Shown here: positions 1-64,000 of the stretch, one piece after another
Layout: each line of letters starts with the position of its first letter
Numbering within the stretch: the first letter of the stretch is position 1
Assembly: GCA_902776455.1 (NCBI GenBank)
Contig: CACYQI010000002.1
Coordinates: forward strand, 62,001 to 126,000
Length of the DNA: 64,000 nucleotides
Direction: 5' to 3'
From: an uncultured Bacteroidales bacterium
GTDB lineage: Bacteria > Bacteroidota > Bacteroidia > Bacteroidales > Bacteroidaceae
Translations under genes and position numbers: made by a program
Notes under the pieces: generated by a model
Told to the model about the DNA's origin: nothing
Databases searched by the model: none
What the model saw: the letters and a program-made list of their open reading frames with translations, nothing else

Positions 1-1
1 T

Positions 2-256
2 GCCGCCTGTCTGGTCCTGACCACACTTTCTCCCCTCGAATGCCTCGACGCGACGCAGCAGATAGAGCGCGAGCTGGGGCGACGGACGAAGTCGAGCGGC
101 GGCATCTATCACGACCGGCCCATCGACATCGACCTGCTCATGTACGACGACCTCCAGCTCTCCACGCCCCGACTCACCCTTCCGCATCCCCACATGCACG
201 AGCGCGACTTCGTCATGATTCCCCTTCGCGAGATACTCCCCACAGCCGTGGAATGA
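2..256 (+). CDS. folK: FolK (hydroxymethyldihydropterin pyrophosphokinase), C-terminal part
   Basis: The 5' end lies outside the window; the frame is open from base 2 to the TGA at 254-256. FolK transfers pyrophosphate from ATP to 6-hydroxymethyl-dihydropterin in cytoplasmic folate synthesis. The visible 84 residues contain the family signature RPIDIDLLMYDD, which supplies the Mg-binding Asp pair, followed by the typical LPHPHMHERDFVMIPLREI ending. A long repeat-rich intergenic stretch follows, so this is probably the last gene of its transcript. I am confident of the family; the N-terminus cannot be judged. Confidence 0.9.
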   Translation, partial: AACLVLTTLSPLECLDATQQIERELGRRTKSSGGIYHDRPIDIDLLMYDDLQLSTPRLTLPHPHMHERDFVMIPLREILPTAVE

Positions 257-324
257 CCGATTCCGCCTGCCCTTCCCAGCATCATTCCGGGGTATTGTTG
301 TCCGCTATGTAAGCGCTGAAGGCG

Positions 325-509
325 CGAAAGACCACAGACGGGGGCGCAAGCCCCCGGAAAGGAACATCTTAGAGAAAAGAAGCCCCGACGGGGCGACAGA
401 GATTCCAATAGGTTTGGAAACAGCAGGTTAAGAACTCTGTCGCCCCCTCGGGGCTTCCTTTCTTGTGGCATCGTTACCGGGGGCTTGCGCCCCCGTCTGT
501 GGTCTTTCG
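325..509. repeat. Nested inverted repeat with perfect 33-bp outer arms
   Basis: Bases 325-357 and 477-509 are perfect 33-bp reverse complements (starting CGAAAGACCACAGACGGGGG). Inside them a second, slightly imperfect pair lies at about 377-401 and 435-461 (core AAGCCCCGACGGGGCGACAG). Transcribed, this would fold into a very long hairpin. A related copy of the outer arm (CCCCCGTCTGTGGTCTTTCG) occurs near 54256-54275, so it is a dispersed element. Confidence 0.85.
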
Positions 510-658
510 TCTCTTCGAGACTTTTGATAAGCCCCGATGAGCTGCTTTTCGTCTGAGACACAGATGTGAAGGGGCCTAAAAGGAAGAGGGAGAAACGTCC
601 CTCGAGCATCAATAATTTCAGGGGCAGAAACCGTCCCCCTCAGAGGTGGGGTTTTACG

Positions 659-737
659 CTCCGTGGAGCGAAGGCCGATGCTCCGTGGAGCGAAGGCCGA
701 TGCTCCGTGGAGTGTAAGCCGATTCTCCGTGGAGTGT
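659..737. repeat. 22-bp tandem array, four units
   Basis: The core CTCCGTGGAG starts at 659, 681, 703 and 725, exactly 22 bp apart. The core is itself a short dyad (CTCC/GGAG). It belongs to the same sequence family as the arrays at 6619, 16384, 44631 and 53874. Confidence 0.9.
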
Positions 738-957
738 GAGACACCCCCTCTTAGAGGGTGTTTCTTGTTGGCTGTAGTCCGGGGTAAAACCATCAGCGCT
801 CATTTGGCGGAAAGCAATGGTTCCAAAGAGTGATTTCCTCGTGCCGATGGGGCTGAAAAAGCGTCGGAAAGGTGCCGGAAGCGTGCCGAAAAGTAAAAAA
901 ACACGCTCGTAACCAATAATTTTTCAACTTTCAATTTTCAATTCTCAACTTTTTTCT

Positions 958-965
958 TACCTTTG
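958..965 (+). promoter_or_regulatory. Bacteroidetes -7 box for rpsO
   Basis: TACCTTTG fits the Bacteroidales -7 consensus TAnnTTTG and lies 74 bp before the rpsO start. No clear -33 TTTG is visible at the usual spacing. Confidence 0.7.
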
Positions 966-1039
966 CACCCGCATTTGCGAAACAGTGCCGACGAGAGGTG
1001 CTGTTCGACAAACAAGTTCAACACATAAAAACAAACATT

Positions 1040-1309
1040 ATGTACTTAGACACAGCTAAGAAAGAAGAGATCTTTGAGAAATTCGGTCAGGGAAAAGCCG
1101 ACACAGGTAGTGCCGAGAGCCAAATCGCTCTGTTCAGCTATCGCATCAGCCACCTCACCGAGCACATGAAGCAGAACCGCAAGGACCACAGCACCGAGCG
1201 TGCCCTGACTGGTCTGGTCGGCAAGCGTCGCGCCCTGCTCAACTACCTGAAGGCCCGTGACATCAATCGCTATCGTGCCATCGTCAAAGCTCTCGGTCTG
1301 CGTAAATAA
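1040..1309 (+). CDS. rpsO: 30S ribosomal protein S15
   Basis: 89 residues, the usual length for S15, which binds 16S rRNA and helps assemble the small-subunit platform. The family pattern is clear: GKADTGSAESQIALFSYRI near the start, then LTEHMKQNRKDHSTERAL and KRRALLNYLKARDINRY. I take ATG 1040 rather than the in-frame GTG at 998, because MYLDTAKKEEI matches the family start and the earlier codons lie in the leader. It is a single-gene unit with its own promoter and a strong terminator directly after it. Confidence 0.97.
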   Translation: MYLDTAKKEEIFEKFGQGKADTGSAESQIALFSYRISHLTEHMKQNRKDHSTERALTGLVGKRRALLNYLKARDINRYRAIVKALGLRK

Positions 1310-1334
1310 CCTGCGCAGCTCCGCTGGAAAAGAA

Positions 1335-1379
1335 AAAAGGCTGCATTCCCTCAGCGGGCGTGCAGCCTTTCTTTCTTTT
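1335..1379 (+). terminator. Rho-independent terminator of rpsO
   Basis: The stem AAAGGCTGCA (1335-1344) pairs with TGCAGCCTTT (1361-1370) and is followed by a T-rich run. It begins 26 bp after the rpsO stop. Confidence 0.85.
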
Positions 1380-1447
1380 GATTATTAACTCTTAAATAGG
1401 AAAGCCTAGGATAGCCTAGGAAAGCCTAGGATAACCCTTCAACAGTT

Positions 1448-4057
1448 ATGAATTGGAAAAAGTTTCTCCCTGATGTGCTGGCCGTCGCGTTCTTCGTGGC
1501 CGTCAGCGTAGTGTATTTCCTGGTGCCTATCCGCGACGGACTTGTTCTGACAGGGCACGACCACACCGGCGGCGTCGGCAGTGGCGTGGAGATGGAGCAG
1601 TACAGAGCCACCCATAATGGCGAGCGGACGCGCTGGACCAACACGCTCTTCTGCGGAATGCCCACCTATCAGATGAGTCCCAGCTACGGCAGCACCGACA
1701 CGCTCAGCTCGCTGGAGCGCGTCTATCAGCTCGGCTTGCCCGGCCTTTCGGCCTACGCCGCCTACGTCTTCATGATGCTGCTGGGCTTCTACATCATGCT
1801 CCGAGCCTTCGACTTCCGCGTCTGGATGGCAGCACTCGGCGCGGTGCTATGGGCTTTCAGCAGTTACTATTTCATCATCATTCAAGCCGGACACATCTGG
1901 AAACTGCTGACGCTCAGCTTCATCCCGCCCACCATCGGCGGCATGGTGCTGTGCTACAGAGGCCGATACATACTGGGAACAGCCGTGACGGGCTTCTTTG
2001 CAGCCATGCAGATTCACAGCAACCACGTCCAGATGAGCTACTACTTCCTGTTCGTCATCGCTTTGATGTCGCTCGCTTTCCTCATCGATGCCATCCGTCA
2101 ACGCACGTTTGCGCGGTGGCTGAAGGCAACCTGTTGCTTCGCCATTGGTGGCATCCTGGGCGTCTGCATCAACCTGAGCAACCTCTATCACACTTATGAG
2201 TACAGCAAGGAAAGCATGCGCGGCAAGAGCGAACTAACGCAGAAGACGAAAGACCCTGCTGACCAGACATCAAGCGGCCTTGAGCGAAGCTACATCACCA
2301 TGTGGTCGTATGGCAAGGGAGAGACTTGGTCGTTGCTCGTTCCTAACGTGAAAGGCGGCGCAAGCCAGCTGTTGGCCGACAACGAGACGGCCATGAAACA
2401 CGCCCGACAAGACTTCGCTCCCATCTATCGCGCCTTTACGCAATACTGGGGCGAACAGCCGGGAACGAGCGGCCCCGTGTATGTCGGAGCCTTCGTCCTC
2501 ATGCTCTTCTGGCTCGGATTCTTCGTCGTCAAGGGTCCCATGAAGTGGTGTCTCTTCGCCGCCACCGTGCTGAGCATCCTCCTCTCATGGGGTAAGAACT
2601 TCATGGGCTTCACCGACTTCTTCCTCGACTACGTGCCGATGTACGACAAGTTCCGCACCGTAGCCAGCATCCTCGTCATAGCGGAATTCACGATTCCCCT
2701 GCTTGCGATGCTCGCTCTGAAAGAGGTTGTCGGTAATCCCGACTGCCTGCGCGGCCGCGAAGACCACCTTCCGCGCGTACATTATATTACTATTAGTTTC
2801 GCCCTCACCGGCGGCATGGCCCTCCTGTTCTGGCTTATGCCCGACCTCTTCTTTGGCAATTACATCTCCTCCTCCGACCAGATGTACATGCAGCAATACG
2901 TCTCGGCAGGCTACATCCCGCAGGAGATGGCGGGCCAAATCATGGCGAACATGAGCGAGATGCGCAGGGCGATGTTCACGGCCGATGCCTTCAGGAGCTT
3001 CGTCGTAGTGGCTGTCGGCACCGTCCTGCTGCTTCTCTACCGCTTCGGCAAGTTGAAGGCCACGCCCATGACTGCAGGCCTCATCCTCCTCTGCCTCGTC
3101 GATATGTGGGGCGTAAACAAGCGTTACCTCAACGACGGCATGTTCACTCGTCCGCAAACCAACGCCCAGGCCTTCCCCGAGACAGAAGCCGACAAGATGA
3201 TTCTGCAGGACAGCGACAAGTACTACCGTGTGCTGAACCTCAGCGTAAGCACCTTCAACGACAACACCACCTCGTTCTATCACAAGAGCATCGGTGGCTA
3301 TCATCCCGCCAAGCTGCGCCGCTATCAGGAACTCGTCGAGGAGCATCTGCACGGAGAGATGGGCAACATCAATCAGGCAGTAGTGGAAACCGCCGGACAC
3401 CTCGAGGCCTGCAACGGCGACAGCCTCTTCCCGGTGCTCAACATGCTCAACACGAAGTACCTCATCGTGCCTTTGAAGGACAACGGGAAGCTGCCCGTGC
3501 AGAACCCTTGGGCACAGGGCAACGGCTGGTTCGTAGAGCGTCTTGAGTATGTTCCCGATGCCGATTCCGAGATTGCTGCCATGCATGGAGCCGACCTTCG
3601 CCACGTGGCTGTGGTCGATGAAGCCTTTGCCGACGTGCTGGGCCGCGAGCAGACCGCCTCTGACTCCCCCTTAAAGGGAGAGGATGCAGGCAAAGACTCC
3701 CTCTCTTTAAGCGAGGGCTGGGGAGGGTCTTCTCTTGGTACCGTCGAGCTTACCGGCTACGAAGCCAACCGCTTGACCTATAAGGTAAAGAGCCAGAAGG
3801 GAGGCGTCGTCGTCCTGAGCGAAATATACTATCCCGGCTGGACCTGTACCATCGACGGCGAGCCGACCAGCATAGCCCGTGCGAACTACGTGCTGCGTGC
3901 CGTCAAGGTGCCTGCCGGAGAGCACGAAATGGTGATGACCTTCGACCCGCAGACCGTGCATGTCACCGAGACCATCGCTTATGCAGCCCTCGCTCTGCTT
4001 GCCTTGCTGCTCGTCGGCTTGCTGGCCTTCAGCCTCTACAAGCGTAGGCAGAAGTAG
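1448..4057 (+). CDS. YfhO-family polytopic membrane protein
   Basis: An 869-residue inner-membrane protein with many hydrophobic segments, starting at about residues 8-27 and ending with a last helix before the terminal KRRQK. The N-terminal half has the YfhO-family look (GHDHTGG near residue 37, then RTRWTNTLFCGMPTYQ). The soluble C-terminal part has the YYPGWTCTIDG motif common in the family. YfhO proteins are thought to be membrane glycosyltransferase-like enzymes; the Gram-positive member takes part in glycosylating surface polymer, and the substrate here is unknown. Residues of about 739-761 (bases 3663-3730) are encoded by two copies of the genome's palindromic CTCCCTTTAAGGGAG element, inserted in frame in a region before the last beta domain. 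The gene stands alone between rpsO and groS. Confidence 0.8.
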   Translation: MNWKKFLPDVLAVAFFVAVSVVYFLVPIRDGLVLTGHDHTGGVGSGVEMEQYRATHNGERTRWTNTLFCGMPTYQMSPSYGSTDTLSSLERVYQLGLPGLSAYAAYVFMMLLGFYIMLRAFDFRVWMAALGAVLWAFSSYYFIIIQAGHIWKLLTLSFIPPTIGGMVLCYRGRYILGTAVTGFFAAMQIHSNHVQMSYYFLFVIALMSLAFLIDAIRQRTFARWLKATCCFAIGGILGVCINLSNLYHTYEYSKESMRGKSELTQKTKDPADQTSSGLERSYITMWSYGKGETWSLLVPNVKGGASQLLADNETAMKHARQDFAPIYRAFTQYWGEQPGTSGPVYVGAFVLMLFWLGFFVVKGPMKWCLFAATVLSILLSWGKNFMGFTDFFLDYVPMYDKFRTVASILVIAEFTIPLLAMLALKEVVGNPDCLRGREDHLPRVHYITISFALTGGMALLFWLMPDLFFGNYISSSDQMYMQQYVSAGYIPQEMAGQIMANMSEMRRAMFTADAFRSFVVVAVGTVLLLLYRFGKLKATPMTAGLILLCLVDMWGVNKRYLNDGMFTRPQTNAQAFPETEADKMILQDSDKYYRVLNLSVSTFNDNTTSFYHKSIGGYHPAKLRRYQELVEEHLHGEMGNINQAVVETAGHLEACNGDSLFPVLNMLNTKYLIVPLKDNGKLPVQNPWAQGNGWFVERLEYVPDADSEIAAMHGADLRHVAVVDEAFADVLGREQTASDSPLKGEDAGKDSLSLSEGWGGSSLGTVELTGYEANRLTYKVKSQKGGVVVLSEIYYPGWTCTIDGEPTSIARANYVLRAVKVPAGEHEMVMTFDPQTVHVTETIAYAALALLALLLVGLLAFSLYKRRQK

Positions 4058-4159
4058 CGCCATGGCTGTCAGGTTTTGCTACCATCTGTATCCCGTGCCA
4101 ACGGATTTGCTGTCCGCCGGCACGGGATAGGACGGCCTGAAAGGCCATTAAGCACTTAG

Positions 4160-4187
4160 CCCAGGGCATCGCCCTGGGTATTTTTTT
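4160..4187 (+). terminator. Rho-independent terminator after the yfhO-like gene
   Basis: CCCAGGGC (4160-4167), a three-base loop and GCCCTGGG (4171-4178) are followed by TATTTTTTT. Confidence 0.85.
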
Positions 4188-4238
4188 GCAGGTGTACCCG
4201 TCGGGGCGTTCCCCAAGTCTGAGGCTGTCGATTTACGC

Positions 4239-4320
4239 TCCGTGGAGCATCGCCAGTCCCACCGCGGGAGGACTGGAGTCCCACCACGGGAGGACTGCAG
4301 TCCTACCACGGTGGGACTGA
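4239..4320. repeat. 22-bp tandem array, about four units
   Basis: Units beginning AGTCCCACC recur at 4255, 4277 and 4299, exactly 22 bp apart. A preceding CTCCGTGGAG core at 4239 is in register with them. The units are imperfect palindromes (GTCC...GGAC). Confidence 0.85.
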
Positions 4321-4381
4321 CGGCATGGCACGGTGGCATGTTTTGTCAGTCGTGGCAGATAATCTGACGCATCGTGCGAGT

Positions 4382-4398
4382 TTGGCACGCACTTTGTA
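4382..4398 (+). promoter_or_regulatory. Possible sigma-54 (-24/-12) promoter of groS
   Basis: TTGGCACG followed after four bases by TTGT matches the sigma-54 consensus TTGGCACG-N4-TTGC except at the last base. It lies about 50 bp before groS, where no TAnnTTTG box is visible. A dyad GTGCG...CGCAC overlaps it. This is inference from sequence only. Confidence 0.4.
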
Positions 4399-4445
4399 TG
4401 AAAGAAGGTGGAAAGTTTAATTAATAACCAAATAAAAGCAAAGCA

Positions 4446-4718
4446 ATGAACGTAAAACCATTGGCAGACCGCGTGCTCATCGAGCCCGCTCCTGCAGAGA
4501 CAAAGACAGTAGGCGGCATCATCATCCCCGACACCGCTAAGGAGAAACCCCTGAAGGGCACCATCGTTGCCGTAGGTAATGGCACGAAGGACGAAGAGAT
4601 GGTCCTCAAAGAAGGCGACCAGGTACTCTACGGCAAGTATGCCGGAACGGAGGTCGAGATTGACGGCAAGAAGTATCTCATCATGCGTCAGAGCGACGTA
4701 GTAGCAATACTCAGTTAA
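4446..4718 (+). CDS. groS: Co-chaperonin GroES
   Basis: 90 residues, the normal length. GroES forms the heptameric lid of the GroEL folding chamber. The N-terminus [18 protein letters not shown], the mobile-loop region around [17 protein letters not shown] and the ending [15 protein letters not shown] are typical of the family. groL follows after 157 bp of intergenic DNA that carries AT-rich attcataattc microrepeats in both orientations. The two are presumably co-transcribed. Confidence 0.97.
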
Positions 4719-6507
<1,789 letters not shown>

Positions 6508-6564
6508 AAACCGATGTTCTTCCCTCCGAAGGGACAGCCCTTTCGGGAGACATGATACGAAGCG

Positions 6565-6602
6565 AAGGCCGACACAATACGTTGCGTCGGCCTTTACTTT
6601 TT
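6565..6602 (+). terminator. Rho-independent terminator of groSL
   Basis: AAGGCCGACACAA (6565-6577) pairs with TTGCGTCGGCCTT (6582-6594) with one mismatch, and a T-rich run follows. Confidence 0.85.
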
Positions 6603-6618
6603 GAGGCATCGGCTCACA

Positions 6619-6705
6619 CAACGTGGAGCGTCGGCCTACACAACGTGGAGCATCGGCCTACACAACGTGGAGCGTCGGCCGATGCAACGTGGAGCGTCGG
6701 ACTCC
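6619..6705. repeat. 22-bp tandem array, four units
   Basis: CAACGTGGAG starts at 6619, 6641, 6663 and 6685, exactly 22 bp apart, with GCGTCGGCC-type spacers. This is the reverse orientation of the CTCCACGTTG arrays found further on. Confidence 0.9.
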
Positions 6706-6833
6706 TCCCTGTGCGGCTGTTTTTCACGCCCCGAAAAGGCGATGATGAAACGACTGCGAAGAATAATTCACGTTTTTCTTTGCGCCCGCGAAAATAATTC
6801 AGCATTCTTCATCTTTAATTCTTAATTTCTTCG

Positions 6834-6841
6834 TATCTTTG
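6834..6841 (+). promoter_or_regulatory. -7 box of coaX, giving a leaderless or nearly leaderless mRNA
   Basis: TATCTTTG ends only 5 bp before the GTG start of coaX (6847). In Bacteroidales, transcription starts a few bases after this box, so the mRNA would start at or next to the start codon. Confidence 0.65.
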
Positions 6842-6846
6842 CACCC

Positions 6847-7587
6847 GTGAAGCTGATAATAGACATAGGAAACACCGTCACGAAGATGGTTGCTTTCCGA
6901 GGTGACGAGCCTGTTGATGAGCTACGCGTCGAGAGTGGTGCGCTCAGCGGGCTGGCAGATTTCGTAGGCAAACACGGCTTTCGGAGCGGAATAGTCGGGT
7001 CTGTCCGCGACCTCACGTACAGCGAAGAGGAGGCTCTCGCCAACCTGCCGTTCCCCCTCCTCAAGCTCTCGCACGACACCCCGATACCCATCGCGAACCG
7101 CTACCGCACGCCCGAGACGCTGGGCAGCGACCGTCTGGCAGCCGTGGTAGGCGCCAGCTCGCTCAAGCCCGGCAAGGACCTCCTCATCATCGATGCAGGT
7201 ACTTGCATCACCTACGAGGTCATCGACGCCCGCGGCAACTACTGGGGAGGCAACATCGCACCAGGTATGCAGATGCGCCTGAAGGCCTTGCACGAGTTCA
7301 CCGCCCGCCTGCCCCTCGTCGAAGCTGAAGGCGATGTGCCCGGCATGGGCTACAATACGGAGACAGCCATACGCAGCGGCGTGCTGCGCGGCATGAAGTA
7401 CGAGATAGAAGGCTACATCAAGTCGATGCGTGCCAAGTTCCCCCACTTGCTGGTCTTCCTTACGGGCGGCGACCACATCAACTTCGACCCAGGCATCAAG
7501 AACATCATCTTCTCCGACAGATTCATTGTGCCCCGAGGACTCAACAAGATACTCGACTACAATGAAAAAGCGAAGAGTGAAGAATGA
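6847..7587 (+). CDS. coaX: Type III pantothenate kinase
   Basis: 246 residues. CoaX phosphorylates pantothenate in the first step of coenzyme A synthesis and is not feedback-inhibited in the way type I enzymes are. Motifs include the N-terminal DIGNTVTK phosphate loop, the GSDRLAAVVGA segment, the DAGTCITYEVID Asp motif and GGNIAPGMQMR. The GTG at 6847 must be the start because the DIGNT strand begins five residues later and no alternative exists upstream of the -7 box. It leads a run of four co-directional genes (coaX, an outer-membrane protein, lptC, gldE) with short gaps, probably one operon. Confidence 0.95.
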   Translation: MKLIIDIGNTVTKMVAFRGDEPVDELRVESGALSGLADFVGKHGFRSGIVGSVRDLTYSEEEALANLPFPLLKLSHDTPIPIANRYRTPETLGSDRLAAVVGASSLKPGKDLLIIDAGTCITYEVIDARGNYWGGNIAPGMQMRLKALHEFTARLPLVEAEGDVPGMGYNTETAIRSGVLRGMKYEIEGYIKSMRAKFPHLLVFLTGGDHINFDPGIKNIIFSDRFIVPRGLNKILDYNEKAKSEE

Positions 7588-7606
7588 AAGTATCCTTAAT
7601 TGAATT

Positions 7607-8968
7607 ATGCGTAAATTAATATTATCCGTTTATAATCTCAACCAGTCATTGGTGTGTCGTCTTTGGGGCGTGATAGTAATCCTTATTCTTCACTCTTCGC
7701 TCTTCACTCTTCACTCCTTTGCCCAGACGGCAGGCACCATCTCCACCTATTCCCGCTTCGGTCTCGGACTGCTTCACGACCAGTCGCAGGGTTTCAACAA
7801 GTCGATGGGCGGCGTAGGCCTTGGTGTGCGCATCGGCAACCGCATCAACACCGTCAACCCTGCTTCCTATTCCGCCATAGACTCCCTGAGCCTCATCTTC
7901 GATGTAGGCATGAGGGCATCCTTCGGCCGGATGAGGCAAGGCACGACCACCGTAGGCGTCAACAACGCATCGCTCGACTATGCTCATGTCGGCATGCGCC
8001 TTGCCAGAAGACTCGGCCTTGCCGTAGGCTACATGCCCTATACCAATATCGGCTACGAGTTCTCGACGCCCGAAAAGGTCGTCACCACCGATGCCAACAG
8101 CTCGCAGCCCATCACCAGCATCAATGTCTATAGCGGCAGCGGCGGCCTGAACCAGATTTACCTCGGCTTGGGATGGCGAGCCTATCGCGGCCTCTCCGTC
8201 GGCGCTAACGTCAGCTTCCTCTGGGGGCGCTACGACCACCTCCTCATGCCGAACTACATGGAAGGCGGCGTGACAGGCAATTCCTACAGCAGCACCATCA
8301 AGAGCTACAACGCGTCGCTGAAGACCTACAAGTTAGACTTTGGCGCCCAGTACCCCGTCCGCCTGTCGCGTCAGGACTGGCTCAGCCTCGGTGCGACCGT
8401 CGGCATAGGCCACGAGATAGCTCAGGACGCAAGCCTCCTCATCTTTTCTACGCAAGGCGACACGGCGACGTACACCGCCTCCTCGCCATTCGACCTTCCC
8501 TTCAGCTTCGGACTCGGAGCCGCATGGCAGCACAAGAACAACCTCCTCGTCGCTGCCGACGTGCATCATGTGCGCTGGGGCGACTGTCGTATGCCCGTCG
8601 AAACGCCCAGCGGCTATGCTGCCACGAAGGGTTCCTACAAGAACATGACTAAGGCAGCCATCGGCGTACAATGGACTCCCAACCCCTTCGGCAACTTCTG
8701 GCAACGCATCCAGTATCGTGCCGGATTGAGTTATGCCACGCCCTACCTCAAAATCGACCAGCTGAACGGCCCCAGCGAGATGCGTCTCGGAGCCGGAATA
8801 GGATTGCCCATCATCAACAAGCATAACAATCGTTCCGTCGTCAACTTCGGCCTTCAGTGGCTCAGACGCTCGGCCAGCGCCGCAAGCCTGGTGAAGGAAG
8901 ACTACTTTGTCATCAACCTCGGCCTGACCTTCAACGAGCGCTGGTTCATGAAGTACAAGATAGAGTAA
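7607..8968 (+). CDS. Outer-membrane beta-barrel protein, FadL/PorV-like
   Basis: 453 residues with a signal peptide ending near HSFAQ (about residue 40). Alternating hydrophobic strands follow, and an aromatic C-terminal strand (LGLTFNERWFMKYKIE) is typical of barrels. A homologue commonly sits between coaX and lptC in Bacteroidales; its exact function is not known to me. The hydrophobic core and end of the signal peptide ([11 protein letters not shown]) are encoded by the dispersed ttcactcttcactc microrepeat at 7686-7717, so a repeat appears to serve as a secretion signal. The start ATG 7607 is 20 bp after coaX. Confidence 0.7.
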   Translation: MRKLILSVYNLNQSLVCRLWGVIVILILHSSLFTLHSFAQTAGTISTYSRFGLGLLHDQSQGFNKSMGGVGLGVRIGNRINTVNPASYSAIDSLSLIFDVGMRASFGRMRQGTTTVGVNNASLDYAHVGMRLARRLGLAVGYMPYTNIGYEFSTPEKVVTTDANSSQPITSINVYSGSGGLNQIYLGLGWRAYRGLSVGANVSFLWGRYDHLLMPNYMEGGVTGNSYSSTIKSYNASLKTYKLDFGAQYPVRLSRQDWLSLGATVGIGHEIAQDASLLIFSTQGDTATYTASSPFDLPFSFGLGAAWQHKNNLLVAADVHHVRWGDCRMPVETPSGYAATKGSYKNMTKAAIGVQWTPNPFGNFWQRIQYRAGLSYATPYLKIDQLNGPSEMRLGAGIGLPIINKHNNRSVVNFGLQWLRRSASAASLVKEDYFVINLGLTFNERWFMKYKIE

Positions 8969-9006
8969 GCCTCTCCGCCGCGTTTAGAACTGGAAATCAA
9001 CGAATA

Positions 9007-9567
9007 ATGAATAGCAAAAGGAAACTTCCAAAGGGAGTTTGGGGCGTTCTTCTTCTCCTCTCCTCTTTTGCCTGCTCGGGCGAAGTGGAGCATCTGGCCG
9101 ACCCCATCGCACCGGAGGATTCCCTCCTGTTCATGCACTCTACGGGCGTCAACACGTTCATCAGCGACAGCGGCGTCATGCGCTATCACCTCGTGGTCGA
9201 AGAGTGGGACATCTACAACGGCGTCCCCGGCGAACAGCCCACCTGGAAGTTCATGAAGGGAATGCTCATGGAACGCCTCGACGAGAAGTTCCACGTTGAC
9301 CTCTTCGTGCAGTCGGACACCGCCTACCTCCACAAGCAGGAGCTGTGGGAACTGCGTGGCAGAGTGGTAGTGCGCAATGTGAACGGCGACGTGTTCCGTA
9401 CCGAGGAACTCTTCTGGGACCTCAATGCGCACGAGATGTGGAATAATCAATACATCCACATTACTACGCCAGAGCGCGAACTCGAAGGCACCGAGTTCCA
9501 CAGCAACGAGCAGATGACGCGCTACTACGTGCTTAACTCCGAAGGTTCCTTCCCCGCTAAAGAATAA
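9007..9567 (+). CDS. lptC: LptC-like lipopolysaccharide export lipoprotein
   Basis: 186 residues. The N-terminus carries a lipoprotein signal with the lipobox-like LLSSFACSG (Cys at about residue 23). The rest resembles the LptC beta-jellyroll family, with the recurring pattern LRGRVVVRNVNGDVFRTEEL and LEGTEFHSNEQMTRY. LptC passes lipopolysaccharide from the LptBFG transporter to the periplasmic bridge. I use ATG 9007; the open frame continues upstream but only through the tail of the previous gene. It lies 38 bp after the barrel protein and 2 bp before gldE. Confidence 0.75.
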   Translation: MNSKRKLPKGVWGVLLLLSSFACSGEVEHLADPIAPEDSLLFMHSTGVNTFISDSGVMRYHLVVEEWDIYNGVPGEQPTWKFMKGMLMERLDEKFHVDLFVQSDTAYLHKQELWELRGRVVVRNVNGDVFRTEELFWDLNAHEMWNNQYIHITTPERELEGTEFHSNEQMTRYYVLNSEGSFPAKE

Positions 9568-9569
9568 CG

Positions 9570-10877
9570 ATGAACTCCGAACATATCATAGCCATCATAG
9601 CCATCCTCCTCCTCTCCGGGTTCTTCTCTGGAATGGAGATTGCTTTCGTCTCGAGCAGCAAGTTGCGTTTCGAGATGGACAGGGAAGAGCAGGGCTTTTC
9701 AGCACGTCTCATCGACACCTTCTACCGCCACCCCAACAGCTTCATCTCCACTCTTCTCGTTGGCAACAACATCGCGCTGGTCGTCTATGGCATTCTGATG
9801 GCAGAGTTGGTGAATGAGCTTATTCTTATTCCGCTGAACATCCATCAGCCCTACGGCAATTGTCCCAACGAGGCTCTCTGCCTGCTGTCGCAGACCATCC
9901 TTGCCACGCTCATCGTCCTCGTTACGGGCGAATTTCTGCCCAAAACGCTTTTCCGCATCGACCCGAACCGCATGATGCGCATCTTTGCCCTGCCCGCCTA
10001 CATCTTCTACATCGTGTTGTGGCCCGTCAGCAAGTTTACCAGTTCGCTCGGAAAGCTGTTGCTCTGGATGGTGGGTGCCAAGGTGAAGAAGCAGACGCCC
10101 GAGAAGACCTTCACCCGCGAAGACTTGGACTACCTCATTCAAAGCAATATAGCCGGAGCAACCGACGAAGAAGACATCGAGGACGAAGTGAAGATTTTCC
10201 AGAACGCCCTCGACTTCGGTTCGGTCAAAGTGCGCGACTGTATCGTGCCCCGCACAGAGATTGTTGCCGTCTCGACCGAGACGTCGCTGCAAGAGCTGCG
10301 CATGCAGTTCGTCGAGAGCGGCCATAGCAAGATTCTCGTATATAAGGAGGACATTGACGACATCGTGGGCTACATCCATACCGTCGAAATGTTCCGCCTG
10401 GGCGAAGGCGAGAACTGGACGGCGCATGTCCGTGAAGTATCCATCGTTCCTGAGACGATGAATGCTCAGAAACTGCTTGGCATCTTCATCAGCCAGAAGC
10501 GTTCGCTGGCCGTCATCGTTGATGAGTTTGGCGGCACAAGCGGCATCGTCACGATGGAAGACCTCGTCGAGGAGATCTTCGGCGAGATAGAAGACGAGCA
10601 CGACAGCAATAATTATGTGGCTCGGCAGACAGCTCCGGGCGAGTATCAGCTATCCGGCAGGCTTGAGATAGCGCAGGCCAACGAACTTCTTGACCTCGAT
10701 TTGCCCGAAAGCGACGAATACTTGACCGTGGGCGGCCTCATTCTCCATGAGTTCCAGAACTTTCCCAAACTCAACGAACCGGTTCGCTTCGGACACTGGG
10801 AATTTAAGGTTACGAAGAAGACGACAACTAAGATAGAACTCGTCCAACTACGTCTTCTCGACTCAGATATTCATTAA
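9570..10877 (+). CDS. gldE: CNNM/CorC-type transporter-associated protein (GldE-like)
   Basis: 435 residues. An N-terminal DUF21 membrane domain with about four hydrophobic segments (residues 1-180) contains SGFFSGMEIAFVS. Two CBS domains follow (about 205-330; VRDCIVPRTEIVAVS and FISQKRSLAVIVDEFGG), then a C-terminal CorC_HlyC domain. Relatives move Mg or Co ions, or in gliding Bacteroidetes associate with GldD. A role in gliding here is not implied, since gldE-like genes are widespread in non-gliding Bacteroidales. It is the last gene of the coaX run. Confidence 0.85.
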   Translation: MNSEHIIAIIAILLLSGFFSGMEIAFVSSSKLRFEMDREEQGFSARLIDTFYRHPNSFISTLLVGNNIALVVYGILMAELVNELILIPLNIHQPYGNCPNEALCLLSQTILATLIVLVTGEFLPKTLFRIDPNRMMRIFALPAYIFYIVLWPVSKFTSSLGKLLLWMVGAKVKKQTPEKTFTREDLDYLIQSNIAGATDEEDIEDEVKIFQNALDFGSVKVRDCIVPRTEIVAVSTETSLQELRMQFVESGHSKILVYKEDIDDIVGYIHTVEMFRLGEGENWTAHVREVSIVPETMNAQKLLGIFISQKRSLAVIVDEFGGTSGIVTMEDLVEEIFGEIEDEHDSNNYVARQTAPGEYQLSGRLEIAQANELLDLDLPESDEYLTVGGLILHEFQNFPKLNEPVRFGHWEFKVTKKTTTKIELVQLRLLDSDIH

Positions 10878-10957
10878 AGTTGGCATCTTATGCAGAAAAA
10901 TGCGAGGGTCGGCGCATATTATGCGAGGATTTTTGTGCTTATTAACATATAATTGTG

Positions 10958-10965
10958 TAACTTTG
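10958..10965 (+). promoter_or_regulatory. -7 box of argR
   Basis: TAACTTTG lies 67 bp before argR. A TTTG at 10932-10935 is a possible -33 element, with spacing slightly longer than usual. Repeated ATGCGAG/TATGC words at about 10889-10927 are candidates for a regulator site. Confidence 0.6.
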
Positions 10966-11031
10966 CAGCAGATTAACCTAAATAAAGAGAATGAGTCCAT
11001 AATAGTTTACAGTTAAAAAGGTAAAAAGACT

Positions 11032-11499
11032 ATGGTAAAACAAGACAAGAAGAGAAGACTGCAGACGATACGCAAGATTGTCAGCAAGAGCAGTATGGAG
11101 AGCCAGGAAGAGTTGCTTGCTGCGCTCAGAGAGGAAGGTTTCATCAGCACGCAAACCACGCTGAGCCGCGACCTCAAACAGTTGCGCATCAGCAAAGTGC
11201 GCGTTCGCAACGGCCACAGCGTCTATGCTTTGCCTCGCGAAGGACACTTCGAAGTGGTGCCCACCATAGAGGAGATAAACCAGACCCGCTGGCGTCTGAA
11301 CTTCTCGGGTAACTTGATGGTCGTGCATACTCCGCCGGGGCATGCGAGCATAGTAGCTTACGATATTGACAACATCAAGCATCCCTACTTCCTTGGCTCT
11401 GTGGCGGGCGACGATACGGTCATCGTGGTGCTGGCGGAAGGCGTGGACAGGGAGGCTGCAGGCCGAGTGGTCCGCGACATCGTTCCCAAGTTAATGTAG
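11032..11499 (+). CDS. argR: Arginine repressor ArgR
   Basis: 155 residues, the usual length. The N-terminal winged helix-turn-helix (residues 1-70; TQTTLSRDLKQLRISKVRV) binds operator DNA. The C-terminal hexamerisation and arginine-binding domain contains VAGDDTVIVVLAEGVDREAAG, with the GDDT motif that contacts arginine. It opens the arginine-proline block and probably represses its own operon when arginine is plentiful. An upstream promoter is visible. Confidence 0.93.
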   Translation: MVKQDKKRRLQTIRKIVSKSSMESQEELLAALREEGFISTQTTLSRDLKQLRISKVRVRNGHSVYALPREGHFEVVPTIEEINQTRWRLNFSGNLMVVHTPPGHASIVAYDIDNIKHPYFLGSVAGDDTVIVVLAEGVDREAAGRVVRDIVPKLM

Positions 11500-11563
11500 G
11501 AGAGAGTTCGACACATTTATTCATTATTAATAGATAATAGGAGAAACAAAAGAAGAGATAGAT

Positions 11564-12184
11564 ATGGAGGAAATAAACAGTGAGGACATAAAAGTGCTTG
11601 TGGCTGAGGCCGAGCACGAGAAGTATGTAGATACCATCATCGACACTATCCGCGAGGCTGCACGCAAGCGCGGCACGGGTATCGCCGAGCGAACGCACGA
11701 GTATGTGGCAACCAAGATGCGCGAGGGCAAGGCTGTCTTGGCATTGCATGGCGACAGGTTTGTGGGTTTCAGCTACATAGAGACTTGGGGCAACAAACAC
11801 TATGTCACCACCTCTGGCCTTATTGTCCATCCTGACTATCAGGGTCTTGGCGTTGCGAAACGCATCAAGGACTACACTTTCACGCTGGCTCGTCTGCGCT
11901 GGCCGCATGCCAAGATTTTCAGTCTGACGAGTGGCGATGCCGTAATGAAAATGAATACGGCCCTGGGCTACGTGCCTGTCAGCTTCAACCAGCTTACCGA
12001 CGACGACGCCTTCTGGCATGGTTGTCAGGGGTGCATCAACCACGACATCCTCGAAGCGAAGAACCGCAAGTTCTGCGTCTGCACAGGCATGCTTTGGGAC
12101 CCCGAGAAGCATAAGGGCGAACCGACATCGCTCGAGGTCATCAAGGACGTGATGCGGACCTTAGTATTGAGAGGGATAGAATAA
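11564..12184 (+). CDS. GNAT acyltransferase, probable N-acylglutamate (N-succinylglutamate) synthase
   Basis: 206 residues with a GNAT fold: the acyl-CoA pyrophosphate-binding motif is GLIVHPDYQGLGVAKRIKD at about residues 85-103. From memory, Bacteroides has the same order argR, GNAT, argG, argC, argD, and genetic data there assign this protein to the first step of arginine synthesis, acylating glutamate. The succinylated pathway is expected because the carbamoyltransferase at 38801 is of the succinylornithine type. A C-terminal Cys pair region (HGCQGCINHD, then KFCVCTGML) is unusual for GNATs and might bind metal. The substrate is inferred, not shown. Confidence 0.7.
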   Translation: MEEINSEDIKVLVAEAEHEKYVDTIIDTIREAARKRGTGIAERTHEYVATKMREGKAVLALHGDRFVGFSYIETWGNKHYVTTSGLIVHPDYQGLGVAKRIKDYTFTLARLRWPHAKIFSLTSGDAVMKMNTALGYVPVSFNQLTDDDAFWHGCQGCINHDILEAKNRKFCVCTGMLWDPEKHKGEPTSLEVIKDVMRTLVLRGIE

Positions 12185-12187
12185 AAG

Positions 12188-12301
12188 CCCCTCTCCCCAA
12201 TCCTCCCCCAAAGGGGAGGGAGTTAATTAGTAATTAGATTATAAGAATAGATATGAACCAGAATGAAAAGCACTCCCCTTTGGGGGAGAAGGAGGGGGGC
12301 C
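12188..12301. repeat. Pair of opposed palindromic elements around the argG start
   Basis: CTCCCCAATCCTCCCCCAAAGGGGAG-like sequence at about 12193-12220 is reverse-complementary to sequence at about 12270-12298. The start codon of argG (12253) lies in the loop between them. Confidence 0.75.
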
Positions 12302-13494
12302 GCAAGGTTGTTGTCGCCTTCAGTGGCGGGCTTGATACCAGCTACACAGTGATGTATCTGGCAAAGGAGAAAGGTTACGAAGTTTATGCCGCTTGTGCCA
12401 ATACGGGAGGCTTCAGTGCGGAGCAGCTCAAGACGAACGAAGAGAATGCCTACAGGCTGGGTGCCAAGGCGTATGTCACGCTCGATGTGACGCAGGAATA
12501 CTACGAGAAGTCGCTGAAGTACATGGTCTTCGGAAATGTGCTTCGCAATAATTGCTATCCCATCTCAGTAAGCTCGGAACGCATTTTCCAAGCGTTGGCC
12601 ATTGCGCGATACGCCAAGGAGATTGGCGCGACAGCCATTGCCCACGGCTCCACCGGTGCCGGCAACGACCAGATACGCTTCGACATGACCTTCCTCGTGA
12701 TGTGTCCGGGCGTGAAAATCATTACCTTGACGCGCGACGGGAACCTTTCGCGGCAGGAGGAAGTGGATTACCTCAACAAGAACGGCTACTTTGCCGACTT
12801 CACGAAGCTGAAGTACAGCTACAACGTCGGCCTTTGGGGTACAAGCATCTGCGGTGGTGAAATCCTCGATTCGAAGCAGGGACTGCCCGAAAGCGCGTAC
12901 CTGAAGCACCCCTCGGAAGAAGGTCCTGAGGTGCTGAAGATAGGCTTCGAGAAGGGCGAAATCTGTTCCGTCAACGGAGAGAAGTTCGACGATAAGATCA
13001 AGGCCATACAGAAGGTCGAGGAGATAGGCGCCCGCTACGCCATCGGCCGCGACTGCCATGTGGGCGACACCATCATCGGCATCAAGGGTCGCGTGGGCTT
13101 CGAGGCTGCTGCTCCCATGCTCATCATCGGCGCTCACCGCTATCTGGAGAAGTTCACCCTGTCCAAGTGGCAGCAGTACTGGAAGGAGCAAGTGGCCAAC
13201 TGGTACGGCATGTTCCTCCACGAGAGCCAGTACCTGGAGCCTGTCATGCCGGACATCGAGGCGATGCTCCTGAGCAGCCAACGCAACGTGACGGGCGAGG
13301 TGACGCTCGAACTGCGTCCCTATTGCTTCCAGACCCTCGGCGTAGATAGTCCTAACGACCTCGTCAAGAACAAGCTCGGCGAGTACGGCGAGACGGCAAA
13401 GGCTTGGACTTCAGAGGATGCGAAGGGCTTCATCAAGGTGACTTCCACGGCTCTCCGTGCCTACTATCTGGCGCATCCGGACGAAGAGAGATAA
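12253..13494 (+). CDS. argG: Argininosuccinate synthase
   Basis: 413 residues. The enzyme joins citrulline and aspartate with ATP to give argininosuccinate. The P-loop-like AFSGGLDTSY begins at about residue 22 and AHGSTGAGNDQIRFD at about 129. The first 20 or so residues include KHSPLGEKEGG, which is encoded by the dispersed palindromic element; the catalytic fold begins only at KVVVAFSGG, so the element has provided or extended the N-terminus. No later in-frame ATG precedes the P-loop, so ATG 12253 is retained. The spacer from the acyltransferase is 68 bp. Confidence 0.95.
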   Translation: MNQNEKHSPLGEKEGGRKVVVAFSGGLDTSYTVMYLAKEKGYEVYAACANTGGFSAEQLKTNEENAYRLGAKAYVTLDVTQEYYEKSLKYMVFGNVLRNNCYPISVSSERIFQALAIARYAKEIGATAIAHGSTGAGNDQIRFDMTFLVMCPGVKIITLTRDGNLSRQEEVDYLNKNGYFADFTKLKYSYNVGLWGTSICGGEILDSKQGLPESAYLKHPSEEGPEVLKIGFEKGEICSVNGEKFDDKIKAIQKVEEIGARYAIGRDCHVGDTIIGIKGRVGFEAAAPMLIIGAHRYLEKFTLSKWQQYWKEQVANWYGMFLHESQYLEPVMPDIEAMLLSSQRNVTGEVTLELRPYCFQTLGVDSPNDLVKNKLGEYGETAKAWTSEDAKGFIKVTSTALRAYYLAHPDEER

Positions 13495-13518
13495 CATAAC
13501 AAGGTTCAGCATTTCGAT

Positions 13519-13713
13519 ATGGAAAAGAGATATTACCTTTCTACCACCGACAAGAAAATAGGTGGTGTCTGCGGAGGATTGGCAGAGTATTTCGAGGTTG
13601 ACCCTCTGCTCGTCCGTCTGCTGTTCGTGTTCTTGTTCTTTAGTTTCGGGGGCGGTTTAGTTCTTTACTTGCTGTTGTGGATTCTCGCTCCTAAAAAGCC
13701 GATGGAATGGTGA
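13519..13713 (+). CDS. Small PspC-domain membrane protein
   Basis: 64 residues forming a single PspC domain: [18 protein letters not shown], a hydrophobic helix (about 32-56), then [10 protein letters not shown]. PspC proteins sense envelope stress in some bacteria; the function of such stand-alone short forms is unknown. The stop overlaps the argC start by 7 bp, so the two are translationally coupled. Confidence 0.85.
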
Positions 13714-14705
13714 AGGTTGGCATACTTGGTGCAGCCGGCTATACGGGCGGCGAACTGATAAGAGTGCTTTTGGGGCATCCCGAAGCGGAGATTGTTTTTG
13801 CCAACAGCGAGTCGAATGCCGGCAACCACGTGAGCGAAGTTCACGAGGGGTTGATAGGCGAGACAGACCTCTGCTTCACCTCGGAAATGCCTTTCGACAA
13901 GGTGGATGTCGTCTTCTTCTGCTTCGGCCACGGCAAAAGCGAGCAGTTCCTCCGGGAGCACGAGATACCGTCGCACGTCAAGATAATCGACTTGGCTCAG
14001 GACTTCAGAGTGAAACCGACAAACAAAGAAGATTCTTCACTCTTCACTCTTCACTCTTCGTTTGTCTATGGACTGCCCGAGACACACCGTGAACTCATTC
14101 ACGGGGCTTGCTGTGTAGCAAACCCCGGTTGCTTTGCCACTTGCATACAGCTCGCCATGCTGCCTGCCCTGCAGTCTGGCATCATCTTCGGCGACATCCA
14201 CGTGAACGGCATCACGGGCAGCACGGGAGCCGGTCAGAAGCCTGGTGCTACAACGCATTTCTCTTGGCGCAACGACAACATCTCTGTCTATAAGACCTTC
14301 ACGCATCAGCACCTTTTGGAGATAAACCAGACGGTTCAGGAGCTGTGCCCCGGCTACGAAGGCCGCGTGCTCTTCATCCCGCAGCGAGGCTGCTTCACGC
14401 GTGGCATCTTCGTGACGGCCTACGCCAAGTGCGACTTGCCCCTTGCGGAAGTGCAGCGCATCTATGCCGACTACTACAGGGACGCTGCCTTCACGCACTT
14501 CGTCACGAAGTGTCCCGACATGAAGCAAGTGGTGAACACCAACAAGGCTCTGGTCTATGTGGAGAAGTATGAAGACCAGCTCCTGATGATTTCCTGCATC
14601 GACAACCTCCTGAAGGGAGCCGTCGGACAGGCCGTGCAGAACATGAACCTCATGTTCGGCCTCGACGAGAAACTTGGGCTGAACCTGAAAGCCAGTGCCT
14701 TCTGA
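13707..14705 (+). CDS. argC: N-acyl-gamma-glutamyl-phosphate reductase
   Basis: 332 residues. It reduces N-acylglutamyl phosphate to the semialdehyde with [17 protein letters not shown] binds nucleotide near the N-terminus, the catalytic Cys lies in VANPGCFAT, and the substrate loop [13 protein letters not shown] follows. Between FRVKP and FVYGLPE the protein carries about a dozen extra residues ([10 protein letters not shown]) encoded by the ttcactcttcactc microrepeat at 14034-14060. This loop falls between the NAD fold and the catalytic Cys, and the frame is kept. It probably belongs to the argR-argG transcript. Confidence 0.95.
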
Positions 14706-14718
14706 TTAAATAAAGAAG

Positions 14719-14840
14719 AAAAGGAGAAGGCCTCCATGAACTCACTTCCTTCGCTGAGATAAAAGTTCTACGGAGCCGAGGAGCCTATGGAGAGGATCTC
14801 CATGTACTCCATGTACTCCGTAGAAAATAAACTCAGTGGC
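14719..14840. repeat. Left part of the 66-bp tandem array
   Basis: A partial unit (14719-14774) and one complete 66-bp unit (14775-14840) precede the GxxExxY gene. The boundary with the gene falls exactly at the unit junction, and the gene's GTG start lies in the last bases of the unit. Confidence 0.9.
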
Positions 14841-15216
14841 GCCATATAAAATCCTGAAATGCCTTTATGAGGTACACAATCAACTTGGTCCTGGCCTTTT
14901 AGAGAGCATTTATGAGGAAGCAGCTACCAAAGAGTTAACCTCTCAAGGTTTCCATGTGGAGCGTCAGGTCCCCGTGCCTGTTTTCTATAAAGGTGAACAG
15001 TTGACCAATAACTTGCGCCTTGACCTTATCGTTGATGATAAGGTGATATTAGAACTTAAATGTGTTGCGGAATACCGTAAACTCTTCGAGAAGCAGCTAT
15101 ACACTTATCTTGTGCTCAAAAATTGCGAGATAGGATATGTTGTGAACTTCAATGAGGAGGATTTGCGAAATGGAATCCATGCAGTTCGCAACCCATATGC
15201 TTCATCAAATAATTGA
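14836..15216 (+). CDS. GxxExxY-family protein, PD-(D/E)xK nuclease-like, embedded in a repeat array
   Basis: 126 residues, the family's usual size. The name motif is GLLESIY (residues 20-26). A D63...E73-L-K75 pattern (RLDLIVDDK then LELK) fits the PD-(D/E)xK nuclease fold. The biochemical role of the family is not established. The only possible start is GTG 14836, which belongs to the flanking repeat unit; an in-frame TAG at 14821 blocks any earlier start, and family members usually have about ten more N-terminal residues. The gene plus tail occupies exactly the space between two complete 66-bp units (14841-15226). GC content is lower than that of argC and argD, suggesting separate origin. 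Confidence 0.75.
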   Translation: MAPYKILKCLYEVHNQLGPGLLESIYEEAATKELTSQGFHVERQVPVPVFYKGEQLTNNLRLDLIVDDKVILELKCVAEYRKLFEKQLYTYLVLKNCEIGYVVNFNEEDLRNGIHAVRNPYASSNN

Positions 15217-15226
15217 TATCTGCTGA

Positions 15227-16240
15227 GCCGAGGAGCCTATGGAGAAATCCTCCATGAACTCGCTTCCTTCGCTGAGATAAAAGTTCTACGGAGCCGAGGA
15301 GCCTATGGCGAAGGCCTCCATGAACTCGCTTCCTTCGCTGAGATAAAAGTTCTACGGAGCCGAGGAGCCTATGGAGAGGATCTCCATGTACTCCATGTAC
15401 TCCGTAGAAAATAAACTCAGTGGCGCCTTGAGATAAAAGTTCTACGGAGCCGAGGAGCCTATGGAGAGGATCTCCATGTACTCCATGTACTCCGTAGAAA
15501 ATAAACTCAGTGGCGCCGAGGAGCCAATGGAGAGGATCTCCATGTCCTCCATGTACTCCGTAGAAAATAAACTCAGTGGCGCCGAGGAGCCAATGGAGAA
15601 AGTCTCCATGTGCTCCATGTACTCCGTAGAATAAAAACTCTCCGGAGCCGAGGAGCCAATGGAGAAAATCTCCATGTCCTCCATATACTCCGTAGAAAAT
15701 AAACTCTGTGGCGCCGAGGAGCCAATGGAGAAATCCTCCATGAACTCTCTTCCTTCGTTGAGATAAAAGTTCTACGGAGCCAAGGAGCCTATGGAGAAGG
15801 CCTCCATGAACTCTCCTCCTTCGTTGAGATAAAAGTTCTACGGAGCCGAGGAGCCAATGGAGAGGATCTCCATGTACTCCATGTACTCCGTAGAAAATAA
15901 ACTCAGTGGCGCCAAGGAGCCTATGGAGAAAGTCTCCATGTCCTCCATATCCTCCGTAGAAAATAAACTCTGTGGCGCCGAGGAGCCAATTGAGAGGGTC
16001 TCCATGTCCTCCATGTACTCCGTAGAAAATAAACTCTGTGGCGCCGAGGAGCCAATGGAGAAAATCTCCATTTCCTCCATATTCTCCGTAGAAAATAAAC
16101 TCAGTGGCGCCAAGGAGCCAATGGAGAAAGTCTCCATGTCCTCCATGTACTCCGTAGAAAATAAACTCAGTGGCGCCGAGGAGCCAATGGAGAGGAATCC
16201 TCTATTTGCTCCATATCCTTCGTAGAAATCAGCCCGATTG
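15227..16240. repeat. 66-bp tandem array, fifteen units plus one 24-bp partial
   Basis: The word GCC(G/A)AGGAGCC starts at 15227, 15293, 15359, then after a 24-bp partial unit at 15449, 15515, 15581, 15647, 15713, 15779, 15845, 15911, 15977, 16043, 16109 and 16175, always 66 bp apart. Each unit holds the dyads ATGGAGA..TCTCCAT and CTCCGTAGA. Two unit subtypes are interspersed: one with CTTCCTTCGCTGAGATAAAAG and one with CTCCGTAGAAAATAAACTC. Because 66 is divisible by three, both strands keep long open frames; I do not regard these as genes. Confidence 0.92.
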
Positions 16241-16259
16241 TAACGAGGGGCAATTTGAC

Positions 16260-16295
16260 AAAAAGAAAGCAGACTATCGCGTCTGCTTTCTTTTT
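16260..16295. terminator. Bidirectional Rho-independent terminator at the end of the 66-bp array
   Basis: A perfect 15-bp stem (AAAAAGAAAGCAGAC with its complement) around a six-base loop, with A- and T-rich flanks on both sides. Confidence 0.85.
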
Positions 16296-16383
16296 GCTGT
16301 TTTTGCACACTATGGAAAGTGGAGGAAAAAGGCACTCGGCACGGCGGTTTTGGCCTTGCTGCACGGAGAGTTTCCCGATGCTT

Positions 16384-16440
16384 CACGTTGTGTTGGCTGA
16401 CTCTCCACGTTGTGTTGGCCAACTCTCCACGTTGTGTTGG
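16384..16440. repeat. 22-bp tandem array, three units
   Basis: CACGTTGTGTTGG starts at 16384, 16406 and 16428. A related perfect hairpin, ATGTGGAGTT-GCC-AACTCCACAT, lies nearby at 16518-16540. Confidence 0.88.
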
Positions 16441-16667
16441 CGCAACAAGCATGGAGTGTCTGGCGAAAACCAACGCCAAAAAGTGTGCAAAAACGGGTAA
16501 AAACGACGCGTTTTGCTATGTGGAGTTGCCAACTCCACATACGGGAACATTTTTCAGCCTTTGTAACAGTCTGACTTTCAGCGTGCCTTCGATTTGAGCG
16601 CTTTTTGCCGAAAAAACGACCGAAACCTTGTCCGAGACCGTTTTCGTCGAAATTTGGCGGTTTGAAG

Positions 16668-16699
16668 AAAACGCTTGTGTAAGCGTTTTTGTGTTTTTA
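16668..16699 (+). terminator. Terminator-like hairpin upstream of argD
   Basis: AAAACGCTT (16668-16676), loop GTGT and AAGCGTTTT (16681-16689) are followed by a T-rich stretch. It may end transcription coming from the array region. Confidence 0.55.
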
Positions 16700-16833
16700 C
16701 TTTCTTTTTGTTATGTTCTGTTAGCCCCTTCGGACGCGGTATTCAGCCCCCACAGACAAGGCTTTCGGGCTGTTTTTTGCGAACTATAACGAAAATTATG
16801 AACTGCAGGCTATGAATTATGAACTAAATGTTG

Positions 16834-16841
16834 TACCTTTG
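16834..16841 (+). promoter_or_regulatory. -7 box of argD
   Basis: TACCTTTG lies 26 bp before the argD start. argD therefore has its own promoter after the repeat array separates it from argC. Confidence 0.65.
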
Positions 16842-16866
16842 TGCGCGAATTTATTTGTATTCAGGA

Positions 16867-17997
16867 ATGACATTATTCGACGTTTACCCTTTGATGGATG
16901 TGACCATTGCGCGTGGCAAGGGTTGCAAAGTGTGGGACAGCGAGGGCCAAGAGTACCTCGACCTTTATGGCGGTCACGCCGTTATCAGTGTGGGCCATTG
17001 CCATCCGCATTACGTGGAGGCCATGACGCGACAGCTGCAGACGCTCGGCTTCTACAGCAACTCCGTGCAGAACCCCTTGCAGAAGGAACTGGCGCGACGG
17101 CTCGGCAAGGCTTGCGGCTACGAGGACTACAGCCTTTTCCTCATCAACAGCGGCGCAGAGGCCAACGAGAACGCGCTGAAGCTGGCGTCGTTCTTCAACG
17201 GCCGCACCCGCATCCTCTCCTTGGAGAAAGCCTTCCACGGCCGCACCTCTCTGGCCGTCGAGGCTACGAACAACCCGAAAATCATCGCGCCAATCAATGC
17301 TAACGGACACGTCACTTATCTGCCTCTCAACGACATACGGGCGTGGGAACGCGAGATAGAGAAGGGCGATGTGTGTGCCTGCATCGTGGAGTGCATACAG
17401 GGCGTGGGCGGCATCCGCATGGTGGAGGCCGACTTCCTGCAAGCACTCCGTAAGCTTTGCGACGAGCACAACACCGTGCTCATCTGCGACGAGATACAAT
17501 GTGGCTACGGCCGCAGCGGCAAGTTCTTCGCGCATCAGCATCTCGGCGTGAAGCCCGACATCATCACCGTAGCCAAGGGCATCTGCAACGGCTTCCCGAT
17601 GGGCGGCGTGCTCATCAGTCCCAAGTTCACGGCCGTCTATGGCCAGCTTGGCACGACCTTCGGCGGCAACCACTTGGCTTGTGCCGGAGCCATCGCCGTC
17701 CTCGATATCATGGAGCAGGAGCACCTCGTGGAGAATGCGGCCGAGGTGGGCGCTTATCTGATGGACTCCTTGCGCTCGGCCGGGCTGCCACATGTGGTGG
17801 AAGTGCGCGGCGAGGGGTTGATGATTGGCATCGAACTGGACATCCCCTACAAGGAACCGCGGCAGCGACTGGTCAAGGAACAGCATTGCTTCACCGGTTG
17901 TTCAGGGACAAACGTGCTCCGCTTGCTGCCGCCTCTGTGTCTGACCAAAGCCGAAGCTGACAGCTTCGTAGATAAACTGAAGGCGGCACTAACGTAA
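16867..17997 (+). CDS. argD: N-acylornithine aminotransferase
   Basis: 376 residues, class III PLP aminotransferase. It moves an amino group from glutamate to N-acylglutamate semialdehyde. Motifs are YLDLYGGHAVISVGHCHP, NSGAEANENALKLA, the PLP-contacting LICDEIQCGYGRSG and the Schiff-base lysine in ITVAKGICNGFPMGG. I chose ATG 16867 because MTLFDVYPLMDV is the family start and lies just after the -7 box; the earlier frame from 16828 overlaps the promoter. proC follows after 57 bp. Confidence 0.94.
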   Translation: MTLFDVYPLMDVTIARGKGCKVWDSEGQEYLDLYGGHAVISVGHCHPHYVEAMTRQLQTLGFYSNSVQNPLQKELARRLGKACGYEDYSLFLINSGAEANENALKLASFFNGRTRILSLEKAFHGRTSLAVEATNNPKIIAPINANGHVTYLPLNDIRAWEREIEKGDVCACIVECIQGVGGIRMVEADFLQALRKLCDEHNTVLICDEIQCGYGRSGKFFAHQHLGVKPDIITVAKGICNGFPMGGVLISPKFTAVYGQLGTTFGGNHLACAGAIAVLDIMEQEHLVENAAEVGAYLMDSLRSAGLPHVVEVRGEGLMIGIELDIPYKEPRQRLVKEQHCFTGCSGTNVLRLLPPLCLTKAEADSFVDKLKAALT

Positions 17998-18054
17998 AGG
18001 CGAATAGTGAATAATTTGCTGCCGCCCTTAATTATGAATTATGAATTGTGAATT

Positions 18055-18795
18055 ATGAATTATAACAGGATAGCAATCATAGGTGCCGGCAACATGGGCG
18101 GCGCCCTTGTCAAAGGCTGGACAAAGGCTGGCTTGGCGGCTAATCTGGCTGTTACTGCTCATACGAAACGTACGCTCGACCGCCTCACCGAAGCTTGTCC
18201 GGGCATTAGCGTAACGCTCGACAACAACGAGGCCGCCAGGGGTGCCGATGTCGTGGTGCTTGCCGTCAAGCCCTGGCTCGTAGGGCAAGTGATAGAAGAA
18301 ATAAAGCCGGTACTGACGGACAAACTCGTCGTCTCCGTTGCCGCTGGCGTCCGCCACGAGCGCATCGACGTCTATGTCATGCCCAACATCGCAGCCGAAT
18401 ACGGCCAGAGCATGACCTTCGTGGAAGAAGCTCCGCAGGCAACGGCGGTGGCAGAACTCTTCGGTAGGGTAGGGCAATGCCGTGTTGTCCCGCAAAGACT
18501 GATGGATGCCGGCATGATGATGGCAGGTTGCGGCATCGCCTACGTGATGCGTTTCCTCCGAGCCATGATGGAGGGCGGCGTTGAGATGGGTTTCTATCCC
18601 GACGAGGCAAAGCAGATAGCCATGCAGACCATGCAGGGAGCCGTCGCGTTGCTCCGCGAGACAGGACTGCATCCCGAAGCAGCCATCGACAAAGTGACAA
18701 CGCCCGGCGGCATCACCATCAAGGGACTGAACGAACTCGACCATGCCGCCTTCAACTCGGCTGTAATACGTTGTCTCAAAGCAGGACTGAAATAA
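18055..18795 (+). CDS. proC: Pyrroline-5-carboxylate reductase
   Basis: 246 residues. It reduces pyrroline-5-carboxylate to proline with NAD(P)H. The Rossmann motif IIGAGNMGGALVKG opens the protein and the family signature TTPGGITIKGLNEL lies near the C-terminus. The start ATG 18055 sits in an AT-rich attatgaatt microrepeat that includes several overlapping ATG-like words, so the exact start could be the ATG at 18055 or one slightly upstream. proB follows after 28 bp. Confidence 0.94.
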   Translation: MNYNRIAIIGAGNMGGALVKGWTKAGLAANLAVTAHTKRTLDRLTEACPGISVTLDNNEAARGADVVVLAVKPWLVGQVIEEIKPVLTDKLVVSVAAGVRHERIDVYVMPNIAAEYGQSMTFVEEAPQATAVAELFGRVGQCRVVPQRLMDAGMMMAGCGIAYVMRFLRAMMEGGVEMGFYPDEAKQIAMQTMQGAVALLRETGLHPEAAIDKVTTPGGITIKGLNELDHAAFNSAVIRCLKAGLK

Positions 18796-18823
18796 AAAGT
18801 TGAAAAGTTGAAAAGGTAAAAAG

Positions 18824-19597
18824 GTGAAAAGTAGGATTGTAGTGAAAGTGGGCAGCAATGTCCTTACCACAGACCGAGGCAAGCTCGACATCACCCGCAT
18901 GTCTTCGCTTGTGGATCAGATTGTTTGGCTGCGCGAGCAGAACTATGACGTTGTGCTCGTCACGAGCGGCGCCGTCGCTTGCGGCAGGAAGGAACTGCAG
19001 GTTGACCACATGCTCGACTCCGTCGAACAGCGTCAGCTCTTCTCGGCAATGGGGCAGGTGAAGCTCATCAACCTCTATTACGACCTCTTTCGCGAGTACA
19101 ACATCCATATCGGACAGGTGCTTACGACGAAGGAGAACTTCCAGAGCGAGCGCTCCTATCAGAACCAGCGTGCCTGCATGGAGGTGATGCTCGAGAACGG
19201 CGTCCTGCCCATCGTCAACGAGAACGACACGGTGAGCATCGAGGAACTCATGTTTACCGACAACGACGAACTCTCCGGCCTCATTGCCAAGATGATAGGG
19301 GCCGAGACGCTTGTCCTGCTGACGGGCGTCGATGGCCTCTACAACGGCAACCCTTCCGAGCCTGGCAGCGAGGTGATTCGCAGCACAAAACCCGGCGACG
19401 ACCTCTCGCGCTACATCCAGACAGAGAAGAGCAGTGCCGGCCGGGGCGGAATGACCTCGAAGTACAAGACGGCAAGCAACGTGGCTGCGGCAGGCATCAA
19501 GGTCATCATCGCCAACGGCAATAGGGATAACATATTGATAGACTTGACAGAACGACCCAAGGAAACAGTACACACGGAATGGACTTCAGACAAATAA
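18824..19597 (+). CDS. proB: Glutamate 5-kinase, short form without PUA domain
   Basis: 257 residues, only the amino-acid-kinase domain; the C-terminal PUA domain of the longer enterobacterial enzyme is absent. It phosphorylates glutamate to start proline synthesis. VVKVGSNVLT near the N-terminus, VLVTSGAVACG, IVNENDTVS and SSAGRGGMTSKYKTA (substrate and nucleotide sites) are present. The GTG start and the region before it fall in a run of aaaagttgaaaaggtg microrepeats, which supply a purine-rich ribosome-binding site. Its 3' end overlaps proA by 19 bp. Confidence 0.93.
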   Translation: MKSRIVVKVGSNVLTTDRGKLDITRMSSLVDQIVWLREQNYDVVLVTSGAVACGRKELQVDHMLDSVEQRQLFSAMGQVKLINLYYDLFREYNIHIGQVLTTKENFQSERSYQNQRACMEVMLENGVLPIVNENDTVSIEELMFTDNDELSGLIAKMIGAETLVLLTGVDGLYNGNPSEPGSEVIRSTKPGDDLSRYIQTEKSSAGRGGMTSKYKTASNVAAAGIKVIIANGNRDNILIDLTERPKETVHTEWTSDK

Positions 19598-20868
19598 AGG
19601 AAGCAAGCAGAGCATTGGCACTCTTGGACGATGCCCAGCGCAACGACATCTTGTTCAGAATAGCCGACCGCATTGAATCTTCTCAGGAACAGCTACTTGC
19701 AGCTAATGCCATCGACTTGCAAACTCTTGAACTCCCCCTAAAGGGGGCTGGGGGGTCTCCTCTCTACGACCGCTTGTTGCTCACAAAGGAACGTATAGCG
19801 GGCATTGCCGCTGACATCCGCAATGTGGCCAGTTTGCCGTCGCCTCTTGGCATCATCACGAAGGAACGGACGCTTGCCAACGGTCTTTACCTGCGTCGCA
19901 TCAGTGTTCCGTTCGGTGTAATCGGCGTCATCTTCGAGGCTCGCCCTAATGTCTGCTTCGATGTCTTCGCCCTCTGCTTCAAGAGCGGCAACGCTTGCAT
20001 CCTGAAGGGAAGCCGTAACGCCCAGCACAGCAACGAAGCCATCGTCGCCCTCATTCACGAGGTGCTCCGCGAGACAGACCCTCCCCAGCCCTCCCTTAAA
20101 GGGAGGGAGTCCTCCCCATCTCAAAAGGTCAATGGTCAATGGTCAATGGTCAATGATTCAATGGTCAATGGTCAATGGTCAATGGTCAATGCTCTAACCT
20201 TGTTGCCTCCCACCCACGAGGCTACGGCCGAACTGCTGGACGCTGTGGGCTACGTTGACCTCGTCATACCCCGAGGCGGCAGGAAGCTCATCGACTTCGT
20301 CCGCGACAATGCCCGTGTGCCGGTCATCGAGACGGGAGCAGGCGTCGTGCATGCTTATTTCGACAAGGACGGCGACCTCGAGAAAGGTCAGCGCATCATC
20401 AAGAATGCCAAGATGCGTCGCGTCAGCGTCTGCAACGCCCTCGACTGCCTCCTTGTCCATCGCGACCGTGCTGCCGACATTCCTGCCTTGCTCGCCCCGA
20501 TAGAAGGCCGTGTCGAGGTTATTACCGATGAGGCAGCAATGGGAACGGAGTGGATGGACTACAAACTCTCCCTCAAAGTCGTTGACAGTCTCGACGATGT
20601 CTTGGCTCACATCGCCCGCTACGGCTCAGGCCACAGCGAGTGCATCATCACCGAAAACGAGCAGACGGCTCGTCGCTTCCAGCAGATGGTCGATGCCGCT
20701 TGTGTCTATGTCAATGCCCCCACCAGCTTCACCGACGGAGCGCAGTTCGGCTTGGGCGCGGAGATAGGCATCTCAACCCAGAAGCTCGGCCCTCGCGGCC
20801 CCATGGCCCTCGAAGAGATGACCACCTACAAATGGCTCATCAACGGCAACGGCCAGACGAGAGATTAG
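19579..20868 (+). CDS. proA: Gamma-glutamyl phosphate reductase with in-frame repeat insertions
   Basis: 429 residues. It reduces glutamyl phosphate to glutamate semialdehyde. PFGVIGVIFEARPNV, LKGSRNAQHSN, the catalytic Cys in RRVSVCNALDC and VNAPTSFTDG identify the family. Two insertions are visible. The first, around LELPLKGAGGSP (about residues 51-60), is a palindromic element. The second, about residues 168-204, combines another element (PPQPSLKGRESSP) with heptamer repeats that spell VNGQWSM twice. The flanking fold is intact and the frame is kept. It ends the pro genes. Changes in heptamer number would break the frame. Confidence 0.93.
   Translation: MDFRQIKEASRALALLDDAQRNDILFRIADRIESSQEQLLAANAIDLQTLELPLKGAGGSPLYDRLLLTKERIAGIAADIRNVASLPSPLGIITKERTLANGLYLRRISVPFGVIGVIFEARPNVCFDVFALCFKSGNACILKGSRNAQHSNEAIVALIHEVLRETDPPQPSLKGRESSPSQKVNGQWSMVNDSMVNGQWSMVNALTLLPPTHEATAELLDAVGYVDLVIPRGGRKLIDFVRDNARVPVIETGAGVVHAYFDKDGDLEKGQRIIKNAKMRRVSVCNALDCLLVHRDRAADIPALLAPIEGRVEVITDEAAMGTEWMDYKLSLKVVDSLDDVLAHIARYGSGHSECIITENEQTARRFQQMVDAACVYVNAPTSFTDGAQFGLGAEIGISTQKLGPRGPMALEEMTTYKWLINGNGQTRD
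20127..20190. repeat. GGTCAAT heptamer tract inside proA
   Basis: Four perfect GGTCAAT units (20127-20154), one degenerate 8-base unit and four more perfect units (20163-20190). The same heptamer in the opposite orientation lies at 63485-63540. Gain or loss of a unit count not divisible by three would frameshift proA. Confidence 0.93.
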
Positions 20869-21750
20869 GTTCACCATCCCTATAAACCATTTAACCTATC
20901 TTTTTTTTGCGGTTTTCAGACAAGATTTAAAGCTTTTCAGACAAGATTTAAAGCTTAAGGCCAGAAAAACATAAGACATTACCCATACATCTATGTGCAT
21001 CCATCCAAATAGTCAATGGGAGACTGAGGCTATCGTCCAGCCTTGGCTCGCCCTGCTTTACTTCCTGCGCGTTCCGGCTTTGCCGTCTGAGCACCTGCGG
21101 AGCGCAAGAAACTTCCTATTTAACTTCATTCCATATCTTCCGGTAACTATTCAGCGATAGCCATATATCAGTAGTCCGTGCTTAGACAAAGCCAGCATCC
21201 CGTGTTATCCATGGACTTCCTCCCAGCAGCATCGCCCGACATCCACTTTCAACTTTCCATTTTCCATTTTCAACTTTCCATTTTCCATTTTCAATTTTCC
21301 ACTTTCCATGAAGAATTCTACCGTCACTCGTCACTTTCTGCCCTAACAGAATGAAAATGAGCTAATAACAGGGTGACAGTACCGTCACCCTACTGTCACC
21401 TCGCATCCCGTTGAATCACAATGCAATAAGCGGAAAGGTGACGGAGTGACGGTAATTAATCAACATTCACACACTCCTCCTACACCCTCTCGGTTCAGAT
21501 ATATGGTATTCGCTGAATAGTTACATCTTTCGAAACATAAATTAAAATAAAACAACGGATTACACGGATTTGACGGACTTAAGCCATGCTGACAATCAGC
21601 ATTTATGATAATCCGTTGGATCCGTGTAATCCGTTCTTCCCTTTGGTCAGGCGCAGGCGGATCTTCGCTTCGTTTCGCTCAAGCGCAGGCGGTTCTTCGG
21701 TTGTCGCCTCAGGCGGTGGCTGTTAATTATGACACAGCCCGTTGTTCACT
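20869..21750. other. Repeat-rich intergenic region between proA and the convergent peptide gene
   Basis: It holds a 21-bp direct repeat (TTTTCAGACAAGATTTAAAG at 20913 and 20934), tcaactttccattttc microrepeats (about 21247-21308), a GTCACC/GGTGAC hairpin cluster (about 21369-21400), an inverted pair of the ACGGATT family (about 21553-21578 against 21610-21638), and GC-rich CGCAGGCGG words (about 21650-21720) that recur near 30465 and 54238. No gene is supported. Confidence 0.7.
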
Positions 21751-21960
21751 TTACCACTCTTCGTCCCAGACGCTGCAGGATTCGCGGGTGCGGGCTTCGT
21801 TGGGATTGTAGCCGACATTGTTGCTGGTATTGTTTGAGCTGCCTCCGCCGAAGCCGGTTTCTCCTTGGCTGCTGATATTTTTTACTGGGCTTTGGCAAAT
21901 GATGCTTTGGTGTAGCAAGCGAGCCATTACCATGCTGGGTGTCAAATATGTACGTTTCAT
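21751..21960 (-). CDS. Small peptide (69 aa) following a giant surface protein
   Basis: The peptide begins MKRTYLTPSMVMARLL, has a Gly/Ser/Asn-rich middle (GFGGGSSNNTSNN) and ends SVWDEEW. A strong AGGAGG ribosome-binding site lies 7-12 bp before ATG 21960, and the start is only 12 bp after the stop of the 2368-aa gene, so the two are cotranscribed. It resembles in layout the 50-aa peptide at 44330, which also follows a large secreted protein: an MK(K/R)xYxxPxM start and an acidic, Trp-containing end. I know of many such small ORFs in Prevotella but no function. Confidence 0.65.
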   Translation of the reverse strand: MKRTYLTPSMVMARLLHQSIICQSPVKNISSQGETGFGGGSSNNTSNNVGYNPNEARTRESCSVWDEEW

Positions 21961-21972
21961 ATTGCTGTCCTC

Positions 21973-24900
21973 CTATTTGATGATGATTTTACGTCCGTTG
22001 TGAATATACATTCCCTTGCCGGTTGGCTTTTCTCCATTGGAGATGACGCGGCCGCTCAAGTCATACCATTCCTCCCCTCTCCTCGGAGAGGGGTCGGGGG
22101 TGAGGCTGTTGATGCCGTCGGCGTCGTCCTCGTTGAAGTTCAGCACGAAGCCCTTGACGTTGTTGCCGCCGCTCTCCGGGTCGCCTGCCGTGATGCCGTT
22201 CAGCGTGAAGTATGCGCGGCAGGCGTTGATGGTGATGGTGGAGGTTCCGTCGGGATAGTAGAGGTTGCTGCCGCTGCCCATGAAGAGCACGCTTCTGTTC
22301 TCTTCGGCGTAGGTCACGGGGGCGTAGGTGCCGATGAAGTCCACGTACTTAGTCTCGACGTTGGTGGTGGCATTGCTGATGGTAACACCCGTGAACACGG
22401 GGTTCACCTCGTTCTCGCCGCTGGTCCACTTCACGAGGAAGGGTGTGCCGGCAGCGATTTCCTGGACATCGACGAAGTTCATCGTCAGTGTGCCGTCGCT
22501 GAAGTCCGTGCTTTTGAGCGTCTTCACCGTAGCGCCTTCCAGCAGCGTGCCGTCGAAGTAATGGCCCTCTTCTGCTTGGGGGTTGCCGAGGTCGAAGGGC
22601 AGGCACAGCGTGTTCCAGTCGCCGTCCTTCCAGAGCGTGCGGCCAGCGAGGGTGACGTTAAATTCACCGCCGTTGGTTGCTGCCATACTAATGGCATCGC
22701 TGTTGTCAGCAGCGTTGGCCAGTATGAGGTCATAGGATGTGGTGAACATGATTGGGCTGCTCCATTGGCTGGTGCCATCTGTACCGCCGTCGGCTTGCAC
22801 CTGAACTTTGTAGGTTGTTCCAGCGCTCAAGCCAGTAAGGGTGTAGCTGTTGGTGTCTGAGGTATAATTGCCCACCTCAGTAGAGCCATTGGTGATTCGG
22901 ATGTCATCCACATAGAAGCAGTCATCGTAAGAGTCTGTGCTGCTGTCCTTCGCGTAATACCAGCGGAGAGTGTAAGTACCGGCGGTAAGGGGATATGAGT
23001 AATCAATCCAGTCGTCATCACCTGAAATGCCATTAATCTTATTATCTCCATCAATAGAGAAGTAAGCCTTGTCCCAACCGCTTTCCGAGGAAACCTTCGC
23101 CGAGAAGGTTAGGGTCTCATCGGTAGCTAAAGTCACTTCGAGAACCATATCGGATACCGAGTTATCAACTTCATTGTTTGTGCTCTTGGCGCACAAGGAA
23201 CCGCTTTGGTTGTTTTTCACCACTGTCCAAGGATAGTCGTCTGTGGTGGTAGTGAACTCGGCTTGGCTGAGGTCAAGGTAATTTACTTCCCCTAACTTGA
23301 TGTTATAGTTGTCGGAGAATCCCTTCCAGTTCACAGTGGCGCCACAAGCGGTGAGGCTGTTTTCGACTATTTCAAGATTGGTCGGCACCGGACAGCGTTC
23401 CAGAGTGGTGAAACTAAGGATATTGCTTATTCTGTCAGGTTGAGTGCCAATCACTCGTACAACGTATGTGGTCTCGAAATCAAGATTGTCAAAGGTATAT
23501 GGGCTGGCGGCATTCTCCACAGTAGTCCAAACAAGACTGGGATTGTCGGTAAAGACTTTCACATCGTCGATACCCATTCCATAACTATCCATAGTTTCGC
23601 ATTTGAAACCAATCTGATAGTTGGCCGCGAGACCTTGAAGCGGAACAGTCACAAGCGTCCAAGAACGAACCTTCGTATCATTGCTGTACAGCTCAGTCCA
23701 TGAACCGCCATCAACACTATAATAGACATGCAGTTTATTGAGGTCACTGCCCCAATCAACATTTCTATAATTGAAGGTCAACGTGGCAGAAGCAACACCG
23801 CTCAAATCCATAACAGGCGTAATAAGGTAATTATCCTCGCTGTTCCCACCGTAGTAGCATGTTGCGTTATAGTTGCCCGTTGCGGCATCCGTATAGTCTT
23901 CATGACCTGTACCAAAACCGACATCCCAGTATGAGTCACTACTTGTCGTCCAGCCTTCAGGCAAAGAACCGTCTTCGAATCCTTCAGAGAATATAACCAT
24001 GAAAGGATCACCCTCAGTATATTGCAAGTTATAGCTGTCTGAGCTTCCCGTCCAACTAACGGTGGCGCCGTTGGGAGTGAGGCTGTTCTCAACTAGGTTG
24101 ACCACGGTCGGCGCATCTATGACAGACACTGTCAAATCCATGATAGAAGGATACTGGCCATCCTCTATATGGAGGTCGAAACGGATGCTGTTTGATGATG
24201 TGACGAAAGGATCGATTTCGCCATCAGTGGCACAGTGTATTTCATTATCTGTGCCAGTGCCATCATAGATCTTTAGCCAATCAGTATCATAATACCGAGT
24301 ACCAATATCTAATGCTCCTTGCACGCTGAATGCTTTTCCTACGGGAGCATTGAGGATGAGTGTTGTGATATGTGATTCACTGGGGTTGGATTGGGCGCTT
24401 TCATCTTTTCCGCCATCGTCATAGACTTTGAAGGCAGAAGTGAACCATTCTGGGATATTCACAATTTTGGGGGTCTCTTCAGCACCATTAATAAACAAAA
24501 CCTCCTCCCCTAACTCTTCATCCCAACAAGAATCCACATAGCCAGGGCTGGGCATCTTTATATAGAAACGCCCCACCTCATTTTCTTCGCAGTCGTGGTC
24601 AATCTCAATGCCTTCGAATGGAATGTCACTCACATCCCAAGTGGCAGTGTAGGTACGGTCGCCTATTGAGCCGTGAGGAATGAATACTGTCTTGGTGGCT
24701 TCATCAAGGTCAGTACCCGTCCAGCCCATGAAGAGGTAGTTGGTGGTAGTGCCATTTACTTCGTCAATATCAACGCGGGTAGGATTGTTGAGAGTGATGT
24801 CCTCGCTCTCGATGGTGTAGCTGACGGGGTTGGGGATGGTCGGCTCATAACCGCCGTCAAGGATGTAGGTGATGGTATATTGGATAGGACTCCACTGGGC

Positions 24901-27900
24901 ATAGAGCGTTAAGTCACTGCGGAGCGTAATCGTCTCGCCAGGGGCATAGGCGGTGCCGCTACCGTCGGTCTCGGTGTTCCAGCCAGCGAAGGTGTAGCCG
25001 GTACGCTCCATAGTGCCTGCTTCAGCGACGGTGCCTGTGGCCACAATGATTCCCTCCACATTGAATGTTGCGACTTCTGGTACATCGCCATCAGTGTAAC
25101 CGTTGCCGTCGTAAAAAATCTGATGATGTTGATAGGCTCCGCAATAGGTACATTGACTGCCGTCCCAGTTGTGCTCAGCACAAGGCTTCACCTTGACCAC
25201 TTTGTTGCTGAGGCTGCCGATGCGGTTGGCGTAATTAACAGGAGTAGTGCTGTTGCCCACATAGACACACAGACCGTCGGCAAGGGTCTTGGCGACACTT
25301 GCACCTGAACTTCCACAACCGATGGCCTCTTGTAATCCATAATCTGGAATCGAGGACGCAGTGGCATTGACGGTGCCGCCATAAATGGCGATAGAGCCAC
25401 CACCACCGCCAACACCTCCACCAATGCCTGCCGACCAGCTAGTGGAATTCGTCGCTGTGATGTTGCCGCCATGGATAGTGATAGTGCCAAGCGTTTTATT
25501 GCCAGTGTTGTAATTATTCTCAGTTCCTATGGCCGCATTATTATCACTGTAAACAGTAGCATTCAATGAGCCAGTTCCACCTGCCTGTCCATAGATGTTT
25601 AGTGTGTTGCCGCTATGTACAGTAATGCCTTTTGGAACACTCAGGCTCGCGCCGTCGGCAAGAATCATGTTTACTGTACCATTGACGGTCAAGCGATTGG
25701 AGGCTGTGACACCAGCATCCTTCACAAGATACCAAGTCACCTTGCCGGCAGTTCCAATGGTGGTAGCGTCTGTCGTAGTGAAATGAGGGGGAGAAGAGAC
25801 TGCATGAGCTTCATACTCACCCGTCTCAGGATTGTATGAAACGTATTGACCTTCCTTGAGGCTCCAAGTGGCGTGATAACTACGGTTGCCCGTCGAGCCT
25901 TTGGCGATGGTAACAGTCATGGTGGGGGCAGATAGTCCTGTACCTGTCCATCCTGCGAAGTCGTACAGCTCGCGAACAGGATTGACGAGGGTGAAGGTTT
26001 CGCTCAGCTCGGTGTAGGTTGTTGGGTGTTCCGTTGGGAAAGACCCTTCTTCCAAGCCATCGTAACTGATGGTATAGATTAGTGTCCAAACTGCCGTATA
26101 GGAGCGGTTGCCGAGTGAGTTTGTAGGGATGGTAACATTCTGGGTAGGCTCCGTGAGGTCAGTACCCGTCCACCCAACGAAGTAGTATCCCTCGCGAGTG
26201 GGATTGACAAGGGTAATATCCTCGTCAAGATAAGTGTAGCTTGCCGGGTTGGGCGTAGCCACGCTGCCTCCGTCGAGGTCGTAGGTAACGGTATATGCAT
26301 CAAGTATCCATGTGGCGGTATAGGAGCGGTCGCCCTCGGAACCGTGAGGAATGGTGACGGACATGGTGGGGCCATCGAGGTCGGTGCCCGTCCATCCGGC
26401 GAAGGTATGGCCGGTGCGTATGGGATTGTTGAGAGTGATGGCGTCACTCAAAACACAGTAGTCTGTGGGATTGGAAGCAGTGCCCCCTGCAAGGTCGTAG
26501 GTGATGGTATAATTCGGCACCCATGTGGCCGTGTAGGAACGGTCGCCCGTAGAACCATTAGCAATGGTGACGTTTGTCGTCGGTTCGTTGAGGTCGGTGC
26601 CTGTCCATCCGGCGAAGGTGTAGCCCTCGCGGGTGGGATTGACGAGGGTGATGGCATCACTCTGCACCGTATAGCTCGTCGGGTTAGGCGTTGCCACGCT
26701 ACCGCCGTCGAGATTGTAGCTGATGGTATAGTTTAATGTCCAAATGGCGTAGAGGTTGACCACGGCGTTTTGTGTGTTGGCGAGATTGCTCACCATCTCA
26801 TTGTCGCTATAGACGGCTGTACCGTTAGGAGTGGTGCTCCATCCGACGAAGGTGTAGCCAGGGCGACTGAATGTGTTGGCTGAAAGTTCCTGTGCGACAT
26901 CGTATGTGAAAGTCTGGTCGTGGTACACGTCATTGCTACCGTAGTTCTGGTGGAAACGGACGGTGTAGGTAATGAGAGTCCACTTGGCATAAAGTGTCAC
27001 GTTGCCATCGGTAGCGAAGGGGATGGTGGTGGCAGCAGTCTGAAGTTCTGAATCGGTGTACCATCCGCCGAAAGTGTAGCTTGCAGGGGCAGAGGGAGTA
27101 CTGATACTTAGTGCACCATGAATGGCACCACCATTGGGATTGTTGGCATCGAGCAACAGACTGTTGTTGTTGAATGGGGCGTAGCTGCCAATGAAGTTGG
27201 CGTAGGTAGTAGTGGAATTGGAGGTGTTTTTGCTGATGACGACATCGTAGAACACAGGATTAACAATGTCGCTTCCACTATTCCATTTAACGATGTAAGG
27301 CTTTCCGGCCTCAATACTGCTAACGTTCGTGAAGGTCATCGTCAGCATGCCGTCGCTATAGTTCGTGCTTTCAAGTGTCTTCACGGTGGCTCCCTCAAGC
27401 GGTGTTCCAGTGAAATTGTTCAGGGCGAATGGCAGGACGATGGTGTTCCACGTGCCGTTGCGGTAGAGAGTGAGGCCGTTGAGCGTCAAAATGACAAATT
27501 TGATTCCTGCATTGTTGGAGATGGTCGTGTTGTTGTTGGCTGTAGCAGAGATGGTCAGTGCTTTGCCTGGCACCACCACGCCATTTTTGTTCACCACCCA
27601 GCTGTTGCCCAACATGGCGCGGAGGGTCTCACCGGTGTCGGTTGTCTTCGTGCCTTGGGACATATAAGCCAAGATTCCAGTGTATTCATAGGCTATATCG
27701 CAACGCTCTGTTCGATAGCAGTTGTTAAATGAGGGAGATGTGGAGTTTTCAATACCGCAGAAGAAATCTCTGAACGTTCCACTACCGGTAATGTTTTTTG
27801 TGCCGTTCACCAGGCAGTTATTGATCGTCATGTTACCCCATCGATGCCAGCCCACGAAGCCGCCCAGGTGTTTAGGACGGCCTGAAAGAACACCGTCGTA

Positions 27901-29079
27901 GAGACAGTCGGTAAAAGTGACATCGCCATCGTTCCAACCGATGAAACCGCCCTCATTGCCAGTTATAAAATCGGCTCTATCCCACGAGAAACTATATCCA
28001 ACATTCACGCTGCTGCGACAGCCTGTAATGGTCGCACTGCGATATTGCCAGACAATGCCAATCAGACCGCCCAGCGACACGTTGGAATCTTCGGGATAGT
28101 CATTGCGGGTGACCGTACCGGTGAGGTAGATGTCTTTGAACGTAGCACCATTGACATAACGGAAGGGTGCCACGGCGATGTTAGGATGACCGCCGCCAGT
28201 GCCAGTGCCGTTAATGGCAATGTTCATGGTGTGGCCGTTGCCGATAAAGGTGCCACTGAAGGGCGTGTCGTAGGTACCCGCCATAGTGCTTACGGTGATG
28301 TCGGCCCCCAGTTTGAAAAACTTGCCGCTGTAGGTGTTACCGTTGTTGACGTTGCTGGCGAAGAGGTTCCAATGCTCCGCGCTATTGATGAGATAGGGAT
28401 CGGTAGCGGTGCCTTTTCCAGAAATATAGGAAGCCCCCCACTGGGCGTAGAGCGTGGCATCGGCGTTGGCGGTATAGGTGGCGCCGGGGCTGTAGGCGGT
28501 GCCTCCGCCGTTGGAGGCGGTAGTCCAGCGCAGGAAGTTGTAGCCGGGGTTGGTAGGAACGGTGCTGCTGAGGGTGAGGTCAACACCGTGGTGCTTCATC
28601 TGCTGTGCTGGAGCACTGCTGCCGCCGTTGGCATTGAAGGTGACGGTATAGGGGGCTTGGACAGCAACTTGCACCAAGTAACCATTCCACATGGTGTTGG
28701 CATCGCCAGTGTGATCGTTGGCATAGATGGCCACCTTGTAAGTAGCTGCCACGGTAATGGGTATATAGTTGTCGAAGCCGTTGTAATGCCATTGGTTATC
28801 CTCACCAAAGCGTTTGCTGTTTGCCGTCAGGCGTATCGGGCTGCCTTGAACATGATTTTGTTGGGCATCCAAGATAAATACTTCCACAGTAAGTGGGGTG
28901 CCGGGGGAATCCTGGTCTTCACACCATCCCTTAACGTAGAGGGATCCACGCTTTCCTTCGCAAGCTTCAACCGAGATAGTCGGTGAGTGTTGCGCCCACG
29001 AAGTGGTGGAGGTCGCAAGCAGGAGCAGCATTATTGCTGCCCTGTGAATAAACTCTGTTTTCCGAAAGATTCTTTCCAT
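21973..29079 (-). CDS. Giant secreted multidomain surface protein (InlB-type repeats, GLUG, Fn3, cleaved-adhesin domains)
   Basis: 2368 residues with a signal peptide ending near TSWAQ (residue 29). In order I see an N-terminal beta domain, an InlB-type B repeat (about 145-215, YTVTFNANGG...YAQWG), a GLUG-rich region (about 220-470), a domain with the phrase GTWNTIVLPF (about 520-680), seven or so further InlB-type repeats (about 690-1130; the GYTFAGWTGTDL phrase recurs), a parallel-beta-like Gly-rich region (about 1150-1320), two more repeats, a cleaved-adhesin/MAM-like domain with FSEGFEDGSLPEGW, fibronectin-like segments, and a second WNTLCLPFDL domain. The end, DLSGRVISNG...GRKIIIK, resembles Bacteroidales C-terminal sorting or anchoring tails. 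The segment SLTPDPSPRRGEEW just before it is encoded by the dispersed palindromic element. Probable adhesin; ligand unknown. Confidence 0.8.
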   Translation of the reverse strand: MERIFRKTEFIHRAAIMLLLLATSTTSWAQHSPTISVEACEGKRGSLYVKGWCEDQDSPGTPLTVEVFILDAQQNHVQGSPIRLTANSKRFGEDNQWHYNGFDNYIPITVAATYKVAIYANDHTGDANTMWNGYLVQVAVQAPYTVTFNANGGSSAPAQQMKHHGVDLTLSSTVPTNPGYNFLRWTTASNGGGTAYSPGATYTANADATLYAQWGASYISGKGTATDPYLINSAEHWNLFASNVNNGNTYSGKFFKLGADITVSTMAGTYDTPFSGTFIGNGHTMNIAINGTGTGGGHPNIAVAPFRYVNGATFKDIYLTGTVTRNDYPEDSNVSLGGLIGIVWQYRSATITGCRSSVNVGYSFSWDRADFITGNEGGFIGWNDGDVTFTDCLYDGVLSGRPKHLGGFVGWHRWGNMTINNCLVNGTKNITGSGTFRDFFCGIENSTSPSFNNCYRTERCDIAYEYTGILAYMSQGTKTTDTGETLRAMLGNSWVVNKNGVVVPGKALTISATANNNTTISNNAGIKFVILTLNGLTLYRNGTWNTIVLPFALNNFTGTPLEGATVKTLESTNYSDGMLTMTFTNVSSIEAGKPYIVKWNSGSDIVNPVFYDVVISKNTSNSTTTYANFIGSYAPFNNNSLLLDANNPNGGAIHGALSISTPSAPASYTFGGWYTDSELQTAATTIPFATDGNVTLYAKWTLITYTVRFHQNYGSNDVYHDQTFTYDVAQELSANTFSRPGYTFVGWSTTPNGTAVYSDNEMVSNLANTQNAVVNLYAIWTLNYTISYNLDGGSVATPNPTSYTVQSDAITLVNPTREGYTFAGWTGTDLNEPTTNVTIANGSTGDRSYTATWVPNYTITYDLAGGTASNPTDYCVLSDAITLNNPIRTGHTFAGWTGTDLDGPTMSVTIPHGSEGDRSYTATWILDAYTVTYDLDGGSVATPNPASYTYLDEDITLVNPTREGYYFVGWTGTDLTEPTQNVTIPTNSLGNRSYTAVWTLIYTISYDGLEEGSFPTEHPTTYTELSETFTLVNPVRELYDFAGWTGTGLSAPTMTVTIAKGSTGNRSYHATWSLKEGQYVSYNPETGEYEAHAVSSPPHFTTTDATTIGTAGKVTWYLVKDAGVTASNRLTVNGTVNMILADGASLSVPKGITVHSGNTLNIYGQAGGTGSLNATVYSDNNAAIGTENNYNTGNKTLGTITIHGGNITATNSTSWSAGIGGGVGGGGGSIAIYGGTVNATASSIPDYGLQEAIGCGSSGASVAKTLADGLCVYVGNSTTPVNYANRIGSLSNKVVKVKPCAEHNWDGSQCTYCGAYQHHQIFYDGNGYTDGDVPEVATFNVEGIIVATGTVAEAGTMERTGYTFAGWNTETDGSGTAYAPGETITLRSDLTLYAQWSPIQYTITYILDGGYEPTIPNPVSYTIESEDITLNNPTRVDIDEVNGTTTNYLFMGWTGTDLDEATKTVFIPHGSIGDRTYTATWDVSDIPFEGIEIDHDCEENEVGRFYIKMPSPGYVDSCWDEELGEEVLFINGAEETPKIVNIPEWFTSAFKVYDDGGKDESAQSNPSESHITTLILNAPVGKAFSVQGALDIGTRYYDTDWLKIYDGTGTDNEIHCATDGEIDPFVTSSNSIRFDLHIEDGQYPSIMDLTVSVIDAPTVVNLVENSLTPNGATVSWTGSSDSYNLQYTEGDPFMVIFSEGFEDGSLPEGWTTSSDSYWDVGFGTGHEDYTDAATGNYNATCYYGGNSEDNYLITPVMDLSGVASATLTFNYRNVDWGSDLNKLHVYYSVDGGSWTELYSNDTKVRSWTLVTVPLQGLAANYQIGFKCETMDSYGMGIDDVKVFTDNPSLVWTTVENAASPYTFDNLDFETTYVVRVIGTQPDRISNILSFTTLERCPVPTNLEIVENSLTACGATVNWKGFSDNYNIKLGEVNYLDLSQAEFTTTTDDYPWTVVKNNQSGSLCAKSTNNEVDNSVSDMVLEVTLATDETLTFSAKVSSESGWDKAYFSIDGDNKINGISGDDDWIDYSYPLTAGTYTLRWYYAKDSSTDSYDDCFYVDDIRITNGSTEVGNYTSDTNSYTLTGLSAGTTYKVQVQADGGTDGTSQWSSPIMFTTSYDLILANAADNSDAISMAATNGGEFNVTLAGRTLWKDGDWNTLCLPFDLGNPQAEEGHYFDGTLLEGATVKTLKSTDFSDGTLTMNFVDVQEIAAGTPFLVKWTSGENEVNPVFTGVTISNATTNVETKYVDFIGTYAPVTYAEENRSVLFMGSGSNLYYPDGTSTITINACRAYFTLNGITAGDPESGGNNVKGFVLNFNEDDADGINSLTPDPSPRRGEEWYDLSGRVISNGEKPTGKGMYIHNGRKIIIK

Positions 29080-29098
29080 AATTATAGTATGATAAGTT

Positions 29099-29626
29099 TT
29101 ATTTGTTCTTGTTGAAGTAGGCTATCGTCAGGCGGTAGTGTGCGGTGTCGTCCGTTGCCTTGCAGAGCTGGCCGGAAGCGGCATCGTAGTATTGCGGCTT
29201 CTTGGTAAGGAAACTGCCTGCGGTCTCGCGAATCCAGAACGTGGAAAGAGGGTTGAAGGACATCGACTCCGCCTTGAGCCTCTCCTTGAGGACTTCATCC
29301 GAGCCGACAATCTCCAGCACTTCCTTCAGGGCACTTGCCGTCGGGAACGGGTAACTGTAGTAGCGCATGCCCTTGAAGAGATTTTCCCTCTCGTCCTTGC
29401 AGAACGGTTCCCCGTTCACGAACATGATGTACTTCTTGGAAATCTTGCCCAGAACCTTCAACAGGATGCCGCATTGCCCGTCGGTCGCCTCGCGCACACA
29501 AATATAACCCGAAACGGCATAGTATGCGTATGACTTCTGACCGTCCTTCTTTATCAGTTCGCAGTTCCACTTAGGGCTGACAAGTTCCCCCAAGCGCCAG
29601 TTGTCTGTCTTCAATTCATTATCCAT
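29099..29626 (-). CDS. Uncharacterised 175-aa protein preceding the giant surface protein
   Basis: No family is recognised. The protein has no signal peptide or membrane segment. It is rich in Lys and aromatic residues (YAYYAVSGYICVRE, KGMRYYSYPFP) and ends YNKNK-like (TIAYFNKNK). The stop lies 19 bp before the giant gene's start, so both are probably one transcript with the small peptide at 21751. The start ATG 29626 falls in a dispersed attcataattc microrepeat. A 60-bp motif shared with the AraC-type regulator gene lies about 110-170 bp upstream. Confidence 0.65.
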   Translation of the reverse strand: MDNELKTDNWRLGELVSPKWNCELIKKDGQKSYAYYAVSGYICVREATDGQCGILLKVLGKISKKYIMFVNGEPFCKDERENLFKGMRYYSYPFPTASALKEVLEIVGSDEVLKERLKAESMSFNPLSTFWIRETAGSFLTKKPQYYDAASGQLCKATDDTAHYRLTIAYFNKNK

Positions 29627-29735
29627 AATTCATAGTTATTTGGGCATAGCCTTTCAACTATCAATTTTCAATTTTCAACTTTCAATTTTAAAAGGTCGAA
29701 ATTCGGACGCAAAAATAATGAGAGTCGGCAAAAGA

Positions 29736-29795
29736 GATGTATCGTAATGAAAAAAATGTGTTTCAAATCTGGGATTTCTTTTAAAACAGGGCAAA
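29736..29795. promoter_or_regulatory. 60-bp operator-like motif upstream of the 29626 operon
   Basis: Aligned without gaps to 33636-33695, about three quarters of the bases agree (GATGT..TC..A, AAAA.TGT, TTGGGATTTC-like core, TTAAAA). Two half-sites of the type TATCGTA and TTCAAAT lie 21 bp apart and are swapped between the two copies. Candidate binding site of the AraC-type regulator at 31979. Confidence 0.55.
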
Positions 29796-30513
29796 AAGAC
29801 AGCCGCTGAGGTGCCATTTGAAGAAAAAGTGAAAAAGTAAAAAGGTAAAAATATTTCTACGGAGCACATGGAGCACATGGAGAAGCATCCTGTTCAGGCG
29901 GATTTGAAATCCGACAGAATTGAGAAAAAGCATTTGTAATGCTGTAAGCTGGAAGGATTACAAATCCCTAAACTCAAAACGGCCGGATTGCAAATCCGTC
30001 CGAACAAGAGCCTATAAGCTGCAACTGAGCGTACCTCCCCTTGGGGAATGCTGGAAGAGAGTTTCCCTTCTCCTTTTACTCCTTGGCTCCTTAGAGTTTT
30101 TATTTCCAATGAGTTCAGGAGTATAGGAGTTTTCTCCCTTGCCCTTCGGTGATGTGGTTTCAGCCTCCTTTCCCCTCCCTTTTGAGGGGAGGGGTTAGGG
30201 GTGGGGTAGCAGAGCTTCATAGGAGTTTTTCCCTGAAAAATCTGCCAATCTGCCACAGACATTCCTTATCGTTATGATATACAGGCTGATATATGTGTGG
30301 CAGATTTGTTGCAGATTGTGGAAAATGTGGCAGATTCGTGGCAGATTTCGGGTAAAGTCTCTGGAGTATGGCCTGTGCATAAACAGAGTCCCATCAAACC
30401 GCCACCCGTAACTCTGCTCCGCGACTACAATCGCGCCTTGGTGCTAAAGCTTCTTCGCTTCGCTCAGGCGCAGGCGGAGCCGCCTGCGCCTGAGGCTTGC
30501 CGAAGAACTTACG
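29796..30513. other. Repeat-filled intergenic region
   Basis: Contains fragments related to the 66-bp family (GGAGCACATGGAGCACATGG near 29862-29881), a GATTACAAATCC-type repeat, the left 342-bp arm of a long inverted repeat, and GC-rich CGCAGGCGGAGCCGCCTGCG hairpin words near 30469-30488. No gene is supported. Confidence 0.7.
30064..30405. repeat. Left arm of a long inverted repeat (partner 35200-35538)
   Basis: The arm is about 90 percent identical by eye to the reverse complement of 35200-35538. It contains a palindromic CCTCCC...GAGGGGAGGGG element and several GTGGCAGATT words. The arms enclose 4.8 kb with three minus-strand genes. Confidence 0.85.
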
Positions 30514-31728
30514 TTATTTACGGATGTAATAAGTAGGATTGTTACCAGGTTCTGTTAATTTCAGACGTGTGCCAGTCTTATCAATGTTGGTTCCCTGTGC
30601 CACGCGTTGGTCCAGTCCCATCTGATTTATATAATCTTGTTTTCCTTGCTCGCCACACAATTCATCTTCCATCCTGGCAACAAGTTCCGCATTTTCATTA
30701 ATGGATGTAACGTCTTTGTCATCGAGTTCCATCTTGATTTTATCTATATCGTAATTCTTCACCAGCGAGTCGCCCTCGATTGACCAGGTACCATCCATAG
30801 TAATATTCAGTACCATGGTACCTAGGTAGAATGGGTGCTTAAGATTGTGAGACCGACGTGTAGTGAAGGTATGATCCTTGCGAAATTCGAATATAACACT
30901 TTCTTGTCCGTCTGTTAAAACAGCTTCCCACGTACCAATCAACTGTTTTTCTTTAACGGGACGAACAGTCATATAAGTGTTATTCTTGAATCTTTCCATA
31001 TCTTCCTCGGAGATATTCATCAGGAATTTGTTCTCCTCATTTATGTCGGCATAAGACAAAATACTTTTATATAATTCAGTTCGCTGTTTGGAATTTAAGA
31101 CATAATTCGAAACACTATTTGACTGAAGCAATCTTCGGCATAAGGCTATGAATGATTCGCGGGTCTCAAAATGGTTATTTAGCATAAAAATCTGGTATTC
31201 ATCCTCCTTTGTGACTGGTTTCTGAAAGCAAATCCATTCTTTGGATTGTTTCTCAAGCATGTTTCTGGCGTTGTAGAAGGTCATAACATTATTCAGGAAC
31301 TGTCTGTCGTTAAGTGTGCGCCAGGATTCCTGACTACTATTGAAGATGTTCTCATTAGTCTTCTTAAACTCTTCTTCTGTAGTAAAATGACCATTGGTTA
31401 TGTAATTGAAGAATATAAAGAGCGTATCGTCAGTGATACTTTCCAAGCGGTCTATGTTATGCTGCAGATAACTTGTGACAGCGTAGCCTCTTTCCTCAAT
31501 AGATAAGCGGTTCCGAATAACTGTAAGGCTCTGGTCTATATCATTGATGATGGTCATAGCCAACATTCTGCGAGCCTGTTCCTGTTCTTTATTCTCCAAC
31601 CAGGCAGAAGTGCCGAAGGTTAAGACAATAGAGATTGTTGTAGCAATTATGGCAAGTAACAACTCCTTAACAGTTCCGTTAAACTTATTCTCCCCAACTA
31701 ATTTGGGCATTCTAAATTTTGCATTCAT
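30514..31728 (-). CDS. Membrane-anchored protein with C-terminal lipocalin-like domain
   Basis: 404 residues. One hydrophobic segment at about 22-44 (ELLLAIIATTISIVLTFG) is followed by a charged helical region (NKEQEQARR) and a long mostly helical stretch. The C-terminal third contains LIGTWEAV...FEFRKDHTF and GTWSIEGDSLV, a lipocalin-like beta-strand pattern. I do not know its function. Its composition is more AT-rich than that of the biosynthetic genes. It lies inside the 340-bp inverted repeats, downstream of the AraC-type regulator. Confidence 0.6.
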   Translation of the reverse strand: MNAKFRMPKLVGENKFNGTVKELLLAIIATTISIVLTFGTSAWLENKEQEQARRMLAMTIINDIDQSLTVIRNRLSIEERGYAVTSYLQHNIDRLESITDDTLFIFFNYITNGHFTTEEEFKKTNENIFNSSQESWRTLNDRQFLNNVMTFYNARNMLEKQSKEWICFQKPVTKEDEYQIFMLNNHFETRESFIALCRRLLQSNSVSNYVLNSKQRTELYKSILSYADINEENKFLMNISEEDMERFKNNTYMTVRPVKEKQLIGTWEAVLTDGQESVIFEFRKDHTFTTRRSHNLKHPFYLGTMVLNITMDGTWSIEGDSLVKNYDIDKIKMELDDKDVTSINENAELVARMEDELCGEQGKQDYINQMGLDQRVAQGTNIDKTGTRLKLTEPGNNPTYYIRK

Positions 31729-31772
31729 TGTTCTTTATAATTATAACGTGAGTTCGATGAAATATGAAGTTG

Positions 31773-31865
31773 GTTGACTTTCCTCTTCGTGCCGTCGACC
31801 TTAGTTGACTTTCCCCTTCGTGCCGTCGACCTTAGTTGACTTTCCCCTTCGTGCCGTCGACCTTA
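31773..31865. repeat. 31-bp tandem repeat, three units
   Basis: GTTGACTTTCC(T/C)CTTCGTG starts at 31773, 31804 and 31835. The CGTCGAC palindrome lies in each unit. It is followed by ttttcacttttcac microrepeats and a GCCGTAGGCGACATTC word that recurs at about 53366. Confidence 0.88.
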
Positions 31866-31978
31866 ATTCTGCGATTTCTGTGCTTTCCTTGTAATGTAAC
31901 TTTGATTTTTCACTTTTCACTTTTCACTTCGCCGTAGGCGACATTCCTGACGCGACTCGGCAAAGCCATTAAGCAAGC

Positions 31979-33589
31979 TTATGTCTTTGCTCTCGCTGCT
32001 TGACGGAATTCAGTACAGGTCATGCCGTAGGCGTTGCGGAAGAGACGGGAAAGGGTGGCACGACTGGGTATGCCAGACAGTTCGCCGATGATGTTGATGG
32101 GGTCGTCGGTGGTCTTGAGCAGGTGAGCCACATGCTCCAGGCGGTAGCGATTGATGAAGTCGCCGACGGTATCGCCGTTAGAACACTCGTGGATGGCCTG
32201 CACAACGTACTTGGCATTGGTGCCAAGCATCTGGGCCAGTACGTCGCGGTTCAGCGATTCCTCGGTGTAAGGCTGTTTCTCAACCATCAACGTGCAGAGG
32301 CGGCGGTAGAGTTTCTGCTCGGCGGTGAGAGTCTCTTCGGGCTGCGCTTGGAGCGTACTCAGCTTAGCCTTTTCTTCCACCTCATGCTGCTCAATCTCGT
32401 TCAACAGGAGGTGGTTCTTCTTGAGTAATACCTTATTGTATTTATGTATGCGCAGGAAGAGATAGGCTATGAGCAACAGGATGATGCCGATGCAGGCAAG
32501 GAGCAACCGGTGGAAAGATACCGTATATTGCAGACTTTTTATCTGAAGGTCCTGTTCGTGAGCCTGGTAGATGACAGCCAGCTCGGCCGCATCGCTCTTC
32601 TTCTGCCAAACGAGAGCCGAGTCGATGGCTGTGCCGATGCTGTCGGCCATAACCAGTGCCTCATTGTTGCGCCCCGCCTTGCGGTAGGCTAAATAGCGGG
32701 GAATGAGGTGGATGGTGATGTTGTCGAAGGTCATCCGGGTGCCGTCGGCAGCCTGGCTGGTGCTGTCGGATTGCTCATACCAGTAGGCGGCCTCGTCGTA
32801 GCGTCCCGCAGCCATCAGGTAGCCGATGGCATCCTGGATGTTTTCCCCTGAGGTAATCTGGCTTCGGGGAATGGCGGCATAGACGGAAGCAGCTTCACGA
32901 GCATGGCCCGTAGCCTGCAGGTATTGGGCTTTATACAAGGCCAGGCTCCATTTTTGCTCTTCAATCAGACTGGAGTCACCGACACCGAGCCGTTCACAGG
33001 CAAGGAGTTCCTCCTCGTAGCGTCCGAGCCATTTCGCTGCTTCGTCATAGTCAGCGTTCTCAAAGAAGGATGAAAAGATGTTCGAGCACACCATGGCCAT
33101 ATTCATGTCCCCTTTGTTTTCGCCGCCTAATACGGTCAACTGATTCTGATAGACCATGGTAAAGGTCTGTTTCGCCGCTTCGGGCATAGCCAGGTGCATC
33201 TGGCATTGAGCCATCAAGGAGAGCAAACCAGTTTTGAATGTGGCGGGAAAGAGTTTTTGGCTTTCTGCCTTATCCAACACTTCGCTGACGACAGCCAGCG
33301 CACCTCCCATGTCACTACGCTGATAGAGCATGCAGGCATAGCGGTAGCCCGATTCACCGTATAGGTCCCAGTCCTGCGACGGATCGTCTATAAGCAAGTC
33401 GTAGGCTCTCTTGTAGAACAACTCCGCCAGCCGCATCTGCCCGGCCTTATCGTAATCCAAGCCTTCGTTGAAATAGCCTATTGCGGTATTAATGTTATCG
33501 TACTTGGCGGCAACGGGCTTCTCTTTGCAGCCGCTCAAGACCATCGCGATGCATAGTATCAGGGACAGGACGTAGGAGTATCTTCTCAT
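31979..33589 (-). CDS. Membrane-spanning AraC-type transcriptional regulator with TPR sensor
   Basis: 536 residues. The N-terminus has a lipobox-like VLSGC (Cys21). Helical TPR-like repeats fill about residues 35-340, a membrane helix (LLLACIGIILLLIAYLFLRI, about 350-372) follows, then a short coiled coil and a C-terminal AraC-type double helix-turn-helix (about 440-536; NRDVLAQMLGTNAKYV and SRATLSRLFRNAYGMTCTEFR). This layout implies that a periplasmic or membrane signal reaches a cytoplasmic DNA-binding domain. A 60-bp motif 48-107 bp upstream is shared with the 29626 operon, suggesting autoregulation and control of the surface-protein genes. Confidence 0.78.
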   Translation of the reverse strand: MRRYSYVLSLILCIAMVLSGCKEKPVAAKYDNINTAIGYFNEGLDYDKAGQMRLAELFYKRAYDLLIDDPSQDWDLYGESGYRYACMLYQRSDMGGALAVVSEVLDKAESQKLFPATFKTGLLSLMAQCQMHLAMPEAAKQTFTMVYQNQLTVLGGENKGDMNMAMVCSNIFSSFFENADYDEAAKWLGRYEEELLACERLGVGDSSLIEEQKWSLALYKAQYLQATGHAREAASVYAAIPRSQITSGENIQDAIGYLMAAGRYDEAAYWYEQSDSTSQAADGTRMTFDNITIHLIPRYLAYRKAGRNNEALVMADSIGTAIDSALVWQKKSDAAELAVIYQAHEQDLQIKSLQYTVSFHRLLLACIGIILLLIAYLFLRIHKYNKVLLKKNHLLLNEIEQHEVEEKAKLSTLQAQPEETLTAEQKLYRRLCTLMVEKQPYTEESLNRDVLAQMLGTNAKYVVQAIHECSNGDTVGDFINRYRLEHVAHLLKTTDDPINIIGELSGIPSRATLSRLFRNAYGMTCTEFRQAARAKT

Positions 33590-33635
33590 CGAGACAACTA
33601 TTTTGGCTGCAAATGTACAGCGAGACCGCCTTTCG

Positions 33636-33695
33636 GATGTTTCAAATTTGGGAAAAAGTGTATCGTATTTGGGATTTCACTTAAAAGGGGCAAGG
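33636..33695. promoter_or_regulatory. 60-bp operator-like motif upstream of the AraC-type regulator
   Basis: This is the partner of the motif at 29736-29795; here the half-site order is TTCAAAT then TATCGTA. Immediately after it come AAGATT microrepeats in both orientations (33713-33745 and 33780-33805) bounded by GGGGCAAGGGGCAG inverted words. Confidence 0.55.
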
Positions 33696-33836
33696 GGCAG
33701 GGAGCGGGGGGAGAAAAGATTAAAGATTAAAGATTACGGATTAAAGTTTGGTTGTTTTGCTGCCAGCCATCACTATCAGCCTTAATCCTTAATCCTTAAT
33801 CTTAAAAAAAAATGGTTGCCCCCTGCCCCTTGCCCC

Positions 33837-34823
33837 CTATAGTGGGCTTTTCCTTTCAATCATCTTCCTGTAGAACTCCAGCTGGCTGGCTTCTGTGGCG
33901 GGCTGGATGCCGGCGAGCTTGCGGAGCATCTCTTCGATGTCGTGCGTGATGTGGTAGCCCAGAGCCTTGCGCGTCTCGACCAGCTTCTGAAGCTCGTAGG
34001 CAGCACGGGAGTTGTCGCGGTCCAGCAGCAGACGGGCCAGCTCGAGCCTGTAGCCGCCACGGAACTTCTCTTGCCGCTGGTTCTGAATGGCTGCGCAATA
34101 AAGGGCTGCCTTCTGTCCCGGGTCGTCGGTCAGCTCGGCCAGTTCGGCATAGAGATAGCTGTCGCGACTGCGCTGGAGCAACTGGCGATAGATGTTGGCG
34201 GCCTTCTCATGTTCACCCATAATGGCATAGACCACGGCCATATAGCGTTGGCCTCGCTTGTCTCTCGGGTTGCGTCGCATGGCTTCTTGCAGCAGCGGCA
34301 TCACTTTGAGGCAGTTTGCCAGGACCTCTTCATGCGACAAAGGCGCTTTCTTCGTCAGGAAGTCGCCCTCCTTCTGCTCCTGAATCTCATGGAAGGCACA
34401 CGTCAGCAACTGCTGGGCGACCGACGGAATGGGGTGGCTGGGCGTTGTAGGCGTAGCCGGAGAGGCAAGGGTCTTCCAGTCCTCGTCGCCCAGTTGCTCC
34501 ACCTTCAGCAAGTCCAGGAAGTCGAGCATGCTGAAGTTCCGGTCCTCCTTGTCGAGCGCCACGGCAGCATGGAGGATGTTGCTGCGAGCCTTGCCGTCGC
34601 TGTCCTCTATGTTGGGCAGTATGCGCAGCAGCGCTTTGAGTATCTTTCCCGCCTCCTCGAAGCGATGTTCCTTGATGCGTTTCCTGAGGATGTCGCTTGC
34701 CGTCCAGAACATGCACAGCGTCGTGTAGTGCCCCTGATGCGCTGCATACATCGGGCGTATCGCCTCGTAGGCCTCCTCGATTTTGCCTTGCTTCCGCAAG
34801 TCGAAAACTTCCCTTACTGTCAT
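33837..34823 (-). CDS. Uncharacterised helical (TPR-like) protein
   Basis: 328 residues, all-helical in appearance, no signal peptide. Helix pairs such as ALLRILPNIEDSDGKARSN, YMAVVYAIMGEHEKAANIYR and ALYCAAIQNQRQEKFRGG suggest TPR units. The opening MTVREVFDLRKQGKIEEAYEAIRPMY is one I associate with a conserved Bacteroidales TPR family of unknown function. A run SPATPTTPSHP near residue 125 may be a linker. It is transcribed toward the regulator gene but separated from it by inverted microrepeats. Confidence 0.65.
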   Translation of the reverse strand: MTVREVFDLRKQGKIEEAYEAIRPMYAAHQGHYTTLCMFWTASDILRKRIKEHRFEEAGKILKALLRILPNIEDSDGKARSNILHAAVALDKEDRNFSMLDFLDLLKVEQLGDEDWKTLASPATPTTPSHPIPSVAQQLLTCAFHEIQEQKEGDFLTKKAPLSHEEVLANCLKVMPLLQEAMRRNPRDKRGQRYMAVVYAIMGEHEKAANIYRQLLQRSRDSYLYAELAELTDDPGQKAALYCAAIQNQRQEKFRGGYRLELARLLLDRDNSRAAYELQKLVETRKALGYHITHDIEEMLRKLAGIQPATEASQLEFYRKMIERKSPL

Positions 34824-34878
34824 AGCGTTTGTGTTTGTCAGCTTCTATATAACTGAACGTTATCTGTCTGTTTGCTTA

Positions 34879-34948
34879 GGAACCGACGCTTCCGAGCGTC
34901 GGAACGTTTGACTGCCAGATTCCGACGCTTGGAAGCATCGGCTCCTAT
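34879..34948. repeat. Large imperfect hairpin, 27-bp arms
   Basis: AGGAACCGACGCTTCCGAGC... and its near complement (three mismatches) form a long hairpin, with smaller CGACGCT/AGCGTCG dyads within each arm. It resembles REP/BIME-type elements. Confidence 0.75.
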
Positions 34949-35101
34949 TAGGATGCTGCAAAGTTAAGCATAAAATTTGATTCCGCCAAATGCCATTACA
35001 ATTTTTCCGCGAAAGACGACCATGCGGAAGAGTATCTGGAGTGAGCACGGATAAGTTAATTCAAGTTCCGCATGCTTATACTTCGTGTAGGCAACCATGT
35101 T

Positions 35102-35185
35102 TTCTCACGCGTGAGAAATCAATTTATCACCTGTGAGAAATCGATTTATCACTAGTGAGAAATTAATTTATCACCAGTGAGAAAA
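35102..35185. repeat. Four palindromic iterons at exact 22-bp spacing
   Basis: Eighteen-base palindrome-like units start at 35102 (TTTCTCACGCGTGAGAAA, perfect), 35124, 35146 and 35168 (TTTATCAC..GTGAGAAA). Centre dinucleotides vary while the outer bases are conserved, as expected for a protein-binding array. Confidence 0.85.
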
Positions 35186-35199
35186 AAGGAAGCGACGTG

Positions 35200-35538
35200 T
35201 GGCGGTTTGATGGGACTCTGTTTATGCGCAGGCCAATTTCCAGAGACTTTACCCGAAATCTGCCACGAATCTGCCACATTTTCCCCAATCTGCAACAAAT
35301 CTGCCACACATATATCCATCTGTATTTCATGACGATAATGTATATTTGTGGCAGATTGGCAGATTTTTCAGGGAAAAACTCCTATGAAGCTCTGCTACCC
35401 CACCCCCAACCCCTCCCCTCAAAAGGGAGGGGAAGGGAGGCTGAAACCACATCACCGATGGTCAAGAGAGAAAACTCCTATACTCCTGAACTCCTTGGAA
35501 ATAAAAACTCTACGGAGCCAAGGAGTAAAAGGAGGGAA
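35200..35538. repeat. Right arm of the long inverted repeat
   Basis: Reverse complement partner of 30064-30405. It begins right after the 22-bp iterons and holds five GTGGCAGATT/AATCTGCCAC words and the CCTCCCCTC...GAGGGG palindrome. Confidence 0.85.
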
Positions 35539-35915
35539 TCGGGTCCTTCTCCATGTGCTCCATGTGCTCCGTAGAAGTAAAAACTCTAAGGAGTCAAGGA
35601 GTAAAAGGAAGGAATCGGGGCCTTCTCCATGTGCTCCGTAGAGATAAAAACTCTACGGAGCCAAGGAGTAAAAGGAGGGAATCGGGGGCCTTCTCCATGT
35701 GCTCCGTAGAAGTAAAAACTCTAAGGAGTCAAGGAGTAAAAGGAGGGAATCGGGGGCCTTCTCCATGTGCTCCATGTGCTCCGTAGAAGTAAAACTCTAA
35801 GGAGTCAAGGAGTAAAAGGAGGGAATCGGGGCCTTCTCCATGTGCTCCGTAGAAGTAAAAACTCTAAGGAGTCAAGGAGTAAAAGGAGGGAATCGGGGCC
35901 AAAGGGAAAGTCAAG
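35503..35915. repeat. 67/76-bp tandem array related to the 66-bp family
   Basis: The word AAAAACTCT recurs at about 35503, 35579, 35646, 35714, 35790 and 35857, giving steps of 67-68 or 76 bp. The longer step contains an extra CATGTGCTC nonamer. Shared words with the 66-bp array are CTCCGTAGA, GGAGCCAAGGAG and CTCCATGTGCTCC. Confidence 0.85.
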
Positions 35916-35917
35916 GA

Positions 35918-36090
35918 CTTCTCCCTCCCTTTGGGAGGGCTGGGGAGAGTCTGTCCCCCTCTCCCACGGGAGAGGGATGGGGAGAGGCTTTTTCCCTCCT
36001 TTTGGGAGGGCTGGGGAGGGTCTGTCCCCCTCTCCCACGGGAGAGGGATGGGGAGAGGCTGTCTCCCTCCCTTTAAGGGAGGGATTGGGA
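35918..36090. repeat. Cluster of about five palindromic CTCCC...GGGAG elements
   Basis: Copies of CTCCCT(T)TGGGAGGGCTGGGGA alternate with CTCTCCCACGGGAGAGG. These are intergenic members of the same element that is found in frame in yfhO, proA, argG, ricT and the histidine kinase. Confidence 0.85.
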
Positions 36091-36209
36091 ATGTCTGCTG
36101 CTGGCAGGAAGATGGTGAATAACGTGGGGATGCTGGCTTCGGAGCCTCGTTTTTTGTCTTTCATCTTTCAATTTTCATCTTTCATCTTTCTACTTTAAAT
36201 AAAAAGTTG

Positions 36210-36217
36210 TACCTTTG
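36210..36217 (+). promoter_or_regulatory. -7 box of the cupin regulator gene
   Basis: TACCTTTG lies 32 bp before ATG 36249. Confidence 0.6.
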
Positions 36218-36248
36218 CACCCGGATAACAAATCAATCTGAAACATAC

Positions 36249-36800
36249 ATGGACGACATCAAACAGATTTCGCAGCGGCTGAAAGGTCTTCGCGAGATAT
36301 TCGACATACCGTTGGAGAAGATGGCGGAGGTGTGCGAAACGACTGTGGAGCACTACCAGCGCATCGAGAACGGGGAGTGCGACCCCGGCGTTTACCTGCT
36401 CTCGCGCATCTCCAAGCAGTACGGCATCGCCCTCGATGTGCTGCTCTACGGCGAAGAGCCGCGCATGAACGGCTACTTCGTCACGCGCCGAGGCAACGGA
36501 CTCGAAGTAGATCGCCACAACGACTATAAGTACAAGTCGCTCGCCAGCGGTTTCAAGGGAAGAGTGATGGAACCGTTCTTCACCGAGATTGAACCTCTGC
36601 CGGACGGCAAGAACCATGCCAAGAACGTCCACGACGGGCAGGAGTTCATCATCGTCTTCGACGGCGTGCTCGAAGTCACCATCGAGGACAAAGTCATCGT
36701 GCTGAGGTTGGGCGACAGCATCTACTTCGACACCACCCGCCCCCATTGCATGCGAGCCTTGGAGAACAAACCTGTGAAGTTCCTGACAGTAATAATTTAA
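36249..36800 (+). CDS. XRE-family regulator with cupin domain
   Basis: 183 residues. An N-terminal helix-turn-helix (about 5-60; EKMAEVCETTVEHYQRIENG) is joined to a C-terminal cupin (about 105-180; HDGQEFIIVFDGVLEVTIED and LGDSIYFDTTRPHCMRAL). Such proteins sense small ligands and often sit next to the enzyme gene they control; here the next gene is an AMP-forming acyl-CoA synthetase. I take ATG 36249 rather than an earlier in-frame start, which would lie within the -7 box region. Confidence 0.88.
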   Translation: MDDIKQISQRLKGLREIFDIPLEKMAEVCETTVEHYQRIENGECDPGVYLLSRISKQYGIALDVLLYGEEPRMNGYFVTRRGNGLEVDRHNDYKYKSLASGFKGRVMEPFFTEIEPLPDGKNHAKNVHDGQEFIIVFDGVLEVTIEDKVIVLRLGDSIYFDTTRPHCMRALENKPVKFLTVII

Positions 36801-36986
36801 AATAAGTGAAAAGTGAAGAGTGAAAAGTGAAAAATAAAAATTACCATCTGGTCTCTATGCTCATGGATTTTATTTGGTCTAACGCATCATTCGAAGCACT
36901 ACTCTTCCAAAAGATGTGTTCTAATAATTTCTAAAGTTACTTTGATTTTTCACTTTTCACTGTTCACTTTTCACTGTTCAGAAAAA

Positions 36987-38669
36987 ATGGATACCAATCC
37001 CATATTGAGTCGCTTCCTGAGGCAGACATCGTTTGTCTCGGAGGAAGATTATCGGGAGAACCTTGAGTTCCTCATCCCGAACAACTTCAACTTTGCCTAC
37101 GACGTGGTGGATGCCTGGGCAGAAGTGGCACCCGACAAGATTGCGCTACTCTGGACGAATGACGAGGGCGCTGAGCGCAGGCTCTCCTTTGCCGACCTCA
37201 AGCGCGAGAGCGACCAGGCTGCTTCGTACTTGCAGACCCTGGGCATCGGACGTGGCGACATGGTGATGCTCATCGAGAAGCGTCGCCTCGAGTGGTGGCT
37301 GACCATGCTTGCCCTCCACAAGCTCGGAGCCGTTCCCATCCCCGCTACGCACATGCTCACCAGCCACGACATCGTCTATCGCAACAATGCCGCTTCCGTC
37401 AAAGCCATCATCTGCGTGGGCGAACCCTACGTCCTCGGCGAGGTGAAGAAGGCATTGCCCGACAGTCCGACGGTTGACCTGCTCGTCTCCATCGGTCCCA
37501 ACGTGCCCGAAGGCTTCCACGACTGGCATAAGGAGATAGCCCAGGCACCCGCCTTCAGCCGTCCGCGCTTCGTGAATGCCAACGGCGACACCATGATTCT
37601 CTACTTCACCTCGGGCACCAGTGGCGAGCCGAAGATGGTGGCGCACGACTTCCTCTATGCCCTCGGACACCTTACGACAGGCGTCTTCTGGCACAACCTT
37701 ACGCCCGACAGCATCCACCTCACCGTAGCCGATACGGGATGGGGCAAAGCCGTATGGGGCAAGTTCTACGGGCAGTGGTTCGCCGGGGCCTGCGTCTTCG
37801 TCTTCGACCACGAGAAGTTCACCGCTGAGAAGATACTCCGACAGATGGAGAAGTACCGCATCACCAGCTTCTGCGCTCCGCCTACCGTCTATCGGTTCCT
37901 CGTTCACGAGGACTTCAGCCGCTACGACCTCTCTGCCCTCCGCTATTGCACCACGGCAGGCGAGGCTCTCAATGCGGCCGTCTATGAGCGTTTCTACGAG
38001 CTGACAGGCCTTCGCCTCATGGAAGGATTCGGTCAGACAGAGACCACGCTGACGCTCGGCACGTTCCCCTGGATGCAGCCCAAGCCCGGCAGCATGGGCA
38101 AACCCAACGCACAGTACGAGATAGCTTTGCTCAGACCCGACCTCACCCCCTGCGAAGACGGCGAGAAGGGCGAGATAGCTGTCCGCCTGAACGAAGGGCA
38201 TAAGGCCATCGGCCTCTTCAAGGAGTACTATCGCGACAGCAACACCACCTTCGAAGCCTGTCACGACGGCTACTACTTCACAGGCGACATGGCATGGCGC
38301 GACAAGGACGGCTACTACTGGTTCGAAGGGCGTGCCGACGATGTCATCAAAAGCTCGGGCTACCGCATCGGCCCCTTCGAAGTGGAGAGTGCCCTGATGA
38401 AGCACCCAGCCGTAGTGGAATGCGCCATCACCGGCGTGCCCGACGAGACACGTGGCATGGTGGTGAAAGCCACGGTGGTCCTCGGCAAGGACTGGAAGGA
38501 CAAAGCGGGCGATGCCCTTGTCCAGGAACTTCAGGCACACGTCAAGCACGAGACAGCTCCCTATAAATATCCGCGCATCATCGAGTTCGTCGATGAGCTG
38601 CCAAAGACCATCAGCGGCAAGATACGACGAGTGGAGATAAGGGAGAGAGACAAGAAAATTGAAAGTTGA
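36987..38669 (+). CDS. AMP-forming acyl-CoA synthetase (acetyl/medium-chain type)
   Basis: 560 residues. It activates a carboxylic acid to its CoA thioester through an acyl-AMP; the acid is not identifiable. Motifs are the P-loop-like YFTSGTSGEPKMVAHD, GFGQTETTL, the hinge region GRADDVIKSSGYRIGPFEVE and the C-terminal catalytic lysine in PKTISGKIRRVE. I use ATG 36987; the open frame extends upstream to 36942, but those residues (FSLFTFHC) are only the ttttcacttttcac microrepeat. The last codons and stop (KIES) run into a 14-bp AATTGAAAGTTGAG tandem repeat. Paired with the preceding cupin regulator. Confidence 0.9.
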   Translation: MDTNPILSRFLRQTSFVSEEDYRENLEFLIPNNFNFAYDVVDAWAEVAPDKIALLWTNDEGAERRLSFADLKRESDQAASYLQTLGIGRGDMVMLIEKRRLEWWLTMLALHKLGAVPIPATHMLTSHDIVYRNNAASVKAIICVGEPYVLGEVKKALPDSPTVDLLVSIGPNVPEGFHDWHKEIAQAPAFSRPRFVNANGDTMILYFTSGTSGEPKMVAHDFLYALGHLTTGVFWHNLTPDSIHLTVADTGWGKAVWGKFYGQWFAGACVFVFDHEKFTAEKILRQMEKYRITSFCAPPTVYRFLVHEDFSRYDLSALRYCTTAGEALNAAVYERFYELTGLRLMEGFGQTETTLTLGTFPWMQPKPGSMGKPNAQYEIALLRPDLTPCEDGEKGEIAVRLNEGHKAIGLFKEYYRDSNTTFEACHDGYYFTGDMAWRDKDGYYWFEGRADDVIKSSGYRIGPFEVESALMKHPAVVECAITGVPDETRGMVVKATVVLGKDWKDKAGDALVQELQAHVKHETAPYKYPRIIEFVDELPKTISGKIRRVEIRERDKKIES

Positions 38670-38745
38670 GAATTGAAAGTTGAGAATTGAAAGTTGAGAA
38701 TTGAAAGTTGAGAATTGAAAGTTGAGAATTGAAAGTTGAAAGTTG
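38659..38745. repeat. 14-bp tandem repeat after the acyl-CoA synthetase
   Basis: AATTGAAAGTTGAG repeats about six times. The stop codon of the synthetase lies inside the first unit. It is followed by CGTCATAACGTCATAACG words (38754-38788). Confidence 0.88.
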
Positions 38746-38800
38746 TCGTTATTTCGTCATAACGTCATAACGTTATTCCGTCATAACTAAAAAGGTTAAT

Positions 38801-39811
38801 ATGAAGAGTTTCCTTAATGTTCAGGACTTGGGCGACCTCAAGGAGGCCCTCAGGGAAGCGGCTGAGATAAAGGCCGACCGCTATAAGTACGACACGCTGG
38901 GCAAGAACAAGACTTTGCTCATGGTGTTCTTCAACAACAGCCTGCGCACGCGGCTCTCGACGCAGAAGGCAGCCATGAACCTCGGCATGAACGTCATCGT
39001 GCTCGACGTCAATGCGGGTGCTTGGAAGCTGGAGACGGAGCGTGGCGTCATCATGGACGGCGACAAGAGCGAGCATCTGCTCGAAGCCATCCCCGTGATG
39101 GGCAGCTACTGCGACGTCATCGGCATCCGTTCCTTTGCCGGCCTCGCCGACCGCGACTACGACTATGCTGAGACCGTCTATCACCAGTTCGAGAAGTACA
39201 GCGGCAAGCCCGTGTTTGCAATGGAAACGGCTACGGTGCATCCCCTGCAAGCCTTTGCCGACCTGATAACCATTTCGGAATACTCTGAATGCTCTGAATA
39301 CTCTGAAAACTCAGATTCTTCAGATAAGAGGAAGCGCCCGAAGGTTGTTCTCACCTGGGCACCGCATCCCAGAAGCCTGCCGCAAGCTGTTCCCAACAGC
39401 TTTGCACAATGGATGCTGGCTGCCGACGTTGATTTCGTTATCACGCATCCCGAAGGCTATGAGCTTGACCCGGCCTTCACGAAAGGCGCTACCATCGAGT
39501 ACGACCAGCGCAAAGCCTTCGAAGATGCCGACTTCATCTACGCCAAGAACTGGAGTTGCCCGGGCGTGACACGTCCCGAGGACTATGGCAAGATACTCCA
39601 TGACTACCACCAGATGATGCACTGGACCGTCGATGCCGAGCACATGAGCTGGACGAACAATGCCCACTTCATGCACTGTCTGCCCGTGCGCCGCGGCATG
39701 ATTGTCACCGACGATGTCATCGAGGCTCCCACCTCTCTCGTTATTCCCGAGGCTGCCAATCGCGAAATCTCTGCTACGGTCGTCCTTAAGCGTATTTTGC
39801 AGAGTATGTAG
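38801..39811 (+). CDS. argF': N-succinylornithine-type carbamoyltransferase
   Basis: 336 residues. It carbamoylates an N-acylated ornithine, the Bacteroidetes variant of the ArgF step. The carbamoyl-phosphate motif is SLRTRLSTQKAAMNLG (about 47-62); the HCLPVRRG motif lies near the C-terminus and ETATVHPLQAFADL in the middle. From memory the B. fragilis enzyme aligns throughout and has Pro90, the residue reported to set succinyl rather than acetyl specificity; here codon 90 (39068-39070, AGC) encodes Ser. Residues of about 160-176 (ECSEYSENSDSSDKRK) are an insertion made of an ACTCTGAAT nonamer repeat, absent from the remembered homologue. Transcribed alone. Confidence 0.92.
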   Translation: MKSFLNVQDLGDLKEALREAAEIKADRYKYDTLGKNKTLLMVFFNNSLRTRLSTQKAAMNLGMNVIVLDVNAGAWKLETERGVIMDGDKSEHLLEAIPVMGSYCDVIGIRSFAGLADRDYDYAETVYHQFEKYSGKPVFAMETATVHPLQAFADLITISEYSECSEYSENSDSSDKRKRPKVVLTWAPHPRSLPQAVPNSFAQWMLAADVDFVITHPEGYELDPAFTKGATIEYDQRKAFEDADFIYAKNWSCPGVTRPEDYGKILHDYHQMMHWTVDAEHMSWTNNAHFMHCLPVRRGMIVTDDVIEAPTSLVIPEAANREISATVVLKRILQSM

Positions 39812-39829
39812 AAAAAAAGCACGAAAAGT

Positions 39830-39860
39830 TTTGTATGTTTAGATAATAATCGTAACTTTG
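39830..39860 (+). promoter_or_regulatory. Bacteroidales promoter, -33 and -7 boxes
   Basis: TTTG at 39830-39833 and TAACTTTG at 39853-39860 are 19 bp apart, matching TTTG-N19-21-TAnnTTTG. It drives the 39896 gene. Confidence 0.75.
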
Positions 39861-39895
39861 CTGCACATTTATATATTTTTATAACATATTGCAAT

Positions 39896-40315
39896 ATGAA
39901 GAAAATGGTTTTATCGCTGCTTATCCTTTTCGCAGCAACAGCAATGCAGGCAGCAACAGCCCTGTTTGTTCACCAGAAAGATGGAGGCGTCGTAGAGTAT
40001 GCTTTCAGCGAGAAGCCCGTAGTAACCTACGAAGACGGCTATGTCGTTATCTCTGCATTCGAGGCAAGGGTCATGTACCCGCTCTCCAACATGCAGAAGT
40101 TTACCTTCGGCGAAGTTGACGACCAGGTGACACGCATCGTGGCTCCCACTAATGTAGCTCCCCAGCCCACGTTCATCTACAACGTGAACGGCATGCTCGT
40201 GCGTACCCTTCAGCCCAGTGAGGACGGCACGACCTCGGCTTCCATCGAAGGCCTGCCTGCTGGTACGTATATCATCAAGAATGGTAAAACAAGCTATAAA
40301 GTAGCCAAGAAGTGA
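39896..40315 (+). CDS. Small secreted protein with C-terminal sorting-like tail
   Basis: 139 residues. A signal peptide ends near AMQAAT (about residue 19-20). The C-terminal half (TFIYNVNGMLVRTLQ ... LPAGTYIIKNGKTSYKVAKK) resembles the C-terminal beta domain found at the end of many secreted Bacteroidales proteins. Little is left besides that tail, so the protein may be a minimal exported domain; function unknown. Its stop overlaps the nitroreductase GTG start by four bases. Confidence 0.7.
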   Translation: MKKMVLSLLILFAATAMQAATALFVHQKDGGVVEYAFSEKPVVTYEDGYVVISAFEARVMYPLSNMQKFTFGEVDDQVTRIVAPTNVAPQPTFIYNVNGMLVRTLQPSEDGTTSASIEGLPAGTYIIKNGKTSYKVAKK

Positions 40316-40824
40316 GCAAAACGCTTCTCGATACGATAAATGCACGCTACAGTTGCCGTGCATATCTCGACAAACCGATAGAGGAGGAGAAAGTGGCATA
40401 CATCAAGGAATGTATGCGGCTTGCTCCTTCTGCCGTAAACAGACAGCCTTGGAAGTTCCGCATCGTTCGCAGCCAAGAGGGTAGGGAAAAGCTTCAGTCG
40501 TGTTATGCACGTCCTTGGTTCAACGAAGCGCCGCTCTACATCCTTGCTTCCGTGCTGCACGAAGAGGAATGGGTGCGTGCCGACGGCAAGCCGCATGGCA
40601 ACATCGATGTCGCCATCGCTGTGGAGCATCTCTGTCTGGCTGCCACCGAGCAGGGACTTGGTTCGTGCTGGGTATGCAACTTCGACGCCCACCGTTGCCA
40701 CGAGCTGTTCCAGATGCCCGAGGCCGAGGAACCCGTCGTCATCATTCCCATAGGCTATCCCTCTGCTACAGAGACACCTCAAAGGAAGCGCAAGCCACTC
40801 GAGGAAATCTTCTTTGAGGAATAG
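40312..40824 (+). CDS. Nitroreductase-family flavoprotein
   Basis: 170 residues, the short nitroreductase type. It binds FMN and reduces small electrophiles with NAD(P)H; the natural substrate is unknown. Family signs are the N-terminal RYSCRAYLDKPIEEE, the FMN contact PSAVNRQPWKFRIV, and EQGLGSCWVCNFD. The GTG start at 40312 overlaps the previous stop (GTGA), indicating translational coupling. Confidence 0.9.
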   Translation: MSKTLLDTINARYSCRAYLDKPIEEEKVAYIKECMRLAPSAVNRQPWKFRIVRSQEGREKLQSCYARPWFNEAPLYILASVLHEEEWVRADGKPHGNIDVAIAVEHLCLAATEQGLGSCWVCNFDAHRCHELFQMPEAEEPVVIIPIGYPSATETPQRKRKPLEEIFFEE

Positions 40825-40922
40825 AAAGACGCAATGCTCTCTACGATGCAAACCAATTAGAGATATAACAAAAGAACAAACAAAATAATTAATTTATTAA
40901 CTAATTTATTAACAAAAACAAA

Positions 40923-43900
40923 ATGAAAAAACAATTACTTTCTCTGTTTGCAGCCTTTGCAATGGCAGCAACAGTATCCGCCCAGGTGACGTTCACCTGT
41001 ACGGCAGGTAAGAATTTTGGTCAGGGCGAAGGCATTGACAAACTCTTCGATGGCAATACCGGCACCAAGTATTGCAACAATGCCGGCAGCGACTGCTATG
41101 CACTCGTCACGGCCTCCGAGCCTGTCTATGTATGGGGCTACGACATGACTACAGCCAACGACAACGAGGCCTATGGCCGTCTCGTAACGAAATGGACACT
41201 CTACGGTACCAACGACGCAACAGTCGCTGCCAACCCCGACGCTTCCGGGTGGGTAACTCTTTCCAATTTAGGCAAAAACGATTTAGTGCAGAAAAAGAAC
41301 TTCTACAAGCAGCGCTTCTTCTGCGACAAGGGTGCATCAGGAACTGCCTATAAGTACTTCAAGCTCACACTCGACGATGGCGGCTTCATCCAGATGTCAG
41401 AGTTCTCTTTCTGCTATTCGACAAAAGCCATTATAGAATACAACTGGCTCGAATCTTCCAACGAAAACTCAAAGAAGGCTGTTGACGGCAAGCTCAATGA
41501 GAAGTGGGAAGGCAGCAACCTTGCCGGCAACTGGATGACTATCGAGACTGCCGATCAGCAGGCACATTCTGTCAAGAAATATTCTTTCACCACACACGAT
41601 GATGGTAGTTGGAACAACCGCGCTCCGAAGGAATGGCGTCTCGAAGGCTCCAACGACAACACCAACTGGATAATCATCGACGAGGTGACAGGCGGTGACC
41701 CTATTGCCAATGAGAACTACAAGACTTTCGAGTTCACCCCCTCCAACCTCTCTGGCGAGTTCCGCTATGTCAGGCTGACCTTGATTTCCATGAAGGGCAC
41801 AGGCTGGACGCAGATTGGCGAATTCCATGTGGTCGCTGATGAGAGTACCATCGCAGATTATTACACAGACCTTGTCAACAAGGCATTGAGCAATCCCTTT
41901 GATCCGGGTACAATGAGTGCAAACGACATCTGGTGGCTTGAGTACAAGGCTATTTATACGAACCTCAATGGAACTTTGCAGGAAGCCATTAACTCCGGCA
42001 ACTACTCGACTCTTCAGTCAAATCTGGATAAGATGGAAGTCCTCGTGCCTCTGATGACTCAGATTAAGAATGGTGCGGATGTTGCATTAATTGATGGCAC
42101 ACTATGTTGGGGCGACGGCCACTATTCTCAGTTGCTTGACCGCAACGAGTCCACCAAGTGGGGCGGCAACTACAGTGGCAACGTGGGCAGTCCTGAACAC
42201 GTTCAGTACGTCATCTTCCGTCTGAAAGAATCGCTGAAGCCCTACTTCTACAAGCTCATCACTGGCAACGATACAAAAACCAACCAAGGCCGTAACTGGA
42301 AGACTTGGACGGTCTATGGCGCCAACTTCTCTTCCGCAATTGATGCAACTCCCAACAATGCTGGTTGGGTGGAACTTGACAAGCGTGAAGACATCAGTGA
42401 GCAATATCTGCCCATGGAGAACTTCTATCCTGCAATGTTCGACTTCAACCAGGGCGTTTCAGAGCCTTATTACTATTTTATGGTGAAGGTCTTCGAAGCT
42501 CACAGTGGCACTCAGATTCAGATGTCCGAGATGTATCTCTGCACAGAGGAGGAGTTTGAAGCAATGCGTAAGCCGCTGGTAGATTACTTCGATGACTTCG
42601 ATACGACAAGAGCCATTGAAGCTGACATGGCAGACGAGCTGGAATCCTTTAATACTAAGTTTGCTCAATTGAAGACTACTGCCGATGCCGTACAGCTGAC
42701 TTTGCTTTACAACGAATGCGTTGCTCTGCGCACAGCGCTCGAAGCTTCCATGACTTACATTGAACTTATCGCTCAAGCTAATGTTGTTGACGGCTATGTC
42801 CAGATTGACAGTGCCAGCGACTTGGTGCTCTTTGCCAAGTGCGTCAATGGCGGCAAGGAAGGAATGAATGCCGCTCTTGTTTCTGACATCCAACTGACTG
42901 CTACAGAGATGCCCGCTCCCATCGGAAACCTCAGCAACCCCTTCAAAGGAGTCTTCAAAGGTCAAGGCCATGCCATCAAGGGCTTCACTTTCAGCAATAC
43001 CGAAGAGAACAATGTCGGTCTGTTCGGCATGACCAACGCCGCCACCATTCAGGACGTTGTGCTCAAGGGAGCTAATGTCAATGGTGATGCCAACGCAGGC
43101 GGTCTTGTAGGCAACGCACAGAATTATTCACTCATCAAGAATTGTGCTGTAATAGATTCATACGTTGAAGGTCGCGACCATGTGGCAAGCATCGTTGCTC
43201 ATGCTCAAGACTCCACTATTATCAAGAACAACTTCTCCAACTCTGAAGTAGTGTCTCGCCAGTATCAGGCAGGCGGTATGGTCGGTACCATTTTCCTTGC
43301 TGTTGTCGAGAGGAACCTCTTCACCGGTAAGGTTACTTGCAATAATAATGGTATGGCCAGCGGCCTTGTTTCACGTATTGACGGAGTAGTAACTCCAGCT
43401 CCTATTGTCCGCAACAACCTGGTGGCTGCTACCGAAGTCAACGGTGGCGACACTTACACGCTCATCAAAGCTGACTGGGACGATCGTCCTGTTACCTTTG
43501 CCGACAACTACATCTGGGATGGCACAAGCTATAGCACAGGCGATAAGATGGTGAACAAAAAGAACGACAGAAATGGTATGCAGGTATCTCTGAGCGTAGC
43601 AACAGCTATGGAGTTCTATACAGATTCAGTTGCATGGGATATGACAAACGATTGGAAGTTTGTGGCAAGATATGTATTCCCCGTGCTGGCTTACATGGAT
43701 GCTGTGGTTCCTGTCGAGGACATTGCTGTCACCAGTGCAGGCTATGCAACTTACTTTACAAAGGCCGAACTTGACTTCGGCGAGGTAGATGGTGTTGAAG
43801 CATTTGTTCCTCAGGTAGTGGGTAATAATTGGATTCATCTGGAGCCTATCACCTATGTTCCTGCCAATATCGGTATTGTTGTAAAGGCTGCAGCTGGCAC

Positions 43901-44246
43901 ATACAACATTCCTTATTCTAAGATTACTGCCAAGGATGTTCCCAGCGACCTCATGGCTGCTCCTGCCGGCTTCACCGCTAATGGAAACCAGTACGTCCTT
44001 GCCAAGGACAATGACGTTGTTGCTTTCTACAAAGCCGAAGGCGTTATCCCAGAAGGCAAGGGCTACATCGAGATTGCTGGTGGCTCGCCCGTGAAGGCTC
44101 TCTTCTTCGAGGACGACGCAACTGGCATTAGCAACCTTAACGCTAACCTTAACGTTGACGGTGCTATCTACAATGTAGCTGGTCAGCGCATGAGCAAGAT
44201 GCAGAAGGGCATCAACATCGTTGGCGGCAAGAAGGTGCTTAAGTAA
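40923..44246 (+). CDS. Large secreted protein with discoidin-like and GLUG domains
   Basis: 1107 residues. A signal peptide ends near TVSAQ (residue 21). At least three F5/8-type (discoidin) carbohydrate-binding-like domains are visible: about 25-165, 175-305 (KEWRLEGSNDNTNWIIIDEV) and 375-540 (a WKTWTVYGANF block). A helical segment follows, then a GLUG-containing region (about 620-800; GVFKGQGHAIKGFTFSN, AGGLVGNAQNYS). The end, IYNVAGQRMSKMQKGINIVGG..VLK, is a Bacteroidales C-terminal tail like that of the 2368-aa protein. Probable surface glycan-binding protein. A 50-aa peptide gene follows 83 bp downstream. Confidence 0.82.
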   Translation: MKKQLLSLFAAFAMAATVSAQVTFTCTAGKNFGQGEGIDKLFDGNTGTKYCNNAGSDCYALVTASEPVYVWGYDMTTANDNEAYGRLVTKWTLYGTNDATVAANPDASGWVTLSNLGKNDLVQKKNFYKQRFFCDKGASGTAYKYFKLTLDDGGFIQMSEFSFCYSTKAIIEYNWLESSNENSKKAVDGKLNEKWEGSNLAGNWMTIETADQQAHSVKKYSFTTHDDGSWNNRAPKEWRLEGSNDNTNWIIIDEVTGGDPIANENYKTFEFTPSNLSGEFRYVRLTLISMKGTGWTQIGEFHVVADESTIADYYTDLVNKALSNPFDPGTMSANDIWWLEYKAIYTNLNGTLQEAINSGNYSTLQSNLDKMEVLVPLMTQIKNGADVALIDGTLCWGDGHYSQLLDRNESTKWGGNYSGNVGSPEHVQYVIFRLKESLKPYFYKLITGNDTKTNQGRNWKTWTVYGANFSSAIDATPNNAGWVELDKREDISEQYLPMENFYPAMFDFNQGVSEPYYYFMVKVFEAHSGTQIQMSEMYLCTEEEFEAMRKPLVDYFDDFDTTRAIEADMADELESFNTKFAQLKTTADAVQLTLLYNECVALRTALEASMTYIELIAQANVVDGYVQIDSASDLVLFAKCVNGGKEGMNAALVSDIQLTATEMPAPIGNLSNPFKGVFKGQGHAIKGFTFSNTEENNVGLFGMTNAATIQDVVLKGANVNGDANAGGLVGNAQNYSLIKNCAVIDSYVEGRDHVASIVAHAQDSTIIKNNFSNSEVVSRQYQAGGMVGTIFLAVVERNLFTGKVTCNNNGMASGLVSRIDGVVTPAPIVRNNLVAATEVNGGDTYTLIKADWDDRPVTFADNYIWDGTSYSTGDKMVNKKNDRNGMQVSLSVATAMEFYTDSVAWDMTNDWKFVARYVFPVLAYMDAVVPVEDIAVTSAGYATYFTKAELDFGEVDGVEAFVPQVVGNNWIHLEPITYVPANIGIVVKAAAGTYNIPYSKITAKDVPSDLMAAPAGFTANGNQYVLAKDNDVVAFYKAEGVIPEGKGYIEIAGGSPVKALFFEDDATGISNLNANLNVDGAIYNVAGQRMSKMQKGINIVGGKKVLK

Positions 44247-44329
44247 CCAATCCATTCCCTCCTCGTCTCACAGCGAGGAGGGGCTTTATACATTATTAAT
44301 ATATTAAATACATTAATTATATATAAGCT

Positions 44330-44482
44330 ATGAAAAAGTATTATGCACCTGCCATGCAGGTAGAAGAGGCACAGGCAGCTCAGATGCTGGCAGAGAGCCT
44401 CAAGCTCAGCAACACAACGGTTGACGGTTCCCAGGCTCTGACAAAGGAGGACGACGATTGGGACATCTGGAGCGAGGAGTAA
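44330..44482 (+). CDS. Small peptide (50 aa) following the secreted discoidin protein
   Basis: 50 residues: MKKYYAPAMQVEEAQAAQML at the start, SLKLSNTTVDGSQALTKED in the middle and DDDWDIWSEE at the end. It lies between the secreted protein and a terminator, so it is probably the last gene of that transcript. Start pattern and acidic Trp-containing end parallel the 69-aa peptide at 21751, which sits in the same relative position behind another large surface protein. I recall similar short ORFs in Prevotella genomes; no function is known. A precursor peptide or a surface-protein partner are both possible. Confidence 0.65.
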   Translation: MKKYYAPAMQVEEAQAAQMLAESLKLSNTTVDGSQALTKEDDDWDIWSEE

Positions 44483-44512
44483 GCTCCTGCTTTAGTTGAC
44501 ACCGAAAAAGAG

Positions 44513-44556
44513 AAGCCCCGGATGCTTGCTTCAAGGCAAAGCTCCGGGGCTTTTTC
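44513..44556 (+). terminator. Rho-independent terminator after the 50-aa peptide
   Basis: AAGCCCCGGA (44513-44522) pairs with TCCGGGGCTT (44543-44552), followed by TTTCT. Confidence 0.85.
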
Positions 44557-44630
44557 TGTTCCCTCGCCAAGGGGGATAACGGGTAACTCGACAGGGTTGC
44601 AAAGAGTGCCTCTTGGGGCGGGGGTTTACG

Positions 44631-44730
44631 CTCCACGTTGCATCGGCCTACGCTCCACGGAGCATCGGCTTACGCTCCACGTTGCATCGGGCGATGCTCC
44701 ACGTTGCATCGGGCGATGCTCCACGTTGTG
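44631..44730. repeat. 22-bp tandem array, five units
   Basis: CTCCAC(G/-) cores start at 44631, 44653, 44675, 44697 and 44719, exactly 22 bp apart, with GTTGCATCGG-type spacers. Confidence 0.9.
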
Positions 44731-44742
44731 TTTTCCGATGGG

Positions 44743-45198
44743 TCAGTGCTTGTCAATTCTGATGCCGATTTCCGTAATGCCGGAAAGCACTTCGTGACGC
44801 ATCAGATGGCGGATGCGAATCTGTGTGTTCTTGCCCTTCTTCAGGCGGAGGGGCAGGTGGCGGTCCTCGTACTGATGCGTGTTCACGCCCTTGCTCAAGG
44901 CATAGCCTTCGGCATCGGTCAGCGGATAGCGAACCGTGTCGCACAGGCTTACGTTCCCATCAGCATCAGCCTGTTCCACCGCCAGCACGATGTCCTGCGT
45001 GCCGACGTGCGCCACGGTGCGGAGACCTATCGTGAGCGTCCCGTCGAAGTTCCTGTCGGTCGGAGGGATGTCAAAGCAGACAGTGTCGCGCCGCTCCCAA
45101 CCCTCCACGGGCAGGGACTTGTAGCTGTGGAACACTGTGCCATCGTTGCACGCCGCAAACAGCAAAGCAATCAGGGGAAAGAATGATAACCGACACAT
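44743..45198 (-). CDS. gldH: GldH-like lipoprotein
   Basis: 151 residues from ATG 45198 (a TTG four codons earlier is also possible). The signal ends in a lipobox, LLFAACNDG (Cys at about residue 17). The rest is beta-rich with DTVCFDIPPTDRNFDG, TVRYPLTDAEG and LRLKKGKNTQIRIRHLM, the GldH pattern. GldH was named in gliding Flavobacteria but is common in non-motile Bacteroidales. The order holB-ricT-gldH is the usual one. A 44-bp repeat array separates it from ricT. Confidence 0.85.
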   Translation of the reverse strand: MCRLSFFPLIALLFAACNDGTVFHSYKSLPVEGWERRDTVCFDIPPTDRNFDGTLTIGLRTVAHVGTQDIVLAVEQADADGNVSLCDTVRYPLTDAEGYALSKGVNTHQYEDRHLPLRLKKGKNTQIRIRHLMRHEVLSGITEIGIRIDKH

Positions 45199-45250
45199 GG
45201 AATTAATCAATTGAACTACGGATTATACGAAGAGGCTTTTAATTTCAAAC

Positions 45251-45690
45251 CACGGATTAAACGAATTAACCGGACTGGTGATTTTATCTTTAACAACGGA
45301 TTTAACGGATTTAACGGATGGGAGGTTTTATTTTTAACAACGGATTTAACGGATTTAACGGATGGGTACTTATAATTTTAACCACGGATTAAGCGGATTA
45401 AACGGATGGGTGCTTATAATTTTAACCACGGATTAAGCAGATTAACCGGATGGGAGGTTTTATTTTTAACCACGGATTACACGGATTTAACGGATTGGCG
45501 GTTTTATTTTTGACCACGGATTTAACGGGTTAACCGGATTGGAGGTTTTATTTCAAACCACGGATTTAACGGATTTAACGGATTCATGCTTATATTTTCG
45601 ACCACGGATTAAGCGGATTAACCGGATGGGTGCTTATAATTTTGACCACGGATTACCCGATTTGTTCTAATTATGTAAATCCGTTTAATC
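45251..45690. repeat. 44-bp tandem array, ten units, ACGGATT family
   Basis: (C/A)ACGGA starts at 45251, 45295, 45339, 45383, 45427, 45471, 45515, 45559, 45603 and 45647, always 44 bp apart. Within a unit the nonamer ACGGATTTA recurs about three times before a GGTTTTATTTTTAAC-like spacer. Between 45680 and 45860 the same words appear in the opposite orientation, within a 79-bp direct repeat (CTCATTCTTAATACGTATAA at 45712 and 45791). Confidence 0.92.
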
Positions 45691-45920
45691 CGTTCAATCC
45701 GTTGTTTTTTTCTCATTCTTAATACGTATAACTTGTGCAATTTGTGGTTATATATACTCCGTTTACTCCGTTCAATCCGTGGTTTTTTTTCTCATTCTTA
45801 ATACGTATAACTTGTGCAATTTGTGGTTATATATACTCAGTTTAATCCGTTTAATCCGTGGTTTTTAATTTCTAAGCCAATTCGTAATTCGCAATTTGTG
45901 GTTAGAGTTCATTCCGCGGT

Positions 45921-47129
45921 TTAATTATTGTCTTGTTGAGGTTGTTTGTTCTTCTTTTTCTTCTTTCGTTTCTTCTTGTCGAAGCGGCCCACGTCTTCCT
46001 GTGTGGCGAGGTCAACAGCCCGTTCAGGTTCCTGGTGTCCGCCCTCTTCGAGCGTGAGCGGTTTCTCGCCGTTCCGGTTCATGTCGATGACGGCCTTAGC
46101 CCGCTCGGCGCTTATCGTGACGAGGTTGGCAGGGGTGCGCTTGTCGGTGGAGTAGGTGACGAGTCCGGCCAGGATGTCGGCCTTGAAGAAGAAGTAGTCG
46201 CTGTCCTGCGTGTAGAGCACCACATCGCGTTGCGGCAGTTTGCGCGAAGCCTCGACGTACTGGTCCACCTCGTAGTTCATGCAGCACTTCAGCTTGGCAC
46301 ATTGTCCGGCCAGCTTCTGCGGATTGAGGCTAAGGTCTTGGAAGCGAGCAGCTCCTGTGCCGACGCTCTGGAAGTTCTTCAGCCAGCCGGCACAGCAAAG
46401 TTCGCGTCCGCAAGGGCCGAAGCCGCCGATGCGTCCAGCCTCCTGACGTGCGCCGATCTGCTTCATTTCGATGCGGACGTGGAAGGTGTCGGCCAGCACC
46501 TTGATGAGCTGGCGGAAATCGACACGTCCGTCGGCAATATAATAGAAGATGGCTTTGTTGCCGTCGCCTTGGTACTCCACGTCGCCTATCTTCATCTCGA
46601 GGCCGAGGTCCTTGGCTATCTGTCGGCTCTGTATCATCGTGTCGTGCTCGCGTGCCTTTGCTTCGGCATAGCGTTCCATGTCGCCCTCGCGAGCCAGACG
46701 GTAGATCTTGCGTATCTCCTCGTTGGCCTTCAGGTTGGCGTGCTTCATCTGCAGCGGCACGAGTTTGCCGGTGAGCGACACCACGCCGATGTCGTGCCCC
46801 GGGTTCGACTCCACGGCCACAATGTCGCCCTTCTTCAAGGGGAGGTGGTCCACGTTGTGGAAGTAGGCCTTTCGAGTGTTCTTGAACTGCACCTCTACGA
46901 GGTCTGTCGCCTCGTTGTTGCCGGGCACGTCGGCCAGGTAGTCGTAGGTGTTGAGCTGGGCGTAGTGCCCCGTATTGGCGCTCTGGGCAGCGAAGCCGTG
47001 CCCGCCTTCGCCGCTAATGAATGAAGACGCCCCTTCCCCCTTTAGGGTGAGAGAGGTTTGTCTTTCTGCATCCACCTCCCCTTTTGGGGTGAGAGAGGTT
47101 TGTCTTTCGTAATTGTTCATAACGTTCAT
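45921..47129 (-). CDS. ricT: RicT/PSP1-domain protein
   Basis: 402 residues from ATG 47129. The PSP1 core contains the Cys-rich FGPCGRELCCAGW and CAKLKCCMNYE, which in RicT bind an iron-sulfur cluster. In Firmicutes the RicAFT complex aids RNA processing; in Bacteroidales the role is unstudied as far as I know. The C-terminus is a Lys-rich tail (KKKRKKKKKNKQPQQ). The first 45 residues are largely repeat-encoded: RQTSLTPKGE and RQTSLTLKGE are two tandem copies of the palindromic element, and a third copy supplies the G-rich stretch before the start codon. Longer starts up to 47174 would be wholly repeat-coded. Confidence 0.88.
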   Translation of the reverse strand: MNVMNNYERQTSLTPKGEVDAERQTSLTLKGEGASSFISGEGGHGFAAQSANTGHYAQLNTYDYLADVPGNNEATDLVEVQFKNTRKAYFHNVDHLPLKKGDIVAVESNPGHDIGVVSLTGKLVPLQMKHANLKANEEIRKIYRLAREGDMERYAEAKAREHDTMIQSRQIAKDLGLEMKIGDVEYQGDGNKAIFYYIADGRVDFRQLIKVLADTFHVRIEMKQIGARQEAGRIGGFGPCGRELCCAGWLKNFQSVGTGAARFQDLSLNPQKLAGQCAKLKCCMNYEVDQYVEASRKLPQRDVVLYTQDSDYFFFKADILAGLVTYSTDKRTPANLVTISAERAKAVIDMNRNGEKPLTLEEGGHQEPERAVDLATQEDVGRFDKKKRKKKKKNKQPQQDNN

Positions 47130-47179
47130 TTTATTCCCCCTTAGGGGGGGTAGGGGATTCCTATTCCCCCTCAAGGGGG

Positions 47180-48310
47180 TTAGGTGGTCTTTAGTAGTAC
47201 TATCATTTTCAGAGCGAGGTCGAAGAACACCATGCGTGGGTTGACGTTCTGTGCTATGTCCCGCTGTGCGTCGCTCAGCACGTTCATGATGCCGATGACG
47301 TTGCGCTCACCTATGAATGGCGCGAAGCGTGTGCTGAAGTTCTCCTCGTCGCGTCCCTGGTAGTTTATCTGTGGTCTGTGGAAGTTGTAGATGAAGTTCT
47401 CGCGCAGTTGCTGCTGGAAGTACTCCAGCATCCGCTTCTGCCTTTCGCGTCCCAGCTCGCTGACGGCAAGCGCCCACAGTTGCATCTCCTTGATGCGGCG
47501 GCCGTAGCTGTGGCGCATCAGGTTGACGAAAAGCTCGAAGAACTGCTGCTGTTCCGAGTCGTGCTGCATGCGCTTCAGGGCTTCGGTGTAGCTGCCTTGG
47601 GCGATGTGTGCCAGGAGTCGGGCATCTTCCTCTCCCATGGCGTGACGCTCCACGAGTGCTCTGCCGATGACCTCTTCGGTGAGGGCAGGCACGTTGATGC
47701 GCTGCACGCGGCTCTGTATGGTGCCGAGCACGAGGTCAGGCTCTTGGCTCACCAGCAGGAAGTGCGTCCCGATGGGCGGCTCCTCGATGAGCTTCAGAAG
47801 CTTGTTGCCTGTCTGCTCGTTCATGCGTTCCGGCAGCCAGATGACGACGACCTTGCGTCCGCCCTGGCTCGACTTGAGGCCCAGCTTCCTTTGCAGGTTG
47901 TCGCTCTCCTGTACGTAGATGACCACTTGCTGGTTCTCAGCTCCGATGTCTTCGAGCCAGTCCTCGATGTCGAAGTAGGGCGAGCGGCCGATTTGTCCGC
48001 GCCACTCTTCGAGGAAGTCGTCGGAAAGAGGTTTGTCGCTGCTCTTTGCCTTATAGACAGGGAAGGAGAAGTGGAGGTCGGGATGTGCCCAGAGAGACGA
48101 CATCTGGCAGTCGGGACAACTGCCGCAGGCACCCTCTTCCGTAGGGTGCTGGCAGAGGAGCATCTGCGCGAAGGCCAGAGCCAGCGGCAGCTTGCCGGCA
48201 CCCTTCGGCCCGCAGAGCATGATGGCATGCGGCAACTTGTTCTCCATGAGCAGACGAACCAAGTGCTGCTTCACCTCTTCCTGTCCTATGATGTCGCACC
48301 AATTTACCAT
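47180..48310 (-). CDS. holB: DNA polymerase III delta-prime subunit
   Basis: 376 residues. Clamp-loader subunit of the replisome. The AAA+ fold is visible: CGPKGAGKLPLALAFAQ (a P-loop with Leu after the Lys, consistent with a degenerate site), a zinc module with CGSCPDC, and TGNKLLKLIEEPPIGTHFLL plus SRVQRI (the SRC-like region). It is followed after a short repeat-bearing gap by ricT and opens this minus-strand group. Confidence 0.93.
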   Translation of the reverse strand: MVNWCDIIGQEEVKQHLVRLLMENKLPHAIMLCGPKGAGKLPLALAFAQMLLCQHPTEEGACGSCPDCQMSSLWAHPDLHFSFPVYKAKSSDKPLSDDFLEEWRGQIGRSPYFDIEDWLEDIGAENQQVVIYVQESDNLQRKLGLKSSQGGRKVVVIWLPERMNEQTGNKLLKLIEEPPIGTHFLLVSQEPDLVLGTIQSRVQRINVPALTEEVIGRALVERHAMGEEDARLLAHIAQGSYTEALKRMQHDSEQQQFFELFVNLMRHSYGRRIKEMQLWALAVSELGRERQKRMLEYFQQQLRENFIYNFHRPQINYQGRDEENFSTRFAPFIGERNVIGIMNVLSDAQRDIAQNVNPRMVFFDLALKMIVLLKTT

Positions 48311-48361
48311 TTAATCATTTACCATTTACCATTTAATGGTTTGCCAATTGCCTTTTGTTTG

Positions 48362-48369
48362 CAAAGGTA
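48362..48369 (-). promoter_or_regulatory. -7 box of holB on the minus strand
   Basis: CAAAGGTA reads TACCTTTG on the minus strand, 51 bp before the holB start. Confidence 0.6.
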
Positions 48370-48413
48370 CAAAATTATTCTTAATTCATCATTCTTAATT
48401 CTTAATTTCTTTG

Positions 48414-48421
48414 TATCTTTG
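48414..48421 (+). promoter_or_regulatory. -7 box of ugd
   Basis: TATCTTTG lies 45 bp before ATG 48467. Together with the opposed box at 48362 it makes a compact divergent promoter region. Confidence 0.65.
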
Positions 48422-48466
48422 CACCGAAATGGTAATTGATTAAATGATTAAATGCTAAATGATACG

Positions 48467-49810
48467 ATGAGAGACTTCAAAGACCTCAAAATTGCAGTTG
48501 CCGGCACGGGCTATGTAGGCCTGTCCATCGCTACGCTGCTCAGCCAGCACCACGAGGTGACGGCCGTCGATGTGATTCCCGAGAAAGTGGAGAAGATTAA
48601 CAACCGCATCTCGCCTATTCAGGACGAATACATCGAAAAGTATCTTTCAGAGAAGAATCTGAACCTGACGGCCACGCTCGACGGCGCCTCGGCCTACCGA
48701 GATGCTGACTTCGTGGTCATCGCTGCGCCCACGAACTACGACCCCGTCAAGAATTTCTTCGACACGCATCACATCGAGGATGTCATCAACTTGGTTATCA
48801 GCGTCAACCCCGATGCCGTGATGGTCATCAAGAGCACCATCCCCGTGGGCTATTGCCGAAGCCTCTATGCGAAGTACGCCTTGAAGTTCCTCTACAAGCC
48901 CGAGCTGAAGGGGAAGAAGTTCAACCTGCTCTTCTCTCCCGAGTTCCTTCGCGAGAGCAAAGCGCTCTACGACAACCTCTACCCCTCGCGTATCATCGTA
49001 GGCTACCCGAAGATTATCGAGATAAACGACAGCAACTTCACCGAAGAGAATGCTGCCATCACCGCCATCGGCAACCCCGAGGCCAAGGCTCTGGCCGAGA
49101 CCTTCGCCAAGCTCCTGCAGGAAGGTGCCGAGAAGCCCGACATCGACACCCTCTTCATGGGCATGAAGGAGGCCGAGGCTGTCAAGCTCTTTGCCAACAC
49201 CTACCTCGCCCTGCGCGTCAGCTACTTCAACGAACTCGACACTTACGCAGAGGTGAAGGGTCTCGACCCGAAGGCCATCATCCGCGGCGTCGGCCTCGAC
49301 CCCCGCATCGGTACGCACTACAACAACCCCTCCTTCGGCTACGGCGGCTATTGTCTGCCTAAGGACACCAAGCAGCTTCTAGCCAACTACCGCGACGTGC
49401 CGCAGCAGATGATGACAGCCATCGTGGAGAGCAATCGAACCAGAAAGGACTACATTGCCGATGCCGTCTTGCGCAAGGCTGGCTACTATAGTGAGAATGC
49501 AGAGTGGAACAGTCAGAGCGAACACAATTGTGTCATCGGTGTCTTCCGCTTGACCATGAAGTCGGGCAGCGACAATTTCCGTCAGTCGGCCATACAGGGC
49601 ATCATGAAGCGCATCAAGGCAAAGGGAGCCGAGGTCATCATCTACGAACCGACCTTGCAGGACGGCGAGAGCTTCTTTGGATCGCGCGTGGTGAACGACC
49701 TCGAAGCCTTCAAGCGTCAGTCGCAAGCCATCGTCGCCAACCGCTACGAAGCCTGCCTCGACGATGTCCGAGACAAGGTCTATACCCGCGACATCTTCAA
49801 CTGCGACTGA
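48467..49810 (+). CDS. ugd: UDP-glucose 6-dehydrogenase family protein
   Basis: 447 residues. It oxidises a UDP-sugar to the UDP-uronic acid for surface polysaccharide; UDP-glucose is the likeliest substrate. The NAD motif is [13 protein letters not shown] near the N-terminus. The catalytic Cys lies in [10 protein letters not shown], and FSPEFLRES and [15 protein letters not shown] are typical. I prefer ATG 48467 to the in-frame ATG 48452, since the earlier codons lie in aaatgattaaatg microrepeats. It is monocistronic, divergent from holB. Confidence 0.92.
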
Positions 49811-50035
49811 ACACGGGACAACAGAAAACGCCGAGCATAAAGTAACGACAACGGATTACACGGATTCGACGGATAACCTAAAGGCGTCAAAAGAAGAAAC
49901 GACAACGGATTGCACAGATTCGACGGATAATCTTATTTGCTGATTATCTGTTTCGCTTAAATCTGTGAAGTCCGTTGTCGTTTATTATGGTGCAACCTCT
50001 TCTTTTGGCTGTCGCTTCGCAGGAAGAGGTGTCCT
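49811..50035. repeat. ACGGATT-family direct and inverted repeats
   Basis: Two direct copies of ACGACAACGGATT (49845 and 49899) are followed by the inverted form (AAATCTGTGAAGTCCGTTGTCG at about 49960-49981), giving a hairpin between the converging ugd and BspA-like genes. It may act as a terminator in both directions. Confidence 0.7.
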
Positions 50036-51235
50036 TTACTTAACCATGACCTTGACAGCCTTGTCGCCAATCTTCACGATAGCTGTGGAGCCTGCGTGGA
50101 GCTTGGTGCGAAGCGTGGCTGTGTCCTGACTGCTGATGATGGTGTCTAAGAGCATGCCGCTTGTGTTGTAGGCCGATATTTCCGTGCCTGCCTCCAAGCC
50201 TTGAACGGTAATGAAGCCAGCTTGTGCCTGAATGAGGACGGGCAGAGCTTTCGTTGTTATTTGAGTGGGATCTTCTTCCAGACCCTCCATGTATGGTACT
50301 GCTTCAATCCAGCAGAGGGTTGCAGTTATTGTGTCGCTATTGGCATAGCCTTCCCTTGTGGCATAGACGGTGATGGTGTAGGTGACGGTAAGGTCAACCT
50401 CATTGCCGCTATAAGATGCAATGTCGGTATCGGTGATAGTAGATTGGCAGACAGCATCTTCTGTTTCACATTTGTAGGTCAATTTACCATTTGCATAGCT
50501 GATGGTAGGAGTGGCGCACGTTCCTAAGATGTCTTTTGTAAAGGTTCCTGTGACTGTCACATCATTTGCGGGCATATTATCGGGTATTTCGCTCCAGCCT
50601 GAGAAGGTGTAACCCTTTTTCGTTGGCTCTGGCTCAGGAGCGATGGTTGAACCGTATGCAACAGTATAGTTTTTATAAACCTCACCATCTACCTTATAGG
50701 TAAGGGTGTATGAATTGATGGCAAACGAACCCGTCACTATCACATCATGGTTTGGCATTGTTTGAGGAATTTCGCTCCATCCAGAAAAAGTGTAACCTTC
50801 TTTTGTTGGTGCTGGCTCAGGAGTGATAGGTGTGTCGTAATCCACATTATACTTCTTATAAACTTGACCATCTATCATATATGTCAAAGTGTATGTCATG
50901 CTTGATACTATCTCGCCAAATTCACTCCATGGTTCTGTAGTACTGTAAGAATTTATCGATGATGCAGGAACATGAAGCGTTGCAGATCCAATATAGGAGT
51001 CTTCAAATGCATCTGCTTTTGCACTTGGAACATTTTCCGCAAAACAATAAACGTCAGTTAATTCTTCACAGCTGGCAAAGACTCGACTACCAATGTCTTT
51101 AATACCTGTACCAATGGTTATCGCAGTCAGGCTGCTGCAACCCTCGAAGGCATAGTCGCTGATGCGGGTCACGCTGTTGGGGATGGTGACTGAAGTTAGG
51201 CCGCTGCAACCATAGTATTTGTAAATTACTTTATA
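50036..51235 (-). pseudogene. 5'-truncated BspA-like surface protein
   Basis: The open frame begins inside a BspA-type leucine-rich unit (YGCSGLTSVTIPNSVTRI, then FEGCSSLTAITIGTGI) directly after an in-frame TGA at 51236-51238, without an ATG or signal peptide. After the leucine-rich part come two InlB-type repeats (GYTFSGWSEIP twice) and a C-terminal tail ending AVKVMVK. Full family members have many more leucine-rich units and a signal peptide. A GTG at 51172 could start a shorter product, but it would stay in the cytoplasm. The break is next to the AT-rich AbiE region, suggesting that a recombination event removed the 5' part. Confidence 0.75.
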
Positions 51236-51515
51236 TCAACTACTTGTGTGTTAAATGGTAGAAAAGTGGTGACTTAGATTCTATAAAGATTAGAAAAGAC
51301 AAAGATTTAACTTATTTAACTTTTGTAAACCACAAAAAGCGTATAAGTGTGCAATAATTTTTGCAAAATATGTCTTGGTACTTATTCTTAGGACAATAAA
51401 CAATGTTATTATACTCCAGAATGCTGCAACGTCCCAAAAACTCATGGAAATGCTATTCAAAATACAAGAAAATACCATTTTTCAGCAAAGAAAACTTAAT
51501 TTTGTGGTATAAGAC

Positions 51516-51546
51516 TTTGCCAATTGATAGAAAATACGTATCTTTG
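51516..51546 (+). promoter_or_regulatory. Promoter of the AbiE pair
   Basis: TTTG at 51516-51519 and TATCTTTG at 51539-51546 are 19 bp apart, a full match to the Bacteroidales promoter. Confidence 0.78.
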
Positions 51547-51547
51547 C

Positions 51548-51576
51548 GGTCGGAAATATTTGTAATCATTCCGACC
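51548..51576 (+). promoter_or_regulatory. Inverted-repeat operator in the AbiE leader
   Basis: GGTCGGAA (51548-51555) and TTCCGACC (51569-51576) are perfect complements separated by 13 bp, immediately after the -7 box. AbiEi antitoxins of the family repress their own operon by binding inverted repeats, so this is the likely site. Confidence 0.65.
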
Positions 51577-51596
51577 ATAATTTATATAAATAATCA

Positions 51597-52196
51597 ATGG
51601 AGAATGCAGTAGTACAGCAGATTAGAAAGAAGATAACTCGCAGTAAGTTCGGTGAGATATTCTTTGTTTCTTCTTTTCCTCAGTATGATGTTGAGTATGT
51701 CACAAAGTTACTCGCCATATTCGAGAAAGAAGGACTGATTACACGTATAGCCAAAGGAGTGTATGTCAAGGCGCGCAAGACACGTTTTGGTATTCTATAT
51801 CCTTCGGCTTATGAATTGGTGACAGAGATTGCCAAGCGTGATAAGGCAAAGGTTATACCGACAGGTGCCACGGCAGCTAATCGTTTGGGATTCTCTACGC
51901 AAGTACCTATGAACACCATTTTCCTGACTACAGGTTCTGGGCGAAAACTGAAATTGGGAAACCGAACAGTGACTTTAAAACATGGTGCCCCAAAGAATTT
52001 CGCTTTTCGTGGGCGACTGATGCCGGAATTGGTTCAAGCATTACGCAACATTGGCGAAAACAACATCACTTCGGAGGATGAAACAAGGATTGTGCAATTA
52101 TTCGCAGAAACGCCAGAAACTGAGACAATAGAGAACGATTTATTGTTAGCTCCCGTATGGATGCGGCAAATTATTAAGAAAGGAATAAGGCAATGA
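51597..52196 (+). CDS. AbiEi-type antitoxin (DUF6088-like)
   Basis: 199 residues. The N-terminal winged helix (about 1-60; FEKEGLITRIAKGVYVKA) is typical of AbiEi antitoxins, which both repress the operon and counter the toxin. The central GATAANRLGFSTQVP and the strand RKLKLGNRTVTLKHG follow the DUF6088/AbiEi pattern. ATGA overlap with the toxin gene shows translational coupling. Type IV systems of this kind give phage abortive infection in some hosts. AT-richer than the chromosomal genes around it, so probably acquired. Confidence 0.85.
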   Translation: MENAVVQQIRKKITRSKFGEIFFVSSFPQYDVEYVTKLLAIFEKEGLITRIAKGVYVKARKTRFGILYPSAYELVTEIAKRDKAKVIPTGATAANRLGFSTQVPMNTIFLTTGSGRKLKLGNRTVTLKHGAPKNFAFRGRLMPELVQALRNIGENNITSEDETRIVQLFAETPETETIENDLLLAPVWMRQIIKKGIRQ

Positions 52197-53245
52197 GCAA
52201 ATGGATTGATTTCTCGCTCGAAGAGCGAAAGGCGATGTTGCAAGGTGTAGTTGAAGCACGGCAAATTGATGAATCTGCCGCCGAGAAGGACTGGTGGGTG
52301 ACAGCAGTATTGTATACCCTGTTTCACACCAACGTGTCTGAGTATCTGTTGTTCAAAGGTGGCACAAGCCTGAGTAAAGGCTGGGACATCATCAACCGCT
52401 TCAGTGAGGATATTGACTTGGCATTGAGCCGTGACTACTTCCTGAATGTCAAGAAGCTCTCTTGTGCAAGCTGTACCACTAATACGCAAATACATAATCT
52501 CCGAGAGAAGGGACAGGACTTTCTGTTTGGTGAATTTAAGGACGAGTTATTGGCAAAACTTGTCGAGATGGGGCTTGAAGTAACTGTTCTCACAGACAAT
52601 GACATAACCAATGAAAATGGCAAGCCAAGAAAGGTACCACACGACAAAGACCCTTCTGTGCTATACGTGCAATACCCTTCACTCTACAATAGCCAAGCGG
52701 TATACGCTATCCCGACGGTAAAAGTGGAGATTAGTGTATTGTCGATGTCCGAGCCTTACGAGATGAGAAGAATCTCGTCGCTGATAGAACAAACATATAA
52801 GGATGAAGATGTGGACTCCGATCTCGTTCAAACAATCCGCACCGTCAGTCCCGCCAGGACTTTCCTGGAAAAGGCATTTCTTTTGTGCGAAGAGTTCCAA
52901 AAGGAAAAACCGAGGACGCATAGAATGACACGACACTTCTACGACTTGGAAAAACTGATGCATACCCCTTACGCAGAAATGGCTCTCAATGATTCAGTTC
53001 TCTATCGTGAGATTGTGGAACACAGACGCAAATTCTATCATGTAGGTTACGTAGATTACGACAAGGAGCTTCCTGCCAATATTCAGATTGTACCAAGTGA
53101 TGAACTGATGCCTGCTTATGAGACAGACTACAATGAGATGAAAGAGAGTTTCATTTATGGGCAACCTCTGGCTTTCGGCGAGTTAATGGAAAAGATAATA
53201 AACCTTCAAGAGCAATTCCGGGCTTTAGATGTCCCTAAAGGTTGA
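52193..53245 (+). CDS. AbiEii-type nucleotidyltransferase toxin
   Basis: 350 residues of the AbiEii/AbiGii family. The nucleotidyltransferase signature is complete: LLFKGGTSLSKGW (about residues 43-55), then RFSEDIDLAL with the metal-binding Asp pair, and the later LEKAFLLCEE helix. Relatives transfer nucleotides to tRNA or other acceptors and stop growth. It overlaps the antitoxin by four bases and looks intact. No other defence gene is adjacent. Confidence 0.87.
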   Translation: MSKWIDFSLEERKAMLQGVVEARQIDESAAEKDWWVTAVLYTLFHTNVSEYLLFKGGTSLSKGWDIINRFSEDIDLALSRDYFLNVKKLSCASCTTNTQIHNLREKGQDFLFGEFKDELLAKLVEMGLEVTVLTDNDITNENGKPRKVPHDKDPSVLYVQYPSLYNSQAVYAIPTVKVEISVLSMSEPYEMRRISSLIEQTYKDEDVDSDLVQTIRTVSPARTFLEKAFLLCEEFQKEKPRTHRMTRHFYDLEKLMHTPYAEMALNDSVLYREIVEHRRKFYHVGYVDYDKELPANIQIVPSDELMPAYETDYNEMKESFIYGQPLAFGELMEKIINLQEQFRALDVPKG

Positions 53246-53873
53246 ATGTAGATGAATTTTTAACAAAATCTACTGTTTTCTTTAACCTCTGCGATTTAAT
53301 AATTTAACCATTTACAGGGCGGTTAGTAACTTTGACTTTCACTCTTCACTCTTCACTTTTCACTTCGCCGTAGGCGACATTCATACCCCACCCCTAACCC
53401 CTCCCCTTAGAGGGGAGGGGAACCGCGGGTGAAGACATCCGTATCTTTCGGGTCTTTCGAAGTTAGAAGTTATCCGTTCAATCCGTTTAATCCGTGGTCG
53501 TATATCAATTCATAATTCTTAATTCATAGTTATTAGTTTTCTGTGATTTGACTTCCCCCTGTTCTCACTTTTTCACAAAACTTTCTTCGAAATTTTCAAA
53601 ACAGCCTACATGCCTACATAAAATGGCTTGAAACCACGATGAATAAATGGAAACACACAAACGTCAGCCTACATAAAGCCTACATAAAGCCTACATAAGC
53701 CTACATAACACAATTCAAAATTAATAAATTCAAAATGCCTTTCAGTCGCATTTTCTATGTAGGATAATGTAGGATATATGTAGGCTTTATGTAGGCTTGA
53801 AAATGCAACTTTCCCTTTATTCATGCGGGTTACGGAATGATTTATGTAGGCATGTAGGCTTTGGCGCAACTTT

Positions 53874-54060
53874 CCACGTTAAGTTAGTCAACTTTCCACG
53901 TTAAGTTAGTCAACTTTCCACGTTAAGTCAGTCAACTTTCCACGTTAAAAACGCTCCACGTTGTGTAGGCTCACGCTCCACGTTGTGTAGGCTCACGCTC
54001 CACGTTGTGTAGGCTTACGCTCCACGTTGTGTAGGCTTACGCTCCACGTTGCGTTAACCT
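53874..54060. repeat. 22-bp tandem array, nine units in two blocks
   Basis: CCACGTT cores lie at 53874, 53896, 53918 and 53940 (spacer AAGTTAGTCAACTTT), then after a 16-bp step at 53956, 53978, 54000, 54022 and 54044 (spacer GTGTAGGCTCACGCT). Within each block the step is exactly 22 bp, although the spacer sequences differ. Confidence 0.92.
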
Positions 54061-54405
54061 ACCCCTCCCAAGGCCAATGGGAACCCATGGGGCCTATGAG
54101 GCCTACTGATACAAGGTAATTGCCGAATAGTTGCTTGTAAATCATCAAATTGCAAATTGCTTCATCTCATACGGAAAGCACGGAAAAGCTTTTGTTTTGT
54201 TGATGCTCTTGTACCGGGGGTTCTTCCCTTCGGTCAGGCGCAGGCGGAGTACACCCCCGTCTGTGGTCTTTCGCACCTCCGGTGCTTTTCCGCGGACACT
54301 AAAATAACGTGAATTCGACGAAAAATAATTAATGGGCAATTACATGGCAATTATATGTTAAATATTCAACTTTAGCATGTAGGCTGGCATACCGTCTGTA
54401 ATATG

Positions 54406-54541
54406 ATAATCAAACACAAAGACTCAAAGTCACAAAGTAATACCCCCTGCCGAAGAAGACACAAAGGTCTTGGCGGAAAGCTTTGTGTCTTCAATTCCGC
54501 AGCGTAGCTCTTCTTGTCTTCTTGTCTTTGTGTTTGATTAT
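54406..54541. repeat. Inverted repeat with perfect 18-bp arms
   Basis: ATAATCAAACACAAAGAC (54406-54423) and its complement (54524-54541) enclose about 100 bp that contains further CTTTGTGTCTTC words. Confidence 0.85.
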
Positions 54542-54567
54542 ATCACTAAGTATTAGGTGATGGACTT

Positions 54568-54601
54568 GTGCGTTATCGCATAAAATCGTGCGTATTCGCA
54601 C
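54568..54601 (+). promoter_or_regulatory. Two enhancer-like dyads upstream of the sigma-54 response regulator
   Basis: GTGCGTTATCGCAT (54568) and GTGCGTATTCGCAC (54588) start exactly 20 bp apart. The same pair, also 20 bp apart, lies before the permease genes at 57742. Probable binding sites for the regulator encoded next. Confidence 0.65.
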
Positions 54602-54672
54602 AAATGTGAGACGTTTGGAAGGATAGAGTTGTTTTTGCCATGGAAAGTCGAAGCTATGTGGATTATTTTCTT

Positions 54673-54680
54673 TAACTTTG
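54673..54680 (+). promoter_or_regulatory. -7 box of the response regulator gene
   Basis: TAACTTTG lies 27 bp before ATG 54708. The gene is therefore read by the main sigma factor and may be modulated by the dyads upstream. Confidence 0.65.
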
Positions 54681-54707
54681 CCTTCAAAAAGGTAAAACGA
54701 AATAAAG

Positions 54708-56072
54708 ATGGAAGGGGAAAAAGGCAAGGTACTCGTCATAGACGATAATGAGGACATCCTCTTTGCGCTAAACCTGCTGCTGAAACCGCAGGTAGAGGAT
54801 ATTCGTGTGACGAAGGACCCCGAACAGATAGACCGGTTCTACGAGTTGTTGCATCCCGACGTGGTGCTGCTCGACATGAACTTCAAGCGCGACGTCATCA
54901 GCGGTGAGGAGGGCTTCGAATGGCTGGAGCATATCCTGCATCGCGACCCGCAGGCCGTGGTCATACTCATGACGGCCTATGCCGATGCCGACAAAGCGGT
55001 GCGTGCCCTGAAGAGTGGCGCCACGGACTTCATCACGAAGCCTTGGGACAACGCCAAGCTGCTGGCTACGCTCTTCGCAGGCATCGAACTAAGCCACGAA
55101 CGCCACAAGAACCGCCTCCTGGAGCAACGCATGGAGGTGGCAGCATCGCCTTTCGGTGCTGCGGCTGCCCCGACCATCATCGGCGAGAGTCCCGTCATGC
55201 GCCGTGTGCTGCAAACGGTGGTTCAGGTGGCTCCGACGGATGCCAACGTGCTGATACTCGGCGAGAACGGTACGGGCAAGGACGTCATCGCCCGACAACT
55301 CTGTGCCCTCTCCAAGCGGTCAACGAAGCCCTTCGTCAGCATCGACCTCGGCAGCGTGCCGGAGCAGCTCTTCGAGAGCGAACTCTTTGGCTACGAGAAA
55401 GGTGCGTTTACTGATGCCCGTAAGTCGAAAGCAGGCCGCATGGAGACAGCCAGCAGCGGCACGCTCTTCCTCGACGAGATAGGCAACCTGCCCCTTCCCT
55501 TGCAGGCAAAGCTGCTGGCGGCATTGGAGCGACGCGAGATCTCGCGAATCGGCAGCACACAGGTGACGCCCATCGACGTGCGGCTCCTCTGTGCCACAAA
55601 TGCCGACATCCGCGGCGAAGTGGCCGACGGTCGCTTCCGCGAGGATCTGCTCTACCGCATCAACACCATCGAAATCACCATCCCGCCGCTTCGTGAACGA
55701 GGCGAGGACATCATCCTGCTGGCGGAACACTTCCTGGCCCTCTACGCTCATAAGTACAACAAGGCAAAGATGACGCTGAACCGCGACGCGCGTCAGCGGC
55801 TGCTGAAGCATACATGGCCCGGCAACGTGCGCGAGCTGATGCACGCCGTGGAGCGCGCTGTGCTCCTCAGCAAAGGGCCGACGCTCTGCGCCCAGGACTT
55901 CATCCTGCAGGAGGCGACGCGCCGCAACGCCCAGATGCAGACGCTGAACCTGGAACGTTTGGAGCAGGAAGCCATCGAACGCGCCATGCAGATAGCGGGC
56001 GGCAACGTCACGCGGGCTGCCGAACTGCTCGGCATCACGAGGTTTGCACTCTATAGGAAACTGAGCAAATGA
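54708..56072 (+). CDS. NtrC-family sigma-54 response regulator
   Basis: 454 residues. The receiver domain (1-125) has LVIDDNED, the phospho-Asp in [16 protein letters not shown] and FITKPWD. The AAA+ domain (about 155-390) has the P-loop GENGTGKDV, the sigma-54 loop GAFTDA (residues 232-237) where most members have GAFTGA, Walker [10 protein letters not shown] and [11 protein letters not shown] Fis-type helix-turn-helix ([20 protein letters not shown]) ends the protein. It is paired with the histidine kinase at 56469 and probably activates the exporter genes from the -24/-12 promoter at 57831. Confidence 0.94.
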
Positions 56073-56468
56073 AGACAGGGATTATATAAAACCACGGATT
56101 GAACGGATTGAACGGATTTCCCCCGAAGAACGGAATTATATATTTCACGGATTTAAGTTTCGGAAGTTATAGAATGAAGTTAAATGGGAAGTTAAGCCAG
56201 CGTTGCTGGCAGGAAGTTCTTGGATGCTCTAGCACCAAGGCGCGATTGAAGTCGCGGAAGAAGCACTGCGTGCTGGACGATACAATGGGGATGCAAAAGC
56301 TATCGTCCTGTGCGTAGCATATAACTTCCACGAGCGAAGCGAGTTTACTTCCTTTTTTTTGAGCCTTTTAAGGCTCGGGAATCTGTTAAATCCGAAGACA
56401 ATTCATCTGCTGAAAGAATCCGTTCAATCCGTTTAATCCGTGGGTAAAAGACATCCGAGTTAGATGAA
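56073..56468. other. Repeat region between response regulator and kinase
   Basis: ACGGATT words (about 56091-56117) and their inverted form (about 56413-56441) flank a core with GCACCAAGGCGCGATTGAAG, which recurs inverted near 30420-30455, and GACGATA/TATCGTC dyads. No gene is supported; the kinase presumably shares the regulator's transcript or has an unseen promoter. Confidence 0.65.
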
Positions 56469-57737
56469 ATGAAGACATACATACTATATATAATAGGGCT
56501 TATCGGCCTGATGACCTGTCTGGCCCTCAGCATCCACGCGCACCTGCTTTGGCCGTCCGTCGCGCTAGGCGTGGCGTTGCTGTGGCTTTGTGTCTCGCTC
56601 TATGGACGCATCGGCCGCCTGCGCTACGCCTATCGCGAGACGGAGAAAGAGAACGAGAAGTTGCATGCACGACTGGTTGAGACAGAGCGACAGTTGCAGT
56701 ACCTGCGGCAACTCACCGAGAACGTCGATACCGCACTCTTCGTCTGCTCCACCGACGGACGAATCGACTGGATGAACCATGCAGGAGAAAAGACCCTCTA
56801 CGGCCTCTCCCCTAACCCCTCCCCCGTGAGGGAGGGGAACTTCGCGGGGGAGGGGTTAGGGGAGAGGCCGGGGAATCTGCCGCCACATATCCTCTCGGCC
56901 ATCGCCGAACACAAGGAGGTGGTGGATGGCTGTGCCCTCTCCACCGTGCTGTTGCGCATCGACGGCCATCGACGGCTTATCGTAGCGCTGAAGGACGTGT
57001 CGATGCTGATGCAGCGGCAGGAGATGGAAGCTTGGCAACAGCTAATCCGCGTGCTGACCCACGAGATTATGAACTCCCTGACGCCCATCATCTCCATCAG
57101 CGAGACCATGAGCAACCCCCTCCCGACCTCCCCGAGGGGAGGAGAGTCTTCCGCCTTTGAGGTCATCAATCGTCGCTGCCACGCCCTGCTCGACTTCGTG
57201 GAGAGCTACCGACAGCTGACGCGCATCAAGGCACCCGAGCGAACAACCTTCCCCGTCGCTGACCTCTTCGCCCACATAAAGGCACTCTACAGCCTCTCCC
57301 CCGGCCCCTCCCCCGTGGGGGAGGGGAGCAGGCAGCCTGCAAAGGTAACCTTTTCCCCCTCCCCCACGGGGGAGGGGCAAGGGGAGAGGCTGTCCCTCTT
57401 TGCCGACCGTTCCCAGATAGAGCAGGTCCTCATCAACCTCATCAAGAATGCCTACGAGAGCGGCGCCACGGAGGTGGAGCTTACGGCCTCCAAGACCCTC
57501 TCTAACTCCCTCCCTTTAAGGGAAGGCTGTGGAGGGTCTGTTATCTGTGTCCGCGACAACGGCTGCGGCATGTCGCCCGACGTCCTCGAACAGGCCTTCA
57601 TTCCTTTCTTCACCACCAAACCCAGCGGCACCGGCATCGGCCTCGCCCTCTGCCGACAGATTATCTTGAAGCACGGCGGCAGCATCACCATCGACAGCGA
57701 GGAAGGCCGCGGCACCACCTTCATCATCAAGCTGTGA
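56469..57737 (+). CDS. Sensor histidine kinase interrupted by five in-frame repeat elements
   Basis: 422 residues. Two N-terminal membrane helices (about 4-24 and 27-46) with almost no periplasmic loop, a coiled coil, and a PAS-like segment (VDTALFVCSTDGRIDWMNHAG). The phospho-acceptor His is in LTHEIMNSLTP, the N box is NLIKNAYESGA, and DNGCGMSPD and GTGIGLAL form the ATP lid. Five segments are encoded by the palindromic element: LSPNPSPVREGN..GEGLGERP, NPLPTSPRGGESS, SLSPGPSPVGEGS, FSPSPTGEGQGERL and SLPLREGCGGS. All keep the frame and fall between recognised motifs. The kinase should phosphorylate the regulator at 54708. Confidence 0.9.
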   Translation: MKTYILYIIGLIGLMTCLALSIHAHLLWPSVALGVALLWLCVSLYGRIGRLRYAYRETEKENEKLHARLVETERQLQYLRQLTENVDTALFVCSTDGRIDWMNHAGEKTLYGLSPNPSPVREGNFAGEGLGERPGNLPPHILSAIAEHKEVVDGCALSTVLLRIDGHRRLIVALKDVSMLMQRQEMEAWQQLIRVLTHEIMNSLTPIISISETMSNPLPTSPRGGESSAFEVINRRCHALLDFVESYRQLTRIKAPERTTFPVADLFAHIKALYSLSPGPSPVGEGSRQPAKVTFSPSPTGEGQGERLSLFADRSQIEQVLINLIKNAYESGATEVELTASKTLSNSLPLREGCGGSVICVRDNGCGMSPDVLEQAFIPFFTTKPSGTGIGLALCRQIILKHGGSITIDSEEGRGTTFIIKL

Positions 57738-57741
57738 CATC

Positions 57742-57775
57742 GTGCACTTCCGCACACCGACGTGCGACCTCGCAC
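57742..57775 (+). promoter_or_regulatory. Enhancer-like dyad pair upstream of the exporter genes
   Basis: GTGCACTTCCGCAC (57742) and GTGCGACCTCGCAC (57762) start 20 bp apart and lie about 55-90 bp before the -24 element, a usual distance for sigma-54 activators. The motif matches the pair before the regulator gene. Confidence 0.68.
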
Positions 57776-57830
57776 ACCGCCGCCAAAGCACCGAGCTTTG
57801 CAACTTGCAGAGAATCTTTGTGTTCGCACT

Positions 57831-57847
57831 TTGGCACGATTCTTGAT
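57831..57847 (+). promoter_or_regulatory. Sigma-54 (-24/-12) promoter of the exporter genes
   Basis: TTGGCACG, four bases, then TTGAT. The -24 half is a perfect match; the -12 half has TTGA in place of TTGC. It lies 36 bp before the first permease gene, directly downstream of the kinase and the dyads. Confidence 0.7.
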
Positions 57848-57882
57848 ATATAAAAAGGTGAAACAACTCGTCAACTATAAAA

Positions 57883-60264
57883 ATGAAACAAGCATTCCGA
57901 CTCATCTCCCGCATGAAGGGCTACACCGCCCTCTCCCTGCTGGGCCTCGTCATCTCGCTCAGCGGCACCGTCATCATCAGCCGCTACCTCTATCAGGAAT
58001 GGACTATCGACCACTGGATGCCCGACCTGGACAGGACTTACATCTTGTGCCAACGCCACGTCAATGGCATGTTTGGGAATGAGCCAACGCCTGGTTTGGC
58101 TTGGAATCCCAACAAAACAGAGGGCTTCGTATCGCCTACTTTGGGACAGAGCGACGTGGAAGCCTTCTCGGATGTCCATCTGCTGCAGAACGGTTACTAC
58201 ATCACGTTGGAGAACGAGGAAACTATCACCGCACCCGTCATCAGCGTTGACAGCAGCTTCGTTGATGTCTTTCCGCTGCAAGCTTTGGAGGGCACGCTGG
58301 TGTTGCGTACAGAAGGGCAGGCCATCGTGAGCGATGACTTCGCCCGTCGCCACTTCCCGGGCGAGAGTGCTGTGGGGAAGACCATGAAGATGGGCGACGA
58401 GAACATCTTGCATACCATCGTGGGCGTGTTCCGTCGGCCATCGAGCAAGAGCACCGTCCACTTCGATGTTGCTAACTATGCACGCAGGGACTGGTGGGTT
58501 GGCAATGCCCTTAACTTTACGATGATAAAGCTGGCAGAGGGCGCAAGCATGGAGGCATATAACGAGCGGCAGCCCAGGAATTCATGGGGAGGCCAGAATC
58601 CCGAGTTCCATTTCTTGCTTGTGCCCTATACGGGAAACCTGAGAAGGCTGATTGAGAGTTATGGACAGGAATTCCGAACCATTCCTTCGCTGAGTCCGTG
58701 CAGCAGCCCGCAATACCTGTGGATGCTCTTCGGCGTAGCAGTTCTGCTCTTCCTCGTGGGCATCTTCAACTTCCTGAACTTGTATGCCGTGATGCGCAGC
58801 CACCGTCGCCACGAGCTGGAGGTGCGCCGCATCTTCGGAGCTTCGCGTTGGGACATCTTCTGCCAGCTCTATGCCGAGACGTTCCTGCTCGCTTTGCTCA
58901 CGATGATAGGCGTATGGACCGTCGTGGAACTCATGGAGCCGCTGCTTGCTACCTATTATAATATAGAGGTCTTGCCGCAGCGGACGTTCGATGTGGGGCT
59001 GACCGTAGGGATTGTTTTCGGATTGCCACTGATAGTAGGTTTCATTCCACGGAGGCTCCCCACCTTCGGGGAGGGGCTGGGGGTAGGCATCCAATTCTTC
59101 ATCTCCCTGACCCTCATCACCGTCAGCATCTACATGATGCGTCAGTTGCACCTGATGATGGACGGCGACCCAGGCTACAGGACAGAGGGCATACTCCACA
59201 TCGTCCCCAAGCCCAGGGAAGACTACAACCGCATCAGGATGGATGACAACGGGAATATATATAACGTCGATAACAGTAGGGGAGAAAAGGCTATGGCTGT
59301 CTTGAAGAAGCTGAGGGAATGCCCCTACATCCAAAGCATCATCAAGGACCCCGACATGATAGGTGCCGGTGAACTGATGGAAATAGAGGGGCAGAAACTG
59401 GCGTTCAAGGAAATGTGCCATAATACGATGGAGATGTTCGGGCTGGAATTGCTGGAAGGAAGAGAATTAAACGATACCTTGGACAACTACTCATACAACT
59501 GCCTGCTCAATGAAACAGCAGTTCGACGCTTGGGACTGAAGGACTGGCGAAGCGAGACGGTGCAGCTACCGGAACGATGGTGGACGTCAGCCAATGAGGA
59601 TTGCTCAGAGAATCCGCCCTACAACGTGGTAGGCATCGTGAAGGACTTCCATCCCGGCCGCCTCTCAGAGCCACAGCCTCCCATCATCTTCTTCCCAACC
59701 CTGAACTGGAACAGCCACTTCCTGCCCGATGACTTGCTACTGAGCATTGCTCCGGGCTGCGAGGAGGATGCAATAAAGTACCTGCGCCAGATGAATAAGG
59801 AAGTGTGGGGCACGGAAGACTTGGAATACAACTGGCTTTCCGACCAGAAGGATGAACTCTACCGCGAGGACCGCCGCACGGCACGCATCTTCTTCACCTT
59901 CTCGCTGCTGGCCATTGCCGTGACGTGCCTCGGGGTGCTCGGTCTGATGATGTTCGACGTGCGCCGCCGCTACCGAGAGATAGCGCTCCGCAAGGTCAAC
60001 GGCGCCACGTTCCGCGACATCGCCCTGCTCCTCTCGCGCCGCTACCTTATTATATTGGCTGTAGCTGCCGCTGTCAGCATCCCTGTCTCACTCATCGGCC
60101 TGCACCAGCTGATAACGCGCTACTACACCATCCACGCCACAATCGCCTGGTGGATTCCACTCGTGAGCATCGCCATCGTGCTGCTCCTCTGCGCCCTCAC
60201 GCTCTGGCAGCAAGTATGGAAGGCAACACGCATCAAACCCTATCAAGTATTGAAGGAGAACTAA
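57883..60264 (+). CDS. FtsX/MacB-type ABC permease, first copy
   Basis: 793 residues. An N-terminal membrane helix (LSLLGLVISLSGTVIISRYL), a large periplasmic domain, three helices at about 280-420, a second periplasmic domain and a C-terminal FtsX module (residues about 670-785; RRYREIALRKVNGATFRDI, LVSIAIVLLLCALTLWQQ). Such permeases do not move substrate through the membrane themselves but transmit force to partners that expel lipoproteins, peptides or drugs. The stretch RRLPTFGEGLGVGIQFF contains the palindromic element (59048-59085). Its near-twin follows at 60324. Confidence 0.9.
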   Translation: MKQAFRLISRMKGYTALSLLGLVISLSGTVIISRYLYQEWTIDHWMPDLDRTYILCQRHVNGMFGNEPTPGLAWNPNKTEGFVSPTLGQSDVEAFSDVHLLQNGYYITLENEETITAPVISVDSSFVDVFPLQALEGTLVLRTEGQAIVSDDFARRHFPGESAVGKTMKMGDENILHTIVGVFRRPSSKSTVHFDVANYARRDWWVGNALNFTMIKLAEGASMEAYNERQPRNSWGGQNPEFHFLLVPYTGNLRRLIESYGQEFRTIPSLSPCSSPQYLWMLFGVAVLLFLVGIFNFLNLYAVMRSHRRHELEVRRIFGASRWDIFCQLYAETFLLALLTMIGVWTVVELMEPLLATYYNIEVLPQRTFDVGLTVGIVFGLPLIVGFIPRRLPTFGEGLGVGIQFFISLTLITVSIYMMRQLHLMMDGDPGYRTEGILHIVPKPREDYNRIRMDDNGNIYNVDNSRGEKAMAVLKKLRECPYIQSIIKDPDMIGAGELMEIEGQKLAFKEMCHNTMEMFGLELLEGRELNDTLDNYSYNCLLNETAVRRLGLKDWRSETVQLPERWWTSANEDCSENPPYNVVGIVKDFHPGRLSEPQPPIIFFPTLNWNSHFLPDDLLLSIAPGCEEDAIKYLRQMNKEVWGTEDLEYNWLSDQKDELYREDRRTARIFFTFSLLAIAVTCLGVLGLMMFDVRRRYREIALRKVNGATFRDIALLLSRRYLIILAVAAAVSIPVSLIGLHQLITRYYTIHATIAWWIPLVSIAIVLLLCALTLWQQVWKATRIKPYQVLKEN

Positions 60265-60323
60265 AGCCTCACCCCCCGACCCCTTTCCGAGGAGAGGGGA
60301 GTCAACTTGTCAACTAAAACAAC

Positions 60324-62693
60324 ATGAAACAAGCATTCCGACTTATTTCCCGCATGAAGGGCTACACAGCCCTCTCCCTGCTGGGCCTTATCATCAGTCT
60401 TAGCGGCACGGTCATCATCAGCCGCTACCTCTATCAGGAATGGACCATCGACCATTGGATGCCTGACCACGACAGGACTTACATCTGTTGCACCCAGTTC
60501 CATAACTCCGACGGATGGATTCCGATGGAAACCGACGATCCTAATCACGAAGAGCATTTTGTTTCGCCCGTGCTGAACCAGAGTGACGTGGAGTGCTGGA
60601 CGAACGTGCAACTGCGCACGATGTTCCCCGTCAGACCCGAGCAGGGCGAGATGTTCTATCCCGCGGCTATTAGCGTGGATTCCTCGTTCACGCAGCTTTA
60701 TCCGCTCGAAGCGGTGGAGGGAACCTTAGTGCTGCGGGCGAAGGGCCAATGCATTCTGAGCATAGAACTTGCCAAACGGCTGTTCCCCGGCGAGAGCGCC
60801 GTGGGCAAGACCATTTCGGTGGAGGACGACGAGGTGAATACCGTGATGGGCGTCTTCCGTCAACCCGCCACTAAGTCCAGCCTTCGCTTTGATATCGCCA
60901 ATTTCTGCGACAAGGACAAATTAGGGATGAACTACCGTGGCATAGGCCTCATCCGCTTGTGCAAAGGGGCCGACATGCAGGCCTACAACGACAGACAGCC
61001 CGAGCAGCGGCTGTCTATGTTCTCCGGACCAGTCCGCTATGGACTACAACCTTATACACAAGGGCTGCAAAAGAGTGGCGTCAACTATGGGACACAATTC
61101 GGTTGCTTTGTACCCGTTGCTTCTTCCAGCCATCTGTGGATGCTCCTCTTTGTGGCCATCCTCTTGCTGTTCGTCGGTTTGTTCAACTTCGTGAATCTTT
61201 TCGCCGTCATGCGCAGACATCGTCGGCACGAGCTGGAGGTGCGCCGCCTGTTCGGTGCATCGCGATGGGACATCTTCTGCCAGCTTTATGCCGAGACCTT
61301 CCTGCTCGCCGTTCTCACCATGATTGGAGTTTGGACGGTTGTGGAACTGGCCGAGCCGCTGCTGGCTACCTATTATAATATAGAGGTGATGGGGCAATGG
61401 CGGTTTGATGTCGCTCTGACATTGTTTATTGTCTTCGGCCTGCCACTCGTGTCAATCCTAATCCCAAGGAAACTCCCTTCCCTCCGGGAGGGGCTAGGGG
61501 TAGGCCTCCAGTTCTTCATCTCCCTTGCCCTGTTGAACGTCAGCCTCTACTTCATGCGACAACTGCACGTGATGATGACTACCGACCCGGGCTTCCGGAC
61601 GAAAGGGCTGCTTAGCGCTTGTATCTATCCACCCAGCAACCGCAGCAGGTTTACGGAAGAAGAATGGGAGACCATGATAGCGAATCTCGACAAGCAAACC
61701 GAAGTAGTGAAGCAACGCCTGCAAGCGTGCCCCTACATTAAGGGCATAACCGTTGACTATGGATTCATCAACGGCAACTTCACCATGAACCTCGCCGATG
61801 GTCGCACCGTCGATATCATGTACATCGGGGGCATAGAGGCGCAGATGTACGGCCTGCAACTGGTGGAGGGCGTGTTGCCCGGCGACAGCCTCTCGATGGA
61901 AGACTATACCTGTGTTGCCACCGAGTCCGCCATCCGTGCATTGGGCATCAAAGACCGAAAGACCGACCTCGTGCAGTTAGAACATCGTTTTTGGTACAAC
62001 AGCGAAAAGGACTGTAGCGGCAACCCTCCTTACCGCATCATCGGCGTCGTTCGCGACTTCAACCCAGGTCGGCAGTCGGAGCCAATACAGCCGATGCTGC
62101 TTATGTTTGAGGGCTGGAGGAAGGGATATGACATCTTCAACGCTCATGGGATGCAGGGAAGAAACTACCTATTCGACGTGGCTGAGGGTCACGAGGACGA
62201 CATCATCCATGAGCTGAAAGCGCTGGAGAAGGAACTCTATGGCACCACCGACCTGAAGTATCACTGGAAAGAAGACCAGCGCAAAGCGCTCTACAAAGAG
62301 GACCAGCAGACAGCTCGCATCTTCTTCACCTTCTCGCTTTTGGCGATTGCCGTGACGTGCCTCGGCGTTCTTGGCCTGATGATGTTCGACGTGCGCCGCC
62401 GCTACCGCGAGATTGCCCTCCGCAAGGTCAATGGCGCCACGTTCCTCGACATCGCCCTGCTGCTCTCGCGCCGCTACCTCATCGTCTTCGGCATTGCTGC
62501 CGTCGCCTCCCTGCCCGTCAGCCTGCTTGCCATCCATCGCCTCATGGCAAGCTATACCATCCGCACCTCGTTCGCCTGGTGGATTCCCCTCCTGAGCATC
62601 GCCATCGTGCTGCTGCTCTGCGCCCTCACGCTCTGGCAGCAAGTGTGGAAGGCAACAAGAATAAAACCATATGAAGTGTTGAAAGAACAATAG
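60324..62693 (+). CDS. FtsX/MacB-type ABC permease, second copy
   Basis: 789 residues, a tandem paralogue of the preceding gene. The first 48 residues and the C-terminal FtsX module are nearly identical; the periplasmic domains have diverged. It carries the same repeat element at the same place (RKLPSLREGLGVGLQFF, 61468-61504). The two probably form a heterodimer energised by the ATPase at 62804. A 59-bp spacer containing another element copy separates it from the first permease. Confidence 0.9.
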   Translation: MKQAFRLISRMKGYTALSLLGLIISLSGTVIISRYLYQEWTIDHWMPDHDRTYICCTQFHNSDGWIPMETDDPNHEEHFVSPVLNQSDVECWTNVQLRTMFPVRPEQGEMFYPAAISVDSSFTQLYPLEAVEGTLVLRAKGQCILSIELAKRLFPGESAVGKTISVEDDEVNTVMGVFRQPATKSSLRFDIANFCDKDKLGMNYRGIGLIRLCKGADMQAYNDRQPEQRLSMFSGPVRYGLQPYTQGLQKSGVNYGTQFGCFVPVASSSHLWMLLFVAILLLFVGLFNFVNLFAVMRRHRRHELEVRRLFGASRWDIFCQLYAETFLLAVLTMIGVWTVVELAEPLLATYYNIEVMGQWRFDVALTLFIVFGLPLVSILIPRKLPSLREGLGVGLQFFISLALLNVSLYFMRQLHVMMTTDPGFRTKGLLSACIYPPSNRSRFTEEEWETMIANLDKQTEVVKQRLQACPYIKGITVDYGFINGNFTMNLADGRTVDIMYIGGIEAQMYGLQLVEGVLPGDSLSMEDYTCVATESAIRALGIKDRKTDLVQLEHRFWYNSEKDCSGNPPYRIIGVVRDFNPGRQSEPIQPMLLMFEGWRKGYDIFNAHGMQGRNYLFDVAEGHEDDIIHELKALEKELYGTTDLKYHWKEDQRKALYKEDQQTARIFFTFSLLAIAVTCLGVLGLMMFDVRRRYREIALRKVNGATFLDIALLLSRRYLIVFGIAAVASLPVSLLAIHRLMASYTIRTSFAWWIPLLSIAIVLLLCALTLWQQVWKATRIKPYEVLKEQ

Positions 62694-62803
62694 GAAACCG
62701 GACCCTCTCGGCCTCTCCCCTAACCCCTCTCCCGTGGGAGAAGGGAAATAAATGATAGATAGAAAATGATTAAATGGTAAATAATTAAATGGTAAATGAA
62801 AAT

Positions 62804-63478
62804 ATGATTAGAACAATGAACCTCCAGCGTGCTTTTACGACAGAAGAGGTGCGCACTATCGCCTTGAACGGCGTGAACCTTGAGATTAACGAAGGCGAGT
62901 TCGTCGCCATCATGGGCCCCAGCGGCTGCGGAAAGTCCACATTGCTGAACATTCTCGGCCTGCTTGATGCCCCGACGGGCGGACAGTATCTGCTTGGCGG
63001 ACAGGACGTGACGCCGCTCAGCGAACCCGAGCGCGACCGACTGCGCAAGGGACTCATCGGCTTCGTCTTCCAGAGTTTCAACCTCATCGACGACCTCAGC
63101 GTAGAGGAGAACATCGAACTGCCGCTGCTCTACATGCGGATGCCGAAGGCCGAGCGACGTAAGCGAGTGGAGGAAGCTATGCGGCGCATGGACATCAGCC
63201 ACCGCGCCAAGCACTTCCCTCGGCAGCTCTCAGGCGGTCAGCAGCAACGTGTCGCCATCGCCCGAGCCGTCGTCTCGCGTCCAAAACTCATCCTTGCCGA
63301 CGAGCCGACGGGCAACCTCGACTCGAAGAACGGACGCGAGGTGATGGAGCTGCTGAGCCAGCTGCACGACGAGGGAGCCACCATCGTCATGGTGACGCAC
63401 TCGCAGCGCGATGCAAGCTACGCCCAGCGCATCGTCAACCTCAGCGACGGACAAATCGTCACGGAAGTGGAAATGTAA
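62804..63478 (+). CDS. MacB/LolD-type ABC transporter ATPase
   Basis: 224 residues. Walker A is GPSGCGKST (about residues 37-45), the Q loop is FVFQSFNLI, the signature [14 protein letters not shown], Walker [14 protein letters not shown] and the switch His lies in MVTHSQRD. It powers the two FtsX-type permeases. I prefer ATG 62804 to ATG 62789 because the earlier codons are part of a taaatggtaaataattaaatgg microrepeat. tolC follows after a heptamer tract. Confidence 0.93.
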
Positions 63479-63484
63479 TATCTT

Positions 63485-63540
63485 ATTGACCATTGACCAT
63501 TGACCATTGACCATTGACCATTAACCATTGACCATTGACC
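63485..63540. repeat. ATTGACC heptamer tract upstream of tolC
   Basis: Eight units, one with a single change (ATTAACC at 63520). This is the reverse complement of the GGTCAAT tract inside proA. It ends 16 bp before the tolC start, so unit number would change the distance between the ATPase stop and the tolC start. Confidence 0.93.
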
Positions 63541-63556
63541 ATTGAGAATTGACCAA

Positions 63557-64000
63557 ATGAGAAGGCCTTCGGCATTTCTTCTTTTCTTCATTTCTACATT
63601 CCTGTTCGCTCAGGAGTCGTTGCTGCTGACGCTCAGCGAGACTGTGGAGATGGCGCAGCAGCAGTCGAACGATGCCTTGGCGGCAAAGCACTCGCTGGAG
63701 GCGGCGGAATGGAACTACCGCTACTATCAGGCGAACTACTTGCCGTCGGTATCGCTCTCGTCATCGCCTTCGCTGAACCGACAGGTGAGCAGCATCACGC
63801 AGCCCGATGGTACCAATGTTTTTGTGCGGCAGAACCAACTAAGTACCGACCTGTCGCTCAGCATCAGACAGAATGTGGCGTTGACGGGTGGCACGCTGTT
63901 CGTGAACAGCAACATCTACCGTCAGGATGAGTTCGAGCAGCATACGCATGGCTATAGCACCGTACCGTTTTCCATCGGCTATCAACAGAGCATTTTTGGG
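63557..64000 (+). CDS. TolC-family outer-membrane efflux protein, N-terminal part
   Basis: 148 residues are visible and the frame is open at the window edge. A signal peptide (AFLLFFISTFLFAQ, cleavage near residue 19) is followed by LTLSETVEMAQQQSNDALAAKHSLEAAEWNYRYYQANYLPSVSL, the typical TolC opening with its first coiled-coil helix. TolC-type channels form the outer-membrane exit of tripartite exporters. Its position after permeases and ATPase indicates one export system; a membrane-fusion protein would be expected beyond the window. Confidence 0.88.
   Translation, partial: MRRPSAFLLFFISTFLFAQESLLLTLSETVEMAQQQSNDALAAKHSLEAAEWNYRYYQANYLPSVSLSSSPSLNRQVSSITQPDGTNVFVRQNQLSTDLSLSIRQNVALTGGTLFVNSNIYRQDEFEQHTHGYSTVPFSIGYQQSIFG

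Follow-up and report, generated by a model that had tools for sequence, protein, structure and literature searches.

The genome analysed here carries short C-rich palindromes that are best explained, with a probability of roughly three in four, as non-autonomous mobile elements of REPIN architecture, multiplied in this Bacteroidales lineage and inserting both in genes and between them. Their dispersal, the empty sites in congeners, and the open frames that run through them in conserved enzymes were observed directly. The window, which is the whole stretch of DNA that was analysed (64,000 nt), comprises positions 62001-126000 of contig C2 in an 87%-complete draft genome of 3.39 Mb in 94 contigs, coded G000; the other genomes are given codes of the same form. 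Judged by its nearest named argG relatives, the lineage is a member of the Bacteroidales. Among the matches listed, these relatives were mostly rumen or gut MAGs (with Prevotellaceae, Bacteroidaceae, or other Bacteroidales names), and the best argG segment identity was 96%, own-genome records possibly being excluded.

Exact cores of the form CTCCCC-N2..16-GGGGAG were counted in whole genomes. G000 contained 455, versus 32 with the reversed pattern, and is an outlier even within its own genus: the same count ranged from 0 to 153 in 36 congeners, reached a maximum of 56 among 24 genomes of the order's other families, and did not exceed 61 in any of 295 other genomes drawn from the phylum. A sample was then composed of the window and 20 further stretches of G000 (463,873 bp, 283 genes, 79% coding), partly by biased choice, and its genes were called with a home-made dicodon score. 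The count of coding versus intergenic copies that had been proposed in the initial annotation was run on this 464-kb sample with a strict definition of the palindrome, which misses the argG copy. It gave 108 copies, with 31 within called genes, 76 outside, and 1 at an edge, compared with 1-2 coding and 1-2 noncoding copies in order-2 shuffles (three per compartment). Per base, coding DNA was about ninefold depleted in strict copies, yet stood far above the shuffles. At least one strict copy was present in 22 of the 283 genes, at least two in six genes, and within the eight stretches picked blind to matches (160 kb) 10 of 107 genes carried copies. The C-rich hairpins that the initial annotation had placed in the window (Table 1) are present, far above chance, but several sites are not as it described them. 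Its figure of more than twenty intergenic copies depends on the definition: nine strict copies lie between genes of the window, and more are counted with relaxed arms.

Table 1. Palindromes and related repeats located in the window.
Feature	Position	Strand	Gene	Remarks
yfhO, REPIN-like doublet	3651..3730	+	1448-4057	read as QTASDSPLKGEDAGKDSLSLSEGWGGS
C-rich palindrome upstream of argG	12188..12222	.	intergenic	similar one in G020
argG, palindrome from codon 7	12271..12299	+	12253-13494	read as HSPLGEKEGG
argC, 7-bp microrepeat array	14031..14059	+	13707-14705	read within a 13-residue stretch
proA site 1, palindrome	19732..19758	+	19579-20868	27 nt vs 9 nt in G020
proA site 2, partial doublet AGACCC... 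then heptamer arrays (TCAATGG)n	20076..20191	+	19579-20868	set against aligned congeners
2368-aa repeat protein, palindrome near C-terminus	22069..22106	-	21973-29079	read as LTPDPSPRRGEE
Palindromes	30136..30207	.	intergenic	including CCCCTCCCTTTTGAGGGGAGGGGTTAGGGGTGGGG
Palindrome	35398..35439	.	intergenic	
C-rich hairpin cluster	35922..36085	.	intergenic	
PSP1/RicT protein, two palindromes at N-terminus	47030..47082	-	45921-47174	
Palindrome	53386..53421	.	intergenic	CCCCACCCCTAACCCCTCCCC...
Histidine kinase site a, inverted doublet	56801..56870	+	56469-57737	read as LSPNPSPVREGNFAGEGLGERPG; 38 residues vs 18 in G025, G033
Histidine kinase site b, single palindrome	57116..57144	+	56469-57737	read as NPLPTSPRGGE
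Histidine kinase site c, inverted doublet	57292..57391	+	56469-57737	38-nt arms, 95% complementary
Histidine kinase site d, AGACCC...GGGTCT element	57493..57539	+	56469-57737	47 nt; 68 nt at same place in G013
First FtsX permease, palindrome-like stretch	59056..59083	+		length as paralogues
Palindrome between permease genes	60267..60300	.	intergenic	
Second FtsX permease, palindrome-like stretch	61475..61500	+		length as paralogues
Palindrome past second permease	62712..62746	.	intergenic	

The best-defined family is a REPIN-like doublet, in which an AGACCC tail and a hairpin are followed by the same unit in inverted orientation, and other subfamilies (CCCCTAACCCCTCCCC... types) have the same plan. 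The pattern AGACCC-N41..71-GGGTCT, which admits only 53-83 nt and misses shorter or longer copies, gave 24 matches versus 1 for the control. After removal of one match without C-rich hairpins (L188, C2:240803), 23 intact copies of 68-83 nt were retained; with a looser scan that included relatives, element length was 47-104 nt. The ends are defined, and the arms are paired and co-varying. The tail measured 12-14 nt in 35 of 46 half-units, and the hairpin had 8-10 bp in 29 half-units and fewer than 8 bp in 17. Arm pairing was tested on the TTAA type, which covers 22 of the 46 half-units, against a shuffle control that is lenient for related sequences. Among eight distinct hairpins 98.6% of cells paired and both sides had changed in 10 cells, each value being equalled in 0 of 500 shuffles, and slid versions of the hairpins had lower pairing and covariation scores. 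Two of the five arm measures gave the helix no advantage over shuffles, the value for pairs changed on both sides being reached by 43 and that for further pair types by 477 of the 500. No flanking duplication of at least 3 nt was found at any of the 23 intact copies, and one of 2 nt was found at three.

Stop-to-stop ORFs no shorter than 250 aa enclose 14 of the 23 intact copies, compared with 76% of 2000 random stretches (no clear difference, P about 0.08); about 51% would be expected in ORFs with a frame filter alone. The coding to noncoding ratio was 14/9 for intact and 31/76 for strict copies (Fisher P 0.007), the two classes being defined by different patterns. Two candidate properties of the coding intact copies were rejected, namely special openness (two of six frames open in 11 of 14, with two to six open in noncoding copies) and a uniform length class (2 mod 3 in only 8 of 14).

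In-frame insertion, which the initial annotation had proposed for a series of genes, was confirmed by comparison with congeners for yfhO, argG, and both sites of proA. The yfhO loop is filled in G000, G005, G020, G013, and G036 (peptide only), and has extra residues relative to G035 and G027, in which it is empty. The argG insert is common to G000 and G020 and adds N-terminal residues relative to the five congeners that are missing it (G005, G035, G027, G036, G013); a similar peptide occupies this position in a named MAG from goat rumen (L080). A copy is also present in the 2368-aa protein, in the linker preceding the C-terminal YDLSGR motif, and there the comparison was confined to other such linkers of the same genome. 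The two copies reported for ricT exist, but they lie at the N-terminus rather than between conserved motifs. Three of five ricT orthologues begin at MDK right before the conserved part, and related N-terminal extensions occur in G020 and G013.

Among the aligned rows, the insert at proA site 1 is found in G000 only; residues are likewise present at this position in the best PDB chain, and the aligned congeners are without them. At this site a longer loop with a similar LKGA occurs in G050 and G043, both distant homologues; we take this to be a probable coincidence because the other aligned rows (the genus and G042) show a short PSDP-like stretch. The junction at site 1 replaces native bases (27 nt for 9) and is not a clean insertion. 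At site 2 a palindrome was seen in G000, G020, G027, and G013, a heptamer array in G035, and a short native stretch in the remaining aligned species. The left junction of G020 is unlike that of G027 and G000, and the two left junctions therefore indicate at least two events in one loop. For argC, the 7-bp microrepeat was found as described, with no palindrome in the window copy; in G035 a palindrome occupies the same loop. The orthologous loops of argC, proA, and yfhO thus hold different inserts in different species. Contrary to the assertion that all coding copies preserve the frame, argC and proA of G035 are both broken at these loops, each gene running over two frames. Unless they are assembly errors, these breaks would represent failed insertion.

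The histidine kinase has five hairpins at four sites, as many copies as had been claimed, and at sites a, c, and d they add residues relative to congeners. Site c spans 45 residues in G000, 20-23 in G003, G018, G025, and G033, and 164 in G013, which has eight SRQPxKVT units versus one in G000, an in-frame amplification. Site d spans 27 residues in G000 versus 13-14 in G018, G025, and G033. Site b, with 29 residues in G000 and G033 and 26 in G025 and G013, is no clear insertion because G033 equals G000 in length. Other proline- and glycine-rich stretches were present at some of the kinase sites in G003. The stretches in the two FtsX permeases were rejected as insertions, since paralogues without the motif are equally long and no length is gained. 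The occurrence of the same residues in element-free relatives had been named beforehand as evidence against insertion; such residues were not found in element-free congeners at proA, yfhO, argG, or kinase sites a, c, and d, and equal length was found at the two permeases and kinase site b.

Outside the window, 18 host genes of sampled copies were searched against Pfam; 17 matched at E<=0.001, one below its cut-off. These hosts include PriA, RsmF, TsaD, a DbpA-type helicase, aspartate-semialdehyde dehydrogenase, leucyl-tRNA synthetase, thymidylate synthase, and a PPDK-domain protein. The motif in a Cons_hypoth95 methyltransferase is probably native and not an insert. When seven enzymes were compared with PDB chains (ThyA, TsaD, Asd, LeuRS, PyrG, QueA, ProA), element residues were unmatched in the best chain in all seven. 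The unmatched residues numbered 8 in ThyA, 25 in TsaD, about 22 in Asd, 6 in LeuRS, and about 46 and about 24 in CTP synthase (PyrG); those of ProA are at site 2, and in QueA two long unaligned stretches consist of the inserts plus other residues. Hosts of intact copies, named by eye, included PyrG, QueA, YidC, a UvrD-type helicase, RibD, an aminopeptidase, and TonB-dependent-type proteins. The frame is open across two inserts in PyrG and, by eye, at least three in QueA. The genes thyA, leuS, tsaD, and pyrG are normally essential.

Under the mobile-element reading, each unit would consist of a tail rich in C, which is AGACCC for the best-defined family, and a hairpin of some 8-9 bp, and a second, inverted unit would follow. 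The discrete ends, the pairing of the arms, the inverted arrangement of the doublets, and the absence of duplication are consistent with a mobile element that is recognised via hairpins in single-stranded DNA; movement may proceed in trans, through a single-strand mechanism that recognises hairpins (of HUH/Y1 type or similar). Genic copies would persist where the frame is kept and the site is a tolerant loop, linker, or end, and the host protein would gain an extra peptide such as TLSNSPLKGE...SPLRGGLEGS. The inserted residues would be present in the mature protein, and the alignments suggest that the insertion sites are structurally tolerant loops. Survival in genes would reflect a selective filter, with selection against broken frames and damaged folds, and not a benefit. 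A more far-reaching version, which we advance tentatively and consider somewhat doubtful, is that a mobiliser of its own, distinct from RAYT, distributes a recurring translated peptide across the proteome of a bacterium that is not known to be intracellular, and that transposition and subsequent in-frame amplification, of the kind seen in the G013 kinase, diversify proteins. A copy is present in about 8-9% of the sampled genes, and there are several copies in single essential enzymes; as part of this version, intact copies would occur in genes at about the frequency that random insertion with a frame filter allows.

Two other modes of spread were weighed, both of them unlikely although not negligible. 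Movement of the canonical REPIN type, through a REP-associated tyrosine transposase (RAYT/TnpA-REP), would account for the shared architecture of tail and hairpin, inverted doublets, and no target duplication. In a profile search of 61 genomes at E<=0.001, PF01797 matches were obtained in G000 and in the element-bearing G013, G027, and G035; the RAYT-like protein of G000 has NHLH and YIHQNP, which in the portion of the source consulted are motifs of Bacteroidetes subclass 2.6 (PMC6006769). However, there is no conserved GTAG tag, and no match was found in the element-rich drafts G016 (96 cores, 92% complete), G005, G029, G001, G015, and G020. Flanks were read by eye for eleven genes. No C-rich doublet was seen within 350 nt of six RAYT-like genes (in G000, on contig C22, and in G013, G027, G035, G022, and G032), which adjoin other palindromes, e.g. 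GGCGGATTTGTAATCCGCC in G000, nor within 400 nt on each side of five longer Y1-like genes of four genomes; the flanks of all eleven held other palindromes or none. RAYT is not supported as the resident mover, since the six RAYT-like genes read adjoin other palindromes and six drafts are without a match, but it keeps some probability because other element-bearing genomes do have such genes. The second mode, in which errors of replication (slippage, and template switching at hairpins) spread the repeats with no dedicated enzyme, in the manner of the 7-bp arrays, has a comparably low probability and is nevertheless a serious rival, because these arrays are abundant and one insert joins both classes. 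The sample held 181 period-7 arrays of at least three units (30 in called genes) versus none in one order-2 shuffle, and the compound palindrome-heptamer insert at proA site 2, the tandem amplification in the G013 kinase, and the replacement of native bases at a junction are all of the kind that such errors would leave. On the other hand, the sharply defined ends and the recurrence of one doublet at many unlinked loci in several species have the look of unit dispersal, and pairing is kept as the sequence drifts.

Much less probable is that the coding copies are spurious, arising from pseudogenes, mis-called frames, or draft errors. All the genomes are drafts, gene calls came from the home-made dicodon score, and the proA and argC genes of G035 run over two frames; but conserved enzymes such as PyrG and QueA stay open across several inserts, generally essential genes are among the hosts, and some inserts recur in another genome, such as that of argG in G020 and that of kinase site d in G013. 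Least probable of all, and very improbable, is that the segments are transcribed and then removed or skipped by RNA excision or translational bypass, leaving normal proteins: strong hairpins are present at the sites, but the inserts are free of stops and preserve the frame, neither of which removal would need.

The best-known in-frame selfish palindromes are those of Rickettsia, an obligate intracellular alphaproteobacterium, and a few other bacteria. Rickettsia palindromic elements (RPE) are dispersed palindromes that lie in frame within conserved genes and recur at corresponding sites of orthologues, sometimes with a different element in a relative, and a queA-type gene (tRNA ribosyltransferase-isomerase) is also a host, according to the part of the source consulted (PMC3767692). 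Excerpts of further papers give 44 RPE integrations in R. conorii, with nearly half of the elements in ORFs (PMC10969869), and lengths of 105-146 or 100-150 bp in text and 84-142 in table rows (PMC3767692, PMC2229807). The likeness to RPE drawn in the initial annotation is apt as regards palindromic repeats in frame in conserved protein genes and their recurrence at the same site of orthologues (here proA site 2, yfhO, and the argC loop). It does not extend to sequence: ATGAC, frequent in RPE-4/6/7 in the material consulted, occurs in 0 of 23 intact copies here and the CGTC end motif in 1 (a comparison by motif), and the present elements are C-rich, 47-104 nt long, and doublets ending AGACCC...GGGTCT. 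In the sections consulted, REPINs are described as a tail with a hairpin, in inverted doublets with variable spacer and compensatory changes, extragenic space being analysed (PMC3116915). The present elements share the two inverted hairpin units with conserved outer tails; unlike GTAG REPs and REPINs, they contain GTAG anywhere in only 4 of 23 intact copies, they do not lie beside the RAYT-like genes that were read, and many are in genes. Another source, as far as its available text goes, reports CGTC-tagged palindromes in Bacteroidetes among other phyla and REPs within genes of several other species, which are short, with many dimers and no dedicated transposase known (PMC3733652). The present palindromes are likewise short, with many dimers and some copies in genes, but CGTC occurs in 1 of 23 intact copies, the ends being AGACCC by pattern selection. 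TIR-type MITEs differ in that no target-site duplication of at least 3 nt was found at any of the 23 copies here. Cyanobacterial heptanucleotide short tandem repeats (STRR) are 7-bp tandem units scattered in the genome; the arrays here resemble them by description in their scattered 7-bp units and differ in that 30 of 181 are in called genes. The elements are closest to RPE in behaviour and to REPINs in architecture, yet the tag and motif tests of both fail. Palindromes inside genes are of a kind already known from other species, and among the matches listed (CC-licensed PMC papers) no description of in-frame palindromes in Bacteroidales was found.

Within one genus, empty, filled, and amplified sites can be seen side by side, and nothing seen ties the lineage to intracellular life. 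It can now be tested whether selfish DNA that is translated is of use or merely tolerated, how frequently loops accept peptides, and which enzyme moves REPIN-like doublets without known tags. Gene predictions and structure models from such drafts may contain mobile peptides.

In the histidine kinase of congener G013 (locus L132) orthologous to that encoded at window positions 56469-57737, the palindrome doublet (two inverted units of the C-rich mobile hairpin element) at site c, which lies at 57292-57391 in the window, was found to be amplified in tandem and in frame, with 8 units in G013 versus 1 in the window. The amplification in the G013 kinase produces a variable-number protein repeat ahead of the HATPase domain. 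Where the window argG has its insert, the argG of a named relative (L080, goat rumen MAG JAFTAJ010000024.1) carries MENNKQITSSPLLKEGTGVVS near the N-terminus, which appears to be an independent palindrome. Several proteins also carry palindrome or heptamer peptides in linkers preceding C-terminal YDLSGR-like motifs.

Coordinates of linker-bearing loci, tandem arrays and the transposase-like gene
Feature	Coordinates	Remarks
Loci with palindrome or heptamer peptides in linkers	L144 1247-3622, 7142-11326; L154 6599-8095, 16228-16782; window 22069-22106	YDLSGR-like motif follows
Period-7 arrays	window 14031-14059, 20118-20191, 7687-7707, 36947-36967	also at sample loci L141-L156
Y1 transposase-like gene, 183 aa	L155 about 9500-10100 (G000 C22)	palindromes of type GGCGGATTTGTAATCCGCC on its flanks
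Tandem arrays, units about 66-68 bp	window 15219-16321, 35437-35898	related sequences, TCTACGGAGCC...
44-bp tandem array	window 45194-45699	on AACGGATTTAACGGATT
22-bp tandem repeats, CCACGTT core	window 16334-16460, 44584-44776, 53867-54077	three places

A palindrome at window 29888-30009 resembles the type flanking the Y1-like gene. The Y1-like proteins encoded at L152, L162, L163, L164 and L165 are longer (352-513 aa) and have an additional C-terminal region; in some of them a single internal site holds short repeated peptides, which differ among genomes. The 44-bp array is present in a different version in congener G020. A stretch of about 65 bp (48360-48424) lies upstream of the window gene at 48452, and similar copies of it were found, among the matches listed, in all 6 relatives searched.

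A total of 181 period-7 tandem arrays of at least 3 units were counted in the sample of 464 kb (the window and 20 stretches of the same genome), compared with 0 in one shuffle. Called genes hold 30 of them, and the peptides read from genic arrays include NGQWSMVN, SLFTLHS and GQGARSKE. In congener G035, a proA frame shift is accompanied by one such array. Period-7 arrays could therefore serve as phase switches.
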